This document shows, in pieces, positions 1-64,000 of a stretch of DNA of 64,000 bases (position 1 is the first letter of the stretch; each line of letters begins with the position of its first letter). Below the pieces are notes generated by a model. That model was given only the letters and a program-made list of their open reading frames with translations, ran no database searches and was not told where the DNA came from. Source of the stretch: Candidatus Peregrinibacteria bacterium RIFOXYB2_FULL_33_20 (GTDB lineage Bacteria; Patescibacteriota; Gracilibacteria; UBA1369; GWF2-33-10). The stretch is from the NCBI GenBank assembly GCA_001788835.1, contig MFXK01000013.1, positions 18,922 to 82,921 on the forward strand. Reading direction: 5' to 3'. The position numbers and the translations under genes are program-made.

Positions 1-303
1 ACGTGCTACAATGGCCAGTACAGAGGGTAGCAATATGGTAACATGGAGCCAATCCCTAAAACTGGTCAAAGTTCGGATTGAGGGCTGCAACTCGCCCTCA
101 TGAAGCTGGAATCGCTAGTAACCGTAAGTCAGCCATATTACGGTGAATCCGTTCCTGGGCCTTGTACTCACCGCCCGTCAAGTCATGAAAGGTGGAAGCA
201 CCCGAAGCCCCCGCAATTTGCGGGGTCCACGGTGAAATCACTGATTGGGACTAAGTCGTAACAAGGTATCTGTAGGAGAACCTGCGGATGGAACATTCCC
301 TTA
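1..303 (+). rRNA. rrs: 16S ribosomal RNA, 3' portion (5' part lies outside the window)
   Basis: Conserved 16S motifs: acgtgctacaatgg, ctcatgaagctggaatcgctagtaa, cttgtactcaccgcccgtcaag, gtcgtaacaaggta, gtaggagaacctgcgg (helix 45). The 3' end is approximate because the canonical CACCTCCTTA is absent. Confidence 0.97.
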
Positions 304-326
304 TAGGGGAATATTTGCTGCGAGTT

Positions 327-448
327 CTTATAGCTCATTTCTGGTTGTTGGTTCGTGGATGAACTTTGAGGTGGTAGACTAGCTATATGCTAGAAATACT
401 GCTCTCAATAGTGAGTTTTCGAGTCAATAACTAGAAATGAGCTATAAG
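327..448 (+). other. Long stem enclosing an 86-nt loop just downstream of 16S; possible rRNA-processing stem or structured RNA
   Basis: cttatagctcatttctgg (327-344) pairs with ctagaaatgagctataag (431-448): 17 Watson-Crick pairs plus one GU. Inner hairpin ctagc-tatat-gctag. Confidence 0.6.
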
Positions 449-562
449 ACACATCGTCAGCTACCGAGTAAGAATATGCAAATGTTCTTAGTAACAAAAT
501 TTTTCAGGAATACGATTCTCTATTACATTCGGGGTGTTAAGGAAATTTTAATCTGTGTTAGT

Positions 563-2320
563 TTAATATATATCTTCTAAATAGCACATTTCACAGTAAA
601 CTAGCTCTTCCCTTTCAGGTGAGTATGTAGAAAAAATTTCCTTTTCGCATTTTATACATTTCCTTCTCCAAAGTTTCCTTGGATTTCGAAGTGATATTCG
701 ATCCAAATATCTTTGATCTGGATGTTTTCTTGGAATTGGCAAATTCATTTTTCTGTAAAAATCTAGTTCAGATTTTATAATTTTAAATGGATGATTCGTA
801 GAAATATGTGAATCGCATATTTCTACAGGTAAAATCGCCCAATTTAAAATATCATCTGGGATCTCATTTATTGTTTCTGGCAATAAATTTGCAGGGATTG
901 TTTTTTCAACGTGAGGAAATTCTGGTTCATAATCAGACCATGTAAAAACATGATTAATCGCGTTTTTATGATTTAAAGGATAATATTCTGGTGCTCTTGA
1001 TTGATTATATGCAAACGGAGAAAAATTAATTGGGAAAAACTCACCCCATTGCGCTAAAGCTTCGTGGGGTACAGCCCCATTTTGTCTATCCTCCGAAGCT
1101 TTAGCGTAGGAGGACATGTGTTCAATGATTTTTGGAACTAATATGTTGTATTCTTCTTTTGAATATTGTTTATTCAAAATGCAATATTGTTTTTGATTTA
1201 AACCTGCACAGCCAAAACAATTATTACAGTTTTGCGTACAATCACAGTAAATTGAATTTCTATTATCATATGTGAAATGGCAAAATAGACAGTTATATCC
1301 ATTGCTTATTGCATGACATTCACACATTAATTCAGCCCATCCAACATGATAAACATCCATACAATCTTTTGTGTCTATTGCATCTATACAATATTTGCAG
1401 TCTTCCATGTTTATACAATCAAAGCAGGAATTGCAGTTTTTGGTATAAAATAGTAAATCGCCAGAAGAATCAATTGCTTGAATTGAATATGTGGCTTGAT
1501 GAATTGCGATGGTTTTTTTTGACTTAATATATTCAAGCTTAAATTTTTCTATTTCAGAATATCTGAATTGCAAAATTTTATTTATTTCTATTTCATAATC
1601 TTTTTTTGAATATTGTTTGTTTCGAATACAGTATTCTTTATTTCTTAAATTCCAGCACATGAAACAATTTTTACAATTTATACAATCATAACAAAACCAA
1701 ACATTTTGGCATCGTTTTATGAATTCACAGTAAAATGTCATGTAGCTTCCCCAAGCATAATAAGTTTCATAACAAAGTTCTGATCCTTCGTTTAAATAAG
1801 AAGAATCAACACAATCTTTGCAATTTTTAATAACCCAATCAGAATAAAATATATTTTCTGAGTCAAAGGTGACTGATGACATATAACAATTTTTGTTTTT
1901 ACCAGAATGATTTGTGAATATTGAATTTTCACTGTGTTTGTTGACTAATGCAACTCTCGGTACTTGTAATTGTAACTCTCTAAATTGATCAAAAAATGAC
2001 CTGCTGAAGTCAAAATCTCTACCATATTTCATTGCGTCCCATTTGTCAGACCACCAAATTTCCTGTTCATATATTTTGAAAGGAGAATCTGGTGGATACA
2101 TTGAAATTATATTTTTTCCTGTAAAATCACTTTTTCTTTTATACATAAAACGTTCATTTCTATAAGCAAGTCTTCTTTGTTGTCTGCAATTAAAGCAAAG
2201 ATTTGGTGGTGGAATTAAATATTTTTTCCCATTAAAAACGGGAGATAGTTTTTCATAAAATTTTAAATCTTCTGATGTTATTTCAAAATTTTGACAACAT
2301 TGTTTACAAATTTTTTGCAT
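563..2320 (-). CDS. Cys-rich protein of the CxxC...NKxYCIxNKQYSKxxY repeat type (zinc-ribbon-like, hypothetical)
   Basis: 585-aa ORF with many CxxC motifs and two copies of 'YCI(R/L)NKQYSK(K/E)(D/E)Y'. Confidence 0.8.
   Translation of the reverse strand: MQKICKQCCQNFEITSEDLKFYEKLSPVFNGKKYLIPPPNLCFNCRQQRRLAYRNERFMYKRKSDFTGKNIISMYPPDSPFKIYEQEIWWSDKWDAMKYGRDFDFSRSFFDQFRELQLQVPRVALVNKHSENSIFTNHSGKNKNCYMSSVTFDSENIFYSDWVIKNCKDCVDSSYLNEGSELCYETYYAWGSYMTFYCEFIKRCQNVWFCYDCINCKNCFMCWNLRNKEYCIRNKQYSKKDYEIEINKILQFRYSEIEKFKLEYIKSKKTIAIHQATYSIQAIDSSGDLLFYTKNCNSCFDCINMEDCKYCIDAIDTKDCMDVYHVGWAELMCECHAISNGYNCLFCHFTYDNRNSIYCDCTQNCNNCFGCAGLNQKQYCILNKQYSKEEYNILVPKIIEHMSSYAKASEDRQNGAVPHEALAQWGEFFPINFSPFAYNQSRAPEYYPLNHKNAINHVFTWSDYEPEFPHVEKTIPANLLPETINEIPDDILNWAILPVEICDSHISTNHPFKIIKSELDFYRKMNLPIPRKHPDQRYLDRISLRNPRKLWRRKCIKCEKEIFSTYSPEREELVYCEMCYLEDIY
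1042..1117. repeat. Palindromic repeat in-frame in the Cys-rich CDS (encodes SSYAKASEDRQNGAVPHEALAQWGE)
   Basis: Inverted copies gcgctaaagcttcg and cgaagctttagcgt. Same core as in cysS at 8776-8830. Confidence 0.75.
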
Positions 2321-2479
2321 AAATTTTTAATTATTTAATTGGATCAAATTATAATTTTTTTTAAAAAACTGTCTAGATTCTTGCGAATAGTAGTTTTTAT
2401 ATGTTAATTTATATTGCTTCTATATTCATTTTTTGGTATATTTAAAGTGTTGATAATTTAAGTCAACTCATTTTATATT

Positions 2480-3238
2480 ATGAATCAAAAATTTCTAGAA
2501 AAACTTGGCATGACAAAAAAAGAAGTAGTTTTATATTTAAAATTGTTGGAATTTGGTGAAGCAAGGGTGAATAATCTTGCAAAAGCAATCGATGAGAATA
2601 GAACTTCAACTTATAGTTTACTTAATTCAATGTTGAAAAAAGGATTTGTTAATTTTTATGAAAAAAGAAATATAAAAATATTTTCAGCAACAAATCCACA
2701 AATTTTAATTGGTCATTTTGTTGATGATGGAAAAATTCTTAAAAGTTTTTTACCAGAACTTCTCGCTATCACAAATAAGTATGCGCAAAAACCAAAAATT
2801 ACTTTTTATGAAGGGGTTGAAGGTATTAAACAAATAGGGGAGATGCTTTTGGAAATTCCAGGATCAACAAGATATAGTTTTATGGGGTTTGATAAAAATA
2901 CAATTCATCCTGAAGTTAATAAATATTATGAAGAAGACTTTTTAAATCGTCGTATCGCAAGAGGCATTAAATATATTGGTATTGTTACAGGATCTTTGCC
3001 AATGGCGACACAGTATTCTCATGATGATAAATCACATTTGCGTGAACTGAAATATATTGATGCTAAAATTTTTCCAATTCAGATTCATATAGATATTTTT
3101 GAAAAAAATAAAGTGGCTATTTATTCATATCACAAAGATGATTTGGTTGGAGTTGTTATTGAGCATGAACATTTTTATATAACTATGAAAACCGTTTTTA
3201 AATTAGCCTGGGCAGGGGTTGATTCTTTTAGAAAGTAA
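2480..3238 (+). CDS. TrmB-family transcriptional regulator
   Basis: N-terminal wHTH 'LGMTKKEVVLYLKLLEFGEARVNNLAKAIDENRTSTYSLLNSMLKKGFV', then a TrmB-like effector region. Confidence 0.8.
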   Translation: MNQKFLEKLGMTKKEVVLYLKLLEFGEARVNNLAKAIDENRTSTYSLLNSMLKKGFVNFYEKRNIKIFSATNPQILIGHFVDDGKILKSFLPELLAITNKYAQKPKITFYEGVEGIKQIGEMLLEIPGSTRYSFMGFDKNTIHPEVNKYYEEDFLNRRIARGIKYIGIVTGSLPMATQYSHDDKSHLRELKYIDAKIFPIQIHIDIFEKNKVAIYSYHKDDLVGVVIEHEHFYITMKTVFKLAWAGVDSFRK

Positions 3239-3284
3239 ATTTAAAATTATTTTGTGTAAAATTTTCAAACAATAATTTTTTTTT

Positions 3285-3590
3285 ATGACACAATGTATTG
3301 CGTGTAGTATGCCGATGGTAAACAAAGAGGATTTTGGCTGTGGAAACGAAAAAGCTTTAACTTGTATTCATTGCACAAAGGCGGATGGTACTGTGAAAAG
3401 CTGTGAAGAGATTTTTGAAGGAGGGGTACGGTTTTTTATGAGTGCAACATCTGCATCAAGATTGGAAGCCGAAAAATTAACTCGCAAAAACATGAAAAAT
3501 TTATCTTACTGGCAAGATAAAAAATGTTCATGTTTGGATGGGGAAGTGGCAACAGATAAAGAGTTTGGAGAGGCTATGGGGAGGTTATAG
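3285..3590 (+). CDS. Small putative zinc-ribbon protein
   Basis: 101 aa; 'CIACSMPM..DFG.GNEKALTCIHCTKADGTVKSCEEIFEGGVRFF' pattern. Confidence 0.7.
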   Translation: MTQCIACSMPMVNKEDFGCGNEKALTCIHCTKADGTVKSCEEIFEGGVRFFMSATSASRLEAEKLTRKNMKNLSYWQDKKCSCLDGEVATDKEFGEAMGRL

Positions 3591-3661
3591 ACATATATGT
3601 TTTGATTTTTGCTTTATTTTTATAAAAATATTATAATTTATTTAGATTTATTTTTAGTTTC

Positions 3662-3787
3662 ATGCAAACAAAATTATTAAATTATAGAATAATAGTTAGT
3701 CCAGATATTGAGACTGGTTCAGGTAAAAGGGGGTATACAGCTTTTTGCCCTACTTTGGGTGTGGTTGATGATTTAGAGCAATCCTAA
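3662..3787 (+). pseudogene. HicB-like antitoxin remnant (truncated or frameshifted)
   Basis: Translation MQTKLLNYRIIVSPDIETGSGKRGYTAFCPTLGVVDDLEQS* matches the HicB-type N-terminus. A further HicB-like stretch (KQIDLSVEEFLKI) continues out of frame. Confidence 0.65.
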
Positions 3788-3906
3788 AACAAATCGATCT
3801 TTCTGTTGAAGAATTTTTGAAGATTTATTGAAAATTTTCAGTTTTTTATGTATGTAACATTGAAGAGGTTAAAAATATATTCTTTGGTTAATGATTTCTA
3901 TCGGAT

Positions 3907-3935
3907 TTGACATCATGTCAATGAGTTGTAATACT
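3907..3935 (+). promoter_or_regulatory. Putative sigma-70 promoter overlapping a perfect palindrome upstream of the sigma factor gene
   Basis: TTGACA (3907-3912), 17-nt spacer, AATACT (3930-3935). TTGACATcATGTCAA (3907-3921) is a perfect 7-1-7 inverted repeat. Confidence 0.5.
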
Positions 3936-3960
3936 GTAAATAGTTTTTGATATTTATAGT

Positions 3961-6216
3961 ATGAGTATATCGAATGCTCAATCAGAAGGATTAGAAACAA
4001 AAGTAAGAATAACAACTTTTATTGAGGATAATTCATATTATTTTTCATGGCTTAATACTGATAGAACAGGTGTAAGAAGAAAAGTTTTGATGACAATAGC
4101 AGCAGCAAGTGATCAAGGTTGTATAACATTGAATGCATTATCACAACGATCAGATATATCTTTACGAGATATTAATTTAGCAGTTGATGATATTAGAGAT
4201 TCCCTTCGAAAAACATTTGATGGTGATGGTAGAACATGGGACATGCCTTTTTTAAGTTTAGATAAGTCAGGAAATACAGTTATGTTAAAATTAAGTGCTT
4301 GTATGGAAAAACCAGCAATACTTGGAGAAGGAATTGACATAGATACAGCTACAGCAGAATTATCTACTTTTCTTCCATGTATAAGTCATTGTGAAAAAGG
4401 AATGCCATTATCTGAACAAACGTTTCAAATTTTAAATGAGAGGGATAATATTTACATTTTATTAGATGATTTCCATCAACAATTATTTTCTACAGCGCAA
4501 CCATTAATAAGTAATTTAAGAGAAAGAACGTTAGCGGAAAGAGCGTTGCAAATATTACTTTTTTGTCATCAACATAATCCGAAATTGATAATATCTTGTT
4601 CGCAAATGAGACAATTATTGGGAAATATTTCAAGATTAAGTTTTATGACTGCTCTTAAGAATAGACTTAGTAAAAAAACGCAAATTGAAATAAGCCGTCC
4701 TGATCATCAAAGAGGATTATGTTTAGTGGTATTAAGTGTACCACTTGATCGATATCAGGGAATAAGTCATGTTATTATTAATCTTCAAATTGTTCAAGAA
4801 GTAGATTCTTATAAAGTGTCGCCTTTGCCTGCTATTAAAATGCCATTACCAGCTTTACCTGAATTAAGGTTAATACATAATGAATGTGTAATAAGTCCAT
4901 TATTGTCTCCAAAAGGTGATCATGGTTTGCGTCTTGTAAGAGAAGTTGAAGAACTAAAAATGGGAAATTCAGGTCAAATATTTGGTAATACTGTGGAAGC
5001 AAAAGATAGTGTGGCTGAACCAGTCGTAATAAGAAAAATGAGAGGACAAAGAGGACAAAGAGGTTTAGCTCAATCTTCGCTTCCAGCAATAACAAGTGAC
5101 GCTATTCCTGATGTTCAAACTGAAGAACCAAAAGTAGTTGAACCAAAAGTAGTTGAATCAGCAGGTGGGTCAGATTTAATAGATGAAATATTTGATAATG
5201 GGAACGAAGTGATTGATTTTAGTAAAGATTGTGTGCCTGAAATAGTTGTGAATGAAGTTGAATTGCCAGATGATATTGGACCATCAGATGATGATCTTCG
5301 GATATTAGAACAAGAATTAATAGATGAAAAATATAAAAAAAGAAGAGAGCGAACACAAAAAAGACGCAATAAATCAACACCGACTTCTTCTCCTATAGCA
5401 GATGATGCGGTGGATGAATGGTTTACTGATGAAGGGCAAACACGAATTATATTGTCTGCACAGGCTGGTGATGAGCAGGATAAATGGTTATTAATTCGAG
5501 GGGTAGATAAATATGTATGGAAAATAGCTTGTCGTATATCTTGTGGTAATCGTCAAATAGTAGCTGATTTACATCAGGAAGGATTATTGGGTGTATTAAA
5601 AGCTTTGGAAAAATTTGATTTAAATAGAGGGTTTAAGTTTTCTACTTATGCAACATGGTGGATTAGGCAAGTTATGTTGAGAGCTTTGCAAGAAAGATAT
5701 TATTCTGGTGCGGTAAGAAGGCCTTGTTATGTAGAAGAATTGGATTATCAAATACGTCAAATAGAAAGACGTTTGATTGCTCAAGGTATTGATTCGCCTA
5801 CTGATTTAGATATTGCAGAAGCCTCGGATGGAATTTTTACTGAACAGCGTGTACGACAAATAAAGGGTAGTAAGTCGTTATCTGTATCTCTTGATGCATC
5901 AGCTCACAAAGAGACTTCTCGAGGTCCAAATGAGAGGCAATTACATGAAGAAATACCAGGAGATGACGGAAGAAAGGTGGCAGATACTATACAGTTAAGA
6001 AGAGCATTGATGGAAGCAATAATGTTATTACCTAAGAGACAAAAGGAAGTTATAATAGCACTTTATGGTATGGGCAATGAACGATATGGGGAAGGTCAAA
6101 CTTTAGAAAAGATTGGTGAGGGATTGGGGATTACAAGAGAGGCAGTTAGACAAAGAAAAGGAAAAGCCTTGAAACGACTGAGGAAAAAATGCGCACTATT
6201 AAAAGAATATTTGTAG
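3961..6216 (+). CDS. RpoD-family sigma-70 factor with about 480-aa N-terminal extension
   Basis: C-terminal sigma regions 2-4: 'DLHQEGLLGVLKALEKFDLNRGFKFSTYATWWIRQVMLRAL' and 'LPKRQKEVIIALYGMG...TLEKIGEGLGITREAVRQRKGKALKRLR'. Confidence 0.93.
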   Translation: MSISNAQSEGLETKVRITTFIEDNSYYFSWLNTDRTGVRRKVLMTIAAASDQGCITLNALSQRSDISLRDINLAVDDIRDSLRKTFDGDGRTWDMPFLSLDKSGNTVMLKLSACMEKPAILGEGIDIDTATAELSTFLPCISHCEKGMPLSEQTFQILNERDNIYILLDDFHQQLFSTAQPLISNLRERTLAERALQILLFCHQHNPKLIISCSQMRQLLGNISRLSFMTALKNRLSKKTQIEISRPDHQRGLCLVVLSVPLDRYQGISHVIINLQIVQEVDSYKVSPLPAIKMPLPALPELRLIHNECVISPLLSPKGDHGLRLVREVEELKMGNSGQIFGNTVEAKDSVAEPVVIRKMRGQRGQRGLAQSSLPAITSDAIPDVQTEEPKVVEPKVVESAGGSDLIDEIFDNGNEVIDFSKDCVPEIVVNEVELPDDIGPSDDDLRILEQELIDEKYKKRRERTQKRRNKSTPTSSPIADDAVDEWFTDEGQTRIILSAQAGDEQDKWLLIRGVDKYVWKIACRISCGNRQIVADLHQEGLLGVLKALEKFDLNRGFKFSTYATWWIRQVMLRALQERYYSGAVRRPCYVEELDYQIRQIERRLIAQGIDSPTDLDIAEASDGIFTEQRVRQIKGSKSLSVSLDASAHKETSRGPNERQLHEEIPGDDGRKVADTIQLRRALMEAIMLLPKRQKEVIIALYGMGNERYGEGQTLEKIGEGLGITREAVRQRKGKALKRLRKKCALLKEYL

Positions 6217-6294
6217 CATGTGGGATTATTCAATTTGAAACTTTAAAATCTAAAGTCTATGCTGTAATTGTTTTATTTTTAAAAACATAAATTT

Positions 6295-7707
6295 ATGTCT
6301 ACAGATTCTACTTTTGATAAATTTAATTGTTGGGCAAGGAATTCTGTGAGTTTGAAATTGTTCACAATTGGGATTTTAATTTTAATACTTTTGATTCCGC
6401 AGGGGATTATTGGGAGTTTGATAAATGAAAGAGAGAATAGAAGTTTTGAAGTAAAATCCGACATAAGTTCTAAATGGGGTGAGAGACAAGTTGTTGGAGG
6501 GCCAGTTTTGACTTTGCCTTTTTATAAATATTTGATTGATGATAAAGGTGTTGTAAAAAAAGAAACTTCTTATGCGCATTTTTTACCTGAAAATTTAAAT
6601 ATAAATGGAGATCTAAATACTGAAACAAGAAGCAGGGGAATTTATGATACAGTTGTTTATAAGACAATTTTGAATTTAAAGGGTGATTTTGCTTATCCAG
6701 ATATTGCCTCGCTAGGATTAAATGAAAATGATGTTTTGTGGGATAAGGCGTATTTGTCTTTTGGAGTGAATGATATGAAAGGTTTGAATAAGGAACCAAC
6801 ATTAAATTTTGATACAGAAACGAATCTTCATTTAAGTTCATCACAAGCAGGGCAAAGTATTTTTAGTTCAGAATTGGTCTATTCATTACCAATAAATATT
6901 AAAGAAACACAAAATAATTTTTATTCATTTTCTTTGAATTTAGATCTTAATGGAAGTGAGGAAATATATTTTATGCCTTTGGGAAGAGAAACTAACGTGT
7001 CTTTACAATCTTCATGGATCAATCCTAGTTTTGATGGATCATTTTTGCCTGATGAAAGGAATATTACAAAAGATGGATTTGATGCGAAATGGAAAGTTTT
7101 GGCTATAAATAGAAATTATCCACAAGCATGGATAAATAATGCTTATAATTTTGACTCTAATTTGCTAGAACCTCAAGAGTCAGATTTCCGATATAATGAT
7201 GGTCCAACAACTGCTATTTTGGACTCTCAAGTGTATGAATTTGGAGTGAAATTTCTGTTGCCAGTGGATATTTATCAGAAAAACGTTCGTTCTGTGAAAT
7301 ATGCAGGGATGGCAATTGCACTTACATTTTTAGCGTTTTTCTTTGCTGAAATATTTAATAAAAAAAGATTTCATCCAATACAATATCTTTTGGTTGGGTT
7401 TGCAGTAAGTATTTTTTATTTACTTTTACTTTCAATTTCAGAACATCTTGAGTTCGGATATGCATATTTGATTTCAACGGTTTCAACAGTGTTTTTGGTC
7501 ACATTGTATGCAAAAGCTGTATTTCAAAATAATAAAGAAAGTTTAGTTTTAGGCGTAATTTTAACTTTGATATATGGATTTTTCTATACACTTCTTCAGT
7601 TACAAGATTATTCACTTCTAATCGGCTCAATCGGAATTTTCTTGATATTGGCGTTGTGTATGTTTATGAGCAGGAAGATTGATTGGTATGGGGTGAAGAT
7701 GAAGTAA
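6295..7707 (+). CDS. creD: CreD-family inner membrane protein
   Basis: 'SLKLFTIGILILILLIPQGIIGSLINERENRSFEV...GERQVVGGPVLTLPF' and multiple C-terminal TM helices. Confidence 0.85.
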   Translation: MSTDSTFDKFNCWARNSVSLKLFTIGILILILLIPQGIIGSLINERENRSFEVKSDISSKWGERQVVGGPVLTLPFYKYLIDDKGVVKKETSYAHFLPENLNINGDLNTETRSRGIYDTVVYKTILNLKGDFAYPDIASLGLNENDVLWDKAYLSFGVNDMKGLNKEPTLNFDTETNLHLSSSQAGQSIFSSELVYSLPINIKETQNNFYSFSLNLDLNGSEEIYFMPLGRETNVSLQSSWINPSFDGSFLPDERNITKDGFDAKWKVLAINRNYPQAWINNAYNFDSNLLEPQESDFRYNDGPTTAILDSQVYEFGVKFLLPVDIYQKNVRSVKYAGMAIALTFLAFFFAEIFNKKRFHPIQYLLVGFAVSIFYLLLLSISEHLEFGYAYLISTVSTVFLVTLYAKAVFQNNKESLVLGVILTLIYGFFYTLLQLQDYSLLIGSIGIFLILALCMFMSRKIDWYGVKMK

Positions 7708-7825
7708 AAATAGAATATTAGTGAATAATTTTAATGTTCAGGTTGCATTATCTATTTATCAGTATTTCTGTTAAATTGTAATATTATTTTGGAATATGGT
7801 AAACGAATTTTTACTCGTATTTTGA

Positions 7826-7854
7826 TTGACAGGTTAGCGTGATAATGCTACACT
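7826..7854 (+). promoter_or_regulatory. Putative sigma-70 promoter
   Basis: TTGACA (7826-7831), 17-nt spacer, TACACT (7849-7854), upstream of the ATG at 7879. Confidence 0.45.
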
Positions 7855-7878
7855 ATTAAATAATCTAAATTTATAAAT

Positions 7879-8355
7879 ATGGCTCATTTAGTTGCTGAAA
7901 TGTTGGACGTAAATCCTGGAATCACAAGAATATTCCCAGATATTAATAGAATGGTTCCTGCTGAGATAGTGCGGTTGGGTTATGCTCCTGAATTTGAATG
8001 GAAAAAAACACAAGTGCTACCTCAAAATATTGCCGAGGTAAGAATAGCAATTAAATCAGTTGCAGAAAAAATGATTCGAGAGGGGAAATTGATACCTTTT
8101 GATATTGATTTATTTTCTTGTAAACTTGGATGGTTAAGTGGTGTAATTACAGAACATGTTACGACTTCAGAAGAATTAAAACAGTTAGCAACTGATGCTG
8201 GGTTTAAGATAAGTAAGTTTAATTTTGCCCAATCAACAGATAATGTCTGCTTTAGCTTATTAGATTATTGTCGTAGGGAAAGAAATTTAGATTTATTTAA
8301 TGCTTTTTTAATAGGAGTTTTTAACAAACATCCAGCTTTTGTAACATTGCTTTGA
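7879..8355 (+). CDS. Hypothetical protein (158 aa)
   Basis: Intact ORF with an upstream promoter-like element; no family recognised. Confidence 0.7.
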   Translation: MAHLVAEMLDVNPGITRIFPDINRMVPAEIVRLGYAPEFEWKKTQVLPQNIAEVRIAIKSVAEKMIREGKLIPFDIDLFSCKLGWLSGVITEHVTTSEELKQLATDAGFKISKFNFAQSTDNVCFSLLDYCRRERNLDLFNAFLIGVFNKHPAFVTLL

Positions 8356-8388
8356 AATAAATAAGGATAAGGAATGATAAAAATTAAT

Positions 8389-9834
8389 TTATAAAATTAC
8401 CCTACACTTGGTCCCGTTTTTACTGTCCTCGATTTCATAACCTTGGTTTTTGATAATGTTTCGAAGTTCATCTGACTTGGCCCAGTTTTTTTCTTGGCGA
8501 TAATTTTCCCGTTCTTTAATTAAGTCCAAAATTTCGGCAGGAATTTTGACTCCTTTAGTTTGGAATACAGCCAAGACAGTATCAATTTTGGCAATAAAAG
8601 ATTTAATTTCATTTATATCATTTTGATTTAACGTTTTTTCGTCAATCATTTTGTTGACCTGCTTAATGAAATCAAAAATTGATCCCAAAGCTCCAGAGGT
8701 ATCAAAATCATTGTCCATATGTTTTTCGAATGAGTCTTGGGCTGTTTGGATGAGTTTTGTAACTTGCGAGTTTAAGATTCCTGCTTCTTCCTTCGCTAAA
8801 GCTTCGGAGGACAAGTTCGCAGGAATGACAGATGAAGGAGCAGAAATCACAGAATTCAGTCTGAAAATAAATTCATGAAGTCTTTGGAGGGCATTTTTGG
8901 CTTGGTTCAAAACTTCATCTGAGAAATCGATGGGGTTTCGATAATGATTGGAGATTAATAAAAATCTGACAACTAGTGGATCATATTTGGCAAAAATTTC
9001 TTTTAATGTGAAAAAATTTTTTAAGGATTTGCTCATTTTTTCATTATTTACTTTCACAAAACCATTGTGCAGCCAGTATTTAACAAAGAGTTTATTGGAA
9101 AAACTTTCACTTTGGGCAATTTCGCACTCATGATGAGGAAAAATGAGATCAAGACCTCCACCATGAATATCAATGGTATCGCCAAAAATATCGAAATTCA
9201 TGGCGCTGCATTCAATATGCCAGCCTGGACGACCATCTCCCCATGGACTTTTCCATTTTGGCTCATTTGGTTTTGATTTTTTCCATAATACAAAATCTTG
9301 AGGATTGTGTTTATTTGTATCAATTTCAATTCTTGCTCCAGAATTTAATTCCTCTAATTTTTGTTTGGAGAGTTTTCCATACGCTTTAATTTTTTTAACA
9401 TCAAAATAAATGCCATCATCAAGTTCGTAAGCAATATTTTTTTTTATTAAATCCTCAACCATTTTGATCATTGTGGCTATGTGTTCTGTAGCTTTTGGCT
9501 TGTGGTTAGGCGGAAGAATATTCAACTGCTCATAATCTTTTTCATATTCAGGAATGATTTTATTTGCAAGTTCTGGGACTGTTATTTCTTCTTCATTTGC
9601 ACGATTGATCATTTTGTCATCAATGTCGGTATAATTTGAAACAAAAGTAACATCATAACCTTTATAAATTAAATATCTGCGGATTAAATCAAAACTTGCC
9701 GCTGATCGGCCATGTCCGAGATGAGCATAATCATAAACAGTTGGTCCACAACAGTACATTTTGACTTTATTCTTTTCTGTTGGTTCAAAAGTTTCTAATT
9801 TTGCCGTGAGGGTGTTGTAGAGTTTGAGAGGCAT
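8389..9834 (-). CDS. cysS: Cysteinyl-tRNA synthetase
   Basis: 'KMYCCGPTVYDYAHLGHGRSAASFDLIRRYL', 'GWHIECSAM', 'IHGGGLDLIFPHHECEIAQSE', 'KMSKSLKNF'. Confidence 0.98.
   Translation of the reverse strand: MPLKLYNTLTAKLETFEPTEKNKVKMYCCGPTVYDYAHLGHGRSAASFDLIRRYLIYKGYDVTFVSNYTDIDDKMINRANEEEITVPELANKIIPEYEKDYEQLNILPPNHKPKATEHIATMIKMVEDLIKKNIAYELDDGIYFDVKKIKAYGKLSKQKLEELNSGARIEIDTNKHNPQDFVLWKKSKPNEPKWKSPWGDGRPGWHIECSAMNFDIFGDTIDIHGGGLDLIFPHHECEIAQSESFSNKLFVKYWLHNGFVKVNNEKMSKSLKNFFTLKEIFAKYDPLVVRFLLISNHYRNPIDFSDEVLNQAKNALQRLHEFIFRLNSVISAPSSVIPANLSSEALAKEEAGILNSQVTKLIQTAQDSFEKHMDNDFDTSGALGSIFDFIKQVNKMIDEKTLNQNDINEIKSFIAKIDTVLAVFQTKGVKIPAEILDLIKERENYRQEKNWAKSDELRNIIKNQGYEIEDSKNGTKCRVIL
8776..8830. repeat. 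Composite palindromic repeat in-frame within cysS
   Basis: gattcctgc...cgcaggaatgaca with ttccttcgctaaagcttcggaggacaa nested inside; encodes SVIPANLSSEALAKEEAGI. Confidence 0.8.
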
Positions 9835-9860
9835 TAGGGGGAAAATTTTAAATTGAGGAG

Positions 9861-9965
9861 AAAAAGGGTGAAGGTGTGAAGGATGTAGTCAGTAGTCGGT
9901 AGTCAGTTCGAACTGACCACTGACTACTGACTACCGACTACCGACTACCGACTACCGACTACTAC
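9861..9965. repeat. Dispersed repeat with large inverted repeat and GACTACC tandem array between leuC and cysS
   Basis: gtagtcagtagtcggtagtcagtt-cg-aactgaccactgactactgactac (arms about 24 bp, nearly perfect), then (gactacc)n. Related to 14285-14430 and 22486-22645. Confidence 0.85.
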
Positions 9966-11368
9966 AAATATTTCCTTACATCCACAATTCTCCCTTCAAT
10001 TCCTGCAGCCGCGGCCATGATTGGACTCATTAAGAAAGTTCGTCCTTTCGGTCCTTGGCGACCTTCAAAATTTCTATTACTTGTGGAAGCACAATATTGG
10101 CCTGGCTCAAGCATATCACCATTCATGGCTAGACACATACTGCATCCAGGGCGTCTCCATTCAAAACCAGCTTGAATAAAAATTTTATCCAATCCCTCGG
10201 CAATTGCTTGTTTTTCAACTTGTCTTGATCCGGGAACAACTAAAGCTCGTACATGATCAGCTTTTTTATGGCCTTTAACAATTTGACTTGCAGATCGTAA
10301 ATCCTCAATCCTTCCGTTTGTACAAGATCCAATGAAAACAACATCAATTTTTTGTCCTTCCATTTTTTGTCCTTCTTTAAGTCCCATATATTCTAATGCT
10401 TTTTTTGTAGCTAGTTTTTCGTTTTCTGTTTCAAAATTTTTTAAATACGGGATATTTCCGGAGATTTTGATGCCCATGCTAGGGTTTGTTCCCCAGGTGA
10501 CCATTGGTTCAAGATCACTGATATCAATTTCAATGGTTTTATCAAATTTAGCATTTTTGTCAGATTTCAAGGTTTTCCAATATTTTAAAGATTTTTCCCA
10601 TTCAAGCGCTTTTGGAGCAAATTCTTTATTTTTTAAATATTCAAAAGTTGTTTCATCAGTGGCTATCATTCCTGCTCTGGCACCAGCTTCAATCGTCATG
10701 TTGCACAAAGTCATTCTGCCTTCCATTGATAAATTTTTAATTGCTGATCCTGTATATTCAATGACATATCCTGTTCCACCATCAAAACCTATTTCTCTAA
10801 TTATTGCCAAAATAATATCTTTTGCAGTTATTCCTTTTTGAATTTCTCCATTAACTTTGATTAACATTGTTTTTGGCTTAAACTGAAGAAGACACTGTGT
10901 CGCAAGCACATGCTCGACTTCGCTCGTACCTATTCCAAATGCAAGCGCTCCAAAGGCTCCATGCGTTGAAGTATGGCTATCCCCACAAACAATTGTCATC
11001 CCAGGCTGAGTTAAACCTAATTCAGGAGCGATAACATGAACAACGCCCTGTTTTTCGGTATTCCAGTCATAGCAGGTAATTCCAAATTCTTGGCAATTTT
11101 CAACCAAAGTATTTAATTGTTTTGTGGCAATGGAGTCAGCGCCTTTTTTGCCATAAAGCTCGGGGAGTGTTGGGCTTGAATGATCAAATGTTGCTGTGTT
11201 TTTTTCTGGTTTTCTGACTTGAAGATTTTTTTTACGAAGATTGGTAAATGCTTGAGGGGAGGTGACTTCATGAAGCATTTGCCTATCAATATAGATTATG
11301 GCTGGTCCATCTTTCTCCTGGTGTACGACATGAGCATTCCAGATTTTATCGAAGAGAGTTTGAGACAT
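9962..11368 (-). CDS. leuC: 3-isopropylmalate dehydratase large subunit
   Basis: '[15 protein letters not shown]', '[36 protein letters not shown]', '[14 protein letters not shown]'. Start moved to the internal Met because the upstream 20 aa look non-conserved. Confidence 0.97.
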
Positions 11369-11431
11369 ATAGGAATTTTGAATTAGTCCATACAGAAAAA
11401 TATAACCTTTAAATATAAAGTTTTGCAATTC

Positions 11432-12949
11432 TTATTTTTTCAAATTTAAAGCTCGATTTAAGGCGTTTATGTAAGCTAAAGTACTGGCAACAATTATATC
11501 AGTTGAAGCCCCACGTCCTGTTATTGTTTTTCCTTTATAAAGAATTTTGGCAGTAACTTCTGCCTGGGCATCTATTCCTGCTGTTACAGCTAACATTGAA
11601 AATTCAGTTAGTTTCGGATGTACGCCCATGATATTTTCAATGCCTTGATAAATGGCATCAACTGGACCTGTACCTGTTGCCGCAGTCATTTTGATTTCGC
11701 CAGTTTTTAAATTTTTTAATTGTACTGAGGCTGTAGGGATACTGATGTTACCGCTTGAAATTTGCACTTGGCTTAATGTCCATGTTTCTTGTGATTTTCC
11801 AGATTCTGTTTGAGCTATAACTTCTAAATCTTCATCAAAAATTTCTTTTTTCTTATCTGCTAAATTTTTAAATTCAATAAATGCTTTATTTATTTGTTCT
11901 TTGCTTAAGTCATGCCCAAGTTCTTTTAATTTTTTTGAAAAAGCATGCCTTCCTGAATGTTTGCCTAGTACTAATTTGCTTTCTTCTTTAATTCCAAGAT
12001 CAGAAGCTTTCATAATTTCATAAGTTGATCTTTCTTTAAGTATTCCATCTTGGTGTATACCCGCTTCATGAGCAAAAGCATTTGCACCAACAATAGCTTT
12101 ATTTGGCTGGACTCCTATTCCAGTTATCTGAGTCAAAAGTTTACTTGTTTTATAAATTTCTTTTGTTTTGATCTGAGTTTTTACTCCAAAATATTTTGGT
12201 CTTGTTTTGACAGCCATAACAACTTCCTCAAGTGCAGCATTGCCAGCTCTTTCGCCAATACCATTTATTGTACATTCAACCTGTCTTGCGCCGTTTAGGA
12301 CTCCACTTAATGAATTTGCAACTGCTAATCCCAAGTCATTATGGCAATGAGTTGAAATAATTACCTTATCAATATTTTTTACATTTTTTTTGATATTTTG
12401 AATGACCTTACCAAATTCATAAGGAAGAGAATATCCAACAGTATCAGGGATATTAAGGACATCAGCTCCGGCTTCAATTGCAACAGTCAGAGCTTCGTAA
12501 AGAAATCCAAGGTCAGACCTAAGCGCATCCTCTGGGGAAAAATCAACTCTAGGACAAAGACTTTTTGCATAAGTCACCATTTCTTTAATTGTTTTTAGAG
12601 CTTCATTACGAGTGATTTTTAATTTATGTTGTAAATGTATATCACTTGTTGCAAGAAATGTATGAATTCTGGGTTTTTTAGCGTTTTTCAAAGCTTCCCA
12701 GGCTGTTTGAATATCTTTTTCCAGGCATCTAGCTAATCCGCAAATTTCAGGTTTTGTTAGTTGTTCAGCAATGGCTTTGACAGCCTGAAAATCATCTTCA
12801 GAGGCCATAGGAAATCCGGCTTCAATAACATCAACATTTAGTTTTTCTAGTTGTCGGGCTAATCTCATTTTTTCTGACACGTTCATGGAAAATCCCGGAG
12901 ATTGTTCTCCGTCACGCAGAGTGGTGTCGAATATGCGAAGGTAAGGCAT
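11432..12949 (-). CDS. leuA: 2-isopropylmalate synthase
   Basis: '[19 protein letters not shown]', '[19 protein letters not shown]', '[20 protein letters not shown]', '[10 protein letters not shown]'. Confidence 0.97.
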
Positions 12950-12989
12950 AGTTGATAAGTTGTTAATTGTTATTGTTAAATTGTGAGAT

Positions 12990-13265
12990 TTATAAAAATA
13001 CAGAAGTAGCGCCTTTGATTCTGGCCTGGCAACCTAAGCGGTTGATTTTGCCGTCAAGCCCCATATTTTTTTCTGCTGGAGTGGCTGGTTCTAAATTTTC
13101 AGGATTTTTTTCAATCATACACATACAAGTGGTGCAAATTCCCATCCCTCCGCAGGCTGAAATCATTGGAATACTATTTGCTTGTGCTACTTGCAGAATT
13201 GTTTTACCTGTTTCTGCTTCAACAGTTTTATTTTCATTTCCATAAGTAAATTGAATTTTTGGCAT
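12990..13265 (-). CDS. 2Fe-2S ferredoxin
   Basis: '[17 protein letters not shown]...LGCQARIKG' plant-type 2Fe-2S pattern. Confidence 0.9.
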
Positions 13266-13478
13266 AAAGGATAGAATGTGGAAAAAGATTTTATAATGCT
13301 TGTGCGCTGGCTGAAGTTAATTGCATTAGGACTTTGAAAATTATAATAAACAGTAGAATTTTATTATCTAAAATATAAACTTGCAAGACACAAATTCCTT
13401 TTGTTGTTTTAGAAATTTTGTTTATACTTGAATTGTATTAATACTTTTAACTTTTTTCTTTATACTTTTTGCTATTCT

Positions 13479-14291
13479 ATGCAACAATATTTAAGTTTAG
13501 TTCGGGAAATTTTGCGGAATGGTGAGGAAAGAAAAGATAGAACAGGTACTGGGACGATTTCAATTTTTGGCGCTCAGAGGAAATATGATTTATGTGAAGG
13601 TTTCCCATTAGTCACAACAAAAAAAGTTAATTTGCAAAATATTATTGCAGAACTTCTTTGGTTTTTAAGTGGTTCAACTAATATCAATGAAAAATTAGAG
13701 AGATTAAATGGGAAAAGTTTGCATGAAATTACCAAAATTTGGGATGATTGGGCAGATAAACAAGGCGAGTTAGGTCCTGTGTATGGATATCAGTGGAGGA
13801 AATGGAAAACTTATGATGGTAAATTTATAGATCAGATTCAAAATGCAATTGATATGATTAGGCATAATCCAAGCTCGCGTAGAATTCTGGTCAATGCTTG
13901 GAATGTTGCTGATATTGATAAAATGGCTCTTCCTCCCTGTCATATGTTTTTTCAGTTTTATGTGATTAACGGAAGGCTTGATTGTCAGTTGTATCAAAGA
14001 AGTGCTGATGTTGCTTTGGGCGTGCCTTATAATATTGCCAGTTATGCTGTATTAATGCATATGATTGCTGAAGAATGTAATTTGGAAGCGGGAATTTTTA
14101 CACATACAACTGGAGATACTCATATATATTTGAATCATATAGAAGGTTTGAAATTGCAGTTAACTCGAAAACCGCATGTTTTGCCAAAAATAAAAATTGC
14201 TAAAAAAGCATTTTGGGATTTGAAATTAGATGATTTTACATTAGAAAATTATGAATATGATCCGTTTATTAAGTTTGAGATAGCGGTGTGA
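13479..14291 (+). CDS. thyA: Thymidylate synthase
   Basis: '[33 protein letters not shown]', '[13 protein letters not shown]', '[18 protein letters not shown]'. The ORF track uses an upstream TTG; ATG 13479 fits the family. Confidence 0.98.
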
Positions 14292-14430
14292 GAGGGGAGG
14301 GAAGGTGTGAAAGTGTGAAGGAGGAGGAAAGAGGATGTAGCCAGAAGTGAGTAATCAGAAATCAGTTCAAACCGATTACTCACTACCGACTACCGATTAC
14401 TTTCTCAGTTCTCAGTTCTTAGTTCTAATT
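14285..14430. repeat. Second copy of the GTGTGAAG / TCAGTTCGAACTGA dispersed repeat family, immediately upstream of folA
   Basis: gaaggtgtgaaagtgtgaagg...ccagaagtgagtaatcagaaatcagttcaaaccgattactcactaccgactaccgattac. Confidence 0.8.
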
Positions 14431-15093
14431 ATGGTTAATTTCAGCATCATTGTCGCAGTTGATTCTAAGATGGGGATTGGGCAAAATGGAATGATTCCAT
14501 GGCATCTTAAGGGTGATATGAAGTATTTTCAGGAGGTGACGAGTGGAAAGTGGCAAGATTCCTGCCTTCGCAGGAATGACAAGGCGGACGGGAATGATAA
14601 AAATGTCGTAATTATGGGGCGAAAGACTTGGGAGTCTATTCCTGAAAAACATAGACCTTTGAAAAATAGAGTTAACGTTGTTTTGAGTAGAAATATTGAT
14701 TATAAAGTTCCTGATGGGGTTTTAGTTTTTAAATCTTTGGAGGAAGTTTTGGAAAGTTTAGAAAGGAAAGATTCCTGCTTTCGCAGGAATGACAAAGGAG
14801 ACAGGAATGATAAAGGAGACGGGAATGATAAAGGAGACGGGAATGACAGTGGAGAGATTTTTATCATTGGTGGTGCGCAGATTTATAATAAAGCAATTAA
14901 AAATCCTTTGTGTACTAAAATTTATTTAACACAAATTGAAAAAGATTTTGATTGCGATACTTTTTTCCCGCAAATACCAAGTAGTTTTGTTAAAACTAAA
15001 GAATCAAATGTTCAAATTGAAAATGGTATAGAATATAGATTTATCGAATATGAAATAGGAGTTATGCGATATGCGACTAGCGAAAACTCATAA
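14431..15093 (+). CDS. folA: Dihydrofolate reductase with in-frame repeat insertions
   Basis: 'FSIIVAVDSKMGIGQNGMIPWHLKGDMKYF', 'VVIMGRKTWESIP', 'IFIIGGAQIYNKAI'. Interrupted by DSCLRRNDKADGND and DSCFRRNDKGDRNDKGDGNDKGDGND. Confidence 0.95.
   Translation: MVNFSIIVAVDSKMGIGQNGMIPWHLKGDMKYFQEVTSGKWQDSCLRRNDKADGNDKNVVIMGRKTWESIPEKHRPLKNRVNVVLSRNIDYKVPDGVLVFKSLEEVLESLERKDSCFRRNDKGDRNDKGDGNDKGDGNDSGEIFIIGGAQIYNKAIKNPLCTKIYLTQIEKDFDCDTFFPQIPSSFVKTKESNVQIENGIEYRFIEYEIGVMRYATSENS
14557..14603. repeat. GATTCCTGC..GCAGGAATGACA hairpin repeat in folA, copy 1
   Basis: gattcctgccttcgcaggaatgacaaggcggacgggaatgataaa. Confidence 0.85.
14769..14851. repeat. GATTCCTGC..GCAGGAATGACA hairpin plus 18-bp tandem repeats in folA, copy 2
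   Basis: gattcctgctttcgcaggaatgac followed by aaaggagac(a/g)ggaatga(t/c) repeated three times. Confidence 0.9.
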
Positions 15094-15137
15094 TTCATAT
15101 CGCGTATCGCACATCGCATATCGCACATCGCACATCT
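15062..15137. repeat. Degenerate ATATCGC/ACATCGC micro-repeat array at the folA/protease 3' junction
   Basis: atgcgatatgcgac...atatcgcgtatcgcacatcgcatatcgcacatcgcacatc. Confidence 0.75.
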
Positions 15138-17566
15138 TAATAATCATAATCATAATCATCAGAAACAGTATCTAATTGAAATATTTTATCAATAATATAG
15201 GATCCTTCACCACGAGTTAAAGCGTAATTAATATCATCAACTCCATAAGGCATTAATTCGAATTTATAGGCAATTTGAAGGTAAGGTATATACCATGGAA
15301 TTAATGATGGAGCTTGCCAGATTTCATATTTATAAAGGGTTAAGGCAATTTTGAAAGCAGCTGTTAATGAAATTTGATTTTCTGGATAAAGATATTTCTT
15401 GTCATTAATTTCTGTGCCAGAAATAGCTTTTTCTTCTTGTGCGAAAGCAATATATGCAGAATCGCCATCAGTATAATTTATGTCTTCAAAACAATTTTCT
15501 TTACAACCCATATAATTTTTTTCAAAAGTTTTTACTTTTTCTCCTTTATCTCCAGTTAAACTTTTTACAGCCCAAATGATGAAATCTTTTCTTGTTAGAT
15601 TTGCAGTTGGGGCAAATTTTTCAGGTATTGTTGCTCCAAAAACTGAATTTTGTGCTAGTTCTTTAATATTTTCTTCATACACATAATTTTCAATATCCGT
15701 CAAAGTTTGACCTTTTGCTTTGCTGAAATCAGGTACTATATACATACCAGTTCCTTTGTTCTCAAATTGCAATGCCTTCAAAATGTTTTGAACTTTAGTA
15801 ATATTTGTTGCAAATTCCTCTATTTTATCAGAATAAGTGATAGATAAATATGAATCAGAAGATAAGTTGATATATATATTTGTTGTGTATGAAGCGGTAG
15901 AAGAATCGTTGTAGTAATCATATTCATAAGTATAGTAGAATCCTTTCAATCCATCGATTTTTAAAGCTCCTTTTGAAATAAATGAATAATATGAAGCACT
16001 TAAATATGAGTCCAAACTTTTAATTGTATCTTTTTTGAATAAATCAAAATCATTTTTATATTTTTCATCTTCATATGAACTTAAATACATTTCAAGATAG
16101 AAATTTGAATCTAGTTTCTTGACAAAATTTGCTCCGAAATACATTACACCATCCCATTCAAAAGTAGCATCATTTAAATAAATTTCATTTTTTAAATCTT
16201 GAGGAAGATTTACTTTGATATATGGATTTTTATTAGTAAGTGTGTAGATAGGTGTGTAATTTATTTTTGACATATCAACTTCAAATGAAGCGATGATTTT
16301 CTTTACATCATCTAATTTTTTTTCATCTGCAGTAGAGTATTCATAAGCTAATGAAATAACTTTGTCTCCATATGGAATATAGTAAGTTATAGAGCTGATT
16401 TTGCCTAATGTCCAAAATTCCAATGATTTTGTTTCAATTACGGCATCATATTTTTCATTTAATTTAGTTTTTTCGTATTTGTATTCATCATAGCTAGAGG
16501 AAAGAGAGCTTTGGTCTTCGCGATATTTCATAACATCATCCAAAGTTACATCATATCCATAAGAAGTTGTAGCAATAGATACATAAATTATCGAATTTTC
16601 TTCATATTTATTTGGAAAAATTGTAACGCTATTTGAATATCCAGATGAATACGAACTTTGATCGTCAAAAGCTCCTTCAAGAGAATTACCAGTTTCCCAT
16701 CCATTAATTATAGAAATTTGATATGGAGGATAGTCGTTCTGATAAAAACCTTTCTCATTTGCATTAATATATGTTTGCATCAGTGAAATAAGTTTTTCAT
16801 TTGCAATTTTATTTACCTGAGGATCAAGTTTAATATTGTCTGTAATCCAAGTGGAAGCTTCAGTAATAGGTAAAAAATATCCAAGAGTTTCAGATGAATA
16901 ACTTGAATTAACATAAGTAGGAATACCAACTAAATTTCCGTTTGCATCAATAGCAGTACCTCCAGAATTTCCAAATGAAATTTTCGCATCAGTTTTTAAA
17001 TATGAAATTGAATCTATATCGAGTGAACCACTGATAATGCCTTCAGTTACAGTTAAAGTTTTTCCGCCAATATCCGGATAGCCAAGTACGGTCAGTTTGT
17101 CGCCGGTTGCCGGTACAGTAGAATTGATATAAGGCAGATAGAAGTTAAAACTTATTTGATTGCCTCTGGCATCAGTTGGATCCATTTTTAGCAAAGCTAA
17201 ATCTAAATCAACATTTCTTTCAATCACTGAAGCGGAAAATTCGCAAACTGGATTTTCGATGTCATTTGCTTTTGTTAAACAAATTTGAAAAGCATCATAT
17301 GGTTTGGTTGAATCATAATAATCCTCAATAACATGATTGTTTGTAAGGATAGTCCCATTGTCATCAATTAAAGTTCCAGATCCAAGTGAATCAGCAACTA
17401 AATTGCCATCATAATCGAGAGTAAAAGTATGGATTTTGACGGTAGGGAGATAAGCGGAGGAAATGTCGGTGGGAAGATAAGTGCTGGCGGCAGAGGAAAA
17501 GAAAGGAATGAATAACAAAATAGAGAATAGAGAATAGAAAATAGAGCGAAAGTGGTTTTTTTTCAT
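15137..17566 (-). CDS. Secreted trypsin-like serine protease with C-terminal S-layer homology-like domain
   Basis: Signal peptide; 'GSGTLIDDNGTILTNNHVIEDY', 'DLDLALLKMDP', 'ISFGNSGGTAIDANGNLVGIPT' (His/Asp/Ser); C-terminal SLH-like repeats. Confidence 0.88.
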   Translation of the reverse strand: MKKNHFRSIFYSLFSILLFIPFFSSAASTYLPTDISSAYLPTVKIHTFTLDYDGNLVADSLGSGTLIDDNGTILTNNHVIEDYYDSTKPYDAFQICLTKANDIENPVCEFSASVIERNVDLDLALLKMDPTDARGNQISFNFYLPYINSTVPATGDKLTVLGYPDIGGKTLTVTEGIISGSLDIDSISYLKTDAKISFGNSGGTAIDANGNLVGIPTYVNSSYSSETLGYFLPITEASTWITDNIKLDPQVNKIANEKLISLMQTYINANEKGFYQNDYPPYQISIINGWETGNSLEGAFDDQSSYSSGYSNSVTIFPNKYEENSIIYVSIATTSYGYDVTLDDVMKYREDQSSLSSSYDEYKYEKTKLNEKYDAVIETKSLEFWTLGKISSITYYIPYGDKVISLAYEYSTADEKKLDDVKKIIASFEVDMSKINYTPIYTLTNKNPYIKVNLPQDLKNEIYLNDATFEWDGVMYFGANFVKKLDSNFYLEMYLSSYEDEKYKNDFDLFKKDTIKSLDSYLSASYYSFISKGALKIDGLKGFYYTYEYDYYNDSSTASYTTNIYINLSSDSYLSITYSDKIEEFATNITKVQNILKALQFENKGTGMYIVPDFSKAKGQTLTDIENYVYEENIKELAQNSVFGATIPEKFAPTANLTRKDFIIWAVKSLTGDKGEKVKTFEKNYMGCKENCFEDINYTDGDSAYIAFAQEEKAISGTEINDKKYLYPENQISLTAAFKIALTLYKYEIWQAPSLIPWYIPYLQIAYKFELMPYGVDDINYALTRGEGSYIIDKIFQLDTVSDDYDYDY

Positions 17567-17629
17567 AATATTTTTTGTAAAATAAAGATTATATAATGTT
17601 AAAGTAACTTAATTTATTGGCATTTTCTA

Positions 17630-17657
17630 TTGACTAAAAATAAATTTTAAGTATAAT
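17630..17657 (+). promoter_or_regulatory. Putative sigma-70 promoter
   Basis: TTGACT (17630-17635), 16-nt spacer, TATAAT (17652-17657), upstream of the ATG at 17684. Confidence 0.6.
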
Positions 17658-17683
17658 TAAAAATATTTTTTAAAAAAAATAAA

Positions 17684-18697
17684 ATGAATGAGTTACCCCA
17701 GGAGCTAGGAGAAATTAATGAAGCAATGTTAAGGCAGGCTCTATTAATACAATTACAACGGTCTGGATTAAGTATTGAAAATTTAATTGGACTTTCAAAG
17801 GCAGAGAGGGGCGGTAGGTCTGATAAGAATAAACAGTTGGCATTGGTAAGCAGTTTTGTTAGAGAAGCTTTGGCGATACGATTGGAAGAAGAAACTGTCG
17901 GGCATTCACTTATGCCTGATGAATTTGGTAGATTTTTTGCGGATCAAATATCGGTTAAATCTAAAACGCCTGATGAAGCTAGTTTAAGGGAGAAAGTATG
18001 GCGGTTGTTGTGGGATGAGTATGTAAGAGAATTTAAAGGTGAGCAAAAAAAACTACATTTCCAGAAAGTATTAAATGACCTATTAACCATAAAAGATGAA
18101 AATGCTTTTTTAATTAATCTTTGCACTTTGATCAATTTTTTTCCTAATATGGCCGCCTTAGAAATTGAACATTTCATTGTAGATTTATATGAGAATCAGC
18201 GACAAGAAAGGTTGCCCGCTTTTGTTACACGAAGAATTGAGGCTTTGAAAACAGAAGATGAAGAGGAGGGATTGCAATTAATGGCTGCTGTTAATCAATT
18301 TGTTATAGATTTAATAGGATCCAGTGGCTTTGAGATTGTACAGCAGTTAGAACATGATTCGAAAAATATGGTAGTGAAGGAATTGCGTGATACTATTTTG
18401 AAATCTTCTGATGCTAAACGAAAAAAATTTATTCGTGATATGAAAAGGCCTGGAGCAGTTTCTTTAAAAAGGGGGAATGTAGTTTTTGATGGACAGGCGT
18501 TAAAAGAGCTTATTGGTTTTTTGATTAAATATTCGGATAATGATAAAGCTCAGGTACAGGTGTATGGACATAATATTACTGTCGGAGAACTTGTCAGGAT
18601 TGTGTCTTCTGCTATTTTGAAATTTGAGACAAAACCCAAAATTGCTAATGAGAATGTTGATATTCAATTTGTAGTAGAAGCGGTGAAAGGGTTGTAG
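17684..18697 (+). CDS. Hypothetical protein (337 aa)
   Basis: Intact ORF with a good promoter; family not recognised. Confidence 0.75.
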   Translation: MNELPQELGEINEAMLRQALLIQLQRSGLSIENLIGLSKAERGGRSDKNKQLALVSSFVREALAIRLEEETVGHSLMPDEFGRFFADQISVKSKTPDEASLREKVWRLLWDEYVREFKGEQKKLHFQKVLNDLLTIKDENAFLINLCTLINFFPNMAALEIEHFIVDLYENQRQERLPAFVTRRIEALKTEDEEEGLQLMAAVNQFVIDLIGSSGFEIVQQLEHDSKNMVVKELRDTILKSSDAKRKKFIRDMKRPGAVSLKRGNVVFDGQALKELIGFLIKYSDNDKAQVQVYGHNITVGELVRIVSSAILKFETKPKIANENVDIQFVVEAVKGL

Positions 18698-18790
18698 GTT
18701 GTAAATATAAACTATCTTCGCAAAAATGGCAGTTCTTGATTTAATTATTTAGTCATGAATATGATATAATATGATAATTATAATATTTTT

Positions 18791-19660
18791 ATGAGTTTAG
18801 ATCAAAAATCTTTAAATAAAATAATTAGGACACATACCGGTAATCATGACGCAATTAGAGCGGAAGTTTTAGCTTGTGCATTAAGAACATCTGAATTATT
18901 GCCTTTATTTGGAAGATTGAGATCTTATTTTGATGTTACGGAATTAAGGGAGAAAGTAAAATTTATTATGGAAAATGAAGAGCCAGGAGCATGGTTAAAA
19001 GATGTTTCACAAGCAAGAGTATTAATCCCTGATGAAGAATTAAGAGAGCGATTAATCTCTATACATAAAAGTTCTCCTTGGTCTTTTTATATTTATTCAA
19101 AGTATTTTTTTGATTTATTTCCTAATGAATTTTTTAAAAATTTACTTAGGTCGGGTCGAAATTTTTTATTAGATGACTCATTAAGGCCAATATTTCAATT
19201 ATATAATTCTGCTTATGGATTAGAATCTTTTCCACCAGACTTGAAAGAATTAATAGAGAATATGATTGAAGATACTACTTTAGCACAAGTTCGTATTGTA
19301 GAGCCTGGAGATCCTGGGTTTGGTTGTGGTGGTATGGATAGAAATTTTTATGAAGCTGTAAATAGAAGAGAAGGGGTATGTGTGATTAATGGGCAATTAA
19401 TTGCTAAGCGTTTTCATGTAAAAGGCGAAGAAAAAGCTAAAAAAGTAACTTATGTATCAAAGAATACAGTTCGAACAAAAGATGGCTGTGTTTTATGGAA
19501 AAATTTTGTGTATGCACCTTCAGAGGGTCAGCATCAAGTAGTAATAGATGCTATAACTAGAGGTGACATGGATATACAACTTGATGATGTATCACTTAAA
19601 CCTATTCGACCGACAATTGGACTTGATACTCAACGTTTATTTGATATTCTTAAAAAATAA
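18791..19660 (+). CDS. Hypothetical protein (289 aa)
   Basis: Intact ORF; TATAAT about 18 nt upstream of the ATG; family not recognised. Confidence 0.7.
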   Translation: MSLDQKSLNKIIRTHTGNHDAIRAEVLACALRTSELLPLFGRLRSYFDVTELREKVKFIMENEEPGAWLKDVSQARVLIPDEELRERLISIHKSSPWSFYIYSKYFFDLFPNEFFKNLLRSGRNFLLDDSLRPIFQLYNSAYGLESFPPDLKELIENMIEDTTLAQVRIVEPGDPGFGCGGMDRNFYEAVNRREGVCVINGQLIAKRFHVKGEEKAKKVTYVSKNTVRTKDGCVLWKNFVYAPSEGQHQVVIDAITRGDMDIQLDDVSLKPIRPTIGLDTQRLFDILKK

Positions 19661-19704
19661 TAAAATTGATTATTCTGTTAAATCATTAAAAGATCTTATA
19701 TAAA

Positions 19705-19968
19705 ATGATTACAGTTATTTATCATAAAGATTTTATTAAGCATTTTAAGAAATTGCCAAAAAATATTCAATGCAAAGCGGTACACCTTGAAGATTTATTT
19801 CGAGATAATCCTTTTCATCCAAGTTTGTATACAAAAGGATTGGCGGGTCCATTAAAAAGATTATTTTTATTTAGAATCACAAGAGAATATCGTATTATCT
19901 TTACTTTTAGTTCTCAAAATGAAGTGTTGTTTCTTGATTTAGCACATAGAAAGGATATTTATAGGTAG
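19705..19968 (+). CDS. RelE/ParE-superfamily toxin-like protein
   Basis: 87 aa; 'HKDFIKHFKKLPKNIQCKA..LEDLFRDNPFHPSLYTKGLAGPLKRLFLFRITREYRIIFTF...VLFLDLAHRKDIYR'. Confidence 0.8.
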   Translation: MITVIYHKDFIKHFKKLPKNIQCKAVHLEDLFRDNPFHPSLYTKGLAGPLKRLFLFRITREYRIIFTFSSQNEVLFLDLAHRKDIYR

Positions 19969-19985
19969 TGAACTTCATTAAAATC

Positions 19986-20046
19986 TTGCTTTATGAGCAA
20001 AAGTTTTGTATAATTTAAATAAGTTTCGTGTATAGACGAAACTTAT
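19986..20046 (+). promoter_or_regulatory. Promoter plus 11-bp-arm palindromic operator upstream of the AAA/DUF4143 ATPase
   Basis: TTGCTT (19986-19991), 17 nt, TATAAT (20009-20014), then ATAAGTTTCGT-GTATAG-ACGAAACTTAT (20019-20046). Confidence 0.7.
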
Positions 20047-20067
20047 CAATTAATTATACTTTATTTC

Positions 20068-21276
20068 ATGCATGTACGAACAAAATATGTTGAAAAAATC
20101 ACACCTTATATAAATAAACCTGTTATTAAGGTTATTACTGGTATGAGAAGGGTTGGTAAAAGTGTTTTTTTGAAACAGATAATGGATTTTTTAAAAACAA
20201 AGAAAGTTAATAAAAGAAATATCCTTTATATTAATAAAGAATCTTTGGATTTTGATTTTATCAAAGATTATCATGATTTGAATTCTTTTGTAAAAAAAGA
20301 ATTTGTTAAGGTAAGTGGTAAAAAATATTTATTTATTGATGAAGTGCAGGAAATAAAATTTTGGGAAAAAGCTGTTATTTCTTTTTTTACAGAAAAAAAT
20401 ATTGATATTTATATTACAGGTTCAAATGCTCACCTCTTGTCGTCTGAACTTGCAACTTATATCTCTGGAAGATACGTTGAATTGCAAATTTTTCCATTAA
20501 GTTTTGAAGAGTTTTTGGAATTTAGATCTGATAAAAAAAATACTATAGATGATGAATTTGCTAATTTCGTAAAGTATGGAGGATTGCCTGTAATACATGA
20601 ATTTGAATTAAAAGAAGATGTTATTTATCCATATGTGTTTGCTATATATAATACAATTTTAATGAAAGATGTGATTTTGAAATATGAAATAAGAAATCCG
20701 CAATTGCTTGAAAATATTACAAAATTTGTTTTTGATAATATTGGGAATGTGTTTTCGGCAAAAAAAATATCAGATTATCTTAAATCGCAAAAAATCAAGG
20801 TGGGGGTTGATACAATTCAGGATTATCTTATGTATTTAACGTCTACTTATATGATTAGTAAAGTTTCTCGCTATAATATTAAAGGTAAAAAAAATCTTGA
20901 GATTAATGAAAAATATTTTCTTGGTGATATTGGGATTAGGCATGCTTTGATTGGATATAGAGATTCTGATATAGCTGGGATTTTGGAGAATATTGTTTTT
21001 CTTGAGTTAAAAAGAAGAGGGTATAAAGTCTCAGTTGGTAAAATATATGATCTTGAAGTTGATTTTATAGCTGAGAAAGAACATGAAAAAATATACGTTC
21101 AGGTAAGTTATTTATTGTCTTCAAAGGAAACTATTGAAAGAGAATTTAATTCTTTGAGAAAAATTAAAGATAATTATCCAAAATATGTATTAACAATGGA
21201 TAAAATATTTGGAGAGGATTTTGATGGAATAAAAAGAATTAATATTATTGATTTTTTGTTAGCAAAAAATAATTAA
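20068..21276 (+). CDS. AAA_14/DUF4143-type ATPase
   Basis: 'VITGMRRVGKSVFLKQI' Walker A, 'YLFIDEVQEIKFWEKAV' Walker B, 'DIYITGSNAHLLSSELATYISGRYVELQIFPLSFEEFLEF', C-terminal DUF4143-like nuclease-fold region. Confidence 0.92.
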   Translation: MHVRTKYVEKITPYINKPVIKVITGMRRVGKSVFLKQIMDFLKTKKVNKRNILYINKESLDFDFIKDYHDLNSFVKKEFVKVSGKKYLFIDEVQEIKFWEKAVISFFTEKNIDIYITGSNAHLLSSELATYISGRYVELQIFPLSFEEFLEFRSDKKNTIDDEFANFVKYGGLPVIHEFELKEDVIYPYVFAIYNTILMKDVILKYEIRNPQLLENITKFVFDNIGNVFSAKKISDYLKSQKIKVGVDTIQDYLMYLTSTYMISKVSRYNIKGKKNLEINEKYFLGDIGIRHALIGYRDSDIAGILENIVFLELKRRGYKVSVGKIYDLEVDFIAEKEHEKIYVQVSYLLSSKETIEREFNSLRKIKDNYPKYVLTMDKIFGEDFDGIKRINIIDFLLAKNN

Positions 21277-21360
21277 AATTTATTATAATTTTAAATTTTT
21301 TTATTAAATTTAGCTTGTAAAGCGGAGTTTTTATATATATAATTTTGGCGAAAAATAACT

Positions 21361-21415
21361 CACCCCAGCCCTCTCTTAAAAAAGAGGGAGGAGGATTTTG
21401 GACGGGGTACAATAA
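21361..21415. repeat. Intergenic hairpin repeat (CACCCCAGCCCTCTC type)
   Basis: ccctctcttaaaaaagaggg hairpin in caccccagccctctcttaaaaaagagggaggaggattttggacggggt. Confidence 0.5.
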
Positions 21416-21424
21416 CAATTTTTT

Positions 21425-23941
21425 ATGCAAAAAAAACTTAAAATTGCGTTGTTGTGTGGTGGGCCTTCTTTGGAGAGAGGAATTTCTTTGAATTCAGCGA
21501 GAAGTGTTTGTGATCATTTGAATGGAGATGACATTGAAGTTTTACCGATTTATTTTGATCATTTTAAAAATGCTTATGAGATTTCTAGAGCACAGCTTTA
21601 TTCTAACACTCCATCAGATTTTGATTTTAAGCTGAAATCAGAAGCTAAGCCTTTGTCTAAAATTGGTTTGAAAGATTTTCTTAAATCGGTTGATATGGCT
21701 TTCCCTGTGATGCATGGTAAGTTTGGTGAGGATGGAGGGATACAGAGAATTTTGGAAAAATATCAAGTTCCATATATAGGTTCTGATTATAATGCGTGCA
21801 GAAAATGTTTTGATAAGCACTTAGCAAATGAATTTATTAAAGAAAATGGCTTTTTTACTGTTCCATCTATAGTTTTGAAATCTCATTTGAATGATCATAA
21901 GAAATTATTGAATAATTTTTTTATTCAGAATAACTTGAAACGTGCTGTAGTGAAACCTTCAAGCGGGGGATCGAGTATTGCAGTTTTTTCTGTTTCAAAT
22001 GCAAAAGAGGCTTATGAAAAAGCTAAATTTATTTTTAATAAAAAAATAGATACGAATGTTGTTGTTGAACCTTTTTGTGAAGGTAAGGAATTTACAGTTA
22101 TCATTTTGCAAAATCGTTTTAGTCTTCCTGTTGCAATTATGCCAACAGAAATGGAAATGGATTACAGAGATCATCAGATTTTTGATTATCGGAAAAAATA
22201 TTTGGCAACCAATCAGGTTAAATATCATTGTCCTCCTAGATTTGATAATGATGTTATTGAAAAAATCCAGATTCAGGCTGAACAGCTTTTTAAACTTTTT
22301 GGAATGCGTGATTTTGCAAGATTTGATGGATGGCTTTTAAATGACGGTAATATCTGGTTTTCGGATTTTAATCCTGTCAGCGGAATGGAACAAAACAGTT
22401 TTCTTTTTCAACAAAGTAGTCAAATAGGAATGAGTCATAGGGATTTGCTGAGGTGGGTGGTTGAGAGTGCTGGGAGAAGGGAGGGGATAGAATATGGAAT
22501 ATGGAATGGAGGAAAGTGTGAAGGTGTGAAGAAGGGGAAGAAAGGATGTAAGTTAGAAGTGAGTAATCAGAAGTCAGTTCGAACCGATTACTATTCCCAA
22601 CCCACAGCTTACAGCCCACAGCCCATAGCCCACAGCTTACAGCTCATCCCTGTCAACGTCCTTTTTGGTGGTTCGACTGCTGAGCGTCAGGTTTCTTTGA
22701 TGAGTGGAACGAATGTTTGGTTAAAGCTTCGAAAATCGAAAAAATATGAGCCGCATCCTTTTATTTTGGACAAGGAAAATAATGTCTGGACTTTGCCGTA
22801 TCGTTTTACTTTGAATCACACTGTTGAAGAGATTTTGGAAACTTGTGAGAAAGCAAAAGAATCTAAAGCAAGATTGTATGTTTTGAAAAAAAGAGTTATT
22901 GAAAAACTTTTTCCATTAGCAAATCAAATTACTGAAGAAATTGGAATGCCTGAAAAAATGTCTTTGGATGAATTTATAAAAAAATCTAATTTAGTTTTTA
23001 TAGCACTGCATGGTGGGATAGGGGAGGATGGCACTTTGCAAAAACTTTTAGATCAAAAAAAAGTAAAATACAATGGTTCAGGTGTTTTGGCGTCTCAGAT
23101 TTGTATGGATAAATTTGAAACTTCTGAGCGTTTGAAATTACTTGAGAAAGATGGAATTTTTACTGCGAAAAAAGTTTTGGCTGATTTAGCTAAATTTAAA
23201 AATTTTTCCAAAAAAGATTTTGAAATTTATTGGAGATTTTTGCATAAGAATTTAGGATCTCAAACTGTAATTGTGAAACCTAGAGATGATGGTTGCAGTG
23301 CTGGAATTGTGAGACTTTTTAAAGCCTCAGATTTAGAAAAATATATTGAGGCGGCATTGAAAGGCACTAAATTTATTAAACCCGGTGTTTTTACAGAACA
23401 ACATGGAATAATTGAAATGCCTTTGGTGCAAATGAAGCATTTGATGTTTGAAGAGTTTATTGAAACAGATAGGCCAAGAATTATAAAAAATAAAATTAAA
23501 TGGGGGCATAAAACAGGATGGATTGAGGTTACAGTTGGAGTTTTGGGCAAAGGAAAAAATATAAAAGCACTAAATCCAAGTTTAACTGTTGCTGAAGGAA
23601 ATGTTTTAAGTTTGGAAGAGAAATTTCAAGGTGGAACTGGTGTGAATATTACGCCTCCGCCTCAACCATTTGTCAGTAAAAAAGCCATAGATTTAGCCAA
23701 AATTAGAATTGAAAAAGTAGCTCAATCTTTGAACATTTCAGGTTACGCAAGAATTGATGCCTTCATGCACATCAAAACAGGTGAATTGATAATTATTGAG
23801 GTTAATACTTTGCCAGGGCTAACACCATCAACCGTAATTTATCATCAAGCTTTAGCAGAAAATCCTCCGATGTATCCAACAGAGTTTTTGGAGAGGATTA
23901 TTGATCTCTCCAGGTTTTGGCAGGGTAATTTGGCCTTTTGA
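21425..23941 (+). CDS. ddl: Tandem D-alanine--D-alanine ligase fusion (two Ddl-like ATP-grasp domains)
   Basis: Domain 1 'LKIALLCGGPSLERGISLNSA..VMHGKFGEDGGIQ..KPSSGGSS'; domain 2 'VNVLFGGSTAERQVSLMSG..ALHGGIGEDGTLQ..IIEVNTLPGLTPST'. Confidence 0.9.
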   Translation: MQKKLKIALLCGGPSLERGISLNSARSVCDHLNGDDIEVLPIYFDHFKNAYEISRAQLYSNTPSDFDFKLKSEAKPLSKIGLKDFLKSVDMAFPVMHGKFGEDGGIQRILEKYQVPYIGSDYNACRKCFDKHLANEFIKENGFFTVPSIVLKSHLNDHKKLLNNFFIQNNLKRAVVKPSSGGSSIAVFSVSNAKEAYEKAKFIFNKKIDTNVVVEPFCEGKEFTVIILQNRFSLPVAIMPTEMEMDYRDHQIFDYRKKYLATNQVKYHCPPRFDNDVIEKIQIQAEQLFKLFGMRDFARFDGWLLNDGNIWFSDFNPVSGMEQNSFLFQQSSQIGMSHRDLLRWVVESAGRREGIEYGIWNGGKCEGVKKGKKGCKLEVSNQKSVRTDYYSQPTAYSPQPIAHSLQLIPVNVLFGGSTAERQVSLMSGTNVWLKLRKSKKYEPHPFILDKENNVWTLPYRFTLNHTVEEILETCEKAKESKARLYVLKKRVIEKLFPLANQITEEIGMPEKMSLDEFIKKSNLVFIALHGGIGEDGTLQKLLDQKKVKYNGSGVLASQICMDKFETSERLKLLEKDGIFTAKKVLADLAKFKNFSKKDFEIYWRFLHKNLGSQTVIVKPRDDGCSAGIVRLFKASDLEKYIEAALKGTKFIKPGVFTEQHGIIEMPLVQMKHLMFEEFIETDRPRIIKNKIKWGHKTGWIEVTVGVLGKGKNIKALNPSLTVAEGNVLSLEEKFQGGTGVNITPPPQPFVSKKAIDLAKIRIEKVAQSLNISGYARIDAFMHIKTGELIIIEVNTLPGLTPSTVIYHQALAENPPMYPTEFLERIIDLSRFWQGNLAF
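22486..22645. repeat. Third copy of the dispersed repeat, translated as the linker between the two Ddl domains
   Basis: gtgtgaaggtgtgaag...gaagtgagtaatcagaagtcagttcgaaccgattac then acagcccacagcccatagcccacagcttacagc. Confidence 0.8.
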
Positions 23942-23948
23942 GGTGGTT

Positions 23949-25205
23949 TTAGATTTTTCCCAGCATGCTTTCCACCCATTGGGTTTTTTCTGAATCTTGA
24001 AGTTGCTGAGCAAGGTCACGAAGTTTGAGATAGGTTGATTTTTTGGTTTTAGCCTGATCAAGAGTTTGAATATCTTTGACCTGTTGATAGAATTTGAAAA
24101 AGTCTTTTTGCAGGCAGGCTCTGACCATCTCGTGTTTGCCAAGTTTTTTATAAATTTTGATAGCCTCTTTGGTGTTGTCTTTTTGATAATAATCATTTGC
24201 TTCGCTTAAGCTAACATTGGATTTTAAGTCAATGTCTCCGTGCAACGCAGCATAATAATGGGCTTTTTTGAAATTTTTATTATTTAAATAATAAATGGCA
24301 GCATTATAGTAAGTTTTGAGTAATAAATTCCGATCAGAAGTTTGTTTTATGAAAAATATCGCGCTTTCGAAATTATTTTCACGCATTGAGGTAATAGCCA
24401 AGTTTTTGTAGGCAATTTCGAGATTTTTGGCCACTAGTTCTTTGTTAGAACTGATTTTGTAAGCTAGTTGGGAGATTTTTAATACTATTTTTGGCGAAAT
24501 CTCTGTTTGTGTTTCCCGGGAATCGCTGATATCTAAAAGGTTGGTGGAAATTAATTCGGTGATGCTTAAAACCTGATTATCTTTTTGATAATTGGCAAAA
24601 TGTCCACTGGTAGCTTCGATATCCAGGTTTTCAAAATGAAGGCAGACATGCTCAGGTAAAATTTTAATTTTCAGATCAGTGATCGGGTATTTGAGAGCAT
24701 AAAAATAGGCATAAAGCGTGGTAATTTGGTTACAATCGCCGATCAGCTTTTCTTTGGTTGGATCGTTGATGAGATGTCCGAAACTAGTTGATTCTTGATA
24801 AATAAATCTTTTGCCTGGTTCAAGATAACGCATAATCTGCCACAGATAATTAATCTCTTTTTCTTTGTAAACGGGAAAGGACAAATTATTTTGTTTCAGT
24901 TCTTCCATGATGATCGGGTTGAATTTTGTCGTATCATTTTCAACTTGCTTAAGAAAATCGGCTTTTAGTGCAATTAGATTTGCATAAAGTTTCCGGCGAT
25001 GTCTTTTCTTGAGATATTTATAACCCCGTGATTTCCATTCCAAATAGATATTAAGTATTGCCAAATCTTTTTGCATTAGGCTGGTGAGTTGTTTTTCCAC
25101 TACATCGGCATAGCTATTTTTTTTGAGTTGACGTAAAAACTTTTTAATTTCTTTTTCAAAAGGATGAGCGTAGAAAAAAGATATGATAAAATTAATAAAA
25201 TTCAT
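23949..25205 (-). CDS. Transglutaminase-like/TPR-like protein (hypothetical)
   Basis: 'IGDCNQITTLYAYFY...EHVCLHFENLDIEAT' suggests a Cys-His-Asp triad; C-terminal helical repeats ('YYNAAIYYLNNKNFKKAHYYAALHG'). Confidence 0.6.
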   Translation of the reverse strand: MNFINFIISFFYAHPFEKEIKKFLRQLKKNSYADVVEKQLTSLMQKDLAILNIYLEWKSRGYKYLKKRHRRKLYANLIALKADFLKQVENDTTKFNPIIMEELKQNNLSFPVYKEKEINYLWQIMRYLEPGKRFIYQESTSFGHLINDPTKEKLIGDCNQITTLYAYFYALKYPITDLKIKILPEHVCLHFENLDIEATSGHFANYQKDNQVLSITELISTNLLDISDSRETQTEISPKIVLKISQLAYKISSNKELVAKNLEIAYKNLAITSMRENNFESAIFFIKQTSDRNLLLKTYYNAAIYYLNNKNFKKAHYYAALHGDIDLKSNVSLSEANDYYQKDNTKEAIKIYKKLGKHEMVRACLQKDFFKFYQQVKDIQTLDQAKTKKSTYLKLRDLAQQLQDSEKTQWVESMLGKI

Positions 25206-25393
25206 AAAGTTTTAATTCGTTTGTTGATTACACCGATATTATATCATTAAATAATAATGTTTTAAATTAAATACCTTGGGTTTTTGTGATTCGTGATCAT
25301 GAATTTTTGACTTTTCTTGCACAAATTAATTTATCTGTTAATCTGAAATGTGCCTGGTAAGGAAAGATCGTTTTATAGTATTTTTTAATATTT

Positions 25394-26017
25394 ATGTCAA
25401 TTTTTTTTAACCAAAAAGTTAAGGATAATATAAAAGATACCTTGAAAGATTTAGCTTTTATTATTATCTTGGTTGTTTTAATCAGGACGTTTATTGTTAG
25501 TCCTTATGAAGTAAGCGGACCTTCGATGTGTCCAACTTTGAATTTTGATAATGGAATTTGTAATCACGCGGAAGGTGAATATTTAATTGTTAATAAATTT
25601 TGGTATGATTTTAGTGAACCGCAAAGAGGAGATATTGTCGTTTTTAAAAGGCCAGGCGGGACAGAAAGTTTTATTAAGCGTATTATTGGCTTGCCTGGAG
25701 ATATAGTTATTTTGAAAGATGGCTTTGTTTACTTGCAGAATCAGAGTAATCCGACTCCGATTAAACTTGATGAGAGTCAATATCTAAGTAGAGAAAATTT
25801 AGGACACACTATGCCTTTTCGAAATGCGACAACATTCACGGTACCGGAAAATTCATACTTTATGATGGGGGATAACCGAATTGAAAGCTTGGATAGCCGT
25901 GCTAGTTTTACTGAATTTGCGGAGAGTAAAGGAGCTACTCCATATGTACCTAAAGAAAATTTTGCTGGTAAAGCCTGGATAGTTCTTTGGCCATTGGGGA
26001 ATTTTGGGGTTTTATAA
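25394..26017 (+). CDS. lepB: Signal peptidase I
   Basis: 'VSGPSMCPTL', 'RGDIVVFKRPGG..SFIKRIIGLPGDIV', 'YFMMGDNRIESLDSRA'. Confidence 0.97.
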   Translation: MSIFFNQKVKDNIKDTLKDLAFIIILVVLIRTFIVSPYEVSGPSMCPTLNFDNGICNHAEGEYLIVNKFWYDFSEPQRGDIVVFKRPGGTESFIKRIIGLPGDIVILKDGFVYLQNQSNPTPIKLDESQYLSRENLGHTMPFRNATTFTVPENSYFMMGDNRIESLDSRASFTEFAESKGATPYVPKENFAGKAWIVLWPLGNFGVL

Positions 26018-26027
26018 ACTTTTATAA

Positions 26028-29000
26028 ATGTCTTTTGTACATTTAAATGTCCATACTCATTATAGCGTGCTGGAAGCGCTTGGTAAGCCGGCTGAGTATA
26101 TCGCCAAGGCTAAGAAAGCTGGTATGCAAGCGTTGGCGATTACTGATAACGGTGTGCTTTATGGTGCGATTGAATTTTATGATAATTGTAAAAAAAATGA
26201 TATTAAGCCGATTATTGGTATGCAAATTTCTATTGCCAGTCAAGGACGATTTAATAAAAATATTGATAATCGAAGGTATAGCCTTATTTTGTTAGCTAAA
26301 AATCAAATTGGTTATAAAAACTTATTAATTTTGAGTACAAAAGCTAATCTAGAAGGATTTTATTATGTGCCAAGAATAGATTTTGAACTTTTGGAGCAAT
26401 ATAGCAAGGGATTGATTGTCATTTGCGGTTGGAGGTTTGGAGAAATAACGCAAAAACTTTTGACTAATGACCAGCAATCAGCTTCGGAGGCTTTGCAAAA
26501 ATATCAGCAAATTTTTGGTATTGAAAATGTATTTCAAGAGATTCGTAATCATCCGGAAGAAATTTTCAGTTCGGAAATTAATGAATCTTTGTTGAAATTT
26601 GAGGAGAAAGTTAATTTACCTTTAGTGGCTACGAACCATTGTCTATATGTAAATAGCGAAGATAGTCAGTTTTTTGATGCGTTTAGTTGTATTAAGAAAG
26701 GACAGATGGTGAATGATCCAAATCGTCTGAAGTTTTTGGGGGATTATTCTCTGAAGGGGCAGGAAGAGATGAAAAAGTTGTTTGATTTTTGTCCATCTGC
26801 TTATGAAAATACTATGAAAATTGCGGATATGGTGGATATGCAAATTGAGTTCGGTCAAAATTTATTGCCAAAATTTGAATTGTCGCCAGATACAGACTTG
26901 CAAGTCTATTTAAGAGCATTATGTGTGAAAGGCTTGGAAGAAAAATATCCAGATTCGGAAAAAGAAGGGGCTTTGCGGCAATTGGATTTTGAGCTTAAAA
27001 TTATTCATCAAATGGGATTTGATAGCTATTTTTTGATTGTTTGGGATTTTATTCATTTTGCTAAAACTAGAGGAATAGTGGTTGGTCCGGGCAGAGGATC
27101 AGCGGCTGGCTCCATCACGGCTTATTGTTTAGATATTACGACTATTGATCCGCTTAAATATAATCTGATTTTTGAAAGGTTTTTGAACCCAGAGCGCATT
27201 AGCATGCCTGATATTGATATTGATTTTTCTGATTATCGGCGAGATGAAGTGTTGGAATATGTGATTGCTAAATATGGAGAAGAACAAGTAGCGCAAATTA
27301 TCACTTTTGGAACGATGGCCGCTAAAGCTGCTATTCGAGATGCGGGTCGTGTTTTGGGTTATTCGTATACCGAGGTAGATAGAATTGCCAAGATGGTGCC
27401 ACCGCCGGTTTTGGGGAAATATCAATCTTTGAGTAAATATGTGGAAGAAGCTGTTGAATTGAAAACTGTTTACGAAAAAGAAGCATCAGCTAAAACTATT
27501 CTTGATCATGCGATCAAATTCGAAGGGACGGTTCGTAACGTTGGGACTCATGCTTGTGCGGTGATTATTTCGCCTAACAAGCTTATTAATCATACGCCGA
27601 TTCAAAAGGCTGTAGGTGATAAAGGCGGTATTGTGACGCAGTTTTCTATGAAGCCGTTGGAAAAATTAGGGCTGCTTAAAATGGATTTTTTGGGCTTGAG
27701 CAATTTAAGTATTATTGAACATACCATTAATATTATCAAACGAACGCATGGTATTGAACTAGATATTAATAGTTTGCCTTTGGATGATAAAAAAACTTTT
27801 AGTTTATTTAAACTAGGTAAAACTACCGGTGTTTTTCAGTTTGAATCCGCTGGCATGAAGCGATATTTGAAGGATTTAAAACCAACGCAAATTGAAGATT
27901 TAATTGCCATGAATTCATTATATCGTCCAGGACCGATGCAGTTTATTCCTGATTATATTAAAGGTAAGCATGGACAAAAAAAAATTCACTATCCACACTC
28001 TTCGTTAGAGGAAATTTTGAAACCAACTTATGGCATTGCTATTTATCAAGAGCAGATTTTACAGATAGCACAGAAATTTGCGGGATTTAATCTGGGTGAA
28101 GCGGATTTGCTGCGAAGAGCTATCGGGAAAAAGATTAGTTCGGAATTATTGGCGCAAAGGCAAAAATTTATCGATGGATCTTTGAAAAACGGACAAGAGG
28201 AAAAATTAGCGATAAAAATTTTTGATGAAGTGATTGAACCTTTTGCCGGTTACGGGTTTAATAAAGCTCATGCGGCTTGTTATTCTATGATTGCTTATCA
28301 AACGGCTTACCTTAAAGCCCATTTTCCGGCGGAATTTATGGCGGCCTTGTTGTCGGCTGATAGCTCAAATACTGATCGTGTGGCTATAGAAATTGTTGAA
28401 TGTGAGAATTTGGGCATTAAGGTTTATCCGCCTTCCATTAATGAATCGCTGACAAATTTCACTGTAGTGGATAAAGAGACAATCAGGTTTGGATTGGGTG
28501 CTATCAAGGGTCTTGGTGGTAATACTGCTGATGAAATTATTAAAATCCGTGAACAGGGTGGTAAATTTAGTTCTATTTCTGAGGTGGCTAAACGAGTATC
28601 TTTTAATTTGCTTAATAAAAAAACTTTAGAAGCTTTAATTTTTTCAGGAGCGTTAGAAGGTTTGGGGGAACAAAATCAATTAGCGGCCAGCATAGAATCT
28701 ATCTCAAAGTTCGCTAAGAATGAACAACAACACGCGGCTTCTGGACAGATTGATCTTTTTGGCTTGATTGATCCTTCTGCCAGTAGCGAAATATTGAGAC
28801 TTAAATTAAATGAAACTCAGCCTGTAACAGAAATTGAGAAATTAAAACGAGAAAAAGCTTATTTGGGTATTTATGTCAGTAGGCACCCGCTGAAAGGTTT
28901 AGCTAAATATTTTGAGCATAAAGTACGTTTGTTATCGACCTTGAGTAAAAAAGATTTAACTAAGCCGCTTAAAATTGGTGGGATCATTTCTAATTTGAAA

Positions 29001-29609
29001 AAAATTTTTACCCGTAGTAATGAGTTAATGCTGACTTTCACAATTGAAGATCCGACTGCCAGTGTTGATTGTGTAATTTTTCCGAAGTATTTAAAAAAAG
29101 TCGGTAATATTTTCAAGGAAGATGAAGTTATCATTATGAATGGAAAGTTGGACATCAGAGGTGATAAACTTCAATATATGTGTAGTGAGGCCAAAATTAT
29201 CTCCTTGCAAACCATGATTGAGAATGCTAAAGAAATGGGTTGTTATGATGCCAATGAAAAAATTGCCTTTTTGGGCAAGATTAATTTTGACAATAAAGAG
29301 GCTGATATTAATGAATCATTAGATAGTGTTAACGAGTCAGAACCGGAACAGATTTTAACTGATATGACTTCTAATGGCCATATAGAACTTGATTTGGAGC
29401 CATATTTGATTGAAATTCCTATGAATGCCAGCAGTCAACAAATGTTAGCTTTAAAAGAATTTTTGACGCAAAATCAAGGGAAATCCAGAAATGTAAAATT
29501 AAAATTACCAAATGGGCATTTTTTAAATTTACCTGTTCAGGTTGATGTGAATAGTGAATTTGAAATGAAAGTTGCTGAAATTTTGGGAATGACTCAGGGG
29601 ATGATTTAG
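26028..29609 (+). CDS. dnaE: DNA polymerase III alpha subunit
   Basis: PHP start 'FVHLNVHTHYSVLEA', 'GPGRGSAAGSITAYCLDIT', 'PDIDIDFSDYRRDEVLEY', 'NKAHAACYSMIAYQTAYLKAH'. Confidence 0.98.
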   Translation: MSFVHLNVHTHYSVLEALGKPAEYIAKAKKAGMQALAITDNGVLYGAIEFYDNCKKNDIKPIIGMQISIASQGRFNKNIDNRRYSLILLAKNQIGYKNLLILSTKANLEGFYYVPRIDFELLEQYSKGLIVICGWRFGEITQKLLTNDQQSASEALQKYQQIFGIENVFQEIRNHPEEIFSSEINESLLKFEEKVNLPLVATNHCLYVNSEDSQFFDAFSCIKKGQMVNDPNRLKFLGDYSLKGQEEMKKLFDFCPSAYENTMKIADMVDMQIEFGQNLLPKFELSPDTDLQVYLRALCVKGLEEKYPDSEKEGALRQLDFELKIIHQMGFDSYFLIVWDFIHFAKTRGIVVGPGRGSAAGSITAYCLDITTIDPLKYNLIFERFLNPERISMPDIDIDFSDYRRDEVLEYVIAKYGEEQVAQIITFGTMAAKAAIRDAGRVLGYSYTEVDRIAKMVPPPVLGKYQSLSKYVEEAVELKTVYEKEASAKTILDHAIKFEGTVRNVGTHACAVIISPNKLINHTPIQKAVGDKGGIVTQFSMKPLEKLGLLKMDFLGLSNLSIIEHTINIIKRTHGIELDINSLPLDDKKTFSLFKLGKTTGVFQFESAGMKRYLKDLKPTQIEDLIAMNSLYRPGPMQFIPDYIKGKHGQKKIHYPHSSLEEILKPTYGIAIYQEQILQIAQKFAGFNLGEADLLRRAIGKKISSELLAQRQKFIDGSLKNGQEEKLAIKIFDEVIEPFAGYGFNKAHAACYSMIAYQTAYLKAHFPAEFMAALLSADSSNTDRVAIEIVECENLGIKVYPPSINESLTNFTVVDKETIRFGLGAIKGLGGNTADEIIKIREQGGKFSSISEVAKRVSFNLLNKKTLEALIFSGALEGLGEQNQLAASIESISKFAKNEQQHAASGQIDLFGLIDPSASSEILRLKLNETQPVTEIEKLKREKAYLGIYVSRHPLKGLAKYFEHKVRLLSTLSKKDLTKPLKIGGIISNLKKIFTRSNELMLTFTIEDPTASVDCVIFPKYLKKVGNIFKEDEVIIMNGKLDIRGDKLQYMCSEAKIISLQTMIENAKEMGCYDANEKIAFLGKINFDNKEADINESLDSVNESEPEQILTDMTSNGHIELDLEPYLIEIPMNASSQQMLALKEFLTQNQGKSRNVKLKLPNGHFLNLPVQVDVNSEFEMKVAEILGMTQGMI

Positions 29610-31945
29610 GGGGAGGGGATTAAACTAGCTGGTTCTAGAGGAAAGTTTTTTAGCAATTCCAGATCTTGAATCGTGATTTTGCCGACATAAAGTTTTTTCA
29701 TCCTATCCATTATGGTGTTTTGTTTAATTTCAGGATTTTCATTCTCAACGCTAAAATATTTTTTTATTTCTTGATAACCGGTGAAATAAACTAGATTTTT
29801 GGTGAATGAAGTTTTGATAGTAGTATTGATCAGTCCTCTTTTTACTTTGACGCAAATTTTCCAGGATAGCTCTTCTGAAATATGATAAGTATCTTTTAGA
29901 TAATGAAATAATTCGCAGAAAGTCATTTTTTTGCCAAAATAGATAGCAATGGCGGTGATAGCGTGTTGAATGTGTTTAATGCCTAGCGGGACAGATAGTT
30001 TTTCTTGATTATATATGGCTAAACCTTCTTCAGTGGCCAAATATCCTGCCGTACCTCGTTCAAAAATTCCATATTTCTGTTTGCGCCCATTTTCTAATCG
30101 GAAAATATGAGTGTCAATTTCATGAGCAATAACTGCTTTGAGCCTATTTTCCGTGAATAAGGCGTTTTTGTTCAAAAAAATTGTGTGGTCTTTGTTTACT
30201 TGGATATCTGCTGGAGATTCTTCACTTACAACAATATCCCATTTGTTTAGTTTTTTTTGGTTAAGATATTTGTCCAAGCTTTTGATAATATCTTTGAAAT
30301 TGATGAATTTTGATTTGTCAGGATGAAATTGATTGTTTTCTATGTAATCAAGGGCTGATTTATATATGTACCGGTTGGCAATTCCATATAGTTGCTCAGA
30401 ATAAGCTCCAAAATCCAAAGTATTTATGGATTCAATCAAACTAATTTTTTTGTTAATTTCAGTGATTTTATTTAAATATATTGGCAATAATACATGATCA
30501 ACTTCTCTGGGAATTTTGTTCAGTTCTTTTCTTAATGAGTCGAAGTCGAAGTTTGGTGTTTTATAAACAAAATGAGGAGAAATGGTGGGATTTTGAAAAA
30601 ATTTGGTTTTTTCTTCAATTAGATTAAGAGGCTTTAAATGAGATAAAAGTTTAATTTTACTATCAATTTCAAAGATTTTTTTATCAATATTAATAATGAT
30701 TTTTTCATTAAGATCTTTAAAAGTATTGCTATTTAAATTAATATGAGAAGGATCAATTAAAAAGTCTTTTAAATACTGATAAGAAAGGATCACACTATAA
30801 CTTTTACCACTAAAATCAGCTTTCTTGAATTGCAGCTTCAATCTTTTTCCTTTAATAATAACATTAATAACTTCTTCATCGCCTACCACCAGATTGCGGT
30901 CAATTTCATTGCTATCGTTTTCGAAACTGACTTTGGCAGTAGCTTTGATATGTTTCCCACCTAAAATTAGAATTGGTTCATAGATGCCAATAATTTCCTT
31001 TTTACTGTGTTTATTCGAAATTAATTTTTGTGAAAATAAAGTTTTGGCGATTTCTATACCTTGGGCAGGGTTTAAAACTTTCAAATCTTTGACTTTTTCT
31101 AGTCTGACCTTAAGCGGGGCTTTATTGGCTATTTGTATGGATAATCCCGCTCTAGCATTCACTTCCAGTACCTTTACGCCGTTTTTTGTCATTGCTAAAT
31201 CCACAGCCAGATAACCGATATTGCTGACTTGTTGAATTTTGGCGGCCATTAATAGGATATTTTCCCATTTAGGTATTTTAACTTCTTCGATTTTTAATTG
31301 ATTGGGTAGTTTGGTAATGAATTGGTTATGCCTGACTCCATAAGTGCATTGACCTGTGCCAATATCTATACCGATGCCAATGCCTCCCATATGCAAATTA
31401 GCTTTGCCTTCAGATTCTTTGGTGGGCAATCTTAACATGGCGATAACTGGGATTAAATTAAAAACGATAATCCTAATATCTGGCAGGCTGTTTGTTTCCA
31501 ATAAGGGTTTAAAAAAAGGATCGGATTCTAATCGTTCTTCGATGATCACAGTATCACTCAATCCAGATATAGCGTACTTCCCATCTACAATATCAACACA
31601 GTGTTTATAGAGATCGTATTTGGAGATTTTATAACCATCGCTTTCAATAAATACATCATTTTTTTTATCTTTGATGATTAAAATTCCACTGCCGCCATAG
31701 CCTTTGTTGGGTTTAATAACGAAGCTTGATGGCAGGTCGTTAAAATTAAAATTATTTAAAGATTTGTGATTAGCAATCGTTGCATATAATTTGGCCACGC
31801 TTAAATCTCTCATTTGCAAAAAATTTTTAGTAAAAATTTTATTATCAGCAAATTTTTTATTGCTGACGGAATTATATTTGGCGATATACAGCAAATTTCT
31901 GGCATTCATGCCTAAGATTTCTCGTGATGTAGTTAGAAAAGACAT
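29606..31945 (-). CDS. ATP-grasp ligase (alpha-L-glutamate ligase-related) fused to a DUF1704 (QEGLA-type) metallopeptidase-like domain
   Basis: N-terminal 'FVIKPNKGYGGSGILIIKDKK', 'MGGIGIGIDIGTG', 'VLEVNARAGLSIQIAN'; C-terminal 'AVIAHEIDTHIFRLENGRKQKYGIFERGTAGYLATEEGLAIYNQ'. Confidence 0.85.
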   Translation of the reverse strand: MSFLTTSREILGMNARNLLYIAKYNSVSNKKFADNKIFTKNFLQMRDLSVAKLYATIANHKSLNNFNFNDLPSSFVIKPNKGYGGSGILIIKDKKNDVFIESDGYKISKYDLYKHCVDIVDGKYAISGLSDTVIIEERLESDPFFKPLLETNSLPDIRIIVFNLIPVIAMLRLPTKESEGKANLHMGGIGIGIDIGTGQCTYGVRHNQFITKLPNQLKIEEVKIPKWENILLMAAKIQQVSNIGYLAVDLAMTKNGVKVLEVNARAGLSIQIANKAPLKVRLEKVKDLKVLNPAQGIEIAKTLFSQKLISNKHSKKEIIGIYEPILILGGKHIKATAKVSFENDSNEIDRNLVVGDEEVINVIIKGKRLKLQFKKADFSGKSYSVILSYQYLKDFLIDPSHINLNSNTFKDLNEKIIINIDKKIFEIDSKIKLLSHLKPLNLIEEKTKFFQNPTISPHFVYKTPNFDFDSLRKELNKIPREVDHVLLPIYLNKITEINKKISLIESINTLDFGAYSEQLYGIANRYIYKSALDYIENNQFHPDKSKFINFKDIIKSLDKYLNQKKLNKWDIVVSEESPADIQVNKDHTIFLNKNALFTENRLKAVIAHEIDTHIFRLENGRKQKYGIFERGTAGYLATEEGLAIYNQEKLSVPLGIKHIQHAITAIAIYFGKKMTFCELFHYLKDTYHISEELSWKICVKVKRGLINTTIKTSFTKNLVYFTGYQEIKKYFSVENENPEIKQNTIMDRMKKLYVGKITIQDLELLKNFPLEPASLIPSP

Positions 31946-32004
31946 ACAAGTGCCGAGAATGAAAAATTAAAAATTCATATTAAGTATACAAAATTTTCAT
32001 AAAA

Positions 32005-32035
32005 AAATCCCCCGTTTTTTTAGGGCGGGGGATTT
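32005..32035 (-). terminator. Intrinsic terminator after the giant-protein operon
   Basis: aaatcccccg/cgggggattt perfect 10-bp stem; T-run on the minus strand. Confidence 0.9.
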
Positions 32036-32051
32036 CATAATTTATTGAGTT

Positions 32052-35000
32052 TTATCTTGCCACATCAATGAACTGAGTCTGGTCAACAAAATCAGTTAAG
32101 CCTGGCGGCGTATTGAGCATTACTCTGTTATCATAAATGATTTTAACATTAGCACCGTCAGCCATAGGGTTACCGATGTAAAGTCTTGTATTTAATAAAT
32201 CTTGTATGTCTCCAAATACTGAACCATAGATCCTTAATTGTTTTGTTGAATCATTTCCATGGTTTGATTGTATTTTACCTCCAATACCTTCGTCATTGCT
32301 GGAGACATAATATACACCAACTATGTCAGTTACATTTGGACTTATTAACACATTTCCTCCTATGACTATGAAAGCAACTGAAGGGATTTTTCCATATTCT
32401 GAAGATGAATTTTGGGCATAACCTAAATTTTTGTTTATTATAAGATTTCCGCCTCCTTCAACAATAAATGTATATGCTCCGTCTTGGAAGAAAGATTGAG
32501 TTGTTGGTGATAAAATTAAATTACCGCCATCAGTTTTTCTAAATATTTTTCCATTTGAATCAGCGTTGTTATTAAGCATAAGCAAATCATCCAAAGTTTC
32601 AATTGTTAGATCTTTATTGCTTTCATCTAATGTGTTTAGATTATTATTATTCTTTGCAGTTAAATCAATATTTTCAGTTATTTGTTCTGAAATTTTTTCT
32701 GGTATCCATGAATCAAGAATTGTAGTTTTAATTTCACATAAGAAACTTGAGAAATTAGAAATGATACTTGAATTGTTTGCATCACTATCGCATAAAGAAG
32801 AAGTTTTATTTTCTGCATCCATTCCAGCGGAAATTATTTCTTCTTTATTAACTTCAGGGCTTATTGCCAAACCAGTAGTGTTTCTACTTTCATCATTAGT
32901 TAAACAAGACAGATCAGCTCCTCCTTCAATAGGTGTATATAACATTACATCTCCGCTATTTCTTGTAATCAAATATTTGCATAGACCATAAAGGACAGCA
33001 TCGTCTTGTAATTCTTTTGTATCACCTTTAGGACTAGTTGATACTGAATAAGCATAATTTATAAATTCTTCTGCTCCGCAATTTTTATCATCACAGCTAT
33101 ATGCTCCAAGTTCAAACGCTCCTTGATAAATAACGATAACAATATCTTCTGGTTCAACATTTAGGAATTGAGTGCCATTTGGGCTATAGATGGTTGTACC
33201 AGCAACATGACATAATGTTTGTGTACTTTCATCTATTTCTGCTGTATCAGGATTATCTGTTTGACAATCTTCTATTTTATTTCTTTCAAAATCTCCTTCA
33301 ATATATTCACCATGGAAATAGTGTTCTGTTGAAGAGTTATATTTTATCCATGGATATATATAATCTCCGGTTGTTTTATTATTGCTATAGCCTAAAACTT
33401 TTCCATCAGAATTACTGTATGTGCAGTTCTCATAAGTACAGCTTTTACCAATATCATCTGTGATTGTTATTTCATTATATTGTGAATTATTATTCCAATA
33501 TGTGATTTGATAATTGGCATGATCATCTTGTTTTGGAAGATATGCAACCTGTGTTCTGTTTGTGTTCATTATTGCAGTTTTCTCAAGTAATGGATTTCCA
33601 TATTCTGGTTCTTCATGTCCTCCACCAGTTGATACTTTTTTCGTACAAGTACTTTGGCAAGTACTTTGACTTGTTCCATTTAAACTACCATCATCGCATT
33701 CTTCACCTGTATCCATGTTGCCATCGCCACATATTGGACCAGATGGAGGAGTGCTACCTCCAGTACTTGTTTTAACATGACATGATCCATCACAGTTTGG
33801 ATTATAACCTTCCTGACCTTCTGTTGCGGCATAATCACATTCTTCCAAAGGCTGTAATTTTCCATCGCCACAACCTGGAGTAGGATTGCCTCCATTTCCG
33901 CCAGAACTTTCTTGTGTTACTGTTATATTTGCACTGCAATAATTTTCATCTACTACTGAAATAGTGATAATATCTCCAGCTTTTGGATTATGATATGAGA
34001 CAATGAAGCTGTATAAAGCAGTTTCTTGATCTCCATTGATTGAAACCTCAATAGGGTTGCCTTGTATTAGGTTTGTTGTTTGAGTGATTGATTCATATGG
34101 ATTTTGGAAATAACCTGTTCCCGTTGAACTGAATTTAACTTTGCCTGTCCATTTTGAACTACTTACCTTCAGAGTGGCATTAATGTTTACTTCAGTTGTG
34201 GCATCATTTGCCGTAAGGGTTATTTGATTATCAATAGTCAAACTTGAACATATTATTTTATTATAACATGCATCAATAGTTAGATCATCTGTTTCAACCA
34301 TACTTACAGTTGCAATACCTGTTAATGGATTAGGATTTGAGTCTATAGTTGTATCAGTCCCTTGATTGGCTTTACAGAATCCATAACCTTGGATTTCATC
34401 AAATTTAACACAGTATTTTGTATTTGGACTAACGTCAAAATAATAATATCCAGGTTGTCCATTTGTTGGATGATTGGCTGTAGTTGTTGTTGCAATTGGA
34501 GATTTACTATAATCACAAACACCATTTGCATCACCTTGGTATAAAGCTACATTTATATTGTTTATACCTGGTTCTGATGAGCTTTGAATGTAGTCACCAT
34601 TATCGATCCATACGAAATCTCCAAGTATTAATGGATTTGCCAAAGTATCTTCGAATAAACATGTTCCTTTAGTTACATTAGGAGTAGCGGAACTACCATA
34701 TTTAATATATAAAGGATCTGTGTCTGATGAATGAATTTGTATTGTATAATCAGCTTTAACTCCTTCAATTTCTACAATAATTGGATATTCAGTTAAATCT
34801 GTTATTTGCATTGAGCATGAAGGGCCTAGTTCACATTGGGTAATGATATTTTCCTGGTCATCTTTGAACTTAATGTTGTTAACATCAACTAGATTTTTTG
34901 GATCACTAAAAATTTCCACCCATAGTTTTCCCGTCCAATTATCTGGATCTATGGAATTAATTGAATATTTAACAATATTATCTTGAGAAATGTCTCTATC

Positions 35001-38000
35001 TGTTGCAATAATATCAATTTCTTTACATATTAATGCAGGGACAATATCTTGATATGAACATCCATTATCATCACTTTTTATATTTATTTGATAACCACTT
35101 TGTACCCCAGTCACTTTTACTGTTATTGGTAAATTACTAGTAGTTGTTTGAAGAGAACATGTAGTTGCAGTATAACCACCCATTGGATCCATTGGATTTG
35201 GTGGAATATTGCCGGTGCATGTTGTTTGATTGATTGAATTTTTTATTTCAATCTTGTCATAGGGGACTAATAATCCTGCATCGTCAGTTACACTTACCAT
35301 TATATTGCCCGACCAACCTTCTGGGTTTATTTGATTGATTTGATACTCAACAGATTGTTCTGGATCAGAAATATCGTTATTTATTATTTGGGTCTCAAAA
35401 TTTTGGCATATTAAGGCTTCCATTTGGCAGATAGAGTTACAGGTATCGCCATCAATATTATTGCCATCATCGCATTGCTCTTCTATTTGAGTAGTTGAAA
35501 TGTCATCATTTATCACTCCATCACCACAATAATTGAAAGTTAATTCATCAAAACAAACTTGATCTTCACCATCAACATAAGCAGAAATTTTGAGAGGTTT
35601 ATGATTTAAACCATCTTTATTAAGAGTATAATCAACAGAAGATTCACTAATATATTTTGGACCTGAAGCGAATTGCACTTCAGTTACTGTTGGGTCTAAT
35701 GAATCAGAAGGGCTGAAAGAGCCATTAGAATTGTTATCATTAAATTTAATTAACCCCTTCCAGTGAATATTAGAAACTTCAAGGAAATAATTAATTTTAA
35801 CAGGATTATTTAAATTTTTCAGATACGAACCATTAGGCATACTAATATCAAGATTCATACAGGCAATAATTTCAGTTTCGCAAGTAGCCGAACACCCATC
35901 ACCATCAATATTATTGCCATCATCACATTGTTCTGAATAATTAGGTGATTCATACATTTCACTGTCACCGCAATATGAAAATGTTTTTTCATCATAACAT
36001 AAATCGGTTGAACTTGTGTTATCAGCAGAAATTTTTACTGGTTTATGATTGGCACCTGTTAAATTAATTGTGTAATTCACAGTTCCGGTGCTTTCTAAAC
36101 CTTCAGTTTGAAAAATATTAGATGGAGTAAAAGTACCATTAGCACCATTATCAGTAAATGTAATTGAGTCTTTCCAGAAATTATTTGATCCATTTAAATA
36201 ATAAGTGATTGGCATTGTTTTAGTTGTATCAAATATATATGAGCCATTAGGCAATACTATATCTAAATTTGTACAAGCTAATATTTCAGTTTCGCAAGTT
36301 GTAGAACAACCATCACCATTAATATTATTGCCATCATCACATTGTTCAGTTGGCATGCCGGGAATTAGATTTTCTTGGATGGTACCGTCGCCACAATAAT
36401 GAAAAGTTAAATCATCAAAACATTTAGTTTCTTCATCAATTATGTATCCCTTAATATATAAAGGGGCATGATTAAGAGCTTCTTGGTTGATGGTATAATT
36501 GACAATTTCATCAGTTGTAAGTCCTTGGACTTGAATTGTATCTGATGGTGTGAATAAACCATTAAAGTCATTATTTTCAAATTTATCTTCAAATTTTGCT
36601 ATACCTTGCCAATTTTCACTAGAACTTTGAATGAAATAATTAATAGGAACAATGTCATTTAAATTAGTAAGATAAAAATTATTAGGCATGGTTAAATCAA
36701 AATTTTTGCATTCTTGGATTTCAGGTGGAATAGTCTCTGTTATTGCACATGTGTTTACATCAGCATCATAATCACTTGTATAAATATTAATTGTATCTAA
36801 AGGATGTATTCCAGTTATATAAACAAAAATGCCATAATCAGGATCATATTTTACGTTTTCCATAGTACACTTGGAAACATTCGAACAATTTTGATCAGGT
36901 TGTTTAAAAGTTTGAATAATAATTGAATCTACTGCTTGTGAAACTTCTACAGTAAGACCGCCTGACCAAGTTTCTGGGTCTATATTGGTAATATTATAAA
37001 CAATGTAGGCAGGATCAGCGGTTAAATCTTTGTAGCTTTCAAAATCAAAATCTTTACAGACGACTTCTACTTCTGGAGTTTTTGTACAAGTATTATCACA
37101 GCCATCACCATTAATATTATTGCCATCATCACACTCTTCAGAAGGTTGATTTATTATACCATCACCACAAATAGGTAAAATAGGTAATTCGCAAGAATTT
37201 GAACAGCCATCATCATCAACAGTATTGCCATCATCACATTCTTCAGGTGGTTGTCTTATACCATCACCACAACCATTAATTATATCTGTATAAAAACAAT
37301 CTGTTTTATTATCTGTTGGATCTTCAACTCCACTATCAGCAGTAGTTGAGTCATTATCTCTTATATTTATTTTGTAATTTGTTTTTACTCCAGTTATTGT
37401 TACATTAATTGGTAAAACTACAGAACTGTTATATGCGAAAGTACAAGTATTTGTTGCAGTTCGTGGACATAAACTTTTTGAATTTTTGTCATATGCTGTG
37501 ATTGTTGTCCCTGTTGCAAGTGATCCTTTATCATTGAAAACTTCAATTACAACATTACTTGCCCAATTTGCTGGGGTAATAGAATTAATTGTGTATTTGA
37601 CTGTTGAGCCATTTGAAATGTCATTATCAACAACAGATACATTGATATCCTGACAAACTGGTATTGGTGTAATTGTACAATTATTTTCACAGCCATCACC
37701 ATTTGTTGTATTAGCATCATCACATTGTTCAGTGCCATTTATTGTTCCGTCACCGCAATACTGGATTTTTATCGTATCAAAACAAACACCTGTATCATTT
37801 ACTGCATCAGATGTAATTTTTTGTTCTTTATCTTTACCTATATATCTTCCGTCATAGTTTGGAGTGAAGGTAAGTTGTGTTAGAGTTGGCTCAGAATCTC
37901 CTATAGCGAATGAGGCGGGAATTATAGTGCCATTTGTTGTTGTATTCTTAACTATATCTGACCAAGGATATCCTTCACCATCAGTTTCAACATAATATGT

Positions 38001-38933
38001 GTATGTTGTAGACGAATCGGAAATATAAACGCTTGAAACTTCGTGGTTTGATTCTAGTAATTTTAAGCTTGTACATTGACATGGTTCAAATGTACTAGCC
38101 GCTGTGTTGTTTGTATCTATAAACCATTTGTTATTTAAAGGTTTCGGTTCTGGCCATGTGTTAGGGTCATTTACATATTGATAATATTGTTTATATTGAA
38201 CTTGAAAATTTGTTTTTAATAAAACAGAATCTGTATATCCTGATTCTGGATGCATATAAATAAGCTCTGCCCATTGTCTGCATGAAGTTTTTACCGTGTT
38301 TGAATCAGATCCAAAGCATGTATCATCCCAAGTTGAACTATTGTTACTATTATAACCATATACAACAGGTTGGTTGTTAGGAGTTTTAGTCCCATATACC
38401 CATTCAATAAATGGTGTGCCAATATTTGTTAAACCGTCAGAAGACGTATAAGGACCACTTGGTGTAAAGTTAGCATAAATAGTAAGTCCACCTCTATGAT
38501 ATACATCTGTTTGAGTATATTCTATCAATTTTGTTAAACCAGATTTACTAGCTGTTAATTTTGATGGGTCAATAAATTCTAATTTGGTTTCTTTTTTGCC
38601 ATTTATATCAACATCAATGGTAGTGATTTTTAATCTTTCTGTATCAACTTGATTTATAAAATTTTTATCAAATTTAAGTGCGTATCTATTAAGATAAGTG
38701 TAATAATTGTATGTTGTATCACTTTTCCCTGAAGTGTCTTCAAAAATATGTTTATGATAAGCAAAATATTCATCTTCAGTACAAGCAATAGTTTGGCTAC
38801 AACTTGAAGAATCTGTTCCACATGTTGAGGAAACAGAGGATGCTGGTGTGGCGGCATAAATGATTATCTGATTTATGAATATACCAGCTATAATTCCTAA
38901 TAAAGAAAGCAGAATTTTTTTTGTTTTTATCAT
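32052..38933 (-). CDS. Giant secreted multi-modular Cys-rich surface protein (2293 aa)
   Basis: N-terminal signal 'MIKTKKILLSLLGIIAGIFINQIIIYAATPAS'; eight CGDG...C(D)DG...DGC...C repeats (DUF4215/Myxo-type) alternating with about 110-aa beta modules; an SdrD_B-like module 'LGDFVWIDNGDYIQSSSEPGINNINVALYQ'. Confidence 0.9.
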   Translation of the reverse strand: MIKTKKILLSLLGIIAGIFINQIIIYAATPASSVSSTCGTDSSSCSQTIACTEDEYFAYHKHIFEDTSGKSDTTYNYYTYLNRYALKFDKNFINQVDTERLKITTIDVDINGKKETKLEFIDPSKLTASKSGLTKLIEYTQTDVYHRGGLTIYANFTPSGPYTSSDGLTNIGTPFIEWVYGTKTPNNQPVVYGYNSNNSSTWDDTCFGSDSNTVKTSCRQWAELIYMHPESGYTDSVLLKTNFQVQYKQYYQYVNDPNTWPEPKPLNNKWFIDTNNTAASTFEPCQCTSLKLLESNHEVSSVYISDSSTTYTYYVETDGEGYPWSDIVKNTTTNGTIIPASFAIGDSEPTLTQLTFTPNYDGRYIGKDKEQKITSDAVNDTGVCFDTIKIQYCGDGTINGTEQCDDANTTNGDGCENNCTITPIPVCQDINVSVVDNDISNGSTVKYTINSITPANWASNVVIEVFNDKGSLATGTTITAYDKNSKSLCPRTATNTCTFAYNSSVVLPINVTITGVKTNYKINIRDNDSTTADSGVEDPTDNKTDCFYTDIINGCGDGIRQPPEECDDGNTVDDDGCSNSCELPILPICGDGIINQPSEECDDGNNINGDGCDNTCTKTPEVEVVCKDFDFESYKDLTADPAYIVYNITNIDPETWSGGLTVEVSQAVDSIIIQTFKQPDQNCSNVSKCTMENVKYDPDYGIFVYITGIHPLDTINIYTSDYDADVNTCAITETIPPEIQECKNFDLTMPNNFYLTNLNDIVPINYFIQSSSENWQGIAKFEDKFENNDFNGLFTPSDTIQVQGLTTDEIVNYTINQEALNHAPLYIKGYIIDEETKCFDDLTFHYCGDGTIQENLIPGMPTEQCDDGNNINGDGCSTTCETEILACTNLDIVLPNGSYIFDTTKTMPITYYLNGSNNFWKDSITFTDNGANGTFTPSNIFQTEGLESTGTVNYTINLTGANHKPVKISADNTSSTDLCYDEKTFSYCGDSEMYESPNYSEQCDDGNNIDGDGCSATCETEIIACMNLDISMPNGSYLKNLNNPVKINYFLEVSNIHWKGLIKFNDNNSNGSFSPSDSLDPTVTEVQFASGPKYISESSVDYTLNKDGLNHKPLKISAYVDGEDQVCFDELTFNYCGDGVINDDISTTQIEEQCDDGNNIDGDTCNSICQMEALICQNFETQIINNDISDPEQSVEYQINQINPEGWSGNIMVSVTDDAGLLVPYDKIEIKNSINQTTCTGNIPPNPMDPMGGYTATTCSLQTTTSNLPITVKVTGVQSGYQINIKSDDNGCSYQDIVPALICKEIDIIATDRDISQDNIVKYSINSIDPDNWTGKLWVEIFSDPKNLVDVNNIKFKDDQENIITQCELGPSCSMQITDLTEYPIIVEIEGVKADYTIQIHSSDTDPLYIKYGSSATPNVTKGTCLFEDTLANPLILGDFVWIDNGDYIQSSSEPGINNINVALYQGDANGVCDYSKSPIATTTTANHPTNGQPGYYYFDVSPNTKYCVKFDEIQGYGFCKANQGTDTTIDSNPNPLTGIATVSMVETDDLTIDACYNKIICSSLTIDNQITLTANDATTEVNINATLKVSSSKWTGKVKFSSTGTGYFQNPYESITQTTNLIQGNPIEVSINGDQETALYSFIVSYHNPKAGDIITISVVDENYCSANITVTQESSGGNGGNPTPGCGDGKLQPLEECDYAATEGQEGYNPNCDGSCHVKTSTGGSTPPSGPICGDGNMDTGEECDDGSLNGTSQSTCQSTCTKKVSTGGGHEEPEYGNPLLEKTAIMNTNRTQVAYLPKQDDHANYQITYWNNNSQYNEITITDDIGKSCTYENCTYSNSDGKVLGYSNNKTTGDYIYPWIKYNSSTEHYFHGEYIEGDFERNKIEDCQTDNPDTAEIDESTQTLCHVAGTTIYSPNGTQFLNVEPEDIVIVIYQGAFELGAYSCDDKNCGAEEFINYAYSVSTSPKGDTKELQDDAVLYGLCKYLITRNSGDVMLYTPIEGGADLSCLTNDESRNTTGLAISPEVNKEEIISAGMDAENKTSSLCDSDANNSSIISNFSSFLCEIKTTILDSWIPEKISEQITENIDLTAKNNNNLNTLDESNKDLTIETLDDLLMLNNNADSNGKIFRKTDGGNLILSPTTQSFFQDGAYTFIVEGGGNLIINKNLGYAQNSSSEYGKIPSVAFIVIGGNVLISPNVTDIVGVYYVSSNDEGIGGKIQSNHGNDSTKQLRIYGSVFGDIQDLLNTRLYIGNPMADGANVKIIYDNRVMLNTPPGLTDFVDQTQFIDVAR

Positions 38934-38961
38934 TTTTGTTTTTTTAAATTTTTATTTATTT

Positions 38962-41900
38962 TTATTGAGGTCCATTAGTTGGATTGACACCGTCACCTGG
39001 AGTAATTGTTGTTGTAGCACCTGGATCTCCAGTAGTTCCGCCGACTTCACAATTGCCTGCTACTTGACCTTCGATTACTGTTGTTGGTGGAGGAGGTGCA
39101 AATGATTGGTTTAGTTTAACCATCCCTCCGACTGCAAATTGTTTTGCTTGGATTTCTGCTGACTGTTCGGATAATTCATGGATAGTTTCTTGGTTGCCTA
39201 CTTTGCCAGCTATAATCCTAGCGTCAGGTTGTAAACTAATGCCAACTCTCTTGTAATATATACCGCCTTTTTCACTGATAGCAGTGGAAAGGTTGGTGCA
39301 TGGAGAGAAGATAACAAACCCGCCGGAAGCATCTGGCTTCAAATAATATTCATAACCATTGGTAGTATCTTTGACTTTTAGCAGTGTTTCATATTGAACA
39401 TTTAAATTTTCGTCTACAATTTCGGCATCAGTGATTTTGCTTATTTGATAATGCTTGCTTGGGTCTGTTATTGAGCCATGATTTTCAACAGGAACAGACT
39501 TTATATCTAATGTTTCACAATATCGATACATTTCAATAATTGATCTGAAGCTTTCCAGAGCTTGATTATAAGAGGTAAGTTGTTCTTCCGTAATTCCATT
39601 TGAGCCATATAAGTTTTGATTAATATTTTGTCTGTAAGCTTCTTGATTTAAGTGAGGTTGATAAAAAGTTTGTCTTAAATTTTGTAAATTTTGTAAGATT
39701 TGACCTTCTGTGCCGCTGTGTTGAGGGATGAAATATTCTAGGAAATCAGATACGGAAGAGGTAGCGCTGAGTTTCGCTCCGAGTGGAGAATTGAAAGTAT
39801 CAAAAGCGAATTTTTCCATTTCATATTCTTTTCTGATTTGATCGTAATTTGTGATCGTATTTTTGTATTTATCCAAAATATAACTGAATAACACATCATC
39901 AAGCGGTTTGTCCAAAAGTGATCCGTGATTATATGCTTTCAAAATTTCGTTTAACGATGGTTCTGTTTTTAACTTGATGGCAATATCCATCACATCGCCA
40001 GCGCTAGTAATAGATTTATCTGCCATTAAAGCCTCAAGTTGAGTATTAAATTCAGTTGTTTTTTGAGCAATATTCTGGTTATTGAATGCTTGCAGAGTTT
40101 CAGAGGAAGTTCTGTCCAGTCTTGAGGTTCTTAATTCTGGAGTTTCTGGGATCGGACTTAAGAAATATAAGCAGGCATCATTAATGGTTTTGAAGTCAGA
40201 GTCGCCTGAATCTAGCCATAGTTTCTTGTAGTTATCGCTGAATATGAATTTGGATAAAATATCCGGATCAGTGTGGATCAATGTCCTAGCGCCTGATCGG
40301 CTGTATCGATTATTTTTAACACTGGTGGAAACGATTGAATCCCAATCTGGATCACTGGTATTGAGACCTAATAGATCAACTTGCATATTTGGGCTTTTGG
40401 TCTGAATAAAAGTGCTTAATTCAGCCATGGCCGCCTGCATTTCGGTAGATAAAGGGTCAGCGTAAGAAGTGATTTTGAGGACCTGAACATTTTCTACTAA
40501 TTGCATGTAAGTTTCCAAATCTTCTGAATTGGCTTGTTTTAACCAAGCTTTTAATTTGGATTGATCTGATCTCAAGACTCCAGTGATTTTATTTAAGACT
40601 TTCTGAGCTAAATCATTCGCTTGAGCTAATTTTTCACTCTCTTCCAAATTAGCAATGCTTGGATGATTAAGCATGATGTTGACTAAGAATTTGCCAGCGG
40701 TGGTGTAGTTGCCTTCAGAAGTTTTTAATTGTAAATCCCCAATTGCTCTATCATACATATCAGATAAATTATATTGTTCCCCAAATTCAGGATTTTCTTT
40801 ATTTTCTTTTGCGATGGTTGGATTGTTGTCTAACCTGTTTACTAATCCAGGACACTTGGCAGGAATGAACTTGGTTGTTTGTCTTAAAGTGTAGTAAACA
40901 ATATAAGATAATAGATATTCTCTTTCTGCCGCGGTTGGATATCTACCATTGTTATATTCATCTTTTAGCAGTGAATTAGATTTAATTGCTTCATTTAGTT
41001 CAGATATAAATCCTGGATAATTGTATAAAACATCCATGATTGTTGATGGATCGTAAGCATCAATGTTATGAATATCAATCATGGTATCAGCAAGAACTTT
41101 GTCGATATTTATTAAGCCTTTTGCTTCAGGCAAGAACTCAAGCCCGTGTTTGTCTTTTGTTCCAACCAAAGCAGGAGTCATTAATCTAAGGTCTTTCTTC
41201 TGTTGATCAGATAACAATTGATATTCTATAAATTTTTTGTCGATAGGGAATTGATGATCTTCATTTGGAGTGAGGTATTTGGCAAGATCATTCACTCTTT
41301 GCTGGATTTGGCTGAATGCTTCAGGATTATTTAGGCTAAATGCTTGTTTAAGATTATAAAGTTGAATCTGTTTTATTAATTTGGCTTCTTGTTGCCTTAG
41401 GGCGGTAATTCCTTGCTGATCTTTTTCACTAGGGTTAGCTTGATTAATTAATTTTTGTAGTTCAGATTGAACCTCATCTAAAGCTGTTTGATCGGTGTTT
41501 GATGGAGGATCTATTAAGCCTAGTTTTTCTTCCAGCAATAAGTGATAGATAGTTGGCATACGAGCGATAAACTGATCTCGATTTTGTGATAAATAATTTT
41601 GTAATCCAGCTTCCGTGTACTCGCAAGAATTTAAATTTTGAATAAGTTTATTTTTGGCGCCGAATTTGATAACGGCGTAAAGAATTTTGTCAAATAAAGT
41701 TTTAACTGAAGTTAAATTATCAGCTGATTTATAAAATTTTTCTACAGATTTGAAAATGCCGGTAGAAGCCAAAGCTTCATAAACTTGAGAGCCGAGTAAC
41801 TCATTGACATAAGTTGGGAGAGATTTTTTTGGATCAATCTTGTTAGATTCATTCGCTCTAAAGATTGTGCTGATTTGATCGCGTGAAGAGAAATTAATGT

Positions 41901-44900
41901 CTTTAATGAAAGTTTTGTAGTTTTCAAAAGTTTCTTGAAGGTCTTGCGGTTTAGTTTTTATAAAATTGAAATATTCTTGTGTATATTTCCTTTTGTCTGT
42001 GGCAAGATCAGTTTTATATTTTTCTGCTGTTGTTTGTAAAAATAATAGATATTCTCTGTTAGTTACAGACATTGATTCAATATCTTCATAAATTTTTTCT
42101 GCTCCACCGTAACGGAGAGTTTCGATTACATGCTGGTCATAAGTATGTAATTCTTTAAGTTCAGTAGCTAAATCTAATTTCGCTTTTAAATCTAATTCTC
42201 TTTCCATGGCCGATTTGCCATTAACTTGAGTGGTTTGATCTATTCCAGCTGCAATAGTGTCATGTTCTGTTTTGGCATCGCCATTCTTGATGTCCATGGC
42301 ATCGCTGATAGTTTGGTTGGTGCCATTGATATATTGCAAACTATAGCTACTGCTGTGTTTCATAATATAATCAAGACTTGGCACGGTTTCGCGTCTGTAA
42401 CTTTCTATGGCCATCAAATGATAAAAGGCGGCGAAATATGATTCTTCCAGAATATCCTTTGCGTCTTTTAATCTATTACCTGAAATTGCTAATATATAAT
42501 TATTAATTTTATCTTTTAAATAAGATTTTAGATCTCCTTGTTTTTCATTTTCGTTTATGGTGATACCCATGAAAGAGAAATATTCACTAAAAATTTTTGA
42601 AAGGTCATCTTCATTAATAGTATCAATATAAGTAAATATATCTGTTGGGTATTCATATTCTCTTTCTTTTGCATTTGCTTTTTTCTCTAGTCTATTTAAA
42701 TCCTTACCAATTTTTTTAAATTTATTTGCAGTGTTTTCATTTATTACGTCTTTTTTATTTTGTTTTTTCAAATATTCAGCAAAGTTTTCAAATCCTCTTA
42801 CTTCTTCTATTCTTGCAAATCTGATTGAAATAATTTCATGTTTAACGTAACCACCATTTTTTGCCGCGTAAATAATGGTGTTGCGACTGATCAGCGGTGT
42901 ATATCCGGATCTGAATGATAAATAAAAATTTGGACCATCAGTACGTAAATATTGTTTGAATGGTTCATCAATCCAGACTTCAACCAAAGCATTGTCTGCA
43001 TCTTGAATATTCATTTTAGCTTCATATTTATTAGGTTCGCAATTTTGATTTTTCTCAAAGTTAAGACCTGACTCTGCGACTGCCTCATTGTATTCATCAA
43101 GATAGCTATTAAAAGAGCCTAATGATCTTGGTTTTTGTTGCAAGCCTTGGCCAACATTAACGCTACGGCTGGCTAATACAACAGGACGACCTTCACTACT
43201 TAGTCTTACACCCGGGAGATCAGCTCGAGAGAATCGGTGTTTAGCTCTCTGCATAGCATTGTTTTGTAACTGTTCTAATTCAGGGGAAATTTTCCAGCCA
43301 AAACCGGCAATTATATCCCTGTTTCGGTTAAGTTTGCCAGTGGTGACAGTATCTAGGATTTCTCTGCTTACCGCTTCGGGAGGGAAGACTCTGAAAGTTT
43401 CAATTTTGTGTCCGAAATCAATGAGGATCTTGAAATAAGGTGTGCCGTTTTGCCAGCCTATTTCTAATCCTCTCCACCTTGGGCCTTCTTTTTTGGCCAT
43501 GGCTAGTTTGAATTCCGTTTCGTCAGATTGCATTATTAAATCCATGGCTTTCTTGGTCACGCTTTCTGCTAAGATTTTTGCATCGTTTGGCTCTTTGAGC
43601 GTAGATTGGGCTTCGCTGGAAGCCAAAAGTTGCGCTTGAATTTCTTTTTGTAGATTTTGGGAAGTTTCAGCAAGATATTCCTGGGTTGAATTTTGCAAAT
43701 TATCAAATTTTTTCTTGGCTTCTTCTGCCAGGCTTTGACGCATTATTCCAATTGATCCGCCCATACCTAATACTCCAATATTGGCTTTGGCAAATAGAGT
43801 TACTGCATTTAATTTTGTTTCAACGTGACCGCTAACACCTATTGCACTAATATCTATTCCTCCAGACAGAGCAGAGTTTTCGTTAAAGGCGTGAGTATAT
43901 TCAACCCCACTATGCAAACCAAATGCTTGTGCAAATTCAATAGGCGTAATAGCTGGGTTTTGTCCGATTATACCATTTGGACTGAGTATTGATCTGATTT
44001 GAGTTGCAATACCAGCTGAAATAACTAATGTATCTTTTTTTGATAATTGTAATTCACCTTCTGCATTTAGTTGTATTGATTGAAGTCCTGGCGCTTGAGC
44101 TTTAATTCTGAATTTTACAGGACCTTCGCCAAGTTCAAGTGTTGGCAATTCAAATGCCATCAAATCACCTAAATGAGAAAGCCCACCAAGGATATCAATA
44201 TTTCCACAAATAAGATTTTGCCAAGCTTCACCTGCATTAGTTCCAATATTTTCTTTTATATCTTTTTTAAGTTGGGATCTCAAATCACACCAATCTTGAC
44301 TTAATTGTTCTCTGGACGGGATTTGTTGTCCAAAAATTTGATAGCATGAATTAAGTTGCTGGTATTGTTCTTCTGTGAGACTGCTTTGATAATCATAAAC
44401 AGTGCCAAATAGCACGCCACCTAAATATTGAGTTTTGGCTTCTGGACTTGGAATTTTGTTGGCTTGATTGAAAATGGCGGTTAAAGCGTTTTTTTCATTT
44501 ATTAAAGTATACAAAGCTTGCAAAGTTGGACTATCATTGAATACTTGTGCGGCTTGTTCAGGATCAGTAATCGTGAGTTCGCAATAATCCATCCAATCAT
44601 TAGCAATTTTATTTGAATTTAAATTAGGGTCTTCGCCATTAGCATATTTTTCTTGTAAATTTGAAGGTAAATAGGCTGTATAAATTCTTTTAATATTTGG
44701 ATTGTCTAAAGTTTCTGTTAAAGAAAAGCCGATTTGTGATCTTCTTGAACCATTAGTATCCTCTGAATAATGTGCGAAATATTCAAAAGATTTATTAACG
44801 GCTAATTTAAGATTAATTAATGAGTTATTAATAACTGGAAGGATTTCTTTGACAGCTTTTGATATTGTTTTACTGGTAAATGCTTTATCAACCATAGCAT

Positions 44901-47900
44901 TATAATCTGGCTCAGGGGTGCCTTTTTTTATTTTGTCATAATATGCTTTGAGTTGTTTGGCATATTCCCAGATTGTTTCAGTTTTTAAGATTTGTCCTTG
45001 GCTGTTGGCCATTTCAAAAATTTTCAAAAGAGATTCTTGGATTTCTGGATGTTCTGGGAATGATTCACTAATTAATTCAATGGTATGTTTGGCTGATTCT
45101 ATATTTCTTAAATTATCAGTACCTTTAGCAGCAACTCTACTTAGAACTTCGTATTCTTCAGGTTTAAGATTGCTATAAACATCAAATAATTCTCTTGAGT
45201 CAGCATGTTCAGAAAAATATTTTTGAATTTTATTTATAGCTTTGTCTTCTGAATCATCTCTGAATAATTGAAGTTTAGTTTGCAATTCGGTGTCATAGTG
45301 TTTTCGCAAACGGTCAGAATTATCGATGCTGTCTTGACTATTTTGAATTCTGTTTATTTCTTGTTTCAAAGCCGAGATAGCTGAATTTTCAGTATTTTTT
45401 GCTTTGTTTAAACTTTTTAACTGATCTTGAGCGCGTTTGAGAGCTTCAAGTATATCTTTGAGTGATGTTTCTGATTCAGTAGATTGTGAACTTGAGTTGT
45501 TATCTGTTGACTCAAAAATCGGCTGCAAGAAGTTCATAGCGCTTTCTAGCTGAACTGGAGCAGTGAAAGCAACTGTACCATCATCTGCGCGTTTTGCATT
45601 AAAGATAATGCTAGAGCTGTCAAAAGATGTGTCTAAGGCTGATACTCCTAAAATTTCATTTATCTGAATGAAAGAGGTTTTAACTGAAGCAGTAGGCTCA
45701 GCATTATTAGCCCGACCACAATAAAGTTCAGTAATGTTTTGTTGTAAATATTGAATGCTCTTTTCAGCTTTGGACATGTCCCTTTGCGCTGTATCAACAT
45801 CTTGTTTCTGTGTTTCTAGTTGAGATTTTTGTGCCTTTAAGTTTGTAAGTTGAGTAGTTAGCTCATTATTGAGTTTAGTTAATCTATTTATTTCTGTTGG
45901 ATTTGGAACGAGTTGTTCTTGTAGAGCAGTAATTTCAGATTGATTTGCCTCTATTTGACTTTGGATAGGTGATATTTTTTTGTCAAGGTCGCTTATTTTT
46001 TCATCTAGTCCTGCGTTGTTAGGGGCATTAATAAAAATTTGTTGATTTTCAAATATTTGCTTTTGCTCTTTTAGTGCTCTTAAATTTCTATCAATATCTT
46101 GTCTATATGACTCAATTAAATCTTGTTGTGTTTTAATTTTGTTTTGATCTTTCTTGCTTAGATTGTTGTAAGCTTTTAAAATATCAATAAATTTAATCCT
46201 ATCCTCAAAATTCATATTTTGTGTTTGAGGAAACTGTGAGTCAAGTAATTCATTTTGAGCATCTATAATTGTTTGTTGTTGATCGATTTGTTCATTTAGA
46301 TTATTCAATCTCGTGTGGTGGTCGCTAATTTCTGCTTGTACGTCAGCGATAGCTTTTTTTCTATATTCTTCAGATTTGAGAGTCCAAATTTCGCAGAATT
46401 TTCCGATCAAACCAGCACTCGTTTCAAGTTCATAATCTGGATTTTTATTTTGGTATTTTTGATCTATTTCAGTAATTTTTTGTTGTGCTTTTTGAATGTC
46501 TTTTTTAGCTTTGGTAATTTTTTCTTCTAAATCTTTTTTAGTTGTATCATCAGAGCTTTCTAATCCTAATTGCCATTTATTAATGTCTTGTGTTTTTTTT
46601 CTGATTATTTCAAGATACTTGTTTTTTTCTTGAGCAATATATCTTTGTCTGTCGATTGTCATTGATATGAAAGCTTGCTCAAGTGATTTATTAAATCCAA
46701 CAATTGCCCCGCCTTCGTGGTGAGTCAGAAATTCATAAAGAGCTTCATGATCAGCAGTGATATCGCCATAACCTCGGACTTCTGTTGCGTAAGTACTGGT
46801 TTGATAACTAGCCTCTTCAATTTCTTCTTTTTTTAACCAAGCACCGACTTTTCTGGCCAGACTTAGCGAAATTCTTGGACCTGAAGCATGAATATCCAAA
46901 ATATCAGCTAATTTGGCTTTATCTTTGTCTGGCGCGCCAGCATATCTTTCTTCAGATAGTGAAGTTGATAGTTTTTGAGGATTTCTAGTTCGGAAACATT
47001 TTTTGTTTTTATAAATAGTTTCAACTAGTTTTGGCATTAAAAAATCTGGTATGTCGTTTAATACCCGATAAATATCTTTGCCAAAAGCCATGTTGTGAAG
47101 CACGGTTTGGGTTAATGGATTCAAGCTCGCAATTGCCGCATTAATATCAGAATCAAGTTTTACTGAACTCAAGGCCCACATTTGATTGCCATAATCAAGC
47201 CATTGATCTTCGTGGGCGGTGTAGGCAACTGCCCTCAAAATAGCATCAGGATTGTTCTGGCAATAATGAATAATTGACCGGCTTATTTTTGGATTAGTGG
47301 ATGACTGTAAACCGTTTATGAATTTATTGATGGCTTGTTTGCTGATGCCAAGTGACTCTTCTGTTTTAAGTCTTGGATCAAGTTTTGTTTGGGTTTGAGT
47401 AATTATATCTTGATAACCGTATGGGCCTTCAAAATCTCCAGCAATTTGGCTGATATTTTCTAAATTTTTCAAATTCATTCGTAGTCTTTCTTTGACAATT
47501 CTGTTTTGTCTGACAGCATTTAAATAGTATTCATAAGTCCATTTCTGACTAAGTTCAATAAACAATTTTTCAGTACGTGCGACTTTTAAATCTTTTTGCG
47601 GATCGTTGGAGCCACTAATTTTTTCAATTATTTTTCGTTTAGCACTTTGCAATTCTTTGGCATATTTTTCTTTATCTTGCGCGAAATCTTTTTGCATGAC
47701 TTCAAGGATTCTGTCTAATTCGGTTTTGTTTTTTTGATTTCCCATTACCTCCTGCAACTTTTGTCTCATTAAAAGAGGATTTTCCATTAATTTTCTAAAT
47801 TCTAATTCAGCCACAGTTCTCTTTTCGGCATCGGCAGTTTTGGGATCGGTTACGCCATGTTTTTTGTAAATTTCTTTCTTGATGATGGCAATGGCGGCAT

Positions 47901-50900
47901 CGGCAGTAGTTGGTTCAACTCGACTTTGATTAGGGCTAAATTCATACCAGCTGTAGGTATTGCCTAAGCCATAAAGAGTGTAGTTCTCATGATTACTTGG
48001 TTCTCTATTTAATGGGTAAGCGATATCGTAATATTCTTCTGATTCCTGAGTGCTAATGTCGGCTTTGTGAGCGAATATTTTTCGGAAAACATTAAGCAAA
48101 AGATAAGCGTTTTCTAAGAATAAATTAGTTTTTTCATAACGATCAGCGATTTCTGTAATGTAGCATCTGCCTGCTTTGATTTCTTTTTGGGTGGAAATTG
48201 GCAATCTGCCATAATCAATACCGCAAGCTTTTAGTAATTTTACTGATTTTTTGAAGTTTGTTGGGTCTGGCTTAAGGCTTAATTTTTTTAATTCTTCCAT
48301 GATGGACATTCTTTCTTTGAATTCCGCGACTGGACTGGCTGTTCTTTCCAAACCATCCCAAATGCCACGGAAGAATCCTGATGATCCTTGCAAAGAATTG
48401 AATCCAAGCAGTAATAAATCATTGAGCTCGATAGTATTGTTATCGCCGCGGGAAATAATGCTTGGTAATTGATTGAAAGACAAAAACATCTGATCAGCAA
48501 TGGCTTTGATATTTTGGCCAAAATTCGCATATTGAAGATTTTTTTCAAATTCTTCTCGGGCTTGTCTTCCCACTCGCCCCCACTGGTCAAACATTTCTCT
48601 TGGCACGGTAATTTGTCCGTAAGTATTGTCAATTAATCTCATCTTGGTAGTAAAGCTCGTAGCCTCAGTGCCATCATATTCTTGCTCTAAGAATTTCAAA
48701 GCAGGACTGCTGGTGAGAAGATTGTTAGCTTTATCAAGTCGGTATTGGTAGTCAGGGACTTTGGCGGCCAAGATGTCTGTTTTTTGTCTTTGCAGATCAG
48801 CTATATCAAATTCTAGTTGTTGAATGGCAACATAACCATCGCCATAAACACCATAACTTTGCCATTGAATTAATTGTTTTTGTTTTTCTAGAATTTGAGA
48901 GTCTAGCTCTTCTAATTCTTGTTGATTAGCTTCAGAGAGTTGAGTGGCGTGTCCAGCCTCGACTTGAATAGTATAAATTTCTCTCAATAATTGAGTCACA
49001 TCTTGTTCTGATCGGAAAGCTTTTTCCTGGAGGCTTGCTTTTTGGTCTGGTGTACCAGCTCTTAGGTCAACTTCAGGTGATTTAGCTGGTTGTCTTTGAG
49101 AAATATTTAATTGTTCAGCGAAGAAAGATTGTGCCTGTGGCTTGAATTTTGGAATATTAATACGTAAATTATCTTCGGCGGCAATGTCTAAACTTTGCAT
49201 GCCGATTGTTGAGCCTAAGGCAGTGCTATGCATAGCATTGTTAGCGCAAACTAACCTTAATATTGTCTTACCTAGCTGTTTATCTTGTTCGTTTGGATCT
49301 GGATATTTGCTTGCTAGCATTTCTTTGTATGTTGCGTATTCAGGTATGCCTGTAAATGTTTGGTCTAAGCCTTTGGCTACGCTTTGAGCTAAAGCTGAAT
49401 TTTTTTCTCCGGATTTAGCTTTTAATGTTTCTGTAGGTGAGATTTTGTAATTTTCACCTTGTGCGTCAATAGATATAATATAATTTTCATCATGATAAAT
49501 TTCTTTATAAGATTCTGGTGTTGTATCTAAACCGAATGTTTTGGTGTCTAAAGCTTGTTGTGCTTCAGTTGACGCCCGTCCTTCATATCTTGCCCAAGCG
49601 GCATCTAATTCTGCTTGTAAAATGTCTCTTACTTTTCGTGAAGGGATTTCATTAGTCTCTAACTCTAAAATCCAGTCAAAATCATAGAAGTCACCGTCAG
49701 GTCCTCTGAAAAAATGCTCAAGCGTTTTCTTCTTTCCTTTATCATCAGTGAGTGTGTTTCCTAATTTATTAATATCTGGCTCACTTAAATCTTTTTCGAT
49801 GGATAAAATCACTGTTTTAGCCAATTGATATTTTGAATTAAGAAGATTATCTGTCACTTTTATTTTTTGTTCTTTTCCTTCTGAATCTTTTATTATTTTA
49901 TAGCCTCTTTTGAAATCTTGAATTTGGGTTTTTTCTGTATCAGTAAGATATTCTGAAAGCGTTGATTCTAGTCCTGGGAAATAGCTTCTGTTGTTATCAG
50001 CTTCATATGTGAGTATATCCCATGAAAGACTGTTTGGAGGTATTATTTGAGCTTCAACGCTTAATCCTTGAGTTTCCATTTCTCCTTGTTTTTCTGGTTT
50101 AGTTTCTTGCGTGGCCGGCATTGATAATTGTACAGTTTGAATATCTGCTGGTTGAGTCTCAGGAGAGAAAATCTGAATATTCTGGAAAAATAGTTTTGCA
50201 TATTCTGTGACGTCAAATTGATATTTTTTTTCTTCATTTTGAGTGGCGGTAATATCAAATGAAGCGGTTTGATAATCTTGATTATCTAAAGCAGTGAATT
50301 TTACTGAGGCTCTGGTTCCTTCCAGTTTTATTCGTACAAGAATTGGTGTTCTATTTGTTTCTCGTAAGACGCATTGCCAAGGCTGATTTTCAGAAATATT
50401 TTGTTCCACGCCAACTTTTGCGTTTAATATTGTAAAACTGGCATTGGCTAGGCCCTGAGCTGTTATTACCTTGTTAAGTTCGTTATGTAAAATGTCAGGA
50501 TTTGTGCTTAAATTAATACTAGGCTGATTTGATTGGAAAGCTTGAGAGAGTTGTTGATCAAGATCTATGCTTGTCATAGATACAGGAGCTGTAGCTTTAA
50601 ATTTTATTAGTTGAGTTCGACCAATAACACCAGAATTGGCTAGATTTTCACCATAAGCAATGGTTAGTCGGCTACGATTTGTATTTAATTCAAGGGTGTT
50701 TAATTCTTGCCATTTCAAAGCGTAGGCAGTGAAAATTTTATATTTAGCATCATTTGGCAAAGAATCAAAATAGGTCTCATTTGTTAACGCTTTCCAGTCA
50801 ATTAAGTCTGGAGAAGACGCAAGTTGTTGTTTTGCATATTCAAAGCTAATCTCACCTAATTTATTTAATACGGCACTTAGTTGATTTGTATTTGTTGTTA

Positions 50901-53900
50901 TATTTTCTAGATCAGATATTTGTTCAATAGTGGTGATAAAATCAGACGGTTTTTGTGATAGATTAGTGGTATTTTCTGCGTAGGTATTAGCAAATGCGGT
51001 TTTTAGTTCATTGTTTACGCTTAATTGTTGTATTTCGTTTTTGTCATTAGTTACTCCTTGCGCTAAAGCAAAATTGTATACGTTAAGATTTTGATTGGAC
51101 TTAATATAATCAGTTAAAGTTTGTTGATGTCGAGGATTATTTTTGTCGAAACCGGTAGATGGAGAGGAAAGTAAATTTGCATTGATAACGGATCCTTCAA
51201 GCGCATGAGTAGCATAATACTGTTGAGCATATGTTATTGTTTCTTTGCCATAATCAGTATCAGGAGATGGACGGAAGGTTGGAGGTAACGCTGAATATTT
51301 ACTAGCATTAAATAAAGATCGTTGAGCTTGTTCCCAGGTCTCCAGTTGAACGGCTCGTTGGACATTTGTTATTGTGGCAATATATTCAGGCGATGTTTGT
51401 AAAGCTGGTTGTTTAGTAGTGAATAGGTAATAAGCTTTTGTTAAAGGTAAGATATCGTTAACATTTGAAGATATCGATACACAGGCTTGGAATTGTTCAG
51501 GTGATATTTTTAATTGCGTATTGTTAAATATAGTTGCAACCAGGTTCTCGTTTTTTATTTCAAACGGATTTAAATCTGTTCTGATACCACCATTCGCATC
51601 AAAAAAGTATTGATTATAAGCTGATTCAATAATATAAGCAGATTTTGCTCTGAATAAAGTTTCTTTTGCTTCGGCTGAATTTTTATCTTGAATTTTTGAA
51701 TATTGCTCCCAATATTTTTGTGTTGAAATATATCTTCGCGCTGAAGGAGATGAAAGAGTTTTAATCATTGAATTTTCTTGAACTGCCGGATTAATAATAT
51801 CTCTTAATGCCTGGTCTTGAGATGAAAGTTTTTCTGTAGATTTTATATTTAATGAGCCAAAAATTTGAGCTAATTCACTTGGATTGAAGTCTTGAGGTTT
51901 GTTTATAATTGGGGCATAGGCACTACCTTCTACATTCAATACAGTAAGTTGAGGTTTAGGATTTGAATCATTTGCTGGAGTGATTCTGATTATTAATGAT
52001 GTTTCATCGCTGAAGTAATAAACTCCTTTTAATAAGATAGTTCGAGGTTTGCTTGTGTCCACTTTAGGCATGTTTCTTAACGCTTCACTCAAATTATCAT
52101 AAGTTACAATAGTTTTTGTTAATAAGTTTTCTATTGCTGTTTGAGCGGTATCTTTGAGAATTTTGTTTTCTTGCTGGTCTTCAATCCCATTGTTAGCAAG
52201 TAATGCTTCTGTTAGTTTGTCTTCACTTGTGTTGCCCTGTTCGAAGAATTTAAGGGCATATTTATCACAATAGTCTTTGTACAAGGCTTGAATTTCTGTA
52301 TCGCTAATTTTCCCCTTTAAAATTTCAAATGGAAAACCTTGATCAAAAGTTCCTGTGATAAGATTTTTTAATTTTTCAGTATATAGTTTGTCTAAAACTT
52401 CATCAATTTTTCTTCCTTTTGTCGTGTCAAGACTAGCAATACTGATTACTGATTTTAATAGTTCATCTAATGTTTTTTTGTCTTTAATATCTTTAAATTT
52501 TTCTAATTGTTCTAATGTTATTTGGGTGAAGCCTTGTCTTAAAATATTATTTCCTTGTGCTTCAGAATCTATTTGTTGATTAAATACTTTGGTTGGAGTT
52601 AAACAGAATTTTGACCAAGTTAGATCTGATTTATTTCCTGAAATATATTTTTCTAAATTAGCTTTAGCTTCAGCAGTTAAACCATTTGTGTCAATTAAGT
52701 TAGAAGCAATTTGAGGTTCTATAATTGTTGCGTCTTGGCGAAGTTTTATTTCATCACTAATTTGGAATCCTTTTGAAGAAGATATAGCTTCTTTATAATG
52801 TTTTTCTGCTATGAATAAAACAAGGGAGGAGCCAGGTACAGTTTCTATATTTTTTGTGAAATTTGGGGCTAAATTAGGATTTTCCCATTGAGCTTCAGTA
52901 ATTTTTTGAAGTAAATTTACATTAAAAGTTTCAAAATCAGCCTTTTCTTGAATTAATGATTTAGCAAAATTTAAAGTTAAAAGTGAATCTAATTGAACAG
53001 AATTCCATATTTCTTCTAATGTTTGTCTTAAATCTACAATTTTCGCAATATTCTCAATTGCAGTTTTATTTTTTTCTATGAATTGATCAAATGTTTCTGT
53101 TGATTGAAGTTTAATTTTTCTATCCTCATCAGTAGTTGCAAGCTTTAGAGCTGGAGATTTATATAATTCTATTGCTGAAGTTACAGCATTATATGAAGTT
53201 TCGAGTTTTTCATATGATGCTATGTCATAATTATTATCAGGTTTTTTAGTTTGTTCAAATTTTCTCATTAAAGCTAGAATTGTTGGATTTTCTATTGTTC
53301 CAAAATTAATTTTTGCAATTAAAGTTTGTGCTTTTTCTGATGGAGTTGGTGGATATAGAGTTAATTTTAATTGTTCAATAATATTTTCTAAATTATCACT
53401 GAAATTAACTTTCTTTTCTGCAAGATATATTTCATATTTATTTCCAGTTGTTTTTGCGAATTTGTATGATTTGCCATCAGGTCCTTTTATCAATATAGAA
53501 TAATTTTTTGCTTTTCTTATAATTGCATCATTTTCTAGTAACATTATCAAAGATTGAAAAGATTCAACACTTGCACGTCCTTTTACAGCATCTTGTTCAC
53601 TGAATTGATGCCTCAAAATTCCAAGATCATTATTAAGAAGTGATGAAAGGGCTTGCTGTTCTCCTTGAATGGTAGTTTCTTTTCCTGATTGATTTTTAAT
53701 TATAAAAGTATCTGTAATTAAATTATCTTGAATATCTTTTGCCATTCTAAATTCTAGAACTTGGCTGTTAGATTGAAATTTTATAATTCTATTCTTTGCA
53801 CGATCTGGATCAAGAGCAAAATTTAATTGAGCTAAAACATCATTATAGTTTTCAATTCTTTCAGGAATATTTACTGAGATAACGTCTGCATCTGGAGCTT

Positions 53901-55587
53901 TGAGTAGTTTTTCTGTTAATCTGTCTTTGAGTTTATCTGTTCTGATACTAATATTCTGCAGAGCATCAGCAGGATTTTCTAATCTGTAAGGCAAATCTTT
54001 ATCAGTTTTTTTCAATATCCAAGTACCATTTGGACAAGAAATAAAGATAGTATATTTAAAATTTAAGCCATAGCGTGCAAATTGAGGTAGGATTTCATCA
54101 ACAAAATTATTTACATCTTTTTGACTATTTAAATTAGTATTGAGAGAAAATCGTTCAGGTTTGTTGAACAACGTTTCCAATGGTCCAGTACTCCACTCGG
54201 GGTTTGCATCGCCGATTTGTATTTGGAAAGCTTTTTGCGGGTGTTTGTAAGCTGCTATTTTGGTAATTTGTATTTGGACATTCTTGCCATTTTTATCTAG
54301 CATATAAAAAGGCAGGTTAATGTCTCGTGGCTCATTTGAAGTCCTTAAATAATTGAATTGCTCCAAGAAAGATCCAACATTTTTATTGGCGATTGATACT
54401 TGCTGGTTAAATTTAATAGTTTCAGGTGTGCCTGGGTAAAGTTCATATAAAAGTTCATCATATAATGATTTTGCCGCATCAATTTTTTTAATTTTTTGAT
54501 TATTGGAAGCGTTATATAAAATTGTGACCTGATCATTTTTTTCAATTCGGAAAAAAGCTTTAGTTCCTGAACGTACAGCTACAAAAGTGAAAGAATATTG
54601 TTTGAATTTAGTTAAAGCACCAATTTGAATACTGGCTTGGCTTAATTCGTCAGGATTTTTGATAGTTGATTTTAAAATATTTGGAGTAGAAAAAACCTCT
54701 CCCAAAGGATCAGCAGTATCAATAACCCGATTTAAATCTGGTCTCCATACTTTGAATCTAGTTGGTAGATTAGGATCAACTTTGATAGTCATAGTGAGCG
54801 CTTTACCCAAAGCGGTGGTGTATTTGATGATTAGTTTTTCATTTTCGAGTTGTATTAATTGGTCTTTAATACTACTCCATTGATTATATAATGATAATGC
54901 GGTGTTGATCGGATCACCTGTAGAGAAATTAAATTCTGGCAGTTTTAAATGTTCGGGTTTTTCGAAGGTGGAAGAGAAGGGAACAGGTTGTGCAGTAGTT
55001 TTATTTGCTGGAGCTTGAGGAGTTGTTTTAACAGACTCAGCAGCAGGTTTAGGTTGATTTTTTACAGGTGCAGAAGTTAGAGCTAAAGGATTAGATTTTA
55101 CATCAAAAACTTTATTAGCAATTTCTTTAGCAGTTTTAACATTTTGAATATTTGGAGATTTATTAGATTTAGCATCATCAAGGGATTGGATAGAGAAATC
55201 GAAAGAAGAGCCTTTAGAAGAGATTCTAACTAAGTACCAATTACCATCGGAAGCTTTAAAGAATCGATTAATATTTTTTTTATCTGATCTAATTTCATTA
55301 TTTATAGCATTTTTAAAAATTTCGGCAGAGGTAGCTAAAAGTTCAGAGAAAGAATTTTGACCAGTGATACCATCCAAATTTGGATTATCACTTCTCGCAT
55401 CCGCAATCCTTCTATCTTTTTCAACTTTTTTTACTCGATCATTGACTCCTTGTTCAATTGGATTTAATTCTGAGCCTCTGCTTCCAATTCCTTCACCTCC
55501 CTCAGCTGGGGAGGCTTTTTCAAACACCAGTTTCTTTTCTGTAAAAAATAAATTTGAGAACAAGAATCTTGCTTTTGTGTTTTTCAT
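38962..55587 (-). CDS. Giant protein (5541 aa), repeat-containing, with coiled-coil segments; unknown function
   Basis: Single uninterrupted 16.6-kb ORF; 28-bp gap to the downstream giant gene; long Q/E/K/N-rich coiled-coil at about 45.7-46.6 kb; no obvious N-terminal signal peptide. Confidence 0.9.
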   Translation of the reverse strand: MKNTKARFLFSNLFFTEKKLVFEKASPAEGGEGIGSRGSELNPIEQGVNDRVKKVEKDRRIADARSDNPNLDGITGQNSFSELLATSAEIFKNAINNEIRSDKKNINRFFKASDGNWYLVRISSKGSSFDFSIQSLDDAKSNKSPNIQNVKTAKEIANKVFDVKSNPLALTSAPVKNQPKPAAESVKTTPQAPANKTTAQPVPFSSTFEKPEHLKLPEFNFSTGDPINTALSLYNQWSSIKDQLIQLENEKLIIKYTTALGKALTMTIKVDPNLPTRFKVWRPDLNRVIDTADPLGEVFSTPNILKSTIKNPDELSQASIQIGALTKFKQYSFTFVAVRSGTKAFFRIEKNDQVTILYNASNNQKIKKIDAAKSLYDELLYELYPGTPETIKFNQQVSIANKNVGSFLEQFNYLRTSNEPRDINLPFYMLDKNGKNVQIQITKIAAYKHPQKAFQIQIGDANPEWSTGPLETLFNKPERFSLNTNLNSQKDVNNFVDEILPQFARYGLNFKYTIFISCPNGTWILKKTDKDLPYRLENPADALQNISIRTDKLKDRLTEKLLKAPDADVISVNIPERIENYNDVLAQLNFALDPDRAKNRIIKFQSNSQVLEFRMAKDIQDNLITDTFIIKNQSGKETTIQGEQQALSSLLNNDLGILRHQFSEQDAVKGRASVESFQSLIMLLENDAIIRKAKNYSILIKGPDGKSYKFAKTTGNKYEIYLAEKKVNFSDNLENIIEQLKLTLYPPTPSEKAQTLIAKINFGTIENPTILALMRKFEQTKKPDNNYDIASYEKLETSYNAVTSAIELYKSPALKLATTDEDRKIKLQSTETFDQFIEKNKTAIENIAKIVDLRQTLEEIWNSVQLDSLLTLNFAKSLIQEKADFETFNVNLLQKITEAQWENPNLAPNFTKNIETVPGSSLVLFIAEKHYKEAISSSKGFQISDEIKLRQDATIIEPQIASNLIDTNGLTAEAKANLEKYISGNKSDLTWSKFCLTPTKVFNQQIDSEAQGNNILRQGFTQITLEQLEKFKDIKDKKTLDELLKSVISIASLDTTKGRKIDEVLDKLYTEKLKNLITGTFDQGFPFEILKGKISDTEIQALYKDYCDKYALKFFEQGNTSEDKLTEALLANNGIEDQQENKILKDTAQTAIENLLTKTIVTYDNLSEALRNMPKVDTSKPRTILLKGVYYFSDETSLIIRITPANDSNPKPQLTVLNVEGSAYAPIINKPQDFNPSELAQIFGSLNIKSTEKLSSQDQALRDIINPAVQENSMIKTLSSPSARRYISTQKYWEQYSKIQDKNSAEAKETLFRAKSAYIIESAYNQYFFDANGGIRTDLNPFEIKNENLVATIFNNTQLKISPEQFQACVSISSNVNDILPLTKAYYLFTTKQPALQTSPEYIATITNVQRAVQLETWEQAQRSLFNASKYSALPPTFRPSPDTDYGKETITYAQQYYATHALEGSVINANLLSSPSTGFDKNNPRHQQTLTDYIKSNQNLNVYNFALAQGVTNDKNEIQQLSVNNELKTAFANTYAENTTNLSQKPSDFITTIEQISDLENITTNTNQLSAVLNKLGEISFEYAKQQLASSPDLIDWKALTNETYFDSLPNDAKYKIFTAYALKWQELNTLELNTNRSRLTIAYGENLANSGVIGRTQLIKFKATAPVSMTSIDLDQQLSQAFQSNQPSINLSTNPDILHNELNKVITAQGLANASFTILNAKVGVEQNISENQPWQCVLRETNRTPILVRIKLEGTRASVKFTALDNQDYQTASFDITATQNEEKKYQFDVTEYAKLFFQNIQIFSPETQPADIQTVQLSMPATQETKPEKQGEMETQGLSVEAQIIPPNSLSWDILTYEADNNRSYFPGLESTLSEYLTDTEKTQIQDFKRGYKIIKDSEGKEQKIKVTDNLLNSKYQLAKTVILSIEKDLSEPDINKLGNTLTDDKGKKKTLEHFFRGPDGDFYDFDWILELETNEIPSRKVRDILQAELDAAWARYEGRASTEAQQALDTKTFGLDTTPESYKEIYHDENYIISIDAQGENYKISPTETLKAKSGEKNSALAQSVAKGLDQTFTGIPEYATYKEMLASKYPDPNEQDKQLGKTILRLVCANNAMHSTALGSTIGMQSLDIAAEDNLRINIPKFKPQAQSFFAEQLNISQRQPAKSPEVDLRAGTPDQKASLQEKAFRSEQDVTQLLREIYTIQVEAGHATQLSEANQQELEELDSQILEKQKQLIQWQSYGVYGDGYVAIQQLEFDIADLQRQKTDILAAKVPDYQYRLDKANNLLTSSPALKFLEQEYDGTEATSFTTKMRLIDNTYGQITVPREMFDQWGRVGRQAREEFEKNLQYANFGQNIKAIADQMFLSFNQLPSIISRGDNNTIELNDLLLLGFNSLQGSSGFFRGIWDGLERTASPVAEFKERMSIMEELKKLSLKPDPTNFKKSVKLLKACGIDYGRLPISTQKEIKAGRCYITEIADRYEKTNLFLENAYLLLNVFRKIFAHKADISTQESEEYYDIAYPLNREPSNHENYTLYGLGNTYSWYEFSPNQSRVEPTTADAAIAIIKKEIYKKHGVTDPKTADAEKRTVAELEFRKLMENPLLMRQKLQEVMGNQKNKTELDRILEVMQKDFAQDKEKYAKELQSAKRKIIEKISGSNDPQKDLKVARTEKLFIELSQKWTYEYYLNAVRQNRIVKERLRMNLKNLENISQIAGDFEGPYGYQDIITQTQTKLDPRLKTEESLGISKQAINKFINGLQSSTNPKISRSIIHYCQNNPDAILRAVAYTAHEDQWLDYGNQMWALSSVKLDSDINAAIASLNPLTQTVLHNMAFGKDIYRVLNDIPDFLMPKLVETIYKNKKCFRTRNPQKLSTSLSEERYAGAPDKDKAKLADILDIHASGPRISLSLARKVGAWLKKEEIEEASYQTSTYATEVRGYGDITADHEALYEFLTHHEGGAIVGFNKSLEQAFISMTIDRQRYIAQEKNKYLEIIRKKTQDINKWQLGLESSDDTTKKDLEEKITKAKKDIQKAQQKITEIDQKYQNKNPDYELETSAGLIGKFCEIWTLKSEEYRKKAIADVQAEISDHHTRLNNLNEQIDQQQTIIDAQNELLDSQFPQTQNMNFEDRIKFIDILKAYNNLSKKDQNKIKTQQDLIESYRQDIDRNLRALKEQKQIFENQQIFINAPNNAGLDEKISDLDKKISPIQSQIEANQSEITALQEQLVPNPTEINRLTKLNNELTTQLTNLKAQKSQLETQKQDVDTAQRDMSKAEKSIQYLQQNITELYCGRANNAEPTASVKTSFIQINEILGVSALDTSFDSSSIIFNAKRADDGTVAFTAPVQLESAMNFLQPIFESTDNNSSSQSTESETSLKDILEALKRAQDQLKSLNKAKNTENSAISALKQEINRIQNSQDSIDNSDRLRKHYDTELQTKLQLFRDDSEDKAINKIQKYFSEHADSRELFDVYSNLKPEEYEVLSRVAAKGTDNLRNIESAKHTIELISESFPEHPEIQESLLKIFEMANSQGQILKTETIWEYAKQLKAYYDKIKKGTPEPDYNAMVDKAFTSKTISKAVKEILPVINNSLINLKLAVNKSFEYFAHYSEDTNGSRRSQIGFSLTETLDNPNIKRIYTAYLPSNLQEKYANGEDPNLNSNKIANDWMDYCELTITDPEQAAQVFNDSPTLQALYTLINEKNALTAIFNQANKIPSPEAKTQYLGGVLFGTVYDYQSSLTEEQYQQLNSCYQIFGQQIPSREQLSQDWCDLRSQLKKDIKENIGTNAGEAWQNLICGNIDILGGLSHLGDLMAFELPTLELGEGPVKFRIKAQAPGLQSIQLNAEGELQLSKKDTLVISAGIATQIRSILSPNGIIGQNPAITPIEFAQAFGLHSGVEYTHAFNENSALSGGIDISAIGVSGHVETKLNAVTLFAKANIGVLGMGGSIGIMRQSLAEEAKKKFDNLQNSTQEYLAETSQNLQKEIQAQLLASSEAQSTLKEPNDAKILAESVTKKAMDLIMQSDETEFKLAMAKKEGPRWRGLEIGWQNGTPYFKILIDFGHKIETFRVFPPEAVSREILDTVTTGKLNRNRDIIAGFGWKISPELEQLQNNAMQRAKHRFSRADLPGVRLSSEGRPVVLASRSVNVGQGLQQKPRSLGSFNSYLDEYNEAVAESGLNFEKNQNCEPNKYEAKMNIQDADNALVEVWIDEPFKQYLRTDGPNFYLSFRSGYTPLISRNTIIYAAKNGGYVKHEIISIRFARIEEVRGFENFAEYLKKQNKKDVINENTANKFKKIGKDLNRLEKKANAKEREYEYPTDIFTYIDTINEDDLSKIFSEYFSFMGITINENEKQGDLKSYLKDKINNYILAISGNRLKDAKDILEESYFAAFYHLMAIESYRRETVPSLDYIMKHSSSYSLQYINGTNQTISDAMDIKNGDAKTEHDTIAAGIDQTTQVNGKSAMERELDLKAKLDLATELKELHTYDQHVIETLRYGGAEKIYEDIESMSVTNREYLLFLQTTAEKYKTDLATDKRKYTQEYFNFIKTKPQDLQETFENYKTFIKDINFSSRDQISTIFRANESNKIDPKKSLPTYVNELLGSQVYEALASTGIFKSVEKFYKSADNLTSVKTLFDKILYAVIKFGAKNKLIQNLNSCEYTEAGLQNYLSQNRDQFIARMPTIYHLLLEEKLGLIDPPSNTDQTALDEVQSELQKLINQANPSEKDQQGITALRQQEAKLIKQIQLYNLKQAFSLNNPEAFSQIQQRVNDLAKYLTPNEDHQFPIDKKFIEYQLLSDQQKKDLRLMTPALVGTKDKHGLEFLPEAKGLINIDKVLADTMIDIHNIDAYDPSTIMDVLYNYPGFISELNEAIKSNSLLKDEYNNGRYPTAAEREYLLSYIVYYTLRQTTKFIPAKCPGLVNRLDNNPTIAKENKENPEFGEQYNLSDMYDRAIGDLQLKTSEGNYTTAGKFLVNIMLNHPSIANLEESEKLAQANDLAQKVLNKITGVLRSDQSKLKAWLKQANSEDLETYMQLVENVQVLKITSYADPLSTEMQAAMAELSTFIQTKSPNMQVDLLGLNTSDPDWDSIVSTSVKNNRYSRSGARTLIHTDPDILSKFIFSDNYKKLWLDSGDSDFKTINDACLYFLSPIPETPELRTSRLDRTSSETLQAFNNQNIAQKTTEFNTQLEALMADKSITSAGDVMDIAIKLKTEPSLNEILKAYNHGSLLDKPLDDVLFSYILDKYKNTITNYDQIRKEYEMEKFAFDTFNSPLGAKLSATSSVSDFLEYFIPQHSGTEGQILQNLQNLRQTFYQPHLNQEAYRQNINQNLYGSNGITEEQLTSYNQALESFRSIIEMYRYCETLDIKSVPVENHGSITDPSKHYQISKITDAEIVDENLNVQYETLLKVKDTTNGYEYYLKPDASGGFVIFSPCTNLSTAISEKGGIYYKRVGISLQPDARIIAGKVGNQETIHELSEQSAEIQAKQFAVGGMVKLNQSFAPPPPTTVIEGQVAGNCEVGGTTGDPGATTTITPGDGVNPTNGPQ

Positions 55588-55801
55588 TTTTGTTTTGATA
55601 GTTGTATATATTCTTGTTATTTTACCAAATTTTAGAGAAATGAGCTTTAGACCTAACTTGTGTATAAAGTAAAAGAGTTGAGTGATATATCTTTAGAACA
55701 GATTTTTTATGTAAAAGTAAAGGAGTTATTTTTTTGTAAATATAAATTTGCAAATTTTTTAAAAAAATTTAATAATCATTTGTGTATGTTAGATAAATTT
55801 T

Positions 55802-56470
55802 ATGAAATTACCCGTCATCATCACCAATTCAAAAAATTATCATACTGGCTATGGTGAGGAAGGAATGAAGATCGTCCAGTTGCATAAAAAAATTGTTCAC
55901 GAATTAGGTATATCTATGGCCGTTGCCGTGCCAATTACAGATGTGCAAAATGTAGCTCGTTCTGTTAATATTCCAATTTTTGCCCAGCATATTGATCCTG
56001 TTGTTGCAGGGAAGGGAACAGGCAGTATTTTGGCGGAAGCGGTGAAAGAAGCCGGAGCATTTGGAACCCTGCTTAATCATTCAGAAAAAAGAATTCCTTT
56101 TGATGTTATTGATGCTTCAATTAAAAGAGCTAGAGAAGTTGGACTTTATACTGTTGTTTGTTGTGAATCTCCAGAAGAAGCTTTTGAAATTGCAAAATTA
56201 GATCCAGATTTAATTGCTTACGAACCACCAGAGCTTATTGGGGGAACTGTTTCTGTTGCAACAGCTAAGCCAGATGTGATTCGAAGAGTTGTAGAAATTG
56301 TTGGAGAAGATCATAAAATTTTGGTTGGAGCTGGAGTGAAGAATGCGGAAGATGTCAGAGTTTCTTTAGATTTAGGTGCTGTTGGAGTTTTATTGGCGTC
56401 TGGTGTTATGCAAGCAAAAGATCCAGAGTGGGTTTTACGAGATTTGGGGAAAGGGATGAGAAAATTTTGA
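55802..56470 (+). CDS. tpiA: Triosephosphate isomerase, archaeal-type (short form)
   Basis: 222 aa; 'PIFAQHIDPVVAGKGTGSILAEAVKEAGAFGTLLNHSEKRI', 'LIAYEPPELIGGTVSVATAKPDVIRRVVE', 'ILVGAGVKNAEDVRVSLDLGAVGVLLASGVMQAKDP'. Confidence 0.93.
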   Translation: MKLPVIITNSKNYHTGYGEEGMKIVQLHKKIVHELGISMAVAVPITDVQNVARSVNIPIFAQHIDPVVAGKGTGSILAEAVKEAGAFGTLLNHSEKRIPFDVIDASIKRAREVGLYTVVCCESPEEAFEIAKLDPDLIAYEPPELIGGTVSVATAKPDVIRRVVEIVGEDHKILVGAGVKNAEDVRVSLDLGAVGVLLASGVMQAKDPEWVLRDLGKGMRKF

Positions 56471-56500
56471 ATTTTGAATTCTTAATTTTGAATTAAAAGT

Positions 56501-56842
56501 ATGAAAGAGAATGTAATTAAAGAAAAATCTTTTAAATTTGCAATTTTAATAATAAATCTTTATCAAATTTTACAATCAAAAAATGAATTTATTATTTCAA
56601 AGCAATTATTAAGAAGTGGAACTAGTATAGGAGCTAATATAGAAGAAGCATTGGCTGGTTGTAGTAAAAAAGATTTTATAAATAAAATGTGTATAGCTTC
56701 AAAGGAAGCACGAGAAACAAATTATTGGTTGAAATTATTAACTGAAAGTAAATTAGTTGATTTAAACGTGAAGATTTATTTAGATGAGAGTTCAAGTATT
56801 ATTAATATTTTAACAAAAATAGTAAAATCCAGCTCAAATTAA
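56501..56842 (+). CDS. Four-helix bundle protein (23S rRNA IVS-protein family)
   Basis: 'SKQLLRSGTSIGANIEEALAGCSKKDFINKMCIASKEARETNYWLKLL'. Confidence 0.92.
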   Translation: MKENVIKEKSFKFAILIINLYQILQSKNEFIISKQLLRSGTSIGANIEEALAGCSKKDFINKMCIASKEARETNYWLKLLTESKLVDLNVKIYLDESSSIINILTKIVKSSSN

Positions 56843-56927
56843 TTTTATAATTATATTAATCCAAAATTCAAAATTTGCATTCCGTATTTATTCTTATGAC
56901 ATTTTCAGGGGAGTTTTAATCTTTGGC

Positions 56928-57863
56928 ATGATTCTCTATCATGTGTTTTTAAATTTGTATAAAGGATCAGTGAATTTGGCATTGTTTTATTGGGTGTCGG
57001 TCGGATTTATGTTGTTTCTTGGAATTATTTTAGGACAATTTTTAATAAAAAATCCGAGAAAAATATTATTTTTAGGCTTAAAATTATTGCTTATTTTTTT
57101 AGTTTTAAATTTTAGACTTTTTTTAAATTTTGGTTCTGTTGAAATTTTGAGAGCTTTAATTATTGGTGATCAGGCTAAACTTTCTTTTGAAATTTTATTG
57201 CCAATGACTTTGTTGATGTTGATGGTAGGAGGATTTATTTTGTGTCATCCCTGTAAAAACAGGGATCTTAAAGCGGGGCACAAAGATTCCTGCTGGAGTT
57301 TACCCCATACTTCGATATGGGGCAGGAATGACAATTGCTGTGTTTCAAAATTTCTGTTCCTCCTTCCTTATTGTATACTTTTTTTGTTCGATTTTAGTGG
57401 TTTGTATATTTACAATCTATATTTTATACTTTTTGGATTAAATGGATTATTCTTTGCTTTAAATTTCAATTTAGATGAAATCAAGAAAAGATTTTTTAAT
57501 CTTTCATTTTTTATTTTCAATTTTTCATTTTTAATTCTGAGTTTTGGTGTTTGTTATTTTATTGAACCTTTTCGATCTTTAGTTGTTTTGCAGGTTTTAT
57601 CATTATATTTTTTCTTATCATATTTTATTAGACAGAATTTATTTATTGTGAAAATTGGCCAGAATTCTTTATTTATTTATGTATTTCATATTTTTGTAAT
57701 TTATTTTTTGAAAAAATTTGAATATTTTCAGTTTAATGATATTTTTATGGTGCTAGGATTTTCGTTATTACTGCTGGTACTCTCATATTTGGTAAGTAGA
57801 GAAGTTTGTAAAATATTCCGTCGTAAGTATTATTCTGGTTTGTCTAGAATTTACTTGTTTTAG
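56928..57863 (+). CDS. Membrane acyltransferase-like protein, possibly 5'-truncated, with in-frame repeat insertion
   Basis: Multiple TM helices; 'GQNSLFIYVFHIFVIYFLKK'. Homology-like frame YDIFRGVLIFGMILYHV extends upstream of the ATG. Confidence 0.6.
   Translation: MILYHVFLNLYKGSVNLALFYWVSVGFMLFLGIILGQFLIKNPRKILFLGLKLLLIFLVLNFRLFLNFGSVEILRALIIGDQAKLSFEILLPMTLLMLMVGGFILCHPCKNRDLKAGHKDSCWSLPHTSIWGRNDNCCVSKFLFLLPYCILFLFDFSGLYIYNLYFILFGLNGLFFALNFNLDEIKKRFFNLSFFIFNFSFLILSFGVCYFIEPFRSLVVLQVLSLYFFLSYFIRQNLFIVKIGQNSLFIYVFHIFVIYFLKKFEYFQFNDIFMVLGFSLLLLVLSYLVSREVCKIFRRKYYSGLSRIYLF
57243..57332. repeat. Two-hairpin repeat of the ATTCCTGC..GCAGGAATGAC family within the membrane protein
   Basis: tgtcatccctgtaaaaacagggat...agattcctgctggagtttaccccatacttcgatatggggcaggaatgac. 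Confidence 0.85.
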
Positions 57864-57952
57864 ACTAGTTATTTTTTTCGAGAGATTATGAACAGGTTAG
57901 ACTGACAATACTTTATGAGCTTTACAAATTTTATAAGCTTTATAATTATTCT

Positions 57953-59500
57953 ATGCAAATCTACGACACTACCCTGCGAGACGGGGCGCAATGCAGTGAA
58001 GTTAATTTCTCGGTTGATGATAAATTAGCAATTTTTGAAAGATTGGTTGCTATTGGAATACCTTATATAGAAGGTGGTTGGCCTGGTGCAAACCCGAAGG
58101 ACGAGGAATTTTTTAAGAAAATTCAAAATTCTCATTTAGTGGCTTTTGGGTCAACGAGGAGGCCGGGGAAAAAAGCTGAACAGGATGAACTTTTGAAGGC
58201 TTTGGTGAATGCTAAGACTTCTGTTATTACAATTTTTGGCAAATCATGGGATTTGCATGTAAAGGATGCTTTGAATATACCTCTGGAAGAAAATTTAGAG
58301 ATTGTTTTTGACTCAATTAAGTATCTGAAAAAACATGTAGAAGAGGTTTTTTTTGATGCTGAACATTTTTTTGATGGATATAAGGCAAACAATAAATACG
58401 CATTAGAAGTTTTGAATACGGCAAAATCAGCTGGTGCTGATTGTTTAGTTCTATGCGATACAAATGGTGGTGTTTTGCCACAGGAAATATCAGTAATTTT
58501 AGAAGATTTAAAAAAATATAAGTTTAATTTAGGCTTACATTTACACAATGATAGTGATACAGCTGTTGCAAGTTCTTTGATTGGTGCAACGAAAGGCGTT
58601 AATCAAATTCAGGGGACAATAAATGGGATAGGGGAGCGATGCGGTAATGCAAATTTGATATCAGTAATAGCTGATTTGCAATTAAAAATGGGGATTCAGT
58701 GTTTGCCAAAAGGAAATTTAAAAAAATTAAAAAAATTATCTGCTTTTGTTAGTGAAATTGGTAATCTTGGGTATTTTCGACGTCAGCCTTTTGTCGGGCA
58801 TTATGCTTTTGCTCACAAAGGTGGAATACATGTCAGCGCTGTTGCAAAAAATACTTTTACTTATGAACACATCGATCCAGAATTAGTCGGCAATAAAAGA
58901 AAAATTCTTGTTTCAGATCAGTCTGGTAAAAGTAATATTTTGGATAAGACTACAGCTTTTGGAATTAAGTTGGATAAAAATGATCCGAAATTAAAACAGA
59001 TTTTGAATGAAGTAAAACTTATGGAGCATCAGGGTTATGTTTTTGAGAATGCAGAAGCTTCTTTTGAAATTTTAGTTCATAAATTGACTGGTAAATATAA
59101 GCCATTTTTTGAACTTTTAAGTTTCCATGTGACAGATAATATTGATCCAAATGATGATAAAGCCCATTCAGAAGCAACGATTAGAATAAGGGTAGGGGAG
59201 AGAGAAGAACATACTGCGGCTTTGGGGTCAGGACCAGTTAATGCTTTGGATAACGCTTTACGTAAGGCTTTGTTACAATTTTATCCACAACTTAAAAATG
59301 TTAAGCTTCTGGATTATAAAGTGCGTGTTTTGCCAGTTACAGATATTGAAGCAACAGATTCAGTTGTAAGAGTATGGATTGAATCAACGGATGGAGTTGA
59401 AAAATGGGCAACTGTTGGCGTATCACAAAATATCATTCACGCTTCATGGAAAGCTTTGGTTGATAGTTTGGAATATAAATTGATGAAAAAAAGTTTTTAG
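57953..59500 (+). CDS. cimA: (R)-citramalate synthase
   Basis: 'MQIYDTTLRDGAQCSEVNFSVDDKLAIFERL', 'IPYIEGGWPGANPKDEEFF', '[41 protein letters not shown]'. Confidence 0.96.
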   Translation: MQIYDTTLRDGAQCSEVNFSVDDKLAIFERLVAIGIPYIEGGWPGANPKDEEFFKKIQNSHLVAFGSTRRPGKKAEQDELLKALVNAKTSVITIFGKSWDLHVKDALNIPLEENLEIVFDSIKYLKKHVEEVFFDAEHFFDGYKANNKYALEVLNTAKSAGADCLVLCDTNGGVLPQEISVILEDLKKYKFNLGLHLHNDSDTAVASSLIGATKGVNQIQGTINGIGERCGNANLISVIADLQLKMGIQCLPKGNLKKLKKLSAFVSEIGNLGYFRRQPFVGHYAFAHKGGIHVSAVAKNTFTYEHIDPELVGNKRKILVSDQSGKSNILDKTTAFGIKLDKNDPKLKQILNEVKLMEHQGYVFENAEASFEILVHKLTGKYKPFFELLSFHVTDNIDPNDDKAHSEATIRIRVGEREEHTAALGSGPVNALDNALRKALLQFYPQLKNVKLLDYKVRVLPVTDIEATDSVVRVWIESTDGVEKWATVGVSQNIIHASWKALVDSLEYKLMKKSF

Positions 59501-59507
59501 TCTTTTT

Positions 59508-59546
59508 AAAATTCAAAATTAAGAATTAAGAATTAAGAATTTTTTC
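59508..59546. repeat. AATTCAAAATTAAGAATT micro-repeat at the cimA/SDR 3' junction
   Basis: aaaattcaaaattaagaattaagaattaagaatttttt. Similar inverted sequence at 56463-56495. Confidence 0.6.
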
Positions 59547-60297
59547 AAATATTAGCTCCTCTCCCTCCATCAAGGACTATAACTTGTCCTGTGATATTTT
59601 TTGAATCATCAGAAGCTAGAAATAATGCTGTTTTGGCTACATCTTCAGGATCGTTGAATTTATGTAAAGGAATAAGTTTCATTTTCTCTTTTACTTTTTT
59701 AGGATCTTTCATGAACGACATAAATGATGTCCATGTATAGCTGGGAGCAAGAGCATTTACACGAATATGAGGCGCAAGTATTAATGCCAAAGATTTGCTG
59801 AAATGGATCATGCCAGCTTTACTGATTGCATATTCTAGATTGCTTTTGCGGGGATAGACGCCAGCAATGGAAGCCATATTGATGATATTGCCGTTTTTTT
59901 GTTTAAGCATGATTTTTGCAACAAATTGCGAGCAGAAATAAGCGCTTTTTAAATTTGTATCCATGATATTGTTCCAAATTTTTTCAGTAGACTGCCAAAA
60001 AGAATTTTCCGGGTAATGTCCTGAATTATTAATAAGAATATCTATAGTCCCAAAAGTTTTTTTTACATTTTCTACTAATTTTTTAATATCAGATACTTTG
60101 GTCATATCAGCTTCAAATATAGCGACTTTTCTTTTATATGTTTTTTTAATTTCCATTGCTAAATTATCTTCTTCTTTATCATGAATATGACAATGTATTG
60201 CTATATTTGCTCCTTCTTTGGCAAATAAAAGGGCGATTGCCCTGCCAATTCCCCTAGAAGCGCCAGTGATCAAAACGATTTTGTTGAGAAGTTTCAT
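59545..60297 (-). CDS. SDR-family oxidoreductase (FabG-like)
   Basis: 'VLITGASRGIGRAIALLFAKEGA', 'ILINNSG', 'NMASIAG...YAISKAGMIHFSKSLA'. Confidence 0.95.
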   Translation of the reverse strand: MKLLNKIVLITGASRGIGRAIALLFAKEGANIAIHCHIHDKEEDNLAMEIKKTYKRKVAIFEADMTKVSDIKKLVENVKKTFGTIDILINNSGHYPENSFWQSTEKIWNNIMDTNLKSAYFCSQFVAKIMLKQKNGNIINMASIAGVYPRKSNLEYAISKAGMIHFSKSLALILAPHIRVNALAPSYTWTSFMSFMKDPKKVKEKMKLIPLHKFNDPEDVAKTALFLASDDSKNITGQVIVLDGGRGANI

Positions 60298-60385
60298 ATT
60301 AAATAATTCTTAAACTTCCAATAAATGTTAAATTTCTCTATATTATATCATAAATTTTTTTAAAAAACTTTGATTATTTGAAATT

Positions 60386-61474
60386 TTAAGTCTCATTTTT
60401 GCTGATTAATTCTGATATTATTTTTTCCATTACCATCCGATATCCATCTACTGCTGTCCCTTGACCTTGATTTTTAGATTTTAAATAAACTTCCATGCCA
60501 GGGGCACCATTTGTTTCTAAATAGTAGTCATTTCTGTGTTGATCCTGGATAAAATCTATTCCTACAAACAATCCCATCTCTCTCCCTAAGCATTGTCCTA
60601 TCATTTGTGCTTTCTTGGCAATAGATTCTGGTAACTCCCTATCATGACCAATTCCATGAGCTCGTAAAATTTCTAACTGTTCGGAGTAACAGAGCAGGAG
60701 TTATTATCTGGATTAAGAACAATAACTTGTCCACCTTGAGCTACATTAGAGATTACTCTTTTCGATGCTAAAAAATAGGGGCTGTCTGGAATTTCTAAAT
60801 AGTTCAAAAGTGAATGCATTGATGGCTTTTCTAGTTCTGATAATGGTAAATCTGAAATTACTAAATCATTAGAGGTTTTAGTGTTACTTGAATATAACAG
60901 TCCAGCCGCCAGAATTTCACCAGTAGAAGAAACAATTACCCTGTAAGAAGTATAATGTCCGCTAGGGGTATTAATAAACTCTTTTACCTTAAGTCTATCT
61001 TTGAGTTGTGGGCGACCTTCTTTTTGAAGAAAAGCATGTAATCTATCTATTTGGGTTTGATTCTCTAATAAATATTTATTTTCTCCTTTGCTTTTTCCTT
61101 CATAATAAAGCATGGCAGGGAAAAAAGGATGGTCAAAATAATCGTTTACACTTAACATCTGAGGTATGCGTATACCAGGAACTATCTGTTTAACTGCTTC
61201 CATTTCTTCTTCTATACTTAATTTTCCCCCTATCACCTTAAATGAATTTCCATGGACCCCTGCGTCTAAAGAATGAGTGTTATTGCTTTCTATTAATTCT
61301 AATCTAGACGCTTCAATTTTTTTTTCTTATTGTTTCTTCTACCAATAGGCGTCCCACCATTTCTTTTTTAAGAGCAGGATCAAAGAGCGTTGTCATTGCA
61401 AGCGTCATCGCTTCATTAGTTTGGTCCAATCGTCCTTTTCCCCATCCTTCAGGGATTATGATTTTTATCATCAT
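60386..61474 (-). pseudogene. RimK-like ATP-grasp protein split by two frameshifts
   Basis: Three consecutive frames join into one protein: MMIKIIIPEGWGK...IRKK | IEASRLEL...VIVLNP | SEQLEILRAHGIGHDREL...VGIDFIQDQHRNDYYLETNGAPGMEVY. The first shift is at a 9-nt homopolymer (61317-61325). Confidence 0.75.
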
Positions 61475-61532
61475 CAGGCATATAATTGATAATTTTTAAT
61501 AATGCCTGAAAAACGCAATTTTGTCAAATTTA

Positions 61533-61608
61533 TGGAGCGGGTGAGGGGAATTGAACCCCTCTCAACAGCTTGGAAGGCTGTGGTAATAAGCCACTATACG
61601 ACACCCGC
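61533..61608 (-). tRNA. tRNA-Gly(UCC)
   Basis: GCGGGTGTCGTATAGTGGC...GCCTTCCAAGC...GGTTCAATTCC...CACCCGCTCCA; cloverleaf with encoded CCA. Confidence 0.95.
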
Positions 61609-61701
61609 ACGTTGGAGCTAAGAATAAAGCCAAGATAAAAAAGACGCGTCGAGTAATATTTTAGCTTATCACCTAAAAAAATCAAGAAAAGAGAAAAAAC
61701 A

Positions 61702-62400
61702 TCATAAATTAGCACCCAAGCTAGCAAAACTTTTTATCATATTGTGATAATACTCAATAGCATCTCCCAAAACCTCCTTTCTAAACCTTCTTGTTTCTAC
61801 ATCATTTAGACTACTTAGCTCCTTTAGCGTTTTACGTTCTTCCGAAGCAGTTGGAGATAATAAATAAAAATCCACGGCATGTTCTTTATATTCTTTCATA
61901 TGAGAGATAACTCTACTATTGTGGGATTTTACTCTAGACTGATAACCTCTCATTAAGCAATGTGTCATTTTTATTCTTGATTCATAAGTTCGCATATCAC
62001 AAATTATTGCTAATTTTAAGCTTTTTAAACCATTATCATCTGGATTCACTCTTAATTGCTCTCTGACGATTACCAAAGCATCTTCTAATTTTTGTATACG
62101 CTCTGAATAAGTTTGCAAATTTGTAGCATGTTGTTCCGATTGTCTTTGCTGGGTATTAATTTGATTAGGGGGAGTCATTTCAGTCTTGGGGACAAGCACT
62201 GGCGATTGCCTTAATAATGAGGAACAAGGTATACGGGCAAAAGAAATAGGCAAAGGTGTGGTACCTTCAAGAACAAGTGTTGATTCTCTTCCACCTGATA
62301 ATGATTTCGTAGATAAAACCCTTTTATTTGTTGTATATCGCATATCCCTTAATGGATCTATTAGTTCAGGGTAATGGTGGTCAATATTTTTATGTGACAT
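61702..62400 (-). CDS. Hypothetical protein (232 aa)
   Basis: Intact ORF with a promoter-like element upstream. Confidence 0.65.
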   Translation of the reverse strand: MSHKNIDHHYPELIDPLRDMRYTTNKRVLSTKSLSGGRESTLVLEGTTPLPISFARIPCSSLLRQSPVLVPKTEMTPPNQINTQQRQSEQHATNLQTYSERIQKLEDALVIVREQLRVNPDDNGLKSLKLAIICDMRTYESRIKMTHCLMRGYQSRVKSHNSRVISHMKEYKEHAVDFYLLSPTASEERKTLKELSSLNDVETRRFRKEVLGDAIEYYHNMIKSFASLGANL

Positions 62401-62426
62401 TACAGTATAAATTTTATTTTAGTAAT

Positions 62427-62455
62427 ACAATATTAATATGATCTTCGAAAGTCAA
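62427..62455 (-). promoter_or_regulatory. Putative sigma-70 promoter
   Basis: Minus strand TTGACT (62455-62450), 17-nt spacer, TATTGT (62432-62427), upstream of the 232-aa ORF. Confidence 0.5.
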
Positions 62456-62563
62456 TAGTTTAACATGAATTTAACATATGACAAGAAAAGGTGAAAAAGT
62501 ATGGTAATTTCGAAAAAAATAAGTATAATCGAAAAGGTTTGCACTTTAAAATCTTTAATATCT

Positions 62564-62639
62564 GCGGGTATCGTATAGTGGCTTATTATGCGACCTTGCC
62601 AAGGTCGAGAGACGGGTTCAATTCCCGTTACCCGCTCCA
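62564..62639 (+). tRNA. tRNA-Gly(GCC)
   Basis: GCGGGTATCGTATAGTGGC...ACCTTGCCAAGGT...GGTTCAATTCCCGTTACCCGCTCCA; cloverleaf with encoded CCA. Confidence 0.95.
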
Positions 62640-62682
62640 GATCTAAAATATGCTAATTATTGCAATCATTATTGTATTTAAT

Positions 62683-63723
62683 TTATGTATTTATTACTGA
62701 TTTTAGAACTTTATATTGGGCAATTATAGCTGCTACAGGGTTAACAATAGAAGCATTACGTCCATCAGCGTTTTCTTCATTTTTAATTATAGTATCAACA
62801 TCATTAGATATTTCTTTTCTGGTCGGAACTCCTATTATTTTGTCATCAACTTCTAATATAGAGTCACACATGTGATGATAATGAGGCAGTAATTGCATGG
62901 ACATAGCAAGTCTATATGCAAATCTATCACATCCATATGTGTCAAATTCATGATCTTGAAAGGTATATCCAACAACTTGAGATACCTTAGGGAAAGGATC
63001 ATTTGTATAAAAATTTTTTTCGAAATCAAATTGCATAAGTTGTGTCCCGTATCCTTTAGAATAAATCATACTTACAAGTTTTATTGGAAATTTTTGTCTA
63101 ACATAATCATCATCTAGAGAGAATTGAGAAATAATTGCACGCCTAATAAAATAAGCAATACTCCCTCTAAATCCAGAATCAAATAATAAAAATTTTGATT
63201 CTGGATTCACTAATACGTCGTCATTAATACCATATGTTTCTAAGAATACTTTTCCTAGTTTACCATTATCAAATTTTCCATCTTTCCAAAGGGATGTACT
63301 GGCAGGTAGTAAGACAGACGGAGTTCCATATTTAACTTTAAATAAATCATAAATTATTTCTGCATCTCTACCTAAAAATATTATTTTATAACCTGGATAA
63401 TTAATAAAAATATGATCGACTATTTTATGTATATAAGGAATCATATTATTTATTTCAAAAAGAGTAATATCCATTTTTGGTTGCTCAATTCCATTTTTTT
63501 CTCCAATTTTTATTATATCTTCTAAGGTTAAACCTTCTCTTATTAATTCTGCGATTTCGAGAGGTTCAGGTCTTACTTGCCAATTAGATAGAATTTTTTC
63601 TAAGCGAGTTTCTACCGATAAGTGGATGTTTTTATTTTTCTCTATTATTGGTTGCTCTGGGATATAAGGTTGATTATTATTTGATAATTCATTTTCACTA
63701 AATGCTGTGTATTCTTTAACCAT
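62683..63723 (-). CDS. Hypothetical protein (346 aa); motifs FLGRDAEIIYDLF and LLFDSGFRGSIAYF
   Basis: Intact ORF; the motif pair loosely resembles a HAD-like or phosphoribosyltransferase fold, not assigned. Confidence 0.6.
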   Translation of the reverse strand: MVKEYTAFSENELSNNNQPYIPEQPIIEKNKNIHLSVETRLEKILSNWQVRPEPLEIAELIREGLTLEDIIKIGEKNGIEQPKMDITLFEINNMIPYIHKIVDHIFINYPGYKIIFLGRDAEIIYDLFKVKYGTPSVLLPASTSLWKDGKFDNGKLGKVFLETYGINDDVLVNPESKFLLFDSGFRGSIAYFIRRAIISQFSLDDDYVRQKFPIKLVSMIYSKGYGTQLMQFDFEKNFYTNDPFPKVSQVVGYTFQDHEFDTYGCDRFAYRLAMSMQLLPHYHHMCDSILEVDDKIIGVPTRKEISNDVDTIIKNEENADGRNASIVNPVAAIIAQYKVLKSVINT

Positions 63724-63848
63724 AGATAAATTAAATCGTATTCAATAAATTATATCATAACTGAATAAAATATTACATAATATTTTTATATATATGTAAA
63801 ATTGGATCAAGCAGAAAATGGTTTGAAAAAAATTAATTTATCGTCAGA

Positions 63849-63875
63849 TGTCATTCCAGATTTAGTCTGGAATCT
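63849..63875. repeat. REP-like hairpin (TGTCATTCCAGATTTAGTCTGGAATCT)
   Basis: Perfect inverted repeat attccaga-tttag-tctggaat. Confidence 0.75.
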
Positions 63876-64000
63876 AGCGTGCCACTCCGAAGTAAAACGT
63901 AGGCTGGTAAAGGACTAACATCGATAGTGTTTTATGTATTTTATATGGAGGATTAGTTAAAACAAATAATACAAATTTTTCCAGTTAGGATTATCTTTTT

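Follow-up and report, generated by a model that had tools for sequence, protein, structure and literature searches.

Two adjacent giant genes in the window, by which we mean the whole 64,000-nucleotide stretch of DNA that was analysed, are kept as a pair across the order to which this genome belongs, and judged from their sequences there is about an even chance that they form one conserved cell-envelope module of that order, most likely for attachment to cells or surfaces. The attachment role is one that we infer for the protein of the second gene, B, from its domain content. A sequence-only reading of this DNA had spoken of a cell-surface, attachment or structural system; the surface protein B and the co-conserved unit stand, but a surface or structural nature of the protein of the first gene, A, is not supported (no export signal, almost no cysteine), and that the pair is a system in the functional sense we only infer.

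Both genes lie on the minus strand and start with ATG. Gene A (protein P0002, 5541 aa) occupies positions 38962..55587, gene B (protein P0001, 2293 aa) occupies 32052..38933, and the 28 bp between them on that strand (38934..38961) contain no terminator; in the ORF list and the translations the two frames are intact, with sizes, strand and gap as had been claimed. The GC content by codon position follows a coding pattern (0.445/0.338/0.237 in A and 0.410/0.391/0.169 in B), while stops abound in the other two forward frames (380 and 612 over the length of gene A, 151 and 341 over that of gene B). Together the genes take up 1.57% of the genome (an assembly of 1,499,810 bases in 42 contigs), which at 1.5 Mb is indeed that of a small-genome bacterium. 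Directly 3' of the gene B stop, at 32005..32035 (minus strand), lies an intrinsic-terminator-like hairpin with 10-bp perfect arms, an 11-nt loop and then a T run on the minus strand, by which features the hairpin postulated as a terminator after gene B is real; a terminator scan of the surrounding region found 3 where 2.8 were expected, which is chance level, so the role of the hairpin is supported by its position after the B stop and not by the scan count. The stretch upstream of gene A at 55591..55660 (minus strand), AATTTGGTAAAATAACAAGA..., when compared by eye, resembles the AATTTGATAAAATAACAAGA... just upstream of gene A in the sister genome G001, and it is the probable promoter region of gene A.

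Outside the module stands the divergent flanking gene tpiA (55802..56470, plus strand), recognised by its sequence and conserved position, which is also the conserved left border of the A-B locus in relatives. Directly after the module, at 29606-31945 (minus strand), a fusion gene joins an alpha-L-glutamate-ligase-like ATP-grasp domain (TIGR02291) and a QEGLA-type domain (TIGR02421), both under the curated cut-offs, and it takes the place where in relatives the usual neighbour, holA, sits. Elsewhere in the window, the 3' end of a 16S rRNA is found at 1-303 (plus strand), after which no 23S rRNA or nearby tRNA was detected within the 64 kb, and the rRNA operon looks split. Short GGAATGACA-type repeats occur at 14347-15093, 8801-8830 and 57325, inside or beside coding frames, and in a DHFR-like ORF they encode the low-complexity insert RNDKGDGNDK.

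Across the order, 42 genomes had matches to both genes, and in 35 of them A and B share contig and strand and A immediately precedes B. Four of the seven exceptions were opened, and in each the ORF that directly follows A has a signal peptide and is truncated where the contig stops; these four are contig breaks. Most loci keep the order tpiA, A, B, holA, with an A-B gap which is mostly short (about 27-35 bp in many relatives, up to 243 bp). Co-conservation of the two genes, on which the sequence-only reading had made its proposal depend, was thus found, although in a few genomes, those of family f14 in particular, B or A went undetected, so the module is not strictly universal. The lengths of A and B also vary together, with a Spearman coefficient of 0.80 over 13 complete pairs (p = 0.001, a statistic that ignores kinship), 0.78 for family medians (n = 10) and a partial value for genome size of 0.68 (n = 12); since the genomes are related, the p-values of this covariation are optimistic.

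The protein of gene B is acidic (net charge -196) and rich in cysteine (78 residues, 3.4%), and begins with a signal peptide at aa 1-28 (38850..38933; this and the following coordinates are on the minus strand). Copies 1-3 of the DUF4215 / myxo_disulf_rpt repeat lie at aa 393-419, 555-581 and 589-616 (37086..37757), further DUF4215 copies at aa 847-880 and 1136-1169 with a degenerate one between them (35427..36395), a SdrD_B domain at aa 1437-1556 (34266..34625) and the last two DUF4215-like repeats at aa 1688-1718 and 1735-1763 (33645..33872), so that the total is seven DUF4215 / cysteine-rich repeats and one SdrD_B. The signal peptide and Cys-rich architecture ascribed to this protein are thereby borne out. 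Its C-terminus ends in ...DFVDQTQFIDVAR, with no hydrophobic tail there for sortase (LPXTG) anchoring, and SLH domains gave no Pfam match in B. In neither A nor B was there a Pfam match to the TPS (Haemagg_act) domain of two-partner secretion and filamentous haemagglutinin, a match to the RTX repeats of type I secreted giant adhesins, or any condensation/adenylation or ketosynthase domain of a giant NRPS/PKS (Pfam, NCBIfam); no strong match to a characterised giant adhesin or toxin family was found for either protein.

The constant part of B is a C-terminal domain at aa 1932-2293 (32055..33140, minus strand). The last 340-400 residues of B find a strong match, usually a single one, in most genomes of the order, and the B protein of the window has this domain, likewise as one strong copy, at its very C-terminus. 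The N-terminal and middle parts differ between families, other members carrying SpaA_2 or no Pfam domain, and such variable parts joined to a constant C-terminal module are arranged as in a surface protein. Elsewhere in the class, in other orders, the match shrinks to about the last 200 positions of the domain profile, and the carriers there include genomes in which TGA has to encode an amino acid; in the five other-order loci that were opened, the module closes large proteins, most of them with a signal peptide, at their very C-terminus. Named genomes with relatives of the domain are Candidatus Peregrinibacteria or Peribacteria, with one exception labelled Nitrospirota. It is by this match and by the common locus that the window's genome is assigned to Candidatus Peregrinibacteria. 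Pfam, NCBIfam and PDB sequence searches with the domain gave nothing above cut-off, its predicted model is confident only in the last 190 aa or so (mean pLDDT near 60), and Foldseek against PDB and BFVD returned no significant fold match. We suspect that it serves as an assembly or anchoring module. Some loci from other orders also deserve mention: L055 (G107:C38:1-20000) has a tandem array of large ORFs of secreted type, and the B C-terminal domain closes three of them, and in L056 and L057 a large protein is encoded behind a B-type gene, with a pyrE-like gene next, the large protein of L056 matching T4SS coupling ATPases.

The protein of gene A contains 0.4% Cys and neither a signal peptide nor a TM segment. 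Searches of Pfam and NCBIfam gave no match above cut-off, only weak coiled-coil-type ones, and a PDB sequence search gave nothing above cut-off either; a coiled-coil-like stretch at aa about 3018-3290 (45718..46536, minus strand) has weak SMC-type matches far under the cut-off. Gene A is accordingly as unannotatable, and as signal-less, as it had seemed at first sight. No internal repeats appeared in self-BLAST of A or of B at E 0.01, and a degenerate repeat of ~100 aa, seen by eye in A at aa 100-765, was not supported, as non-seed matches to its profile were no better than E 0.0065.

A direct protein search with gene A found a match in one same-family genome only, where it is split over contigs, so profiles were needed to establish orthology. 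The gene that immediately precedes B in relatives encodes a large, signal-less protein, as a rule of 1.5-2.5 kaa and in G007 of about 5 kaa; lengths of about 5 kaa are found among A genes in one other family. From thirteen such upstream-of-B proteins of relatives a family profile was built. The A of the window, missed by a first profile search and found by a full-sensitivity search, is matched colinearly at aa 3889-4360 and 5405-5540. The matches score 31 and 20 bits, whereas 100 local shuffles reached no more than 3.7 and the reversed sequence no more than 0.5; hhalign gave 96%. By these colinear matches, far above the shuffled and reversed controls, gene A belongs on sequence criteria to an order-wide family, in which it has diverged and grown in size, and like that family it lies upstream of B and adjoins tpiA. 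The profile matched 45 genomes, all of the window's order, and gave no match in other orders of the class.

Besides a short motif near the N-terminus and a central beta-meander, which are described further on, A has two conserved parts, both on the minus strand. At aa about 4160-4262 (42802..43110) a beta domain, 'VEVWIDEP...ISRNTIIYA...EIISI', matches the family profile, while the C-terminal region at aa 5405-5541 (38965..39375) combines a P/G/T-rich tail with a C-x-N motif (FSPCTN) that is invariant; in the family alignment the residues that never vary, namely an R, a G and this C-x-N, all lie in the C-terminal part. Among the family members compared, the Cys content is 0.04-0.4% in A and 1.4-3.4% in B, and in several A members only one Cys was counted per protein or fragment. 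The gene A of G001 (L016, G001:C55) has an N-terminal extension of about 1200 aa beyond the A of the window and with its other fragments may exceed 6500 aa; an apparent internal TGA in it adjoins a run of N in the contig and is thus most likely an assembly artefact. In another order, locus L069 encodes signal-less proteins at 2644-5439 (minus strand) and 7674-10010 (plus strand), with the N-terminal motifs RFVF / RFINF, and one of the two is directly upstream of a B-type gene; these are possible distant counterparts of gene A.

In the mechanism which we propose, B would be a Sec-exported, disulfide-hardened protein on display at the cell surface, where its constant C-terminal domain would anchor or assemble it. 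A, a non-Sec partner on the cytoplasmic or membrane side, would dock, assemble or hold B, and the size of A may follow that of B because both are parts of one structure. Alternatively, A itself could be exported by a non-Sec route and build an extracellular fibre or stalk together with B, which we consider rather unlikely. The mark of such a route would be an N-terminal [RK][LF][VI][FY] motif, in the window KLVF at aa 19-22 (55522..55533, minus strand), which is strongly enriched in A, being found near the N-terminus of 12 of 15 A genes compared with 6 of 205 other ORFs, a contrast that overstates significance as the motif was picked after viewing the sequences; with the motif-less G001 start included, the count is 12/16, and that start speaks against the route. 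As a proteome-wide sorting signal, the motif was rejected, since among 669 ORFs of G052 it is not enriched (1.05% of N-termini vs 0.89% of internal windows). The P/G/T-rich tail of A would suit export, as would a 778-aa gene from another order, located just before a B-type gene, with a similar N-terminal RFINF motif and a Cys-rich C-terminus, and a common fibre would agree with the covarying lengths. However, Cys is scarce in A and abundant in B, as expected for different compartments, and no RTX, haemagglutinin or other secretion domain is present. It could equally be that A and B are functionally separate and share only a conserved place, with B at the surface and A in the cytoplasm as a giant scaffold or cytoskeletal protein, which is likewise improbable in our view. 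They have no domain in common, and since the wider neighbourhood is also conserved (tpiA, holA, gatA, gatC, ftsX, recO), A-B adjacency alone could be inherited; yet these neighbours are not strictly held, holA being replaced in the window and several relatives having extra genes between B and holA, while A and B have nearly always stayed together, a short gap apart, and separate functions would not fit the covariation of their lengths.

The third alternative, that A is an integral envelope protein and B is displayed through it or on it in an autotransporter- or two-partner-like manner, concerns an amphipathic beta-strand meander at aa about 3796-3950 (43738..44202, minus strand), which has the highest strand density in A and lies at the homologous place where the other family members have their beta region. 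In most A members, the density of amphipathic strands peaks at this one homologous place, in the window at aa 3821-3950, where there are 8 strands in 130 aa, although this only equals the best of 20 shuffles. The predicted model gives 8 adjacent hairpin strands, and many of the top Foldseek matches (PDB, BFVD) are outer-membrane barrels (intimin, NanC, KdgM, porins, TOM40); none of them is significant, however (best E 1.1), and the mean pLDDT, near 60 for the model, is about 45 in the meander. The strand pattern and this low-confidence model are suggestive of a barrel, but A has no signal peptide and CPR bacteria are not known to have a classical outer membrane; we consider a membrane-inserting barrel quite unlikely. 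A more elaborate version of the attachment module, which we hold to be decidedly unlikely, would make A and B two halves of an order-specific, envelope-spanning apparatus, in which a Sec-independent giant A, marked by the new N-terminal motif, inserts its beta-sheet or barrel and docks a disulfide-hardened B rod of matching length, with the B C-terminal domain as a class-wide anchoring module. The conserved envelope module with A on the cytoplasmic or membrane side and B on the surface is the reading that we prefer.

Most Peregrinibacteria are uncultured, and their giant proteins have so far been counted without a family or function. With the present analysis, what was a lone giant ORF becomes part of an order-wide locus of two genes, defined by conserved elements that can be named: in B the C-terminal domain, and in A the N-terminal motif, the beta domain and the C-x-N motif. 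If the B C-terminal domain is an anchor, it would be a marker of surface proteins across the class, including lineages with recoded TGA. In the open-licence literature we found no description of the A family, the constant C-terminal domain of B or the paired locus.

The B half is not wholly undescribed, since for Candidatus Peribacter riflensis large Cys-rich exported proteins with Myxococcus-type repeats and a proposed attachment role have already been published (Anantharaman et al. 2016, PMC4736985). Gene B agrees with that type in being over 1000 aa and Cys-rich, with a signal peptide and Myxococcus-type cysteine repeats, whereas the passages on those proteins mention neither a partner gene A nor a conserved locus of two genes, and the A profile was not found outside the window's order. 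A UniProt survey placed Candidatus Peregrinibacteria among the bacterial phyla most enriched in proteins over 5000 aa (PMC11573180), and no COG could be assigned to their huge proteins; gene A likewise exceeds 5000 aa, but the survey's passages on these proteins describe no family, locus or partner. In Apilactobacillus kunkeei, with a genome of 1.5 Mb, consecutive genes (Giant1-5) encode extracellular proteins of 3000-8000 aa (PMC12863079); as presented there all five are extracellular, while here A lacks an export signal and has a single surface protein as its partner. Like the SdrD_B / Cna-B-type adhesins of Gram-positive bacteria, B is modular and secreted and has one SdrD_B domain, and a relative has SpaA_2; unlike them, it has no hydrophobic sortase tail at the C-terminus and ends in the constant domain instead.
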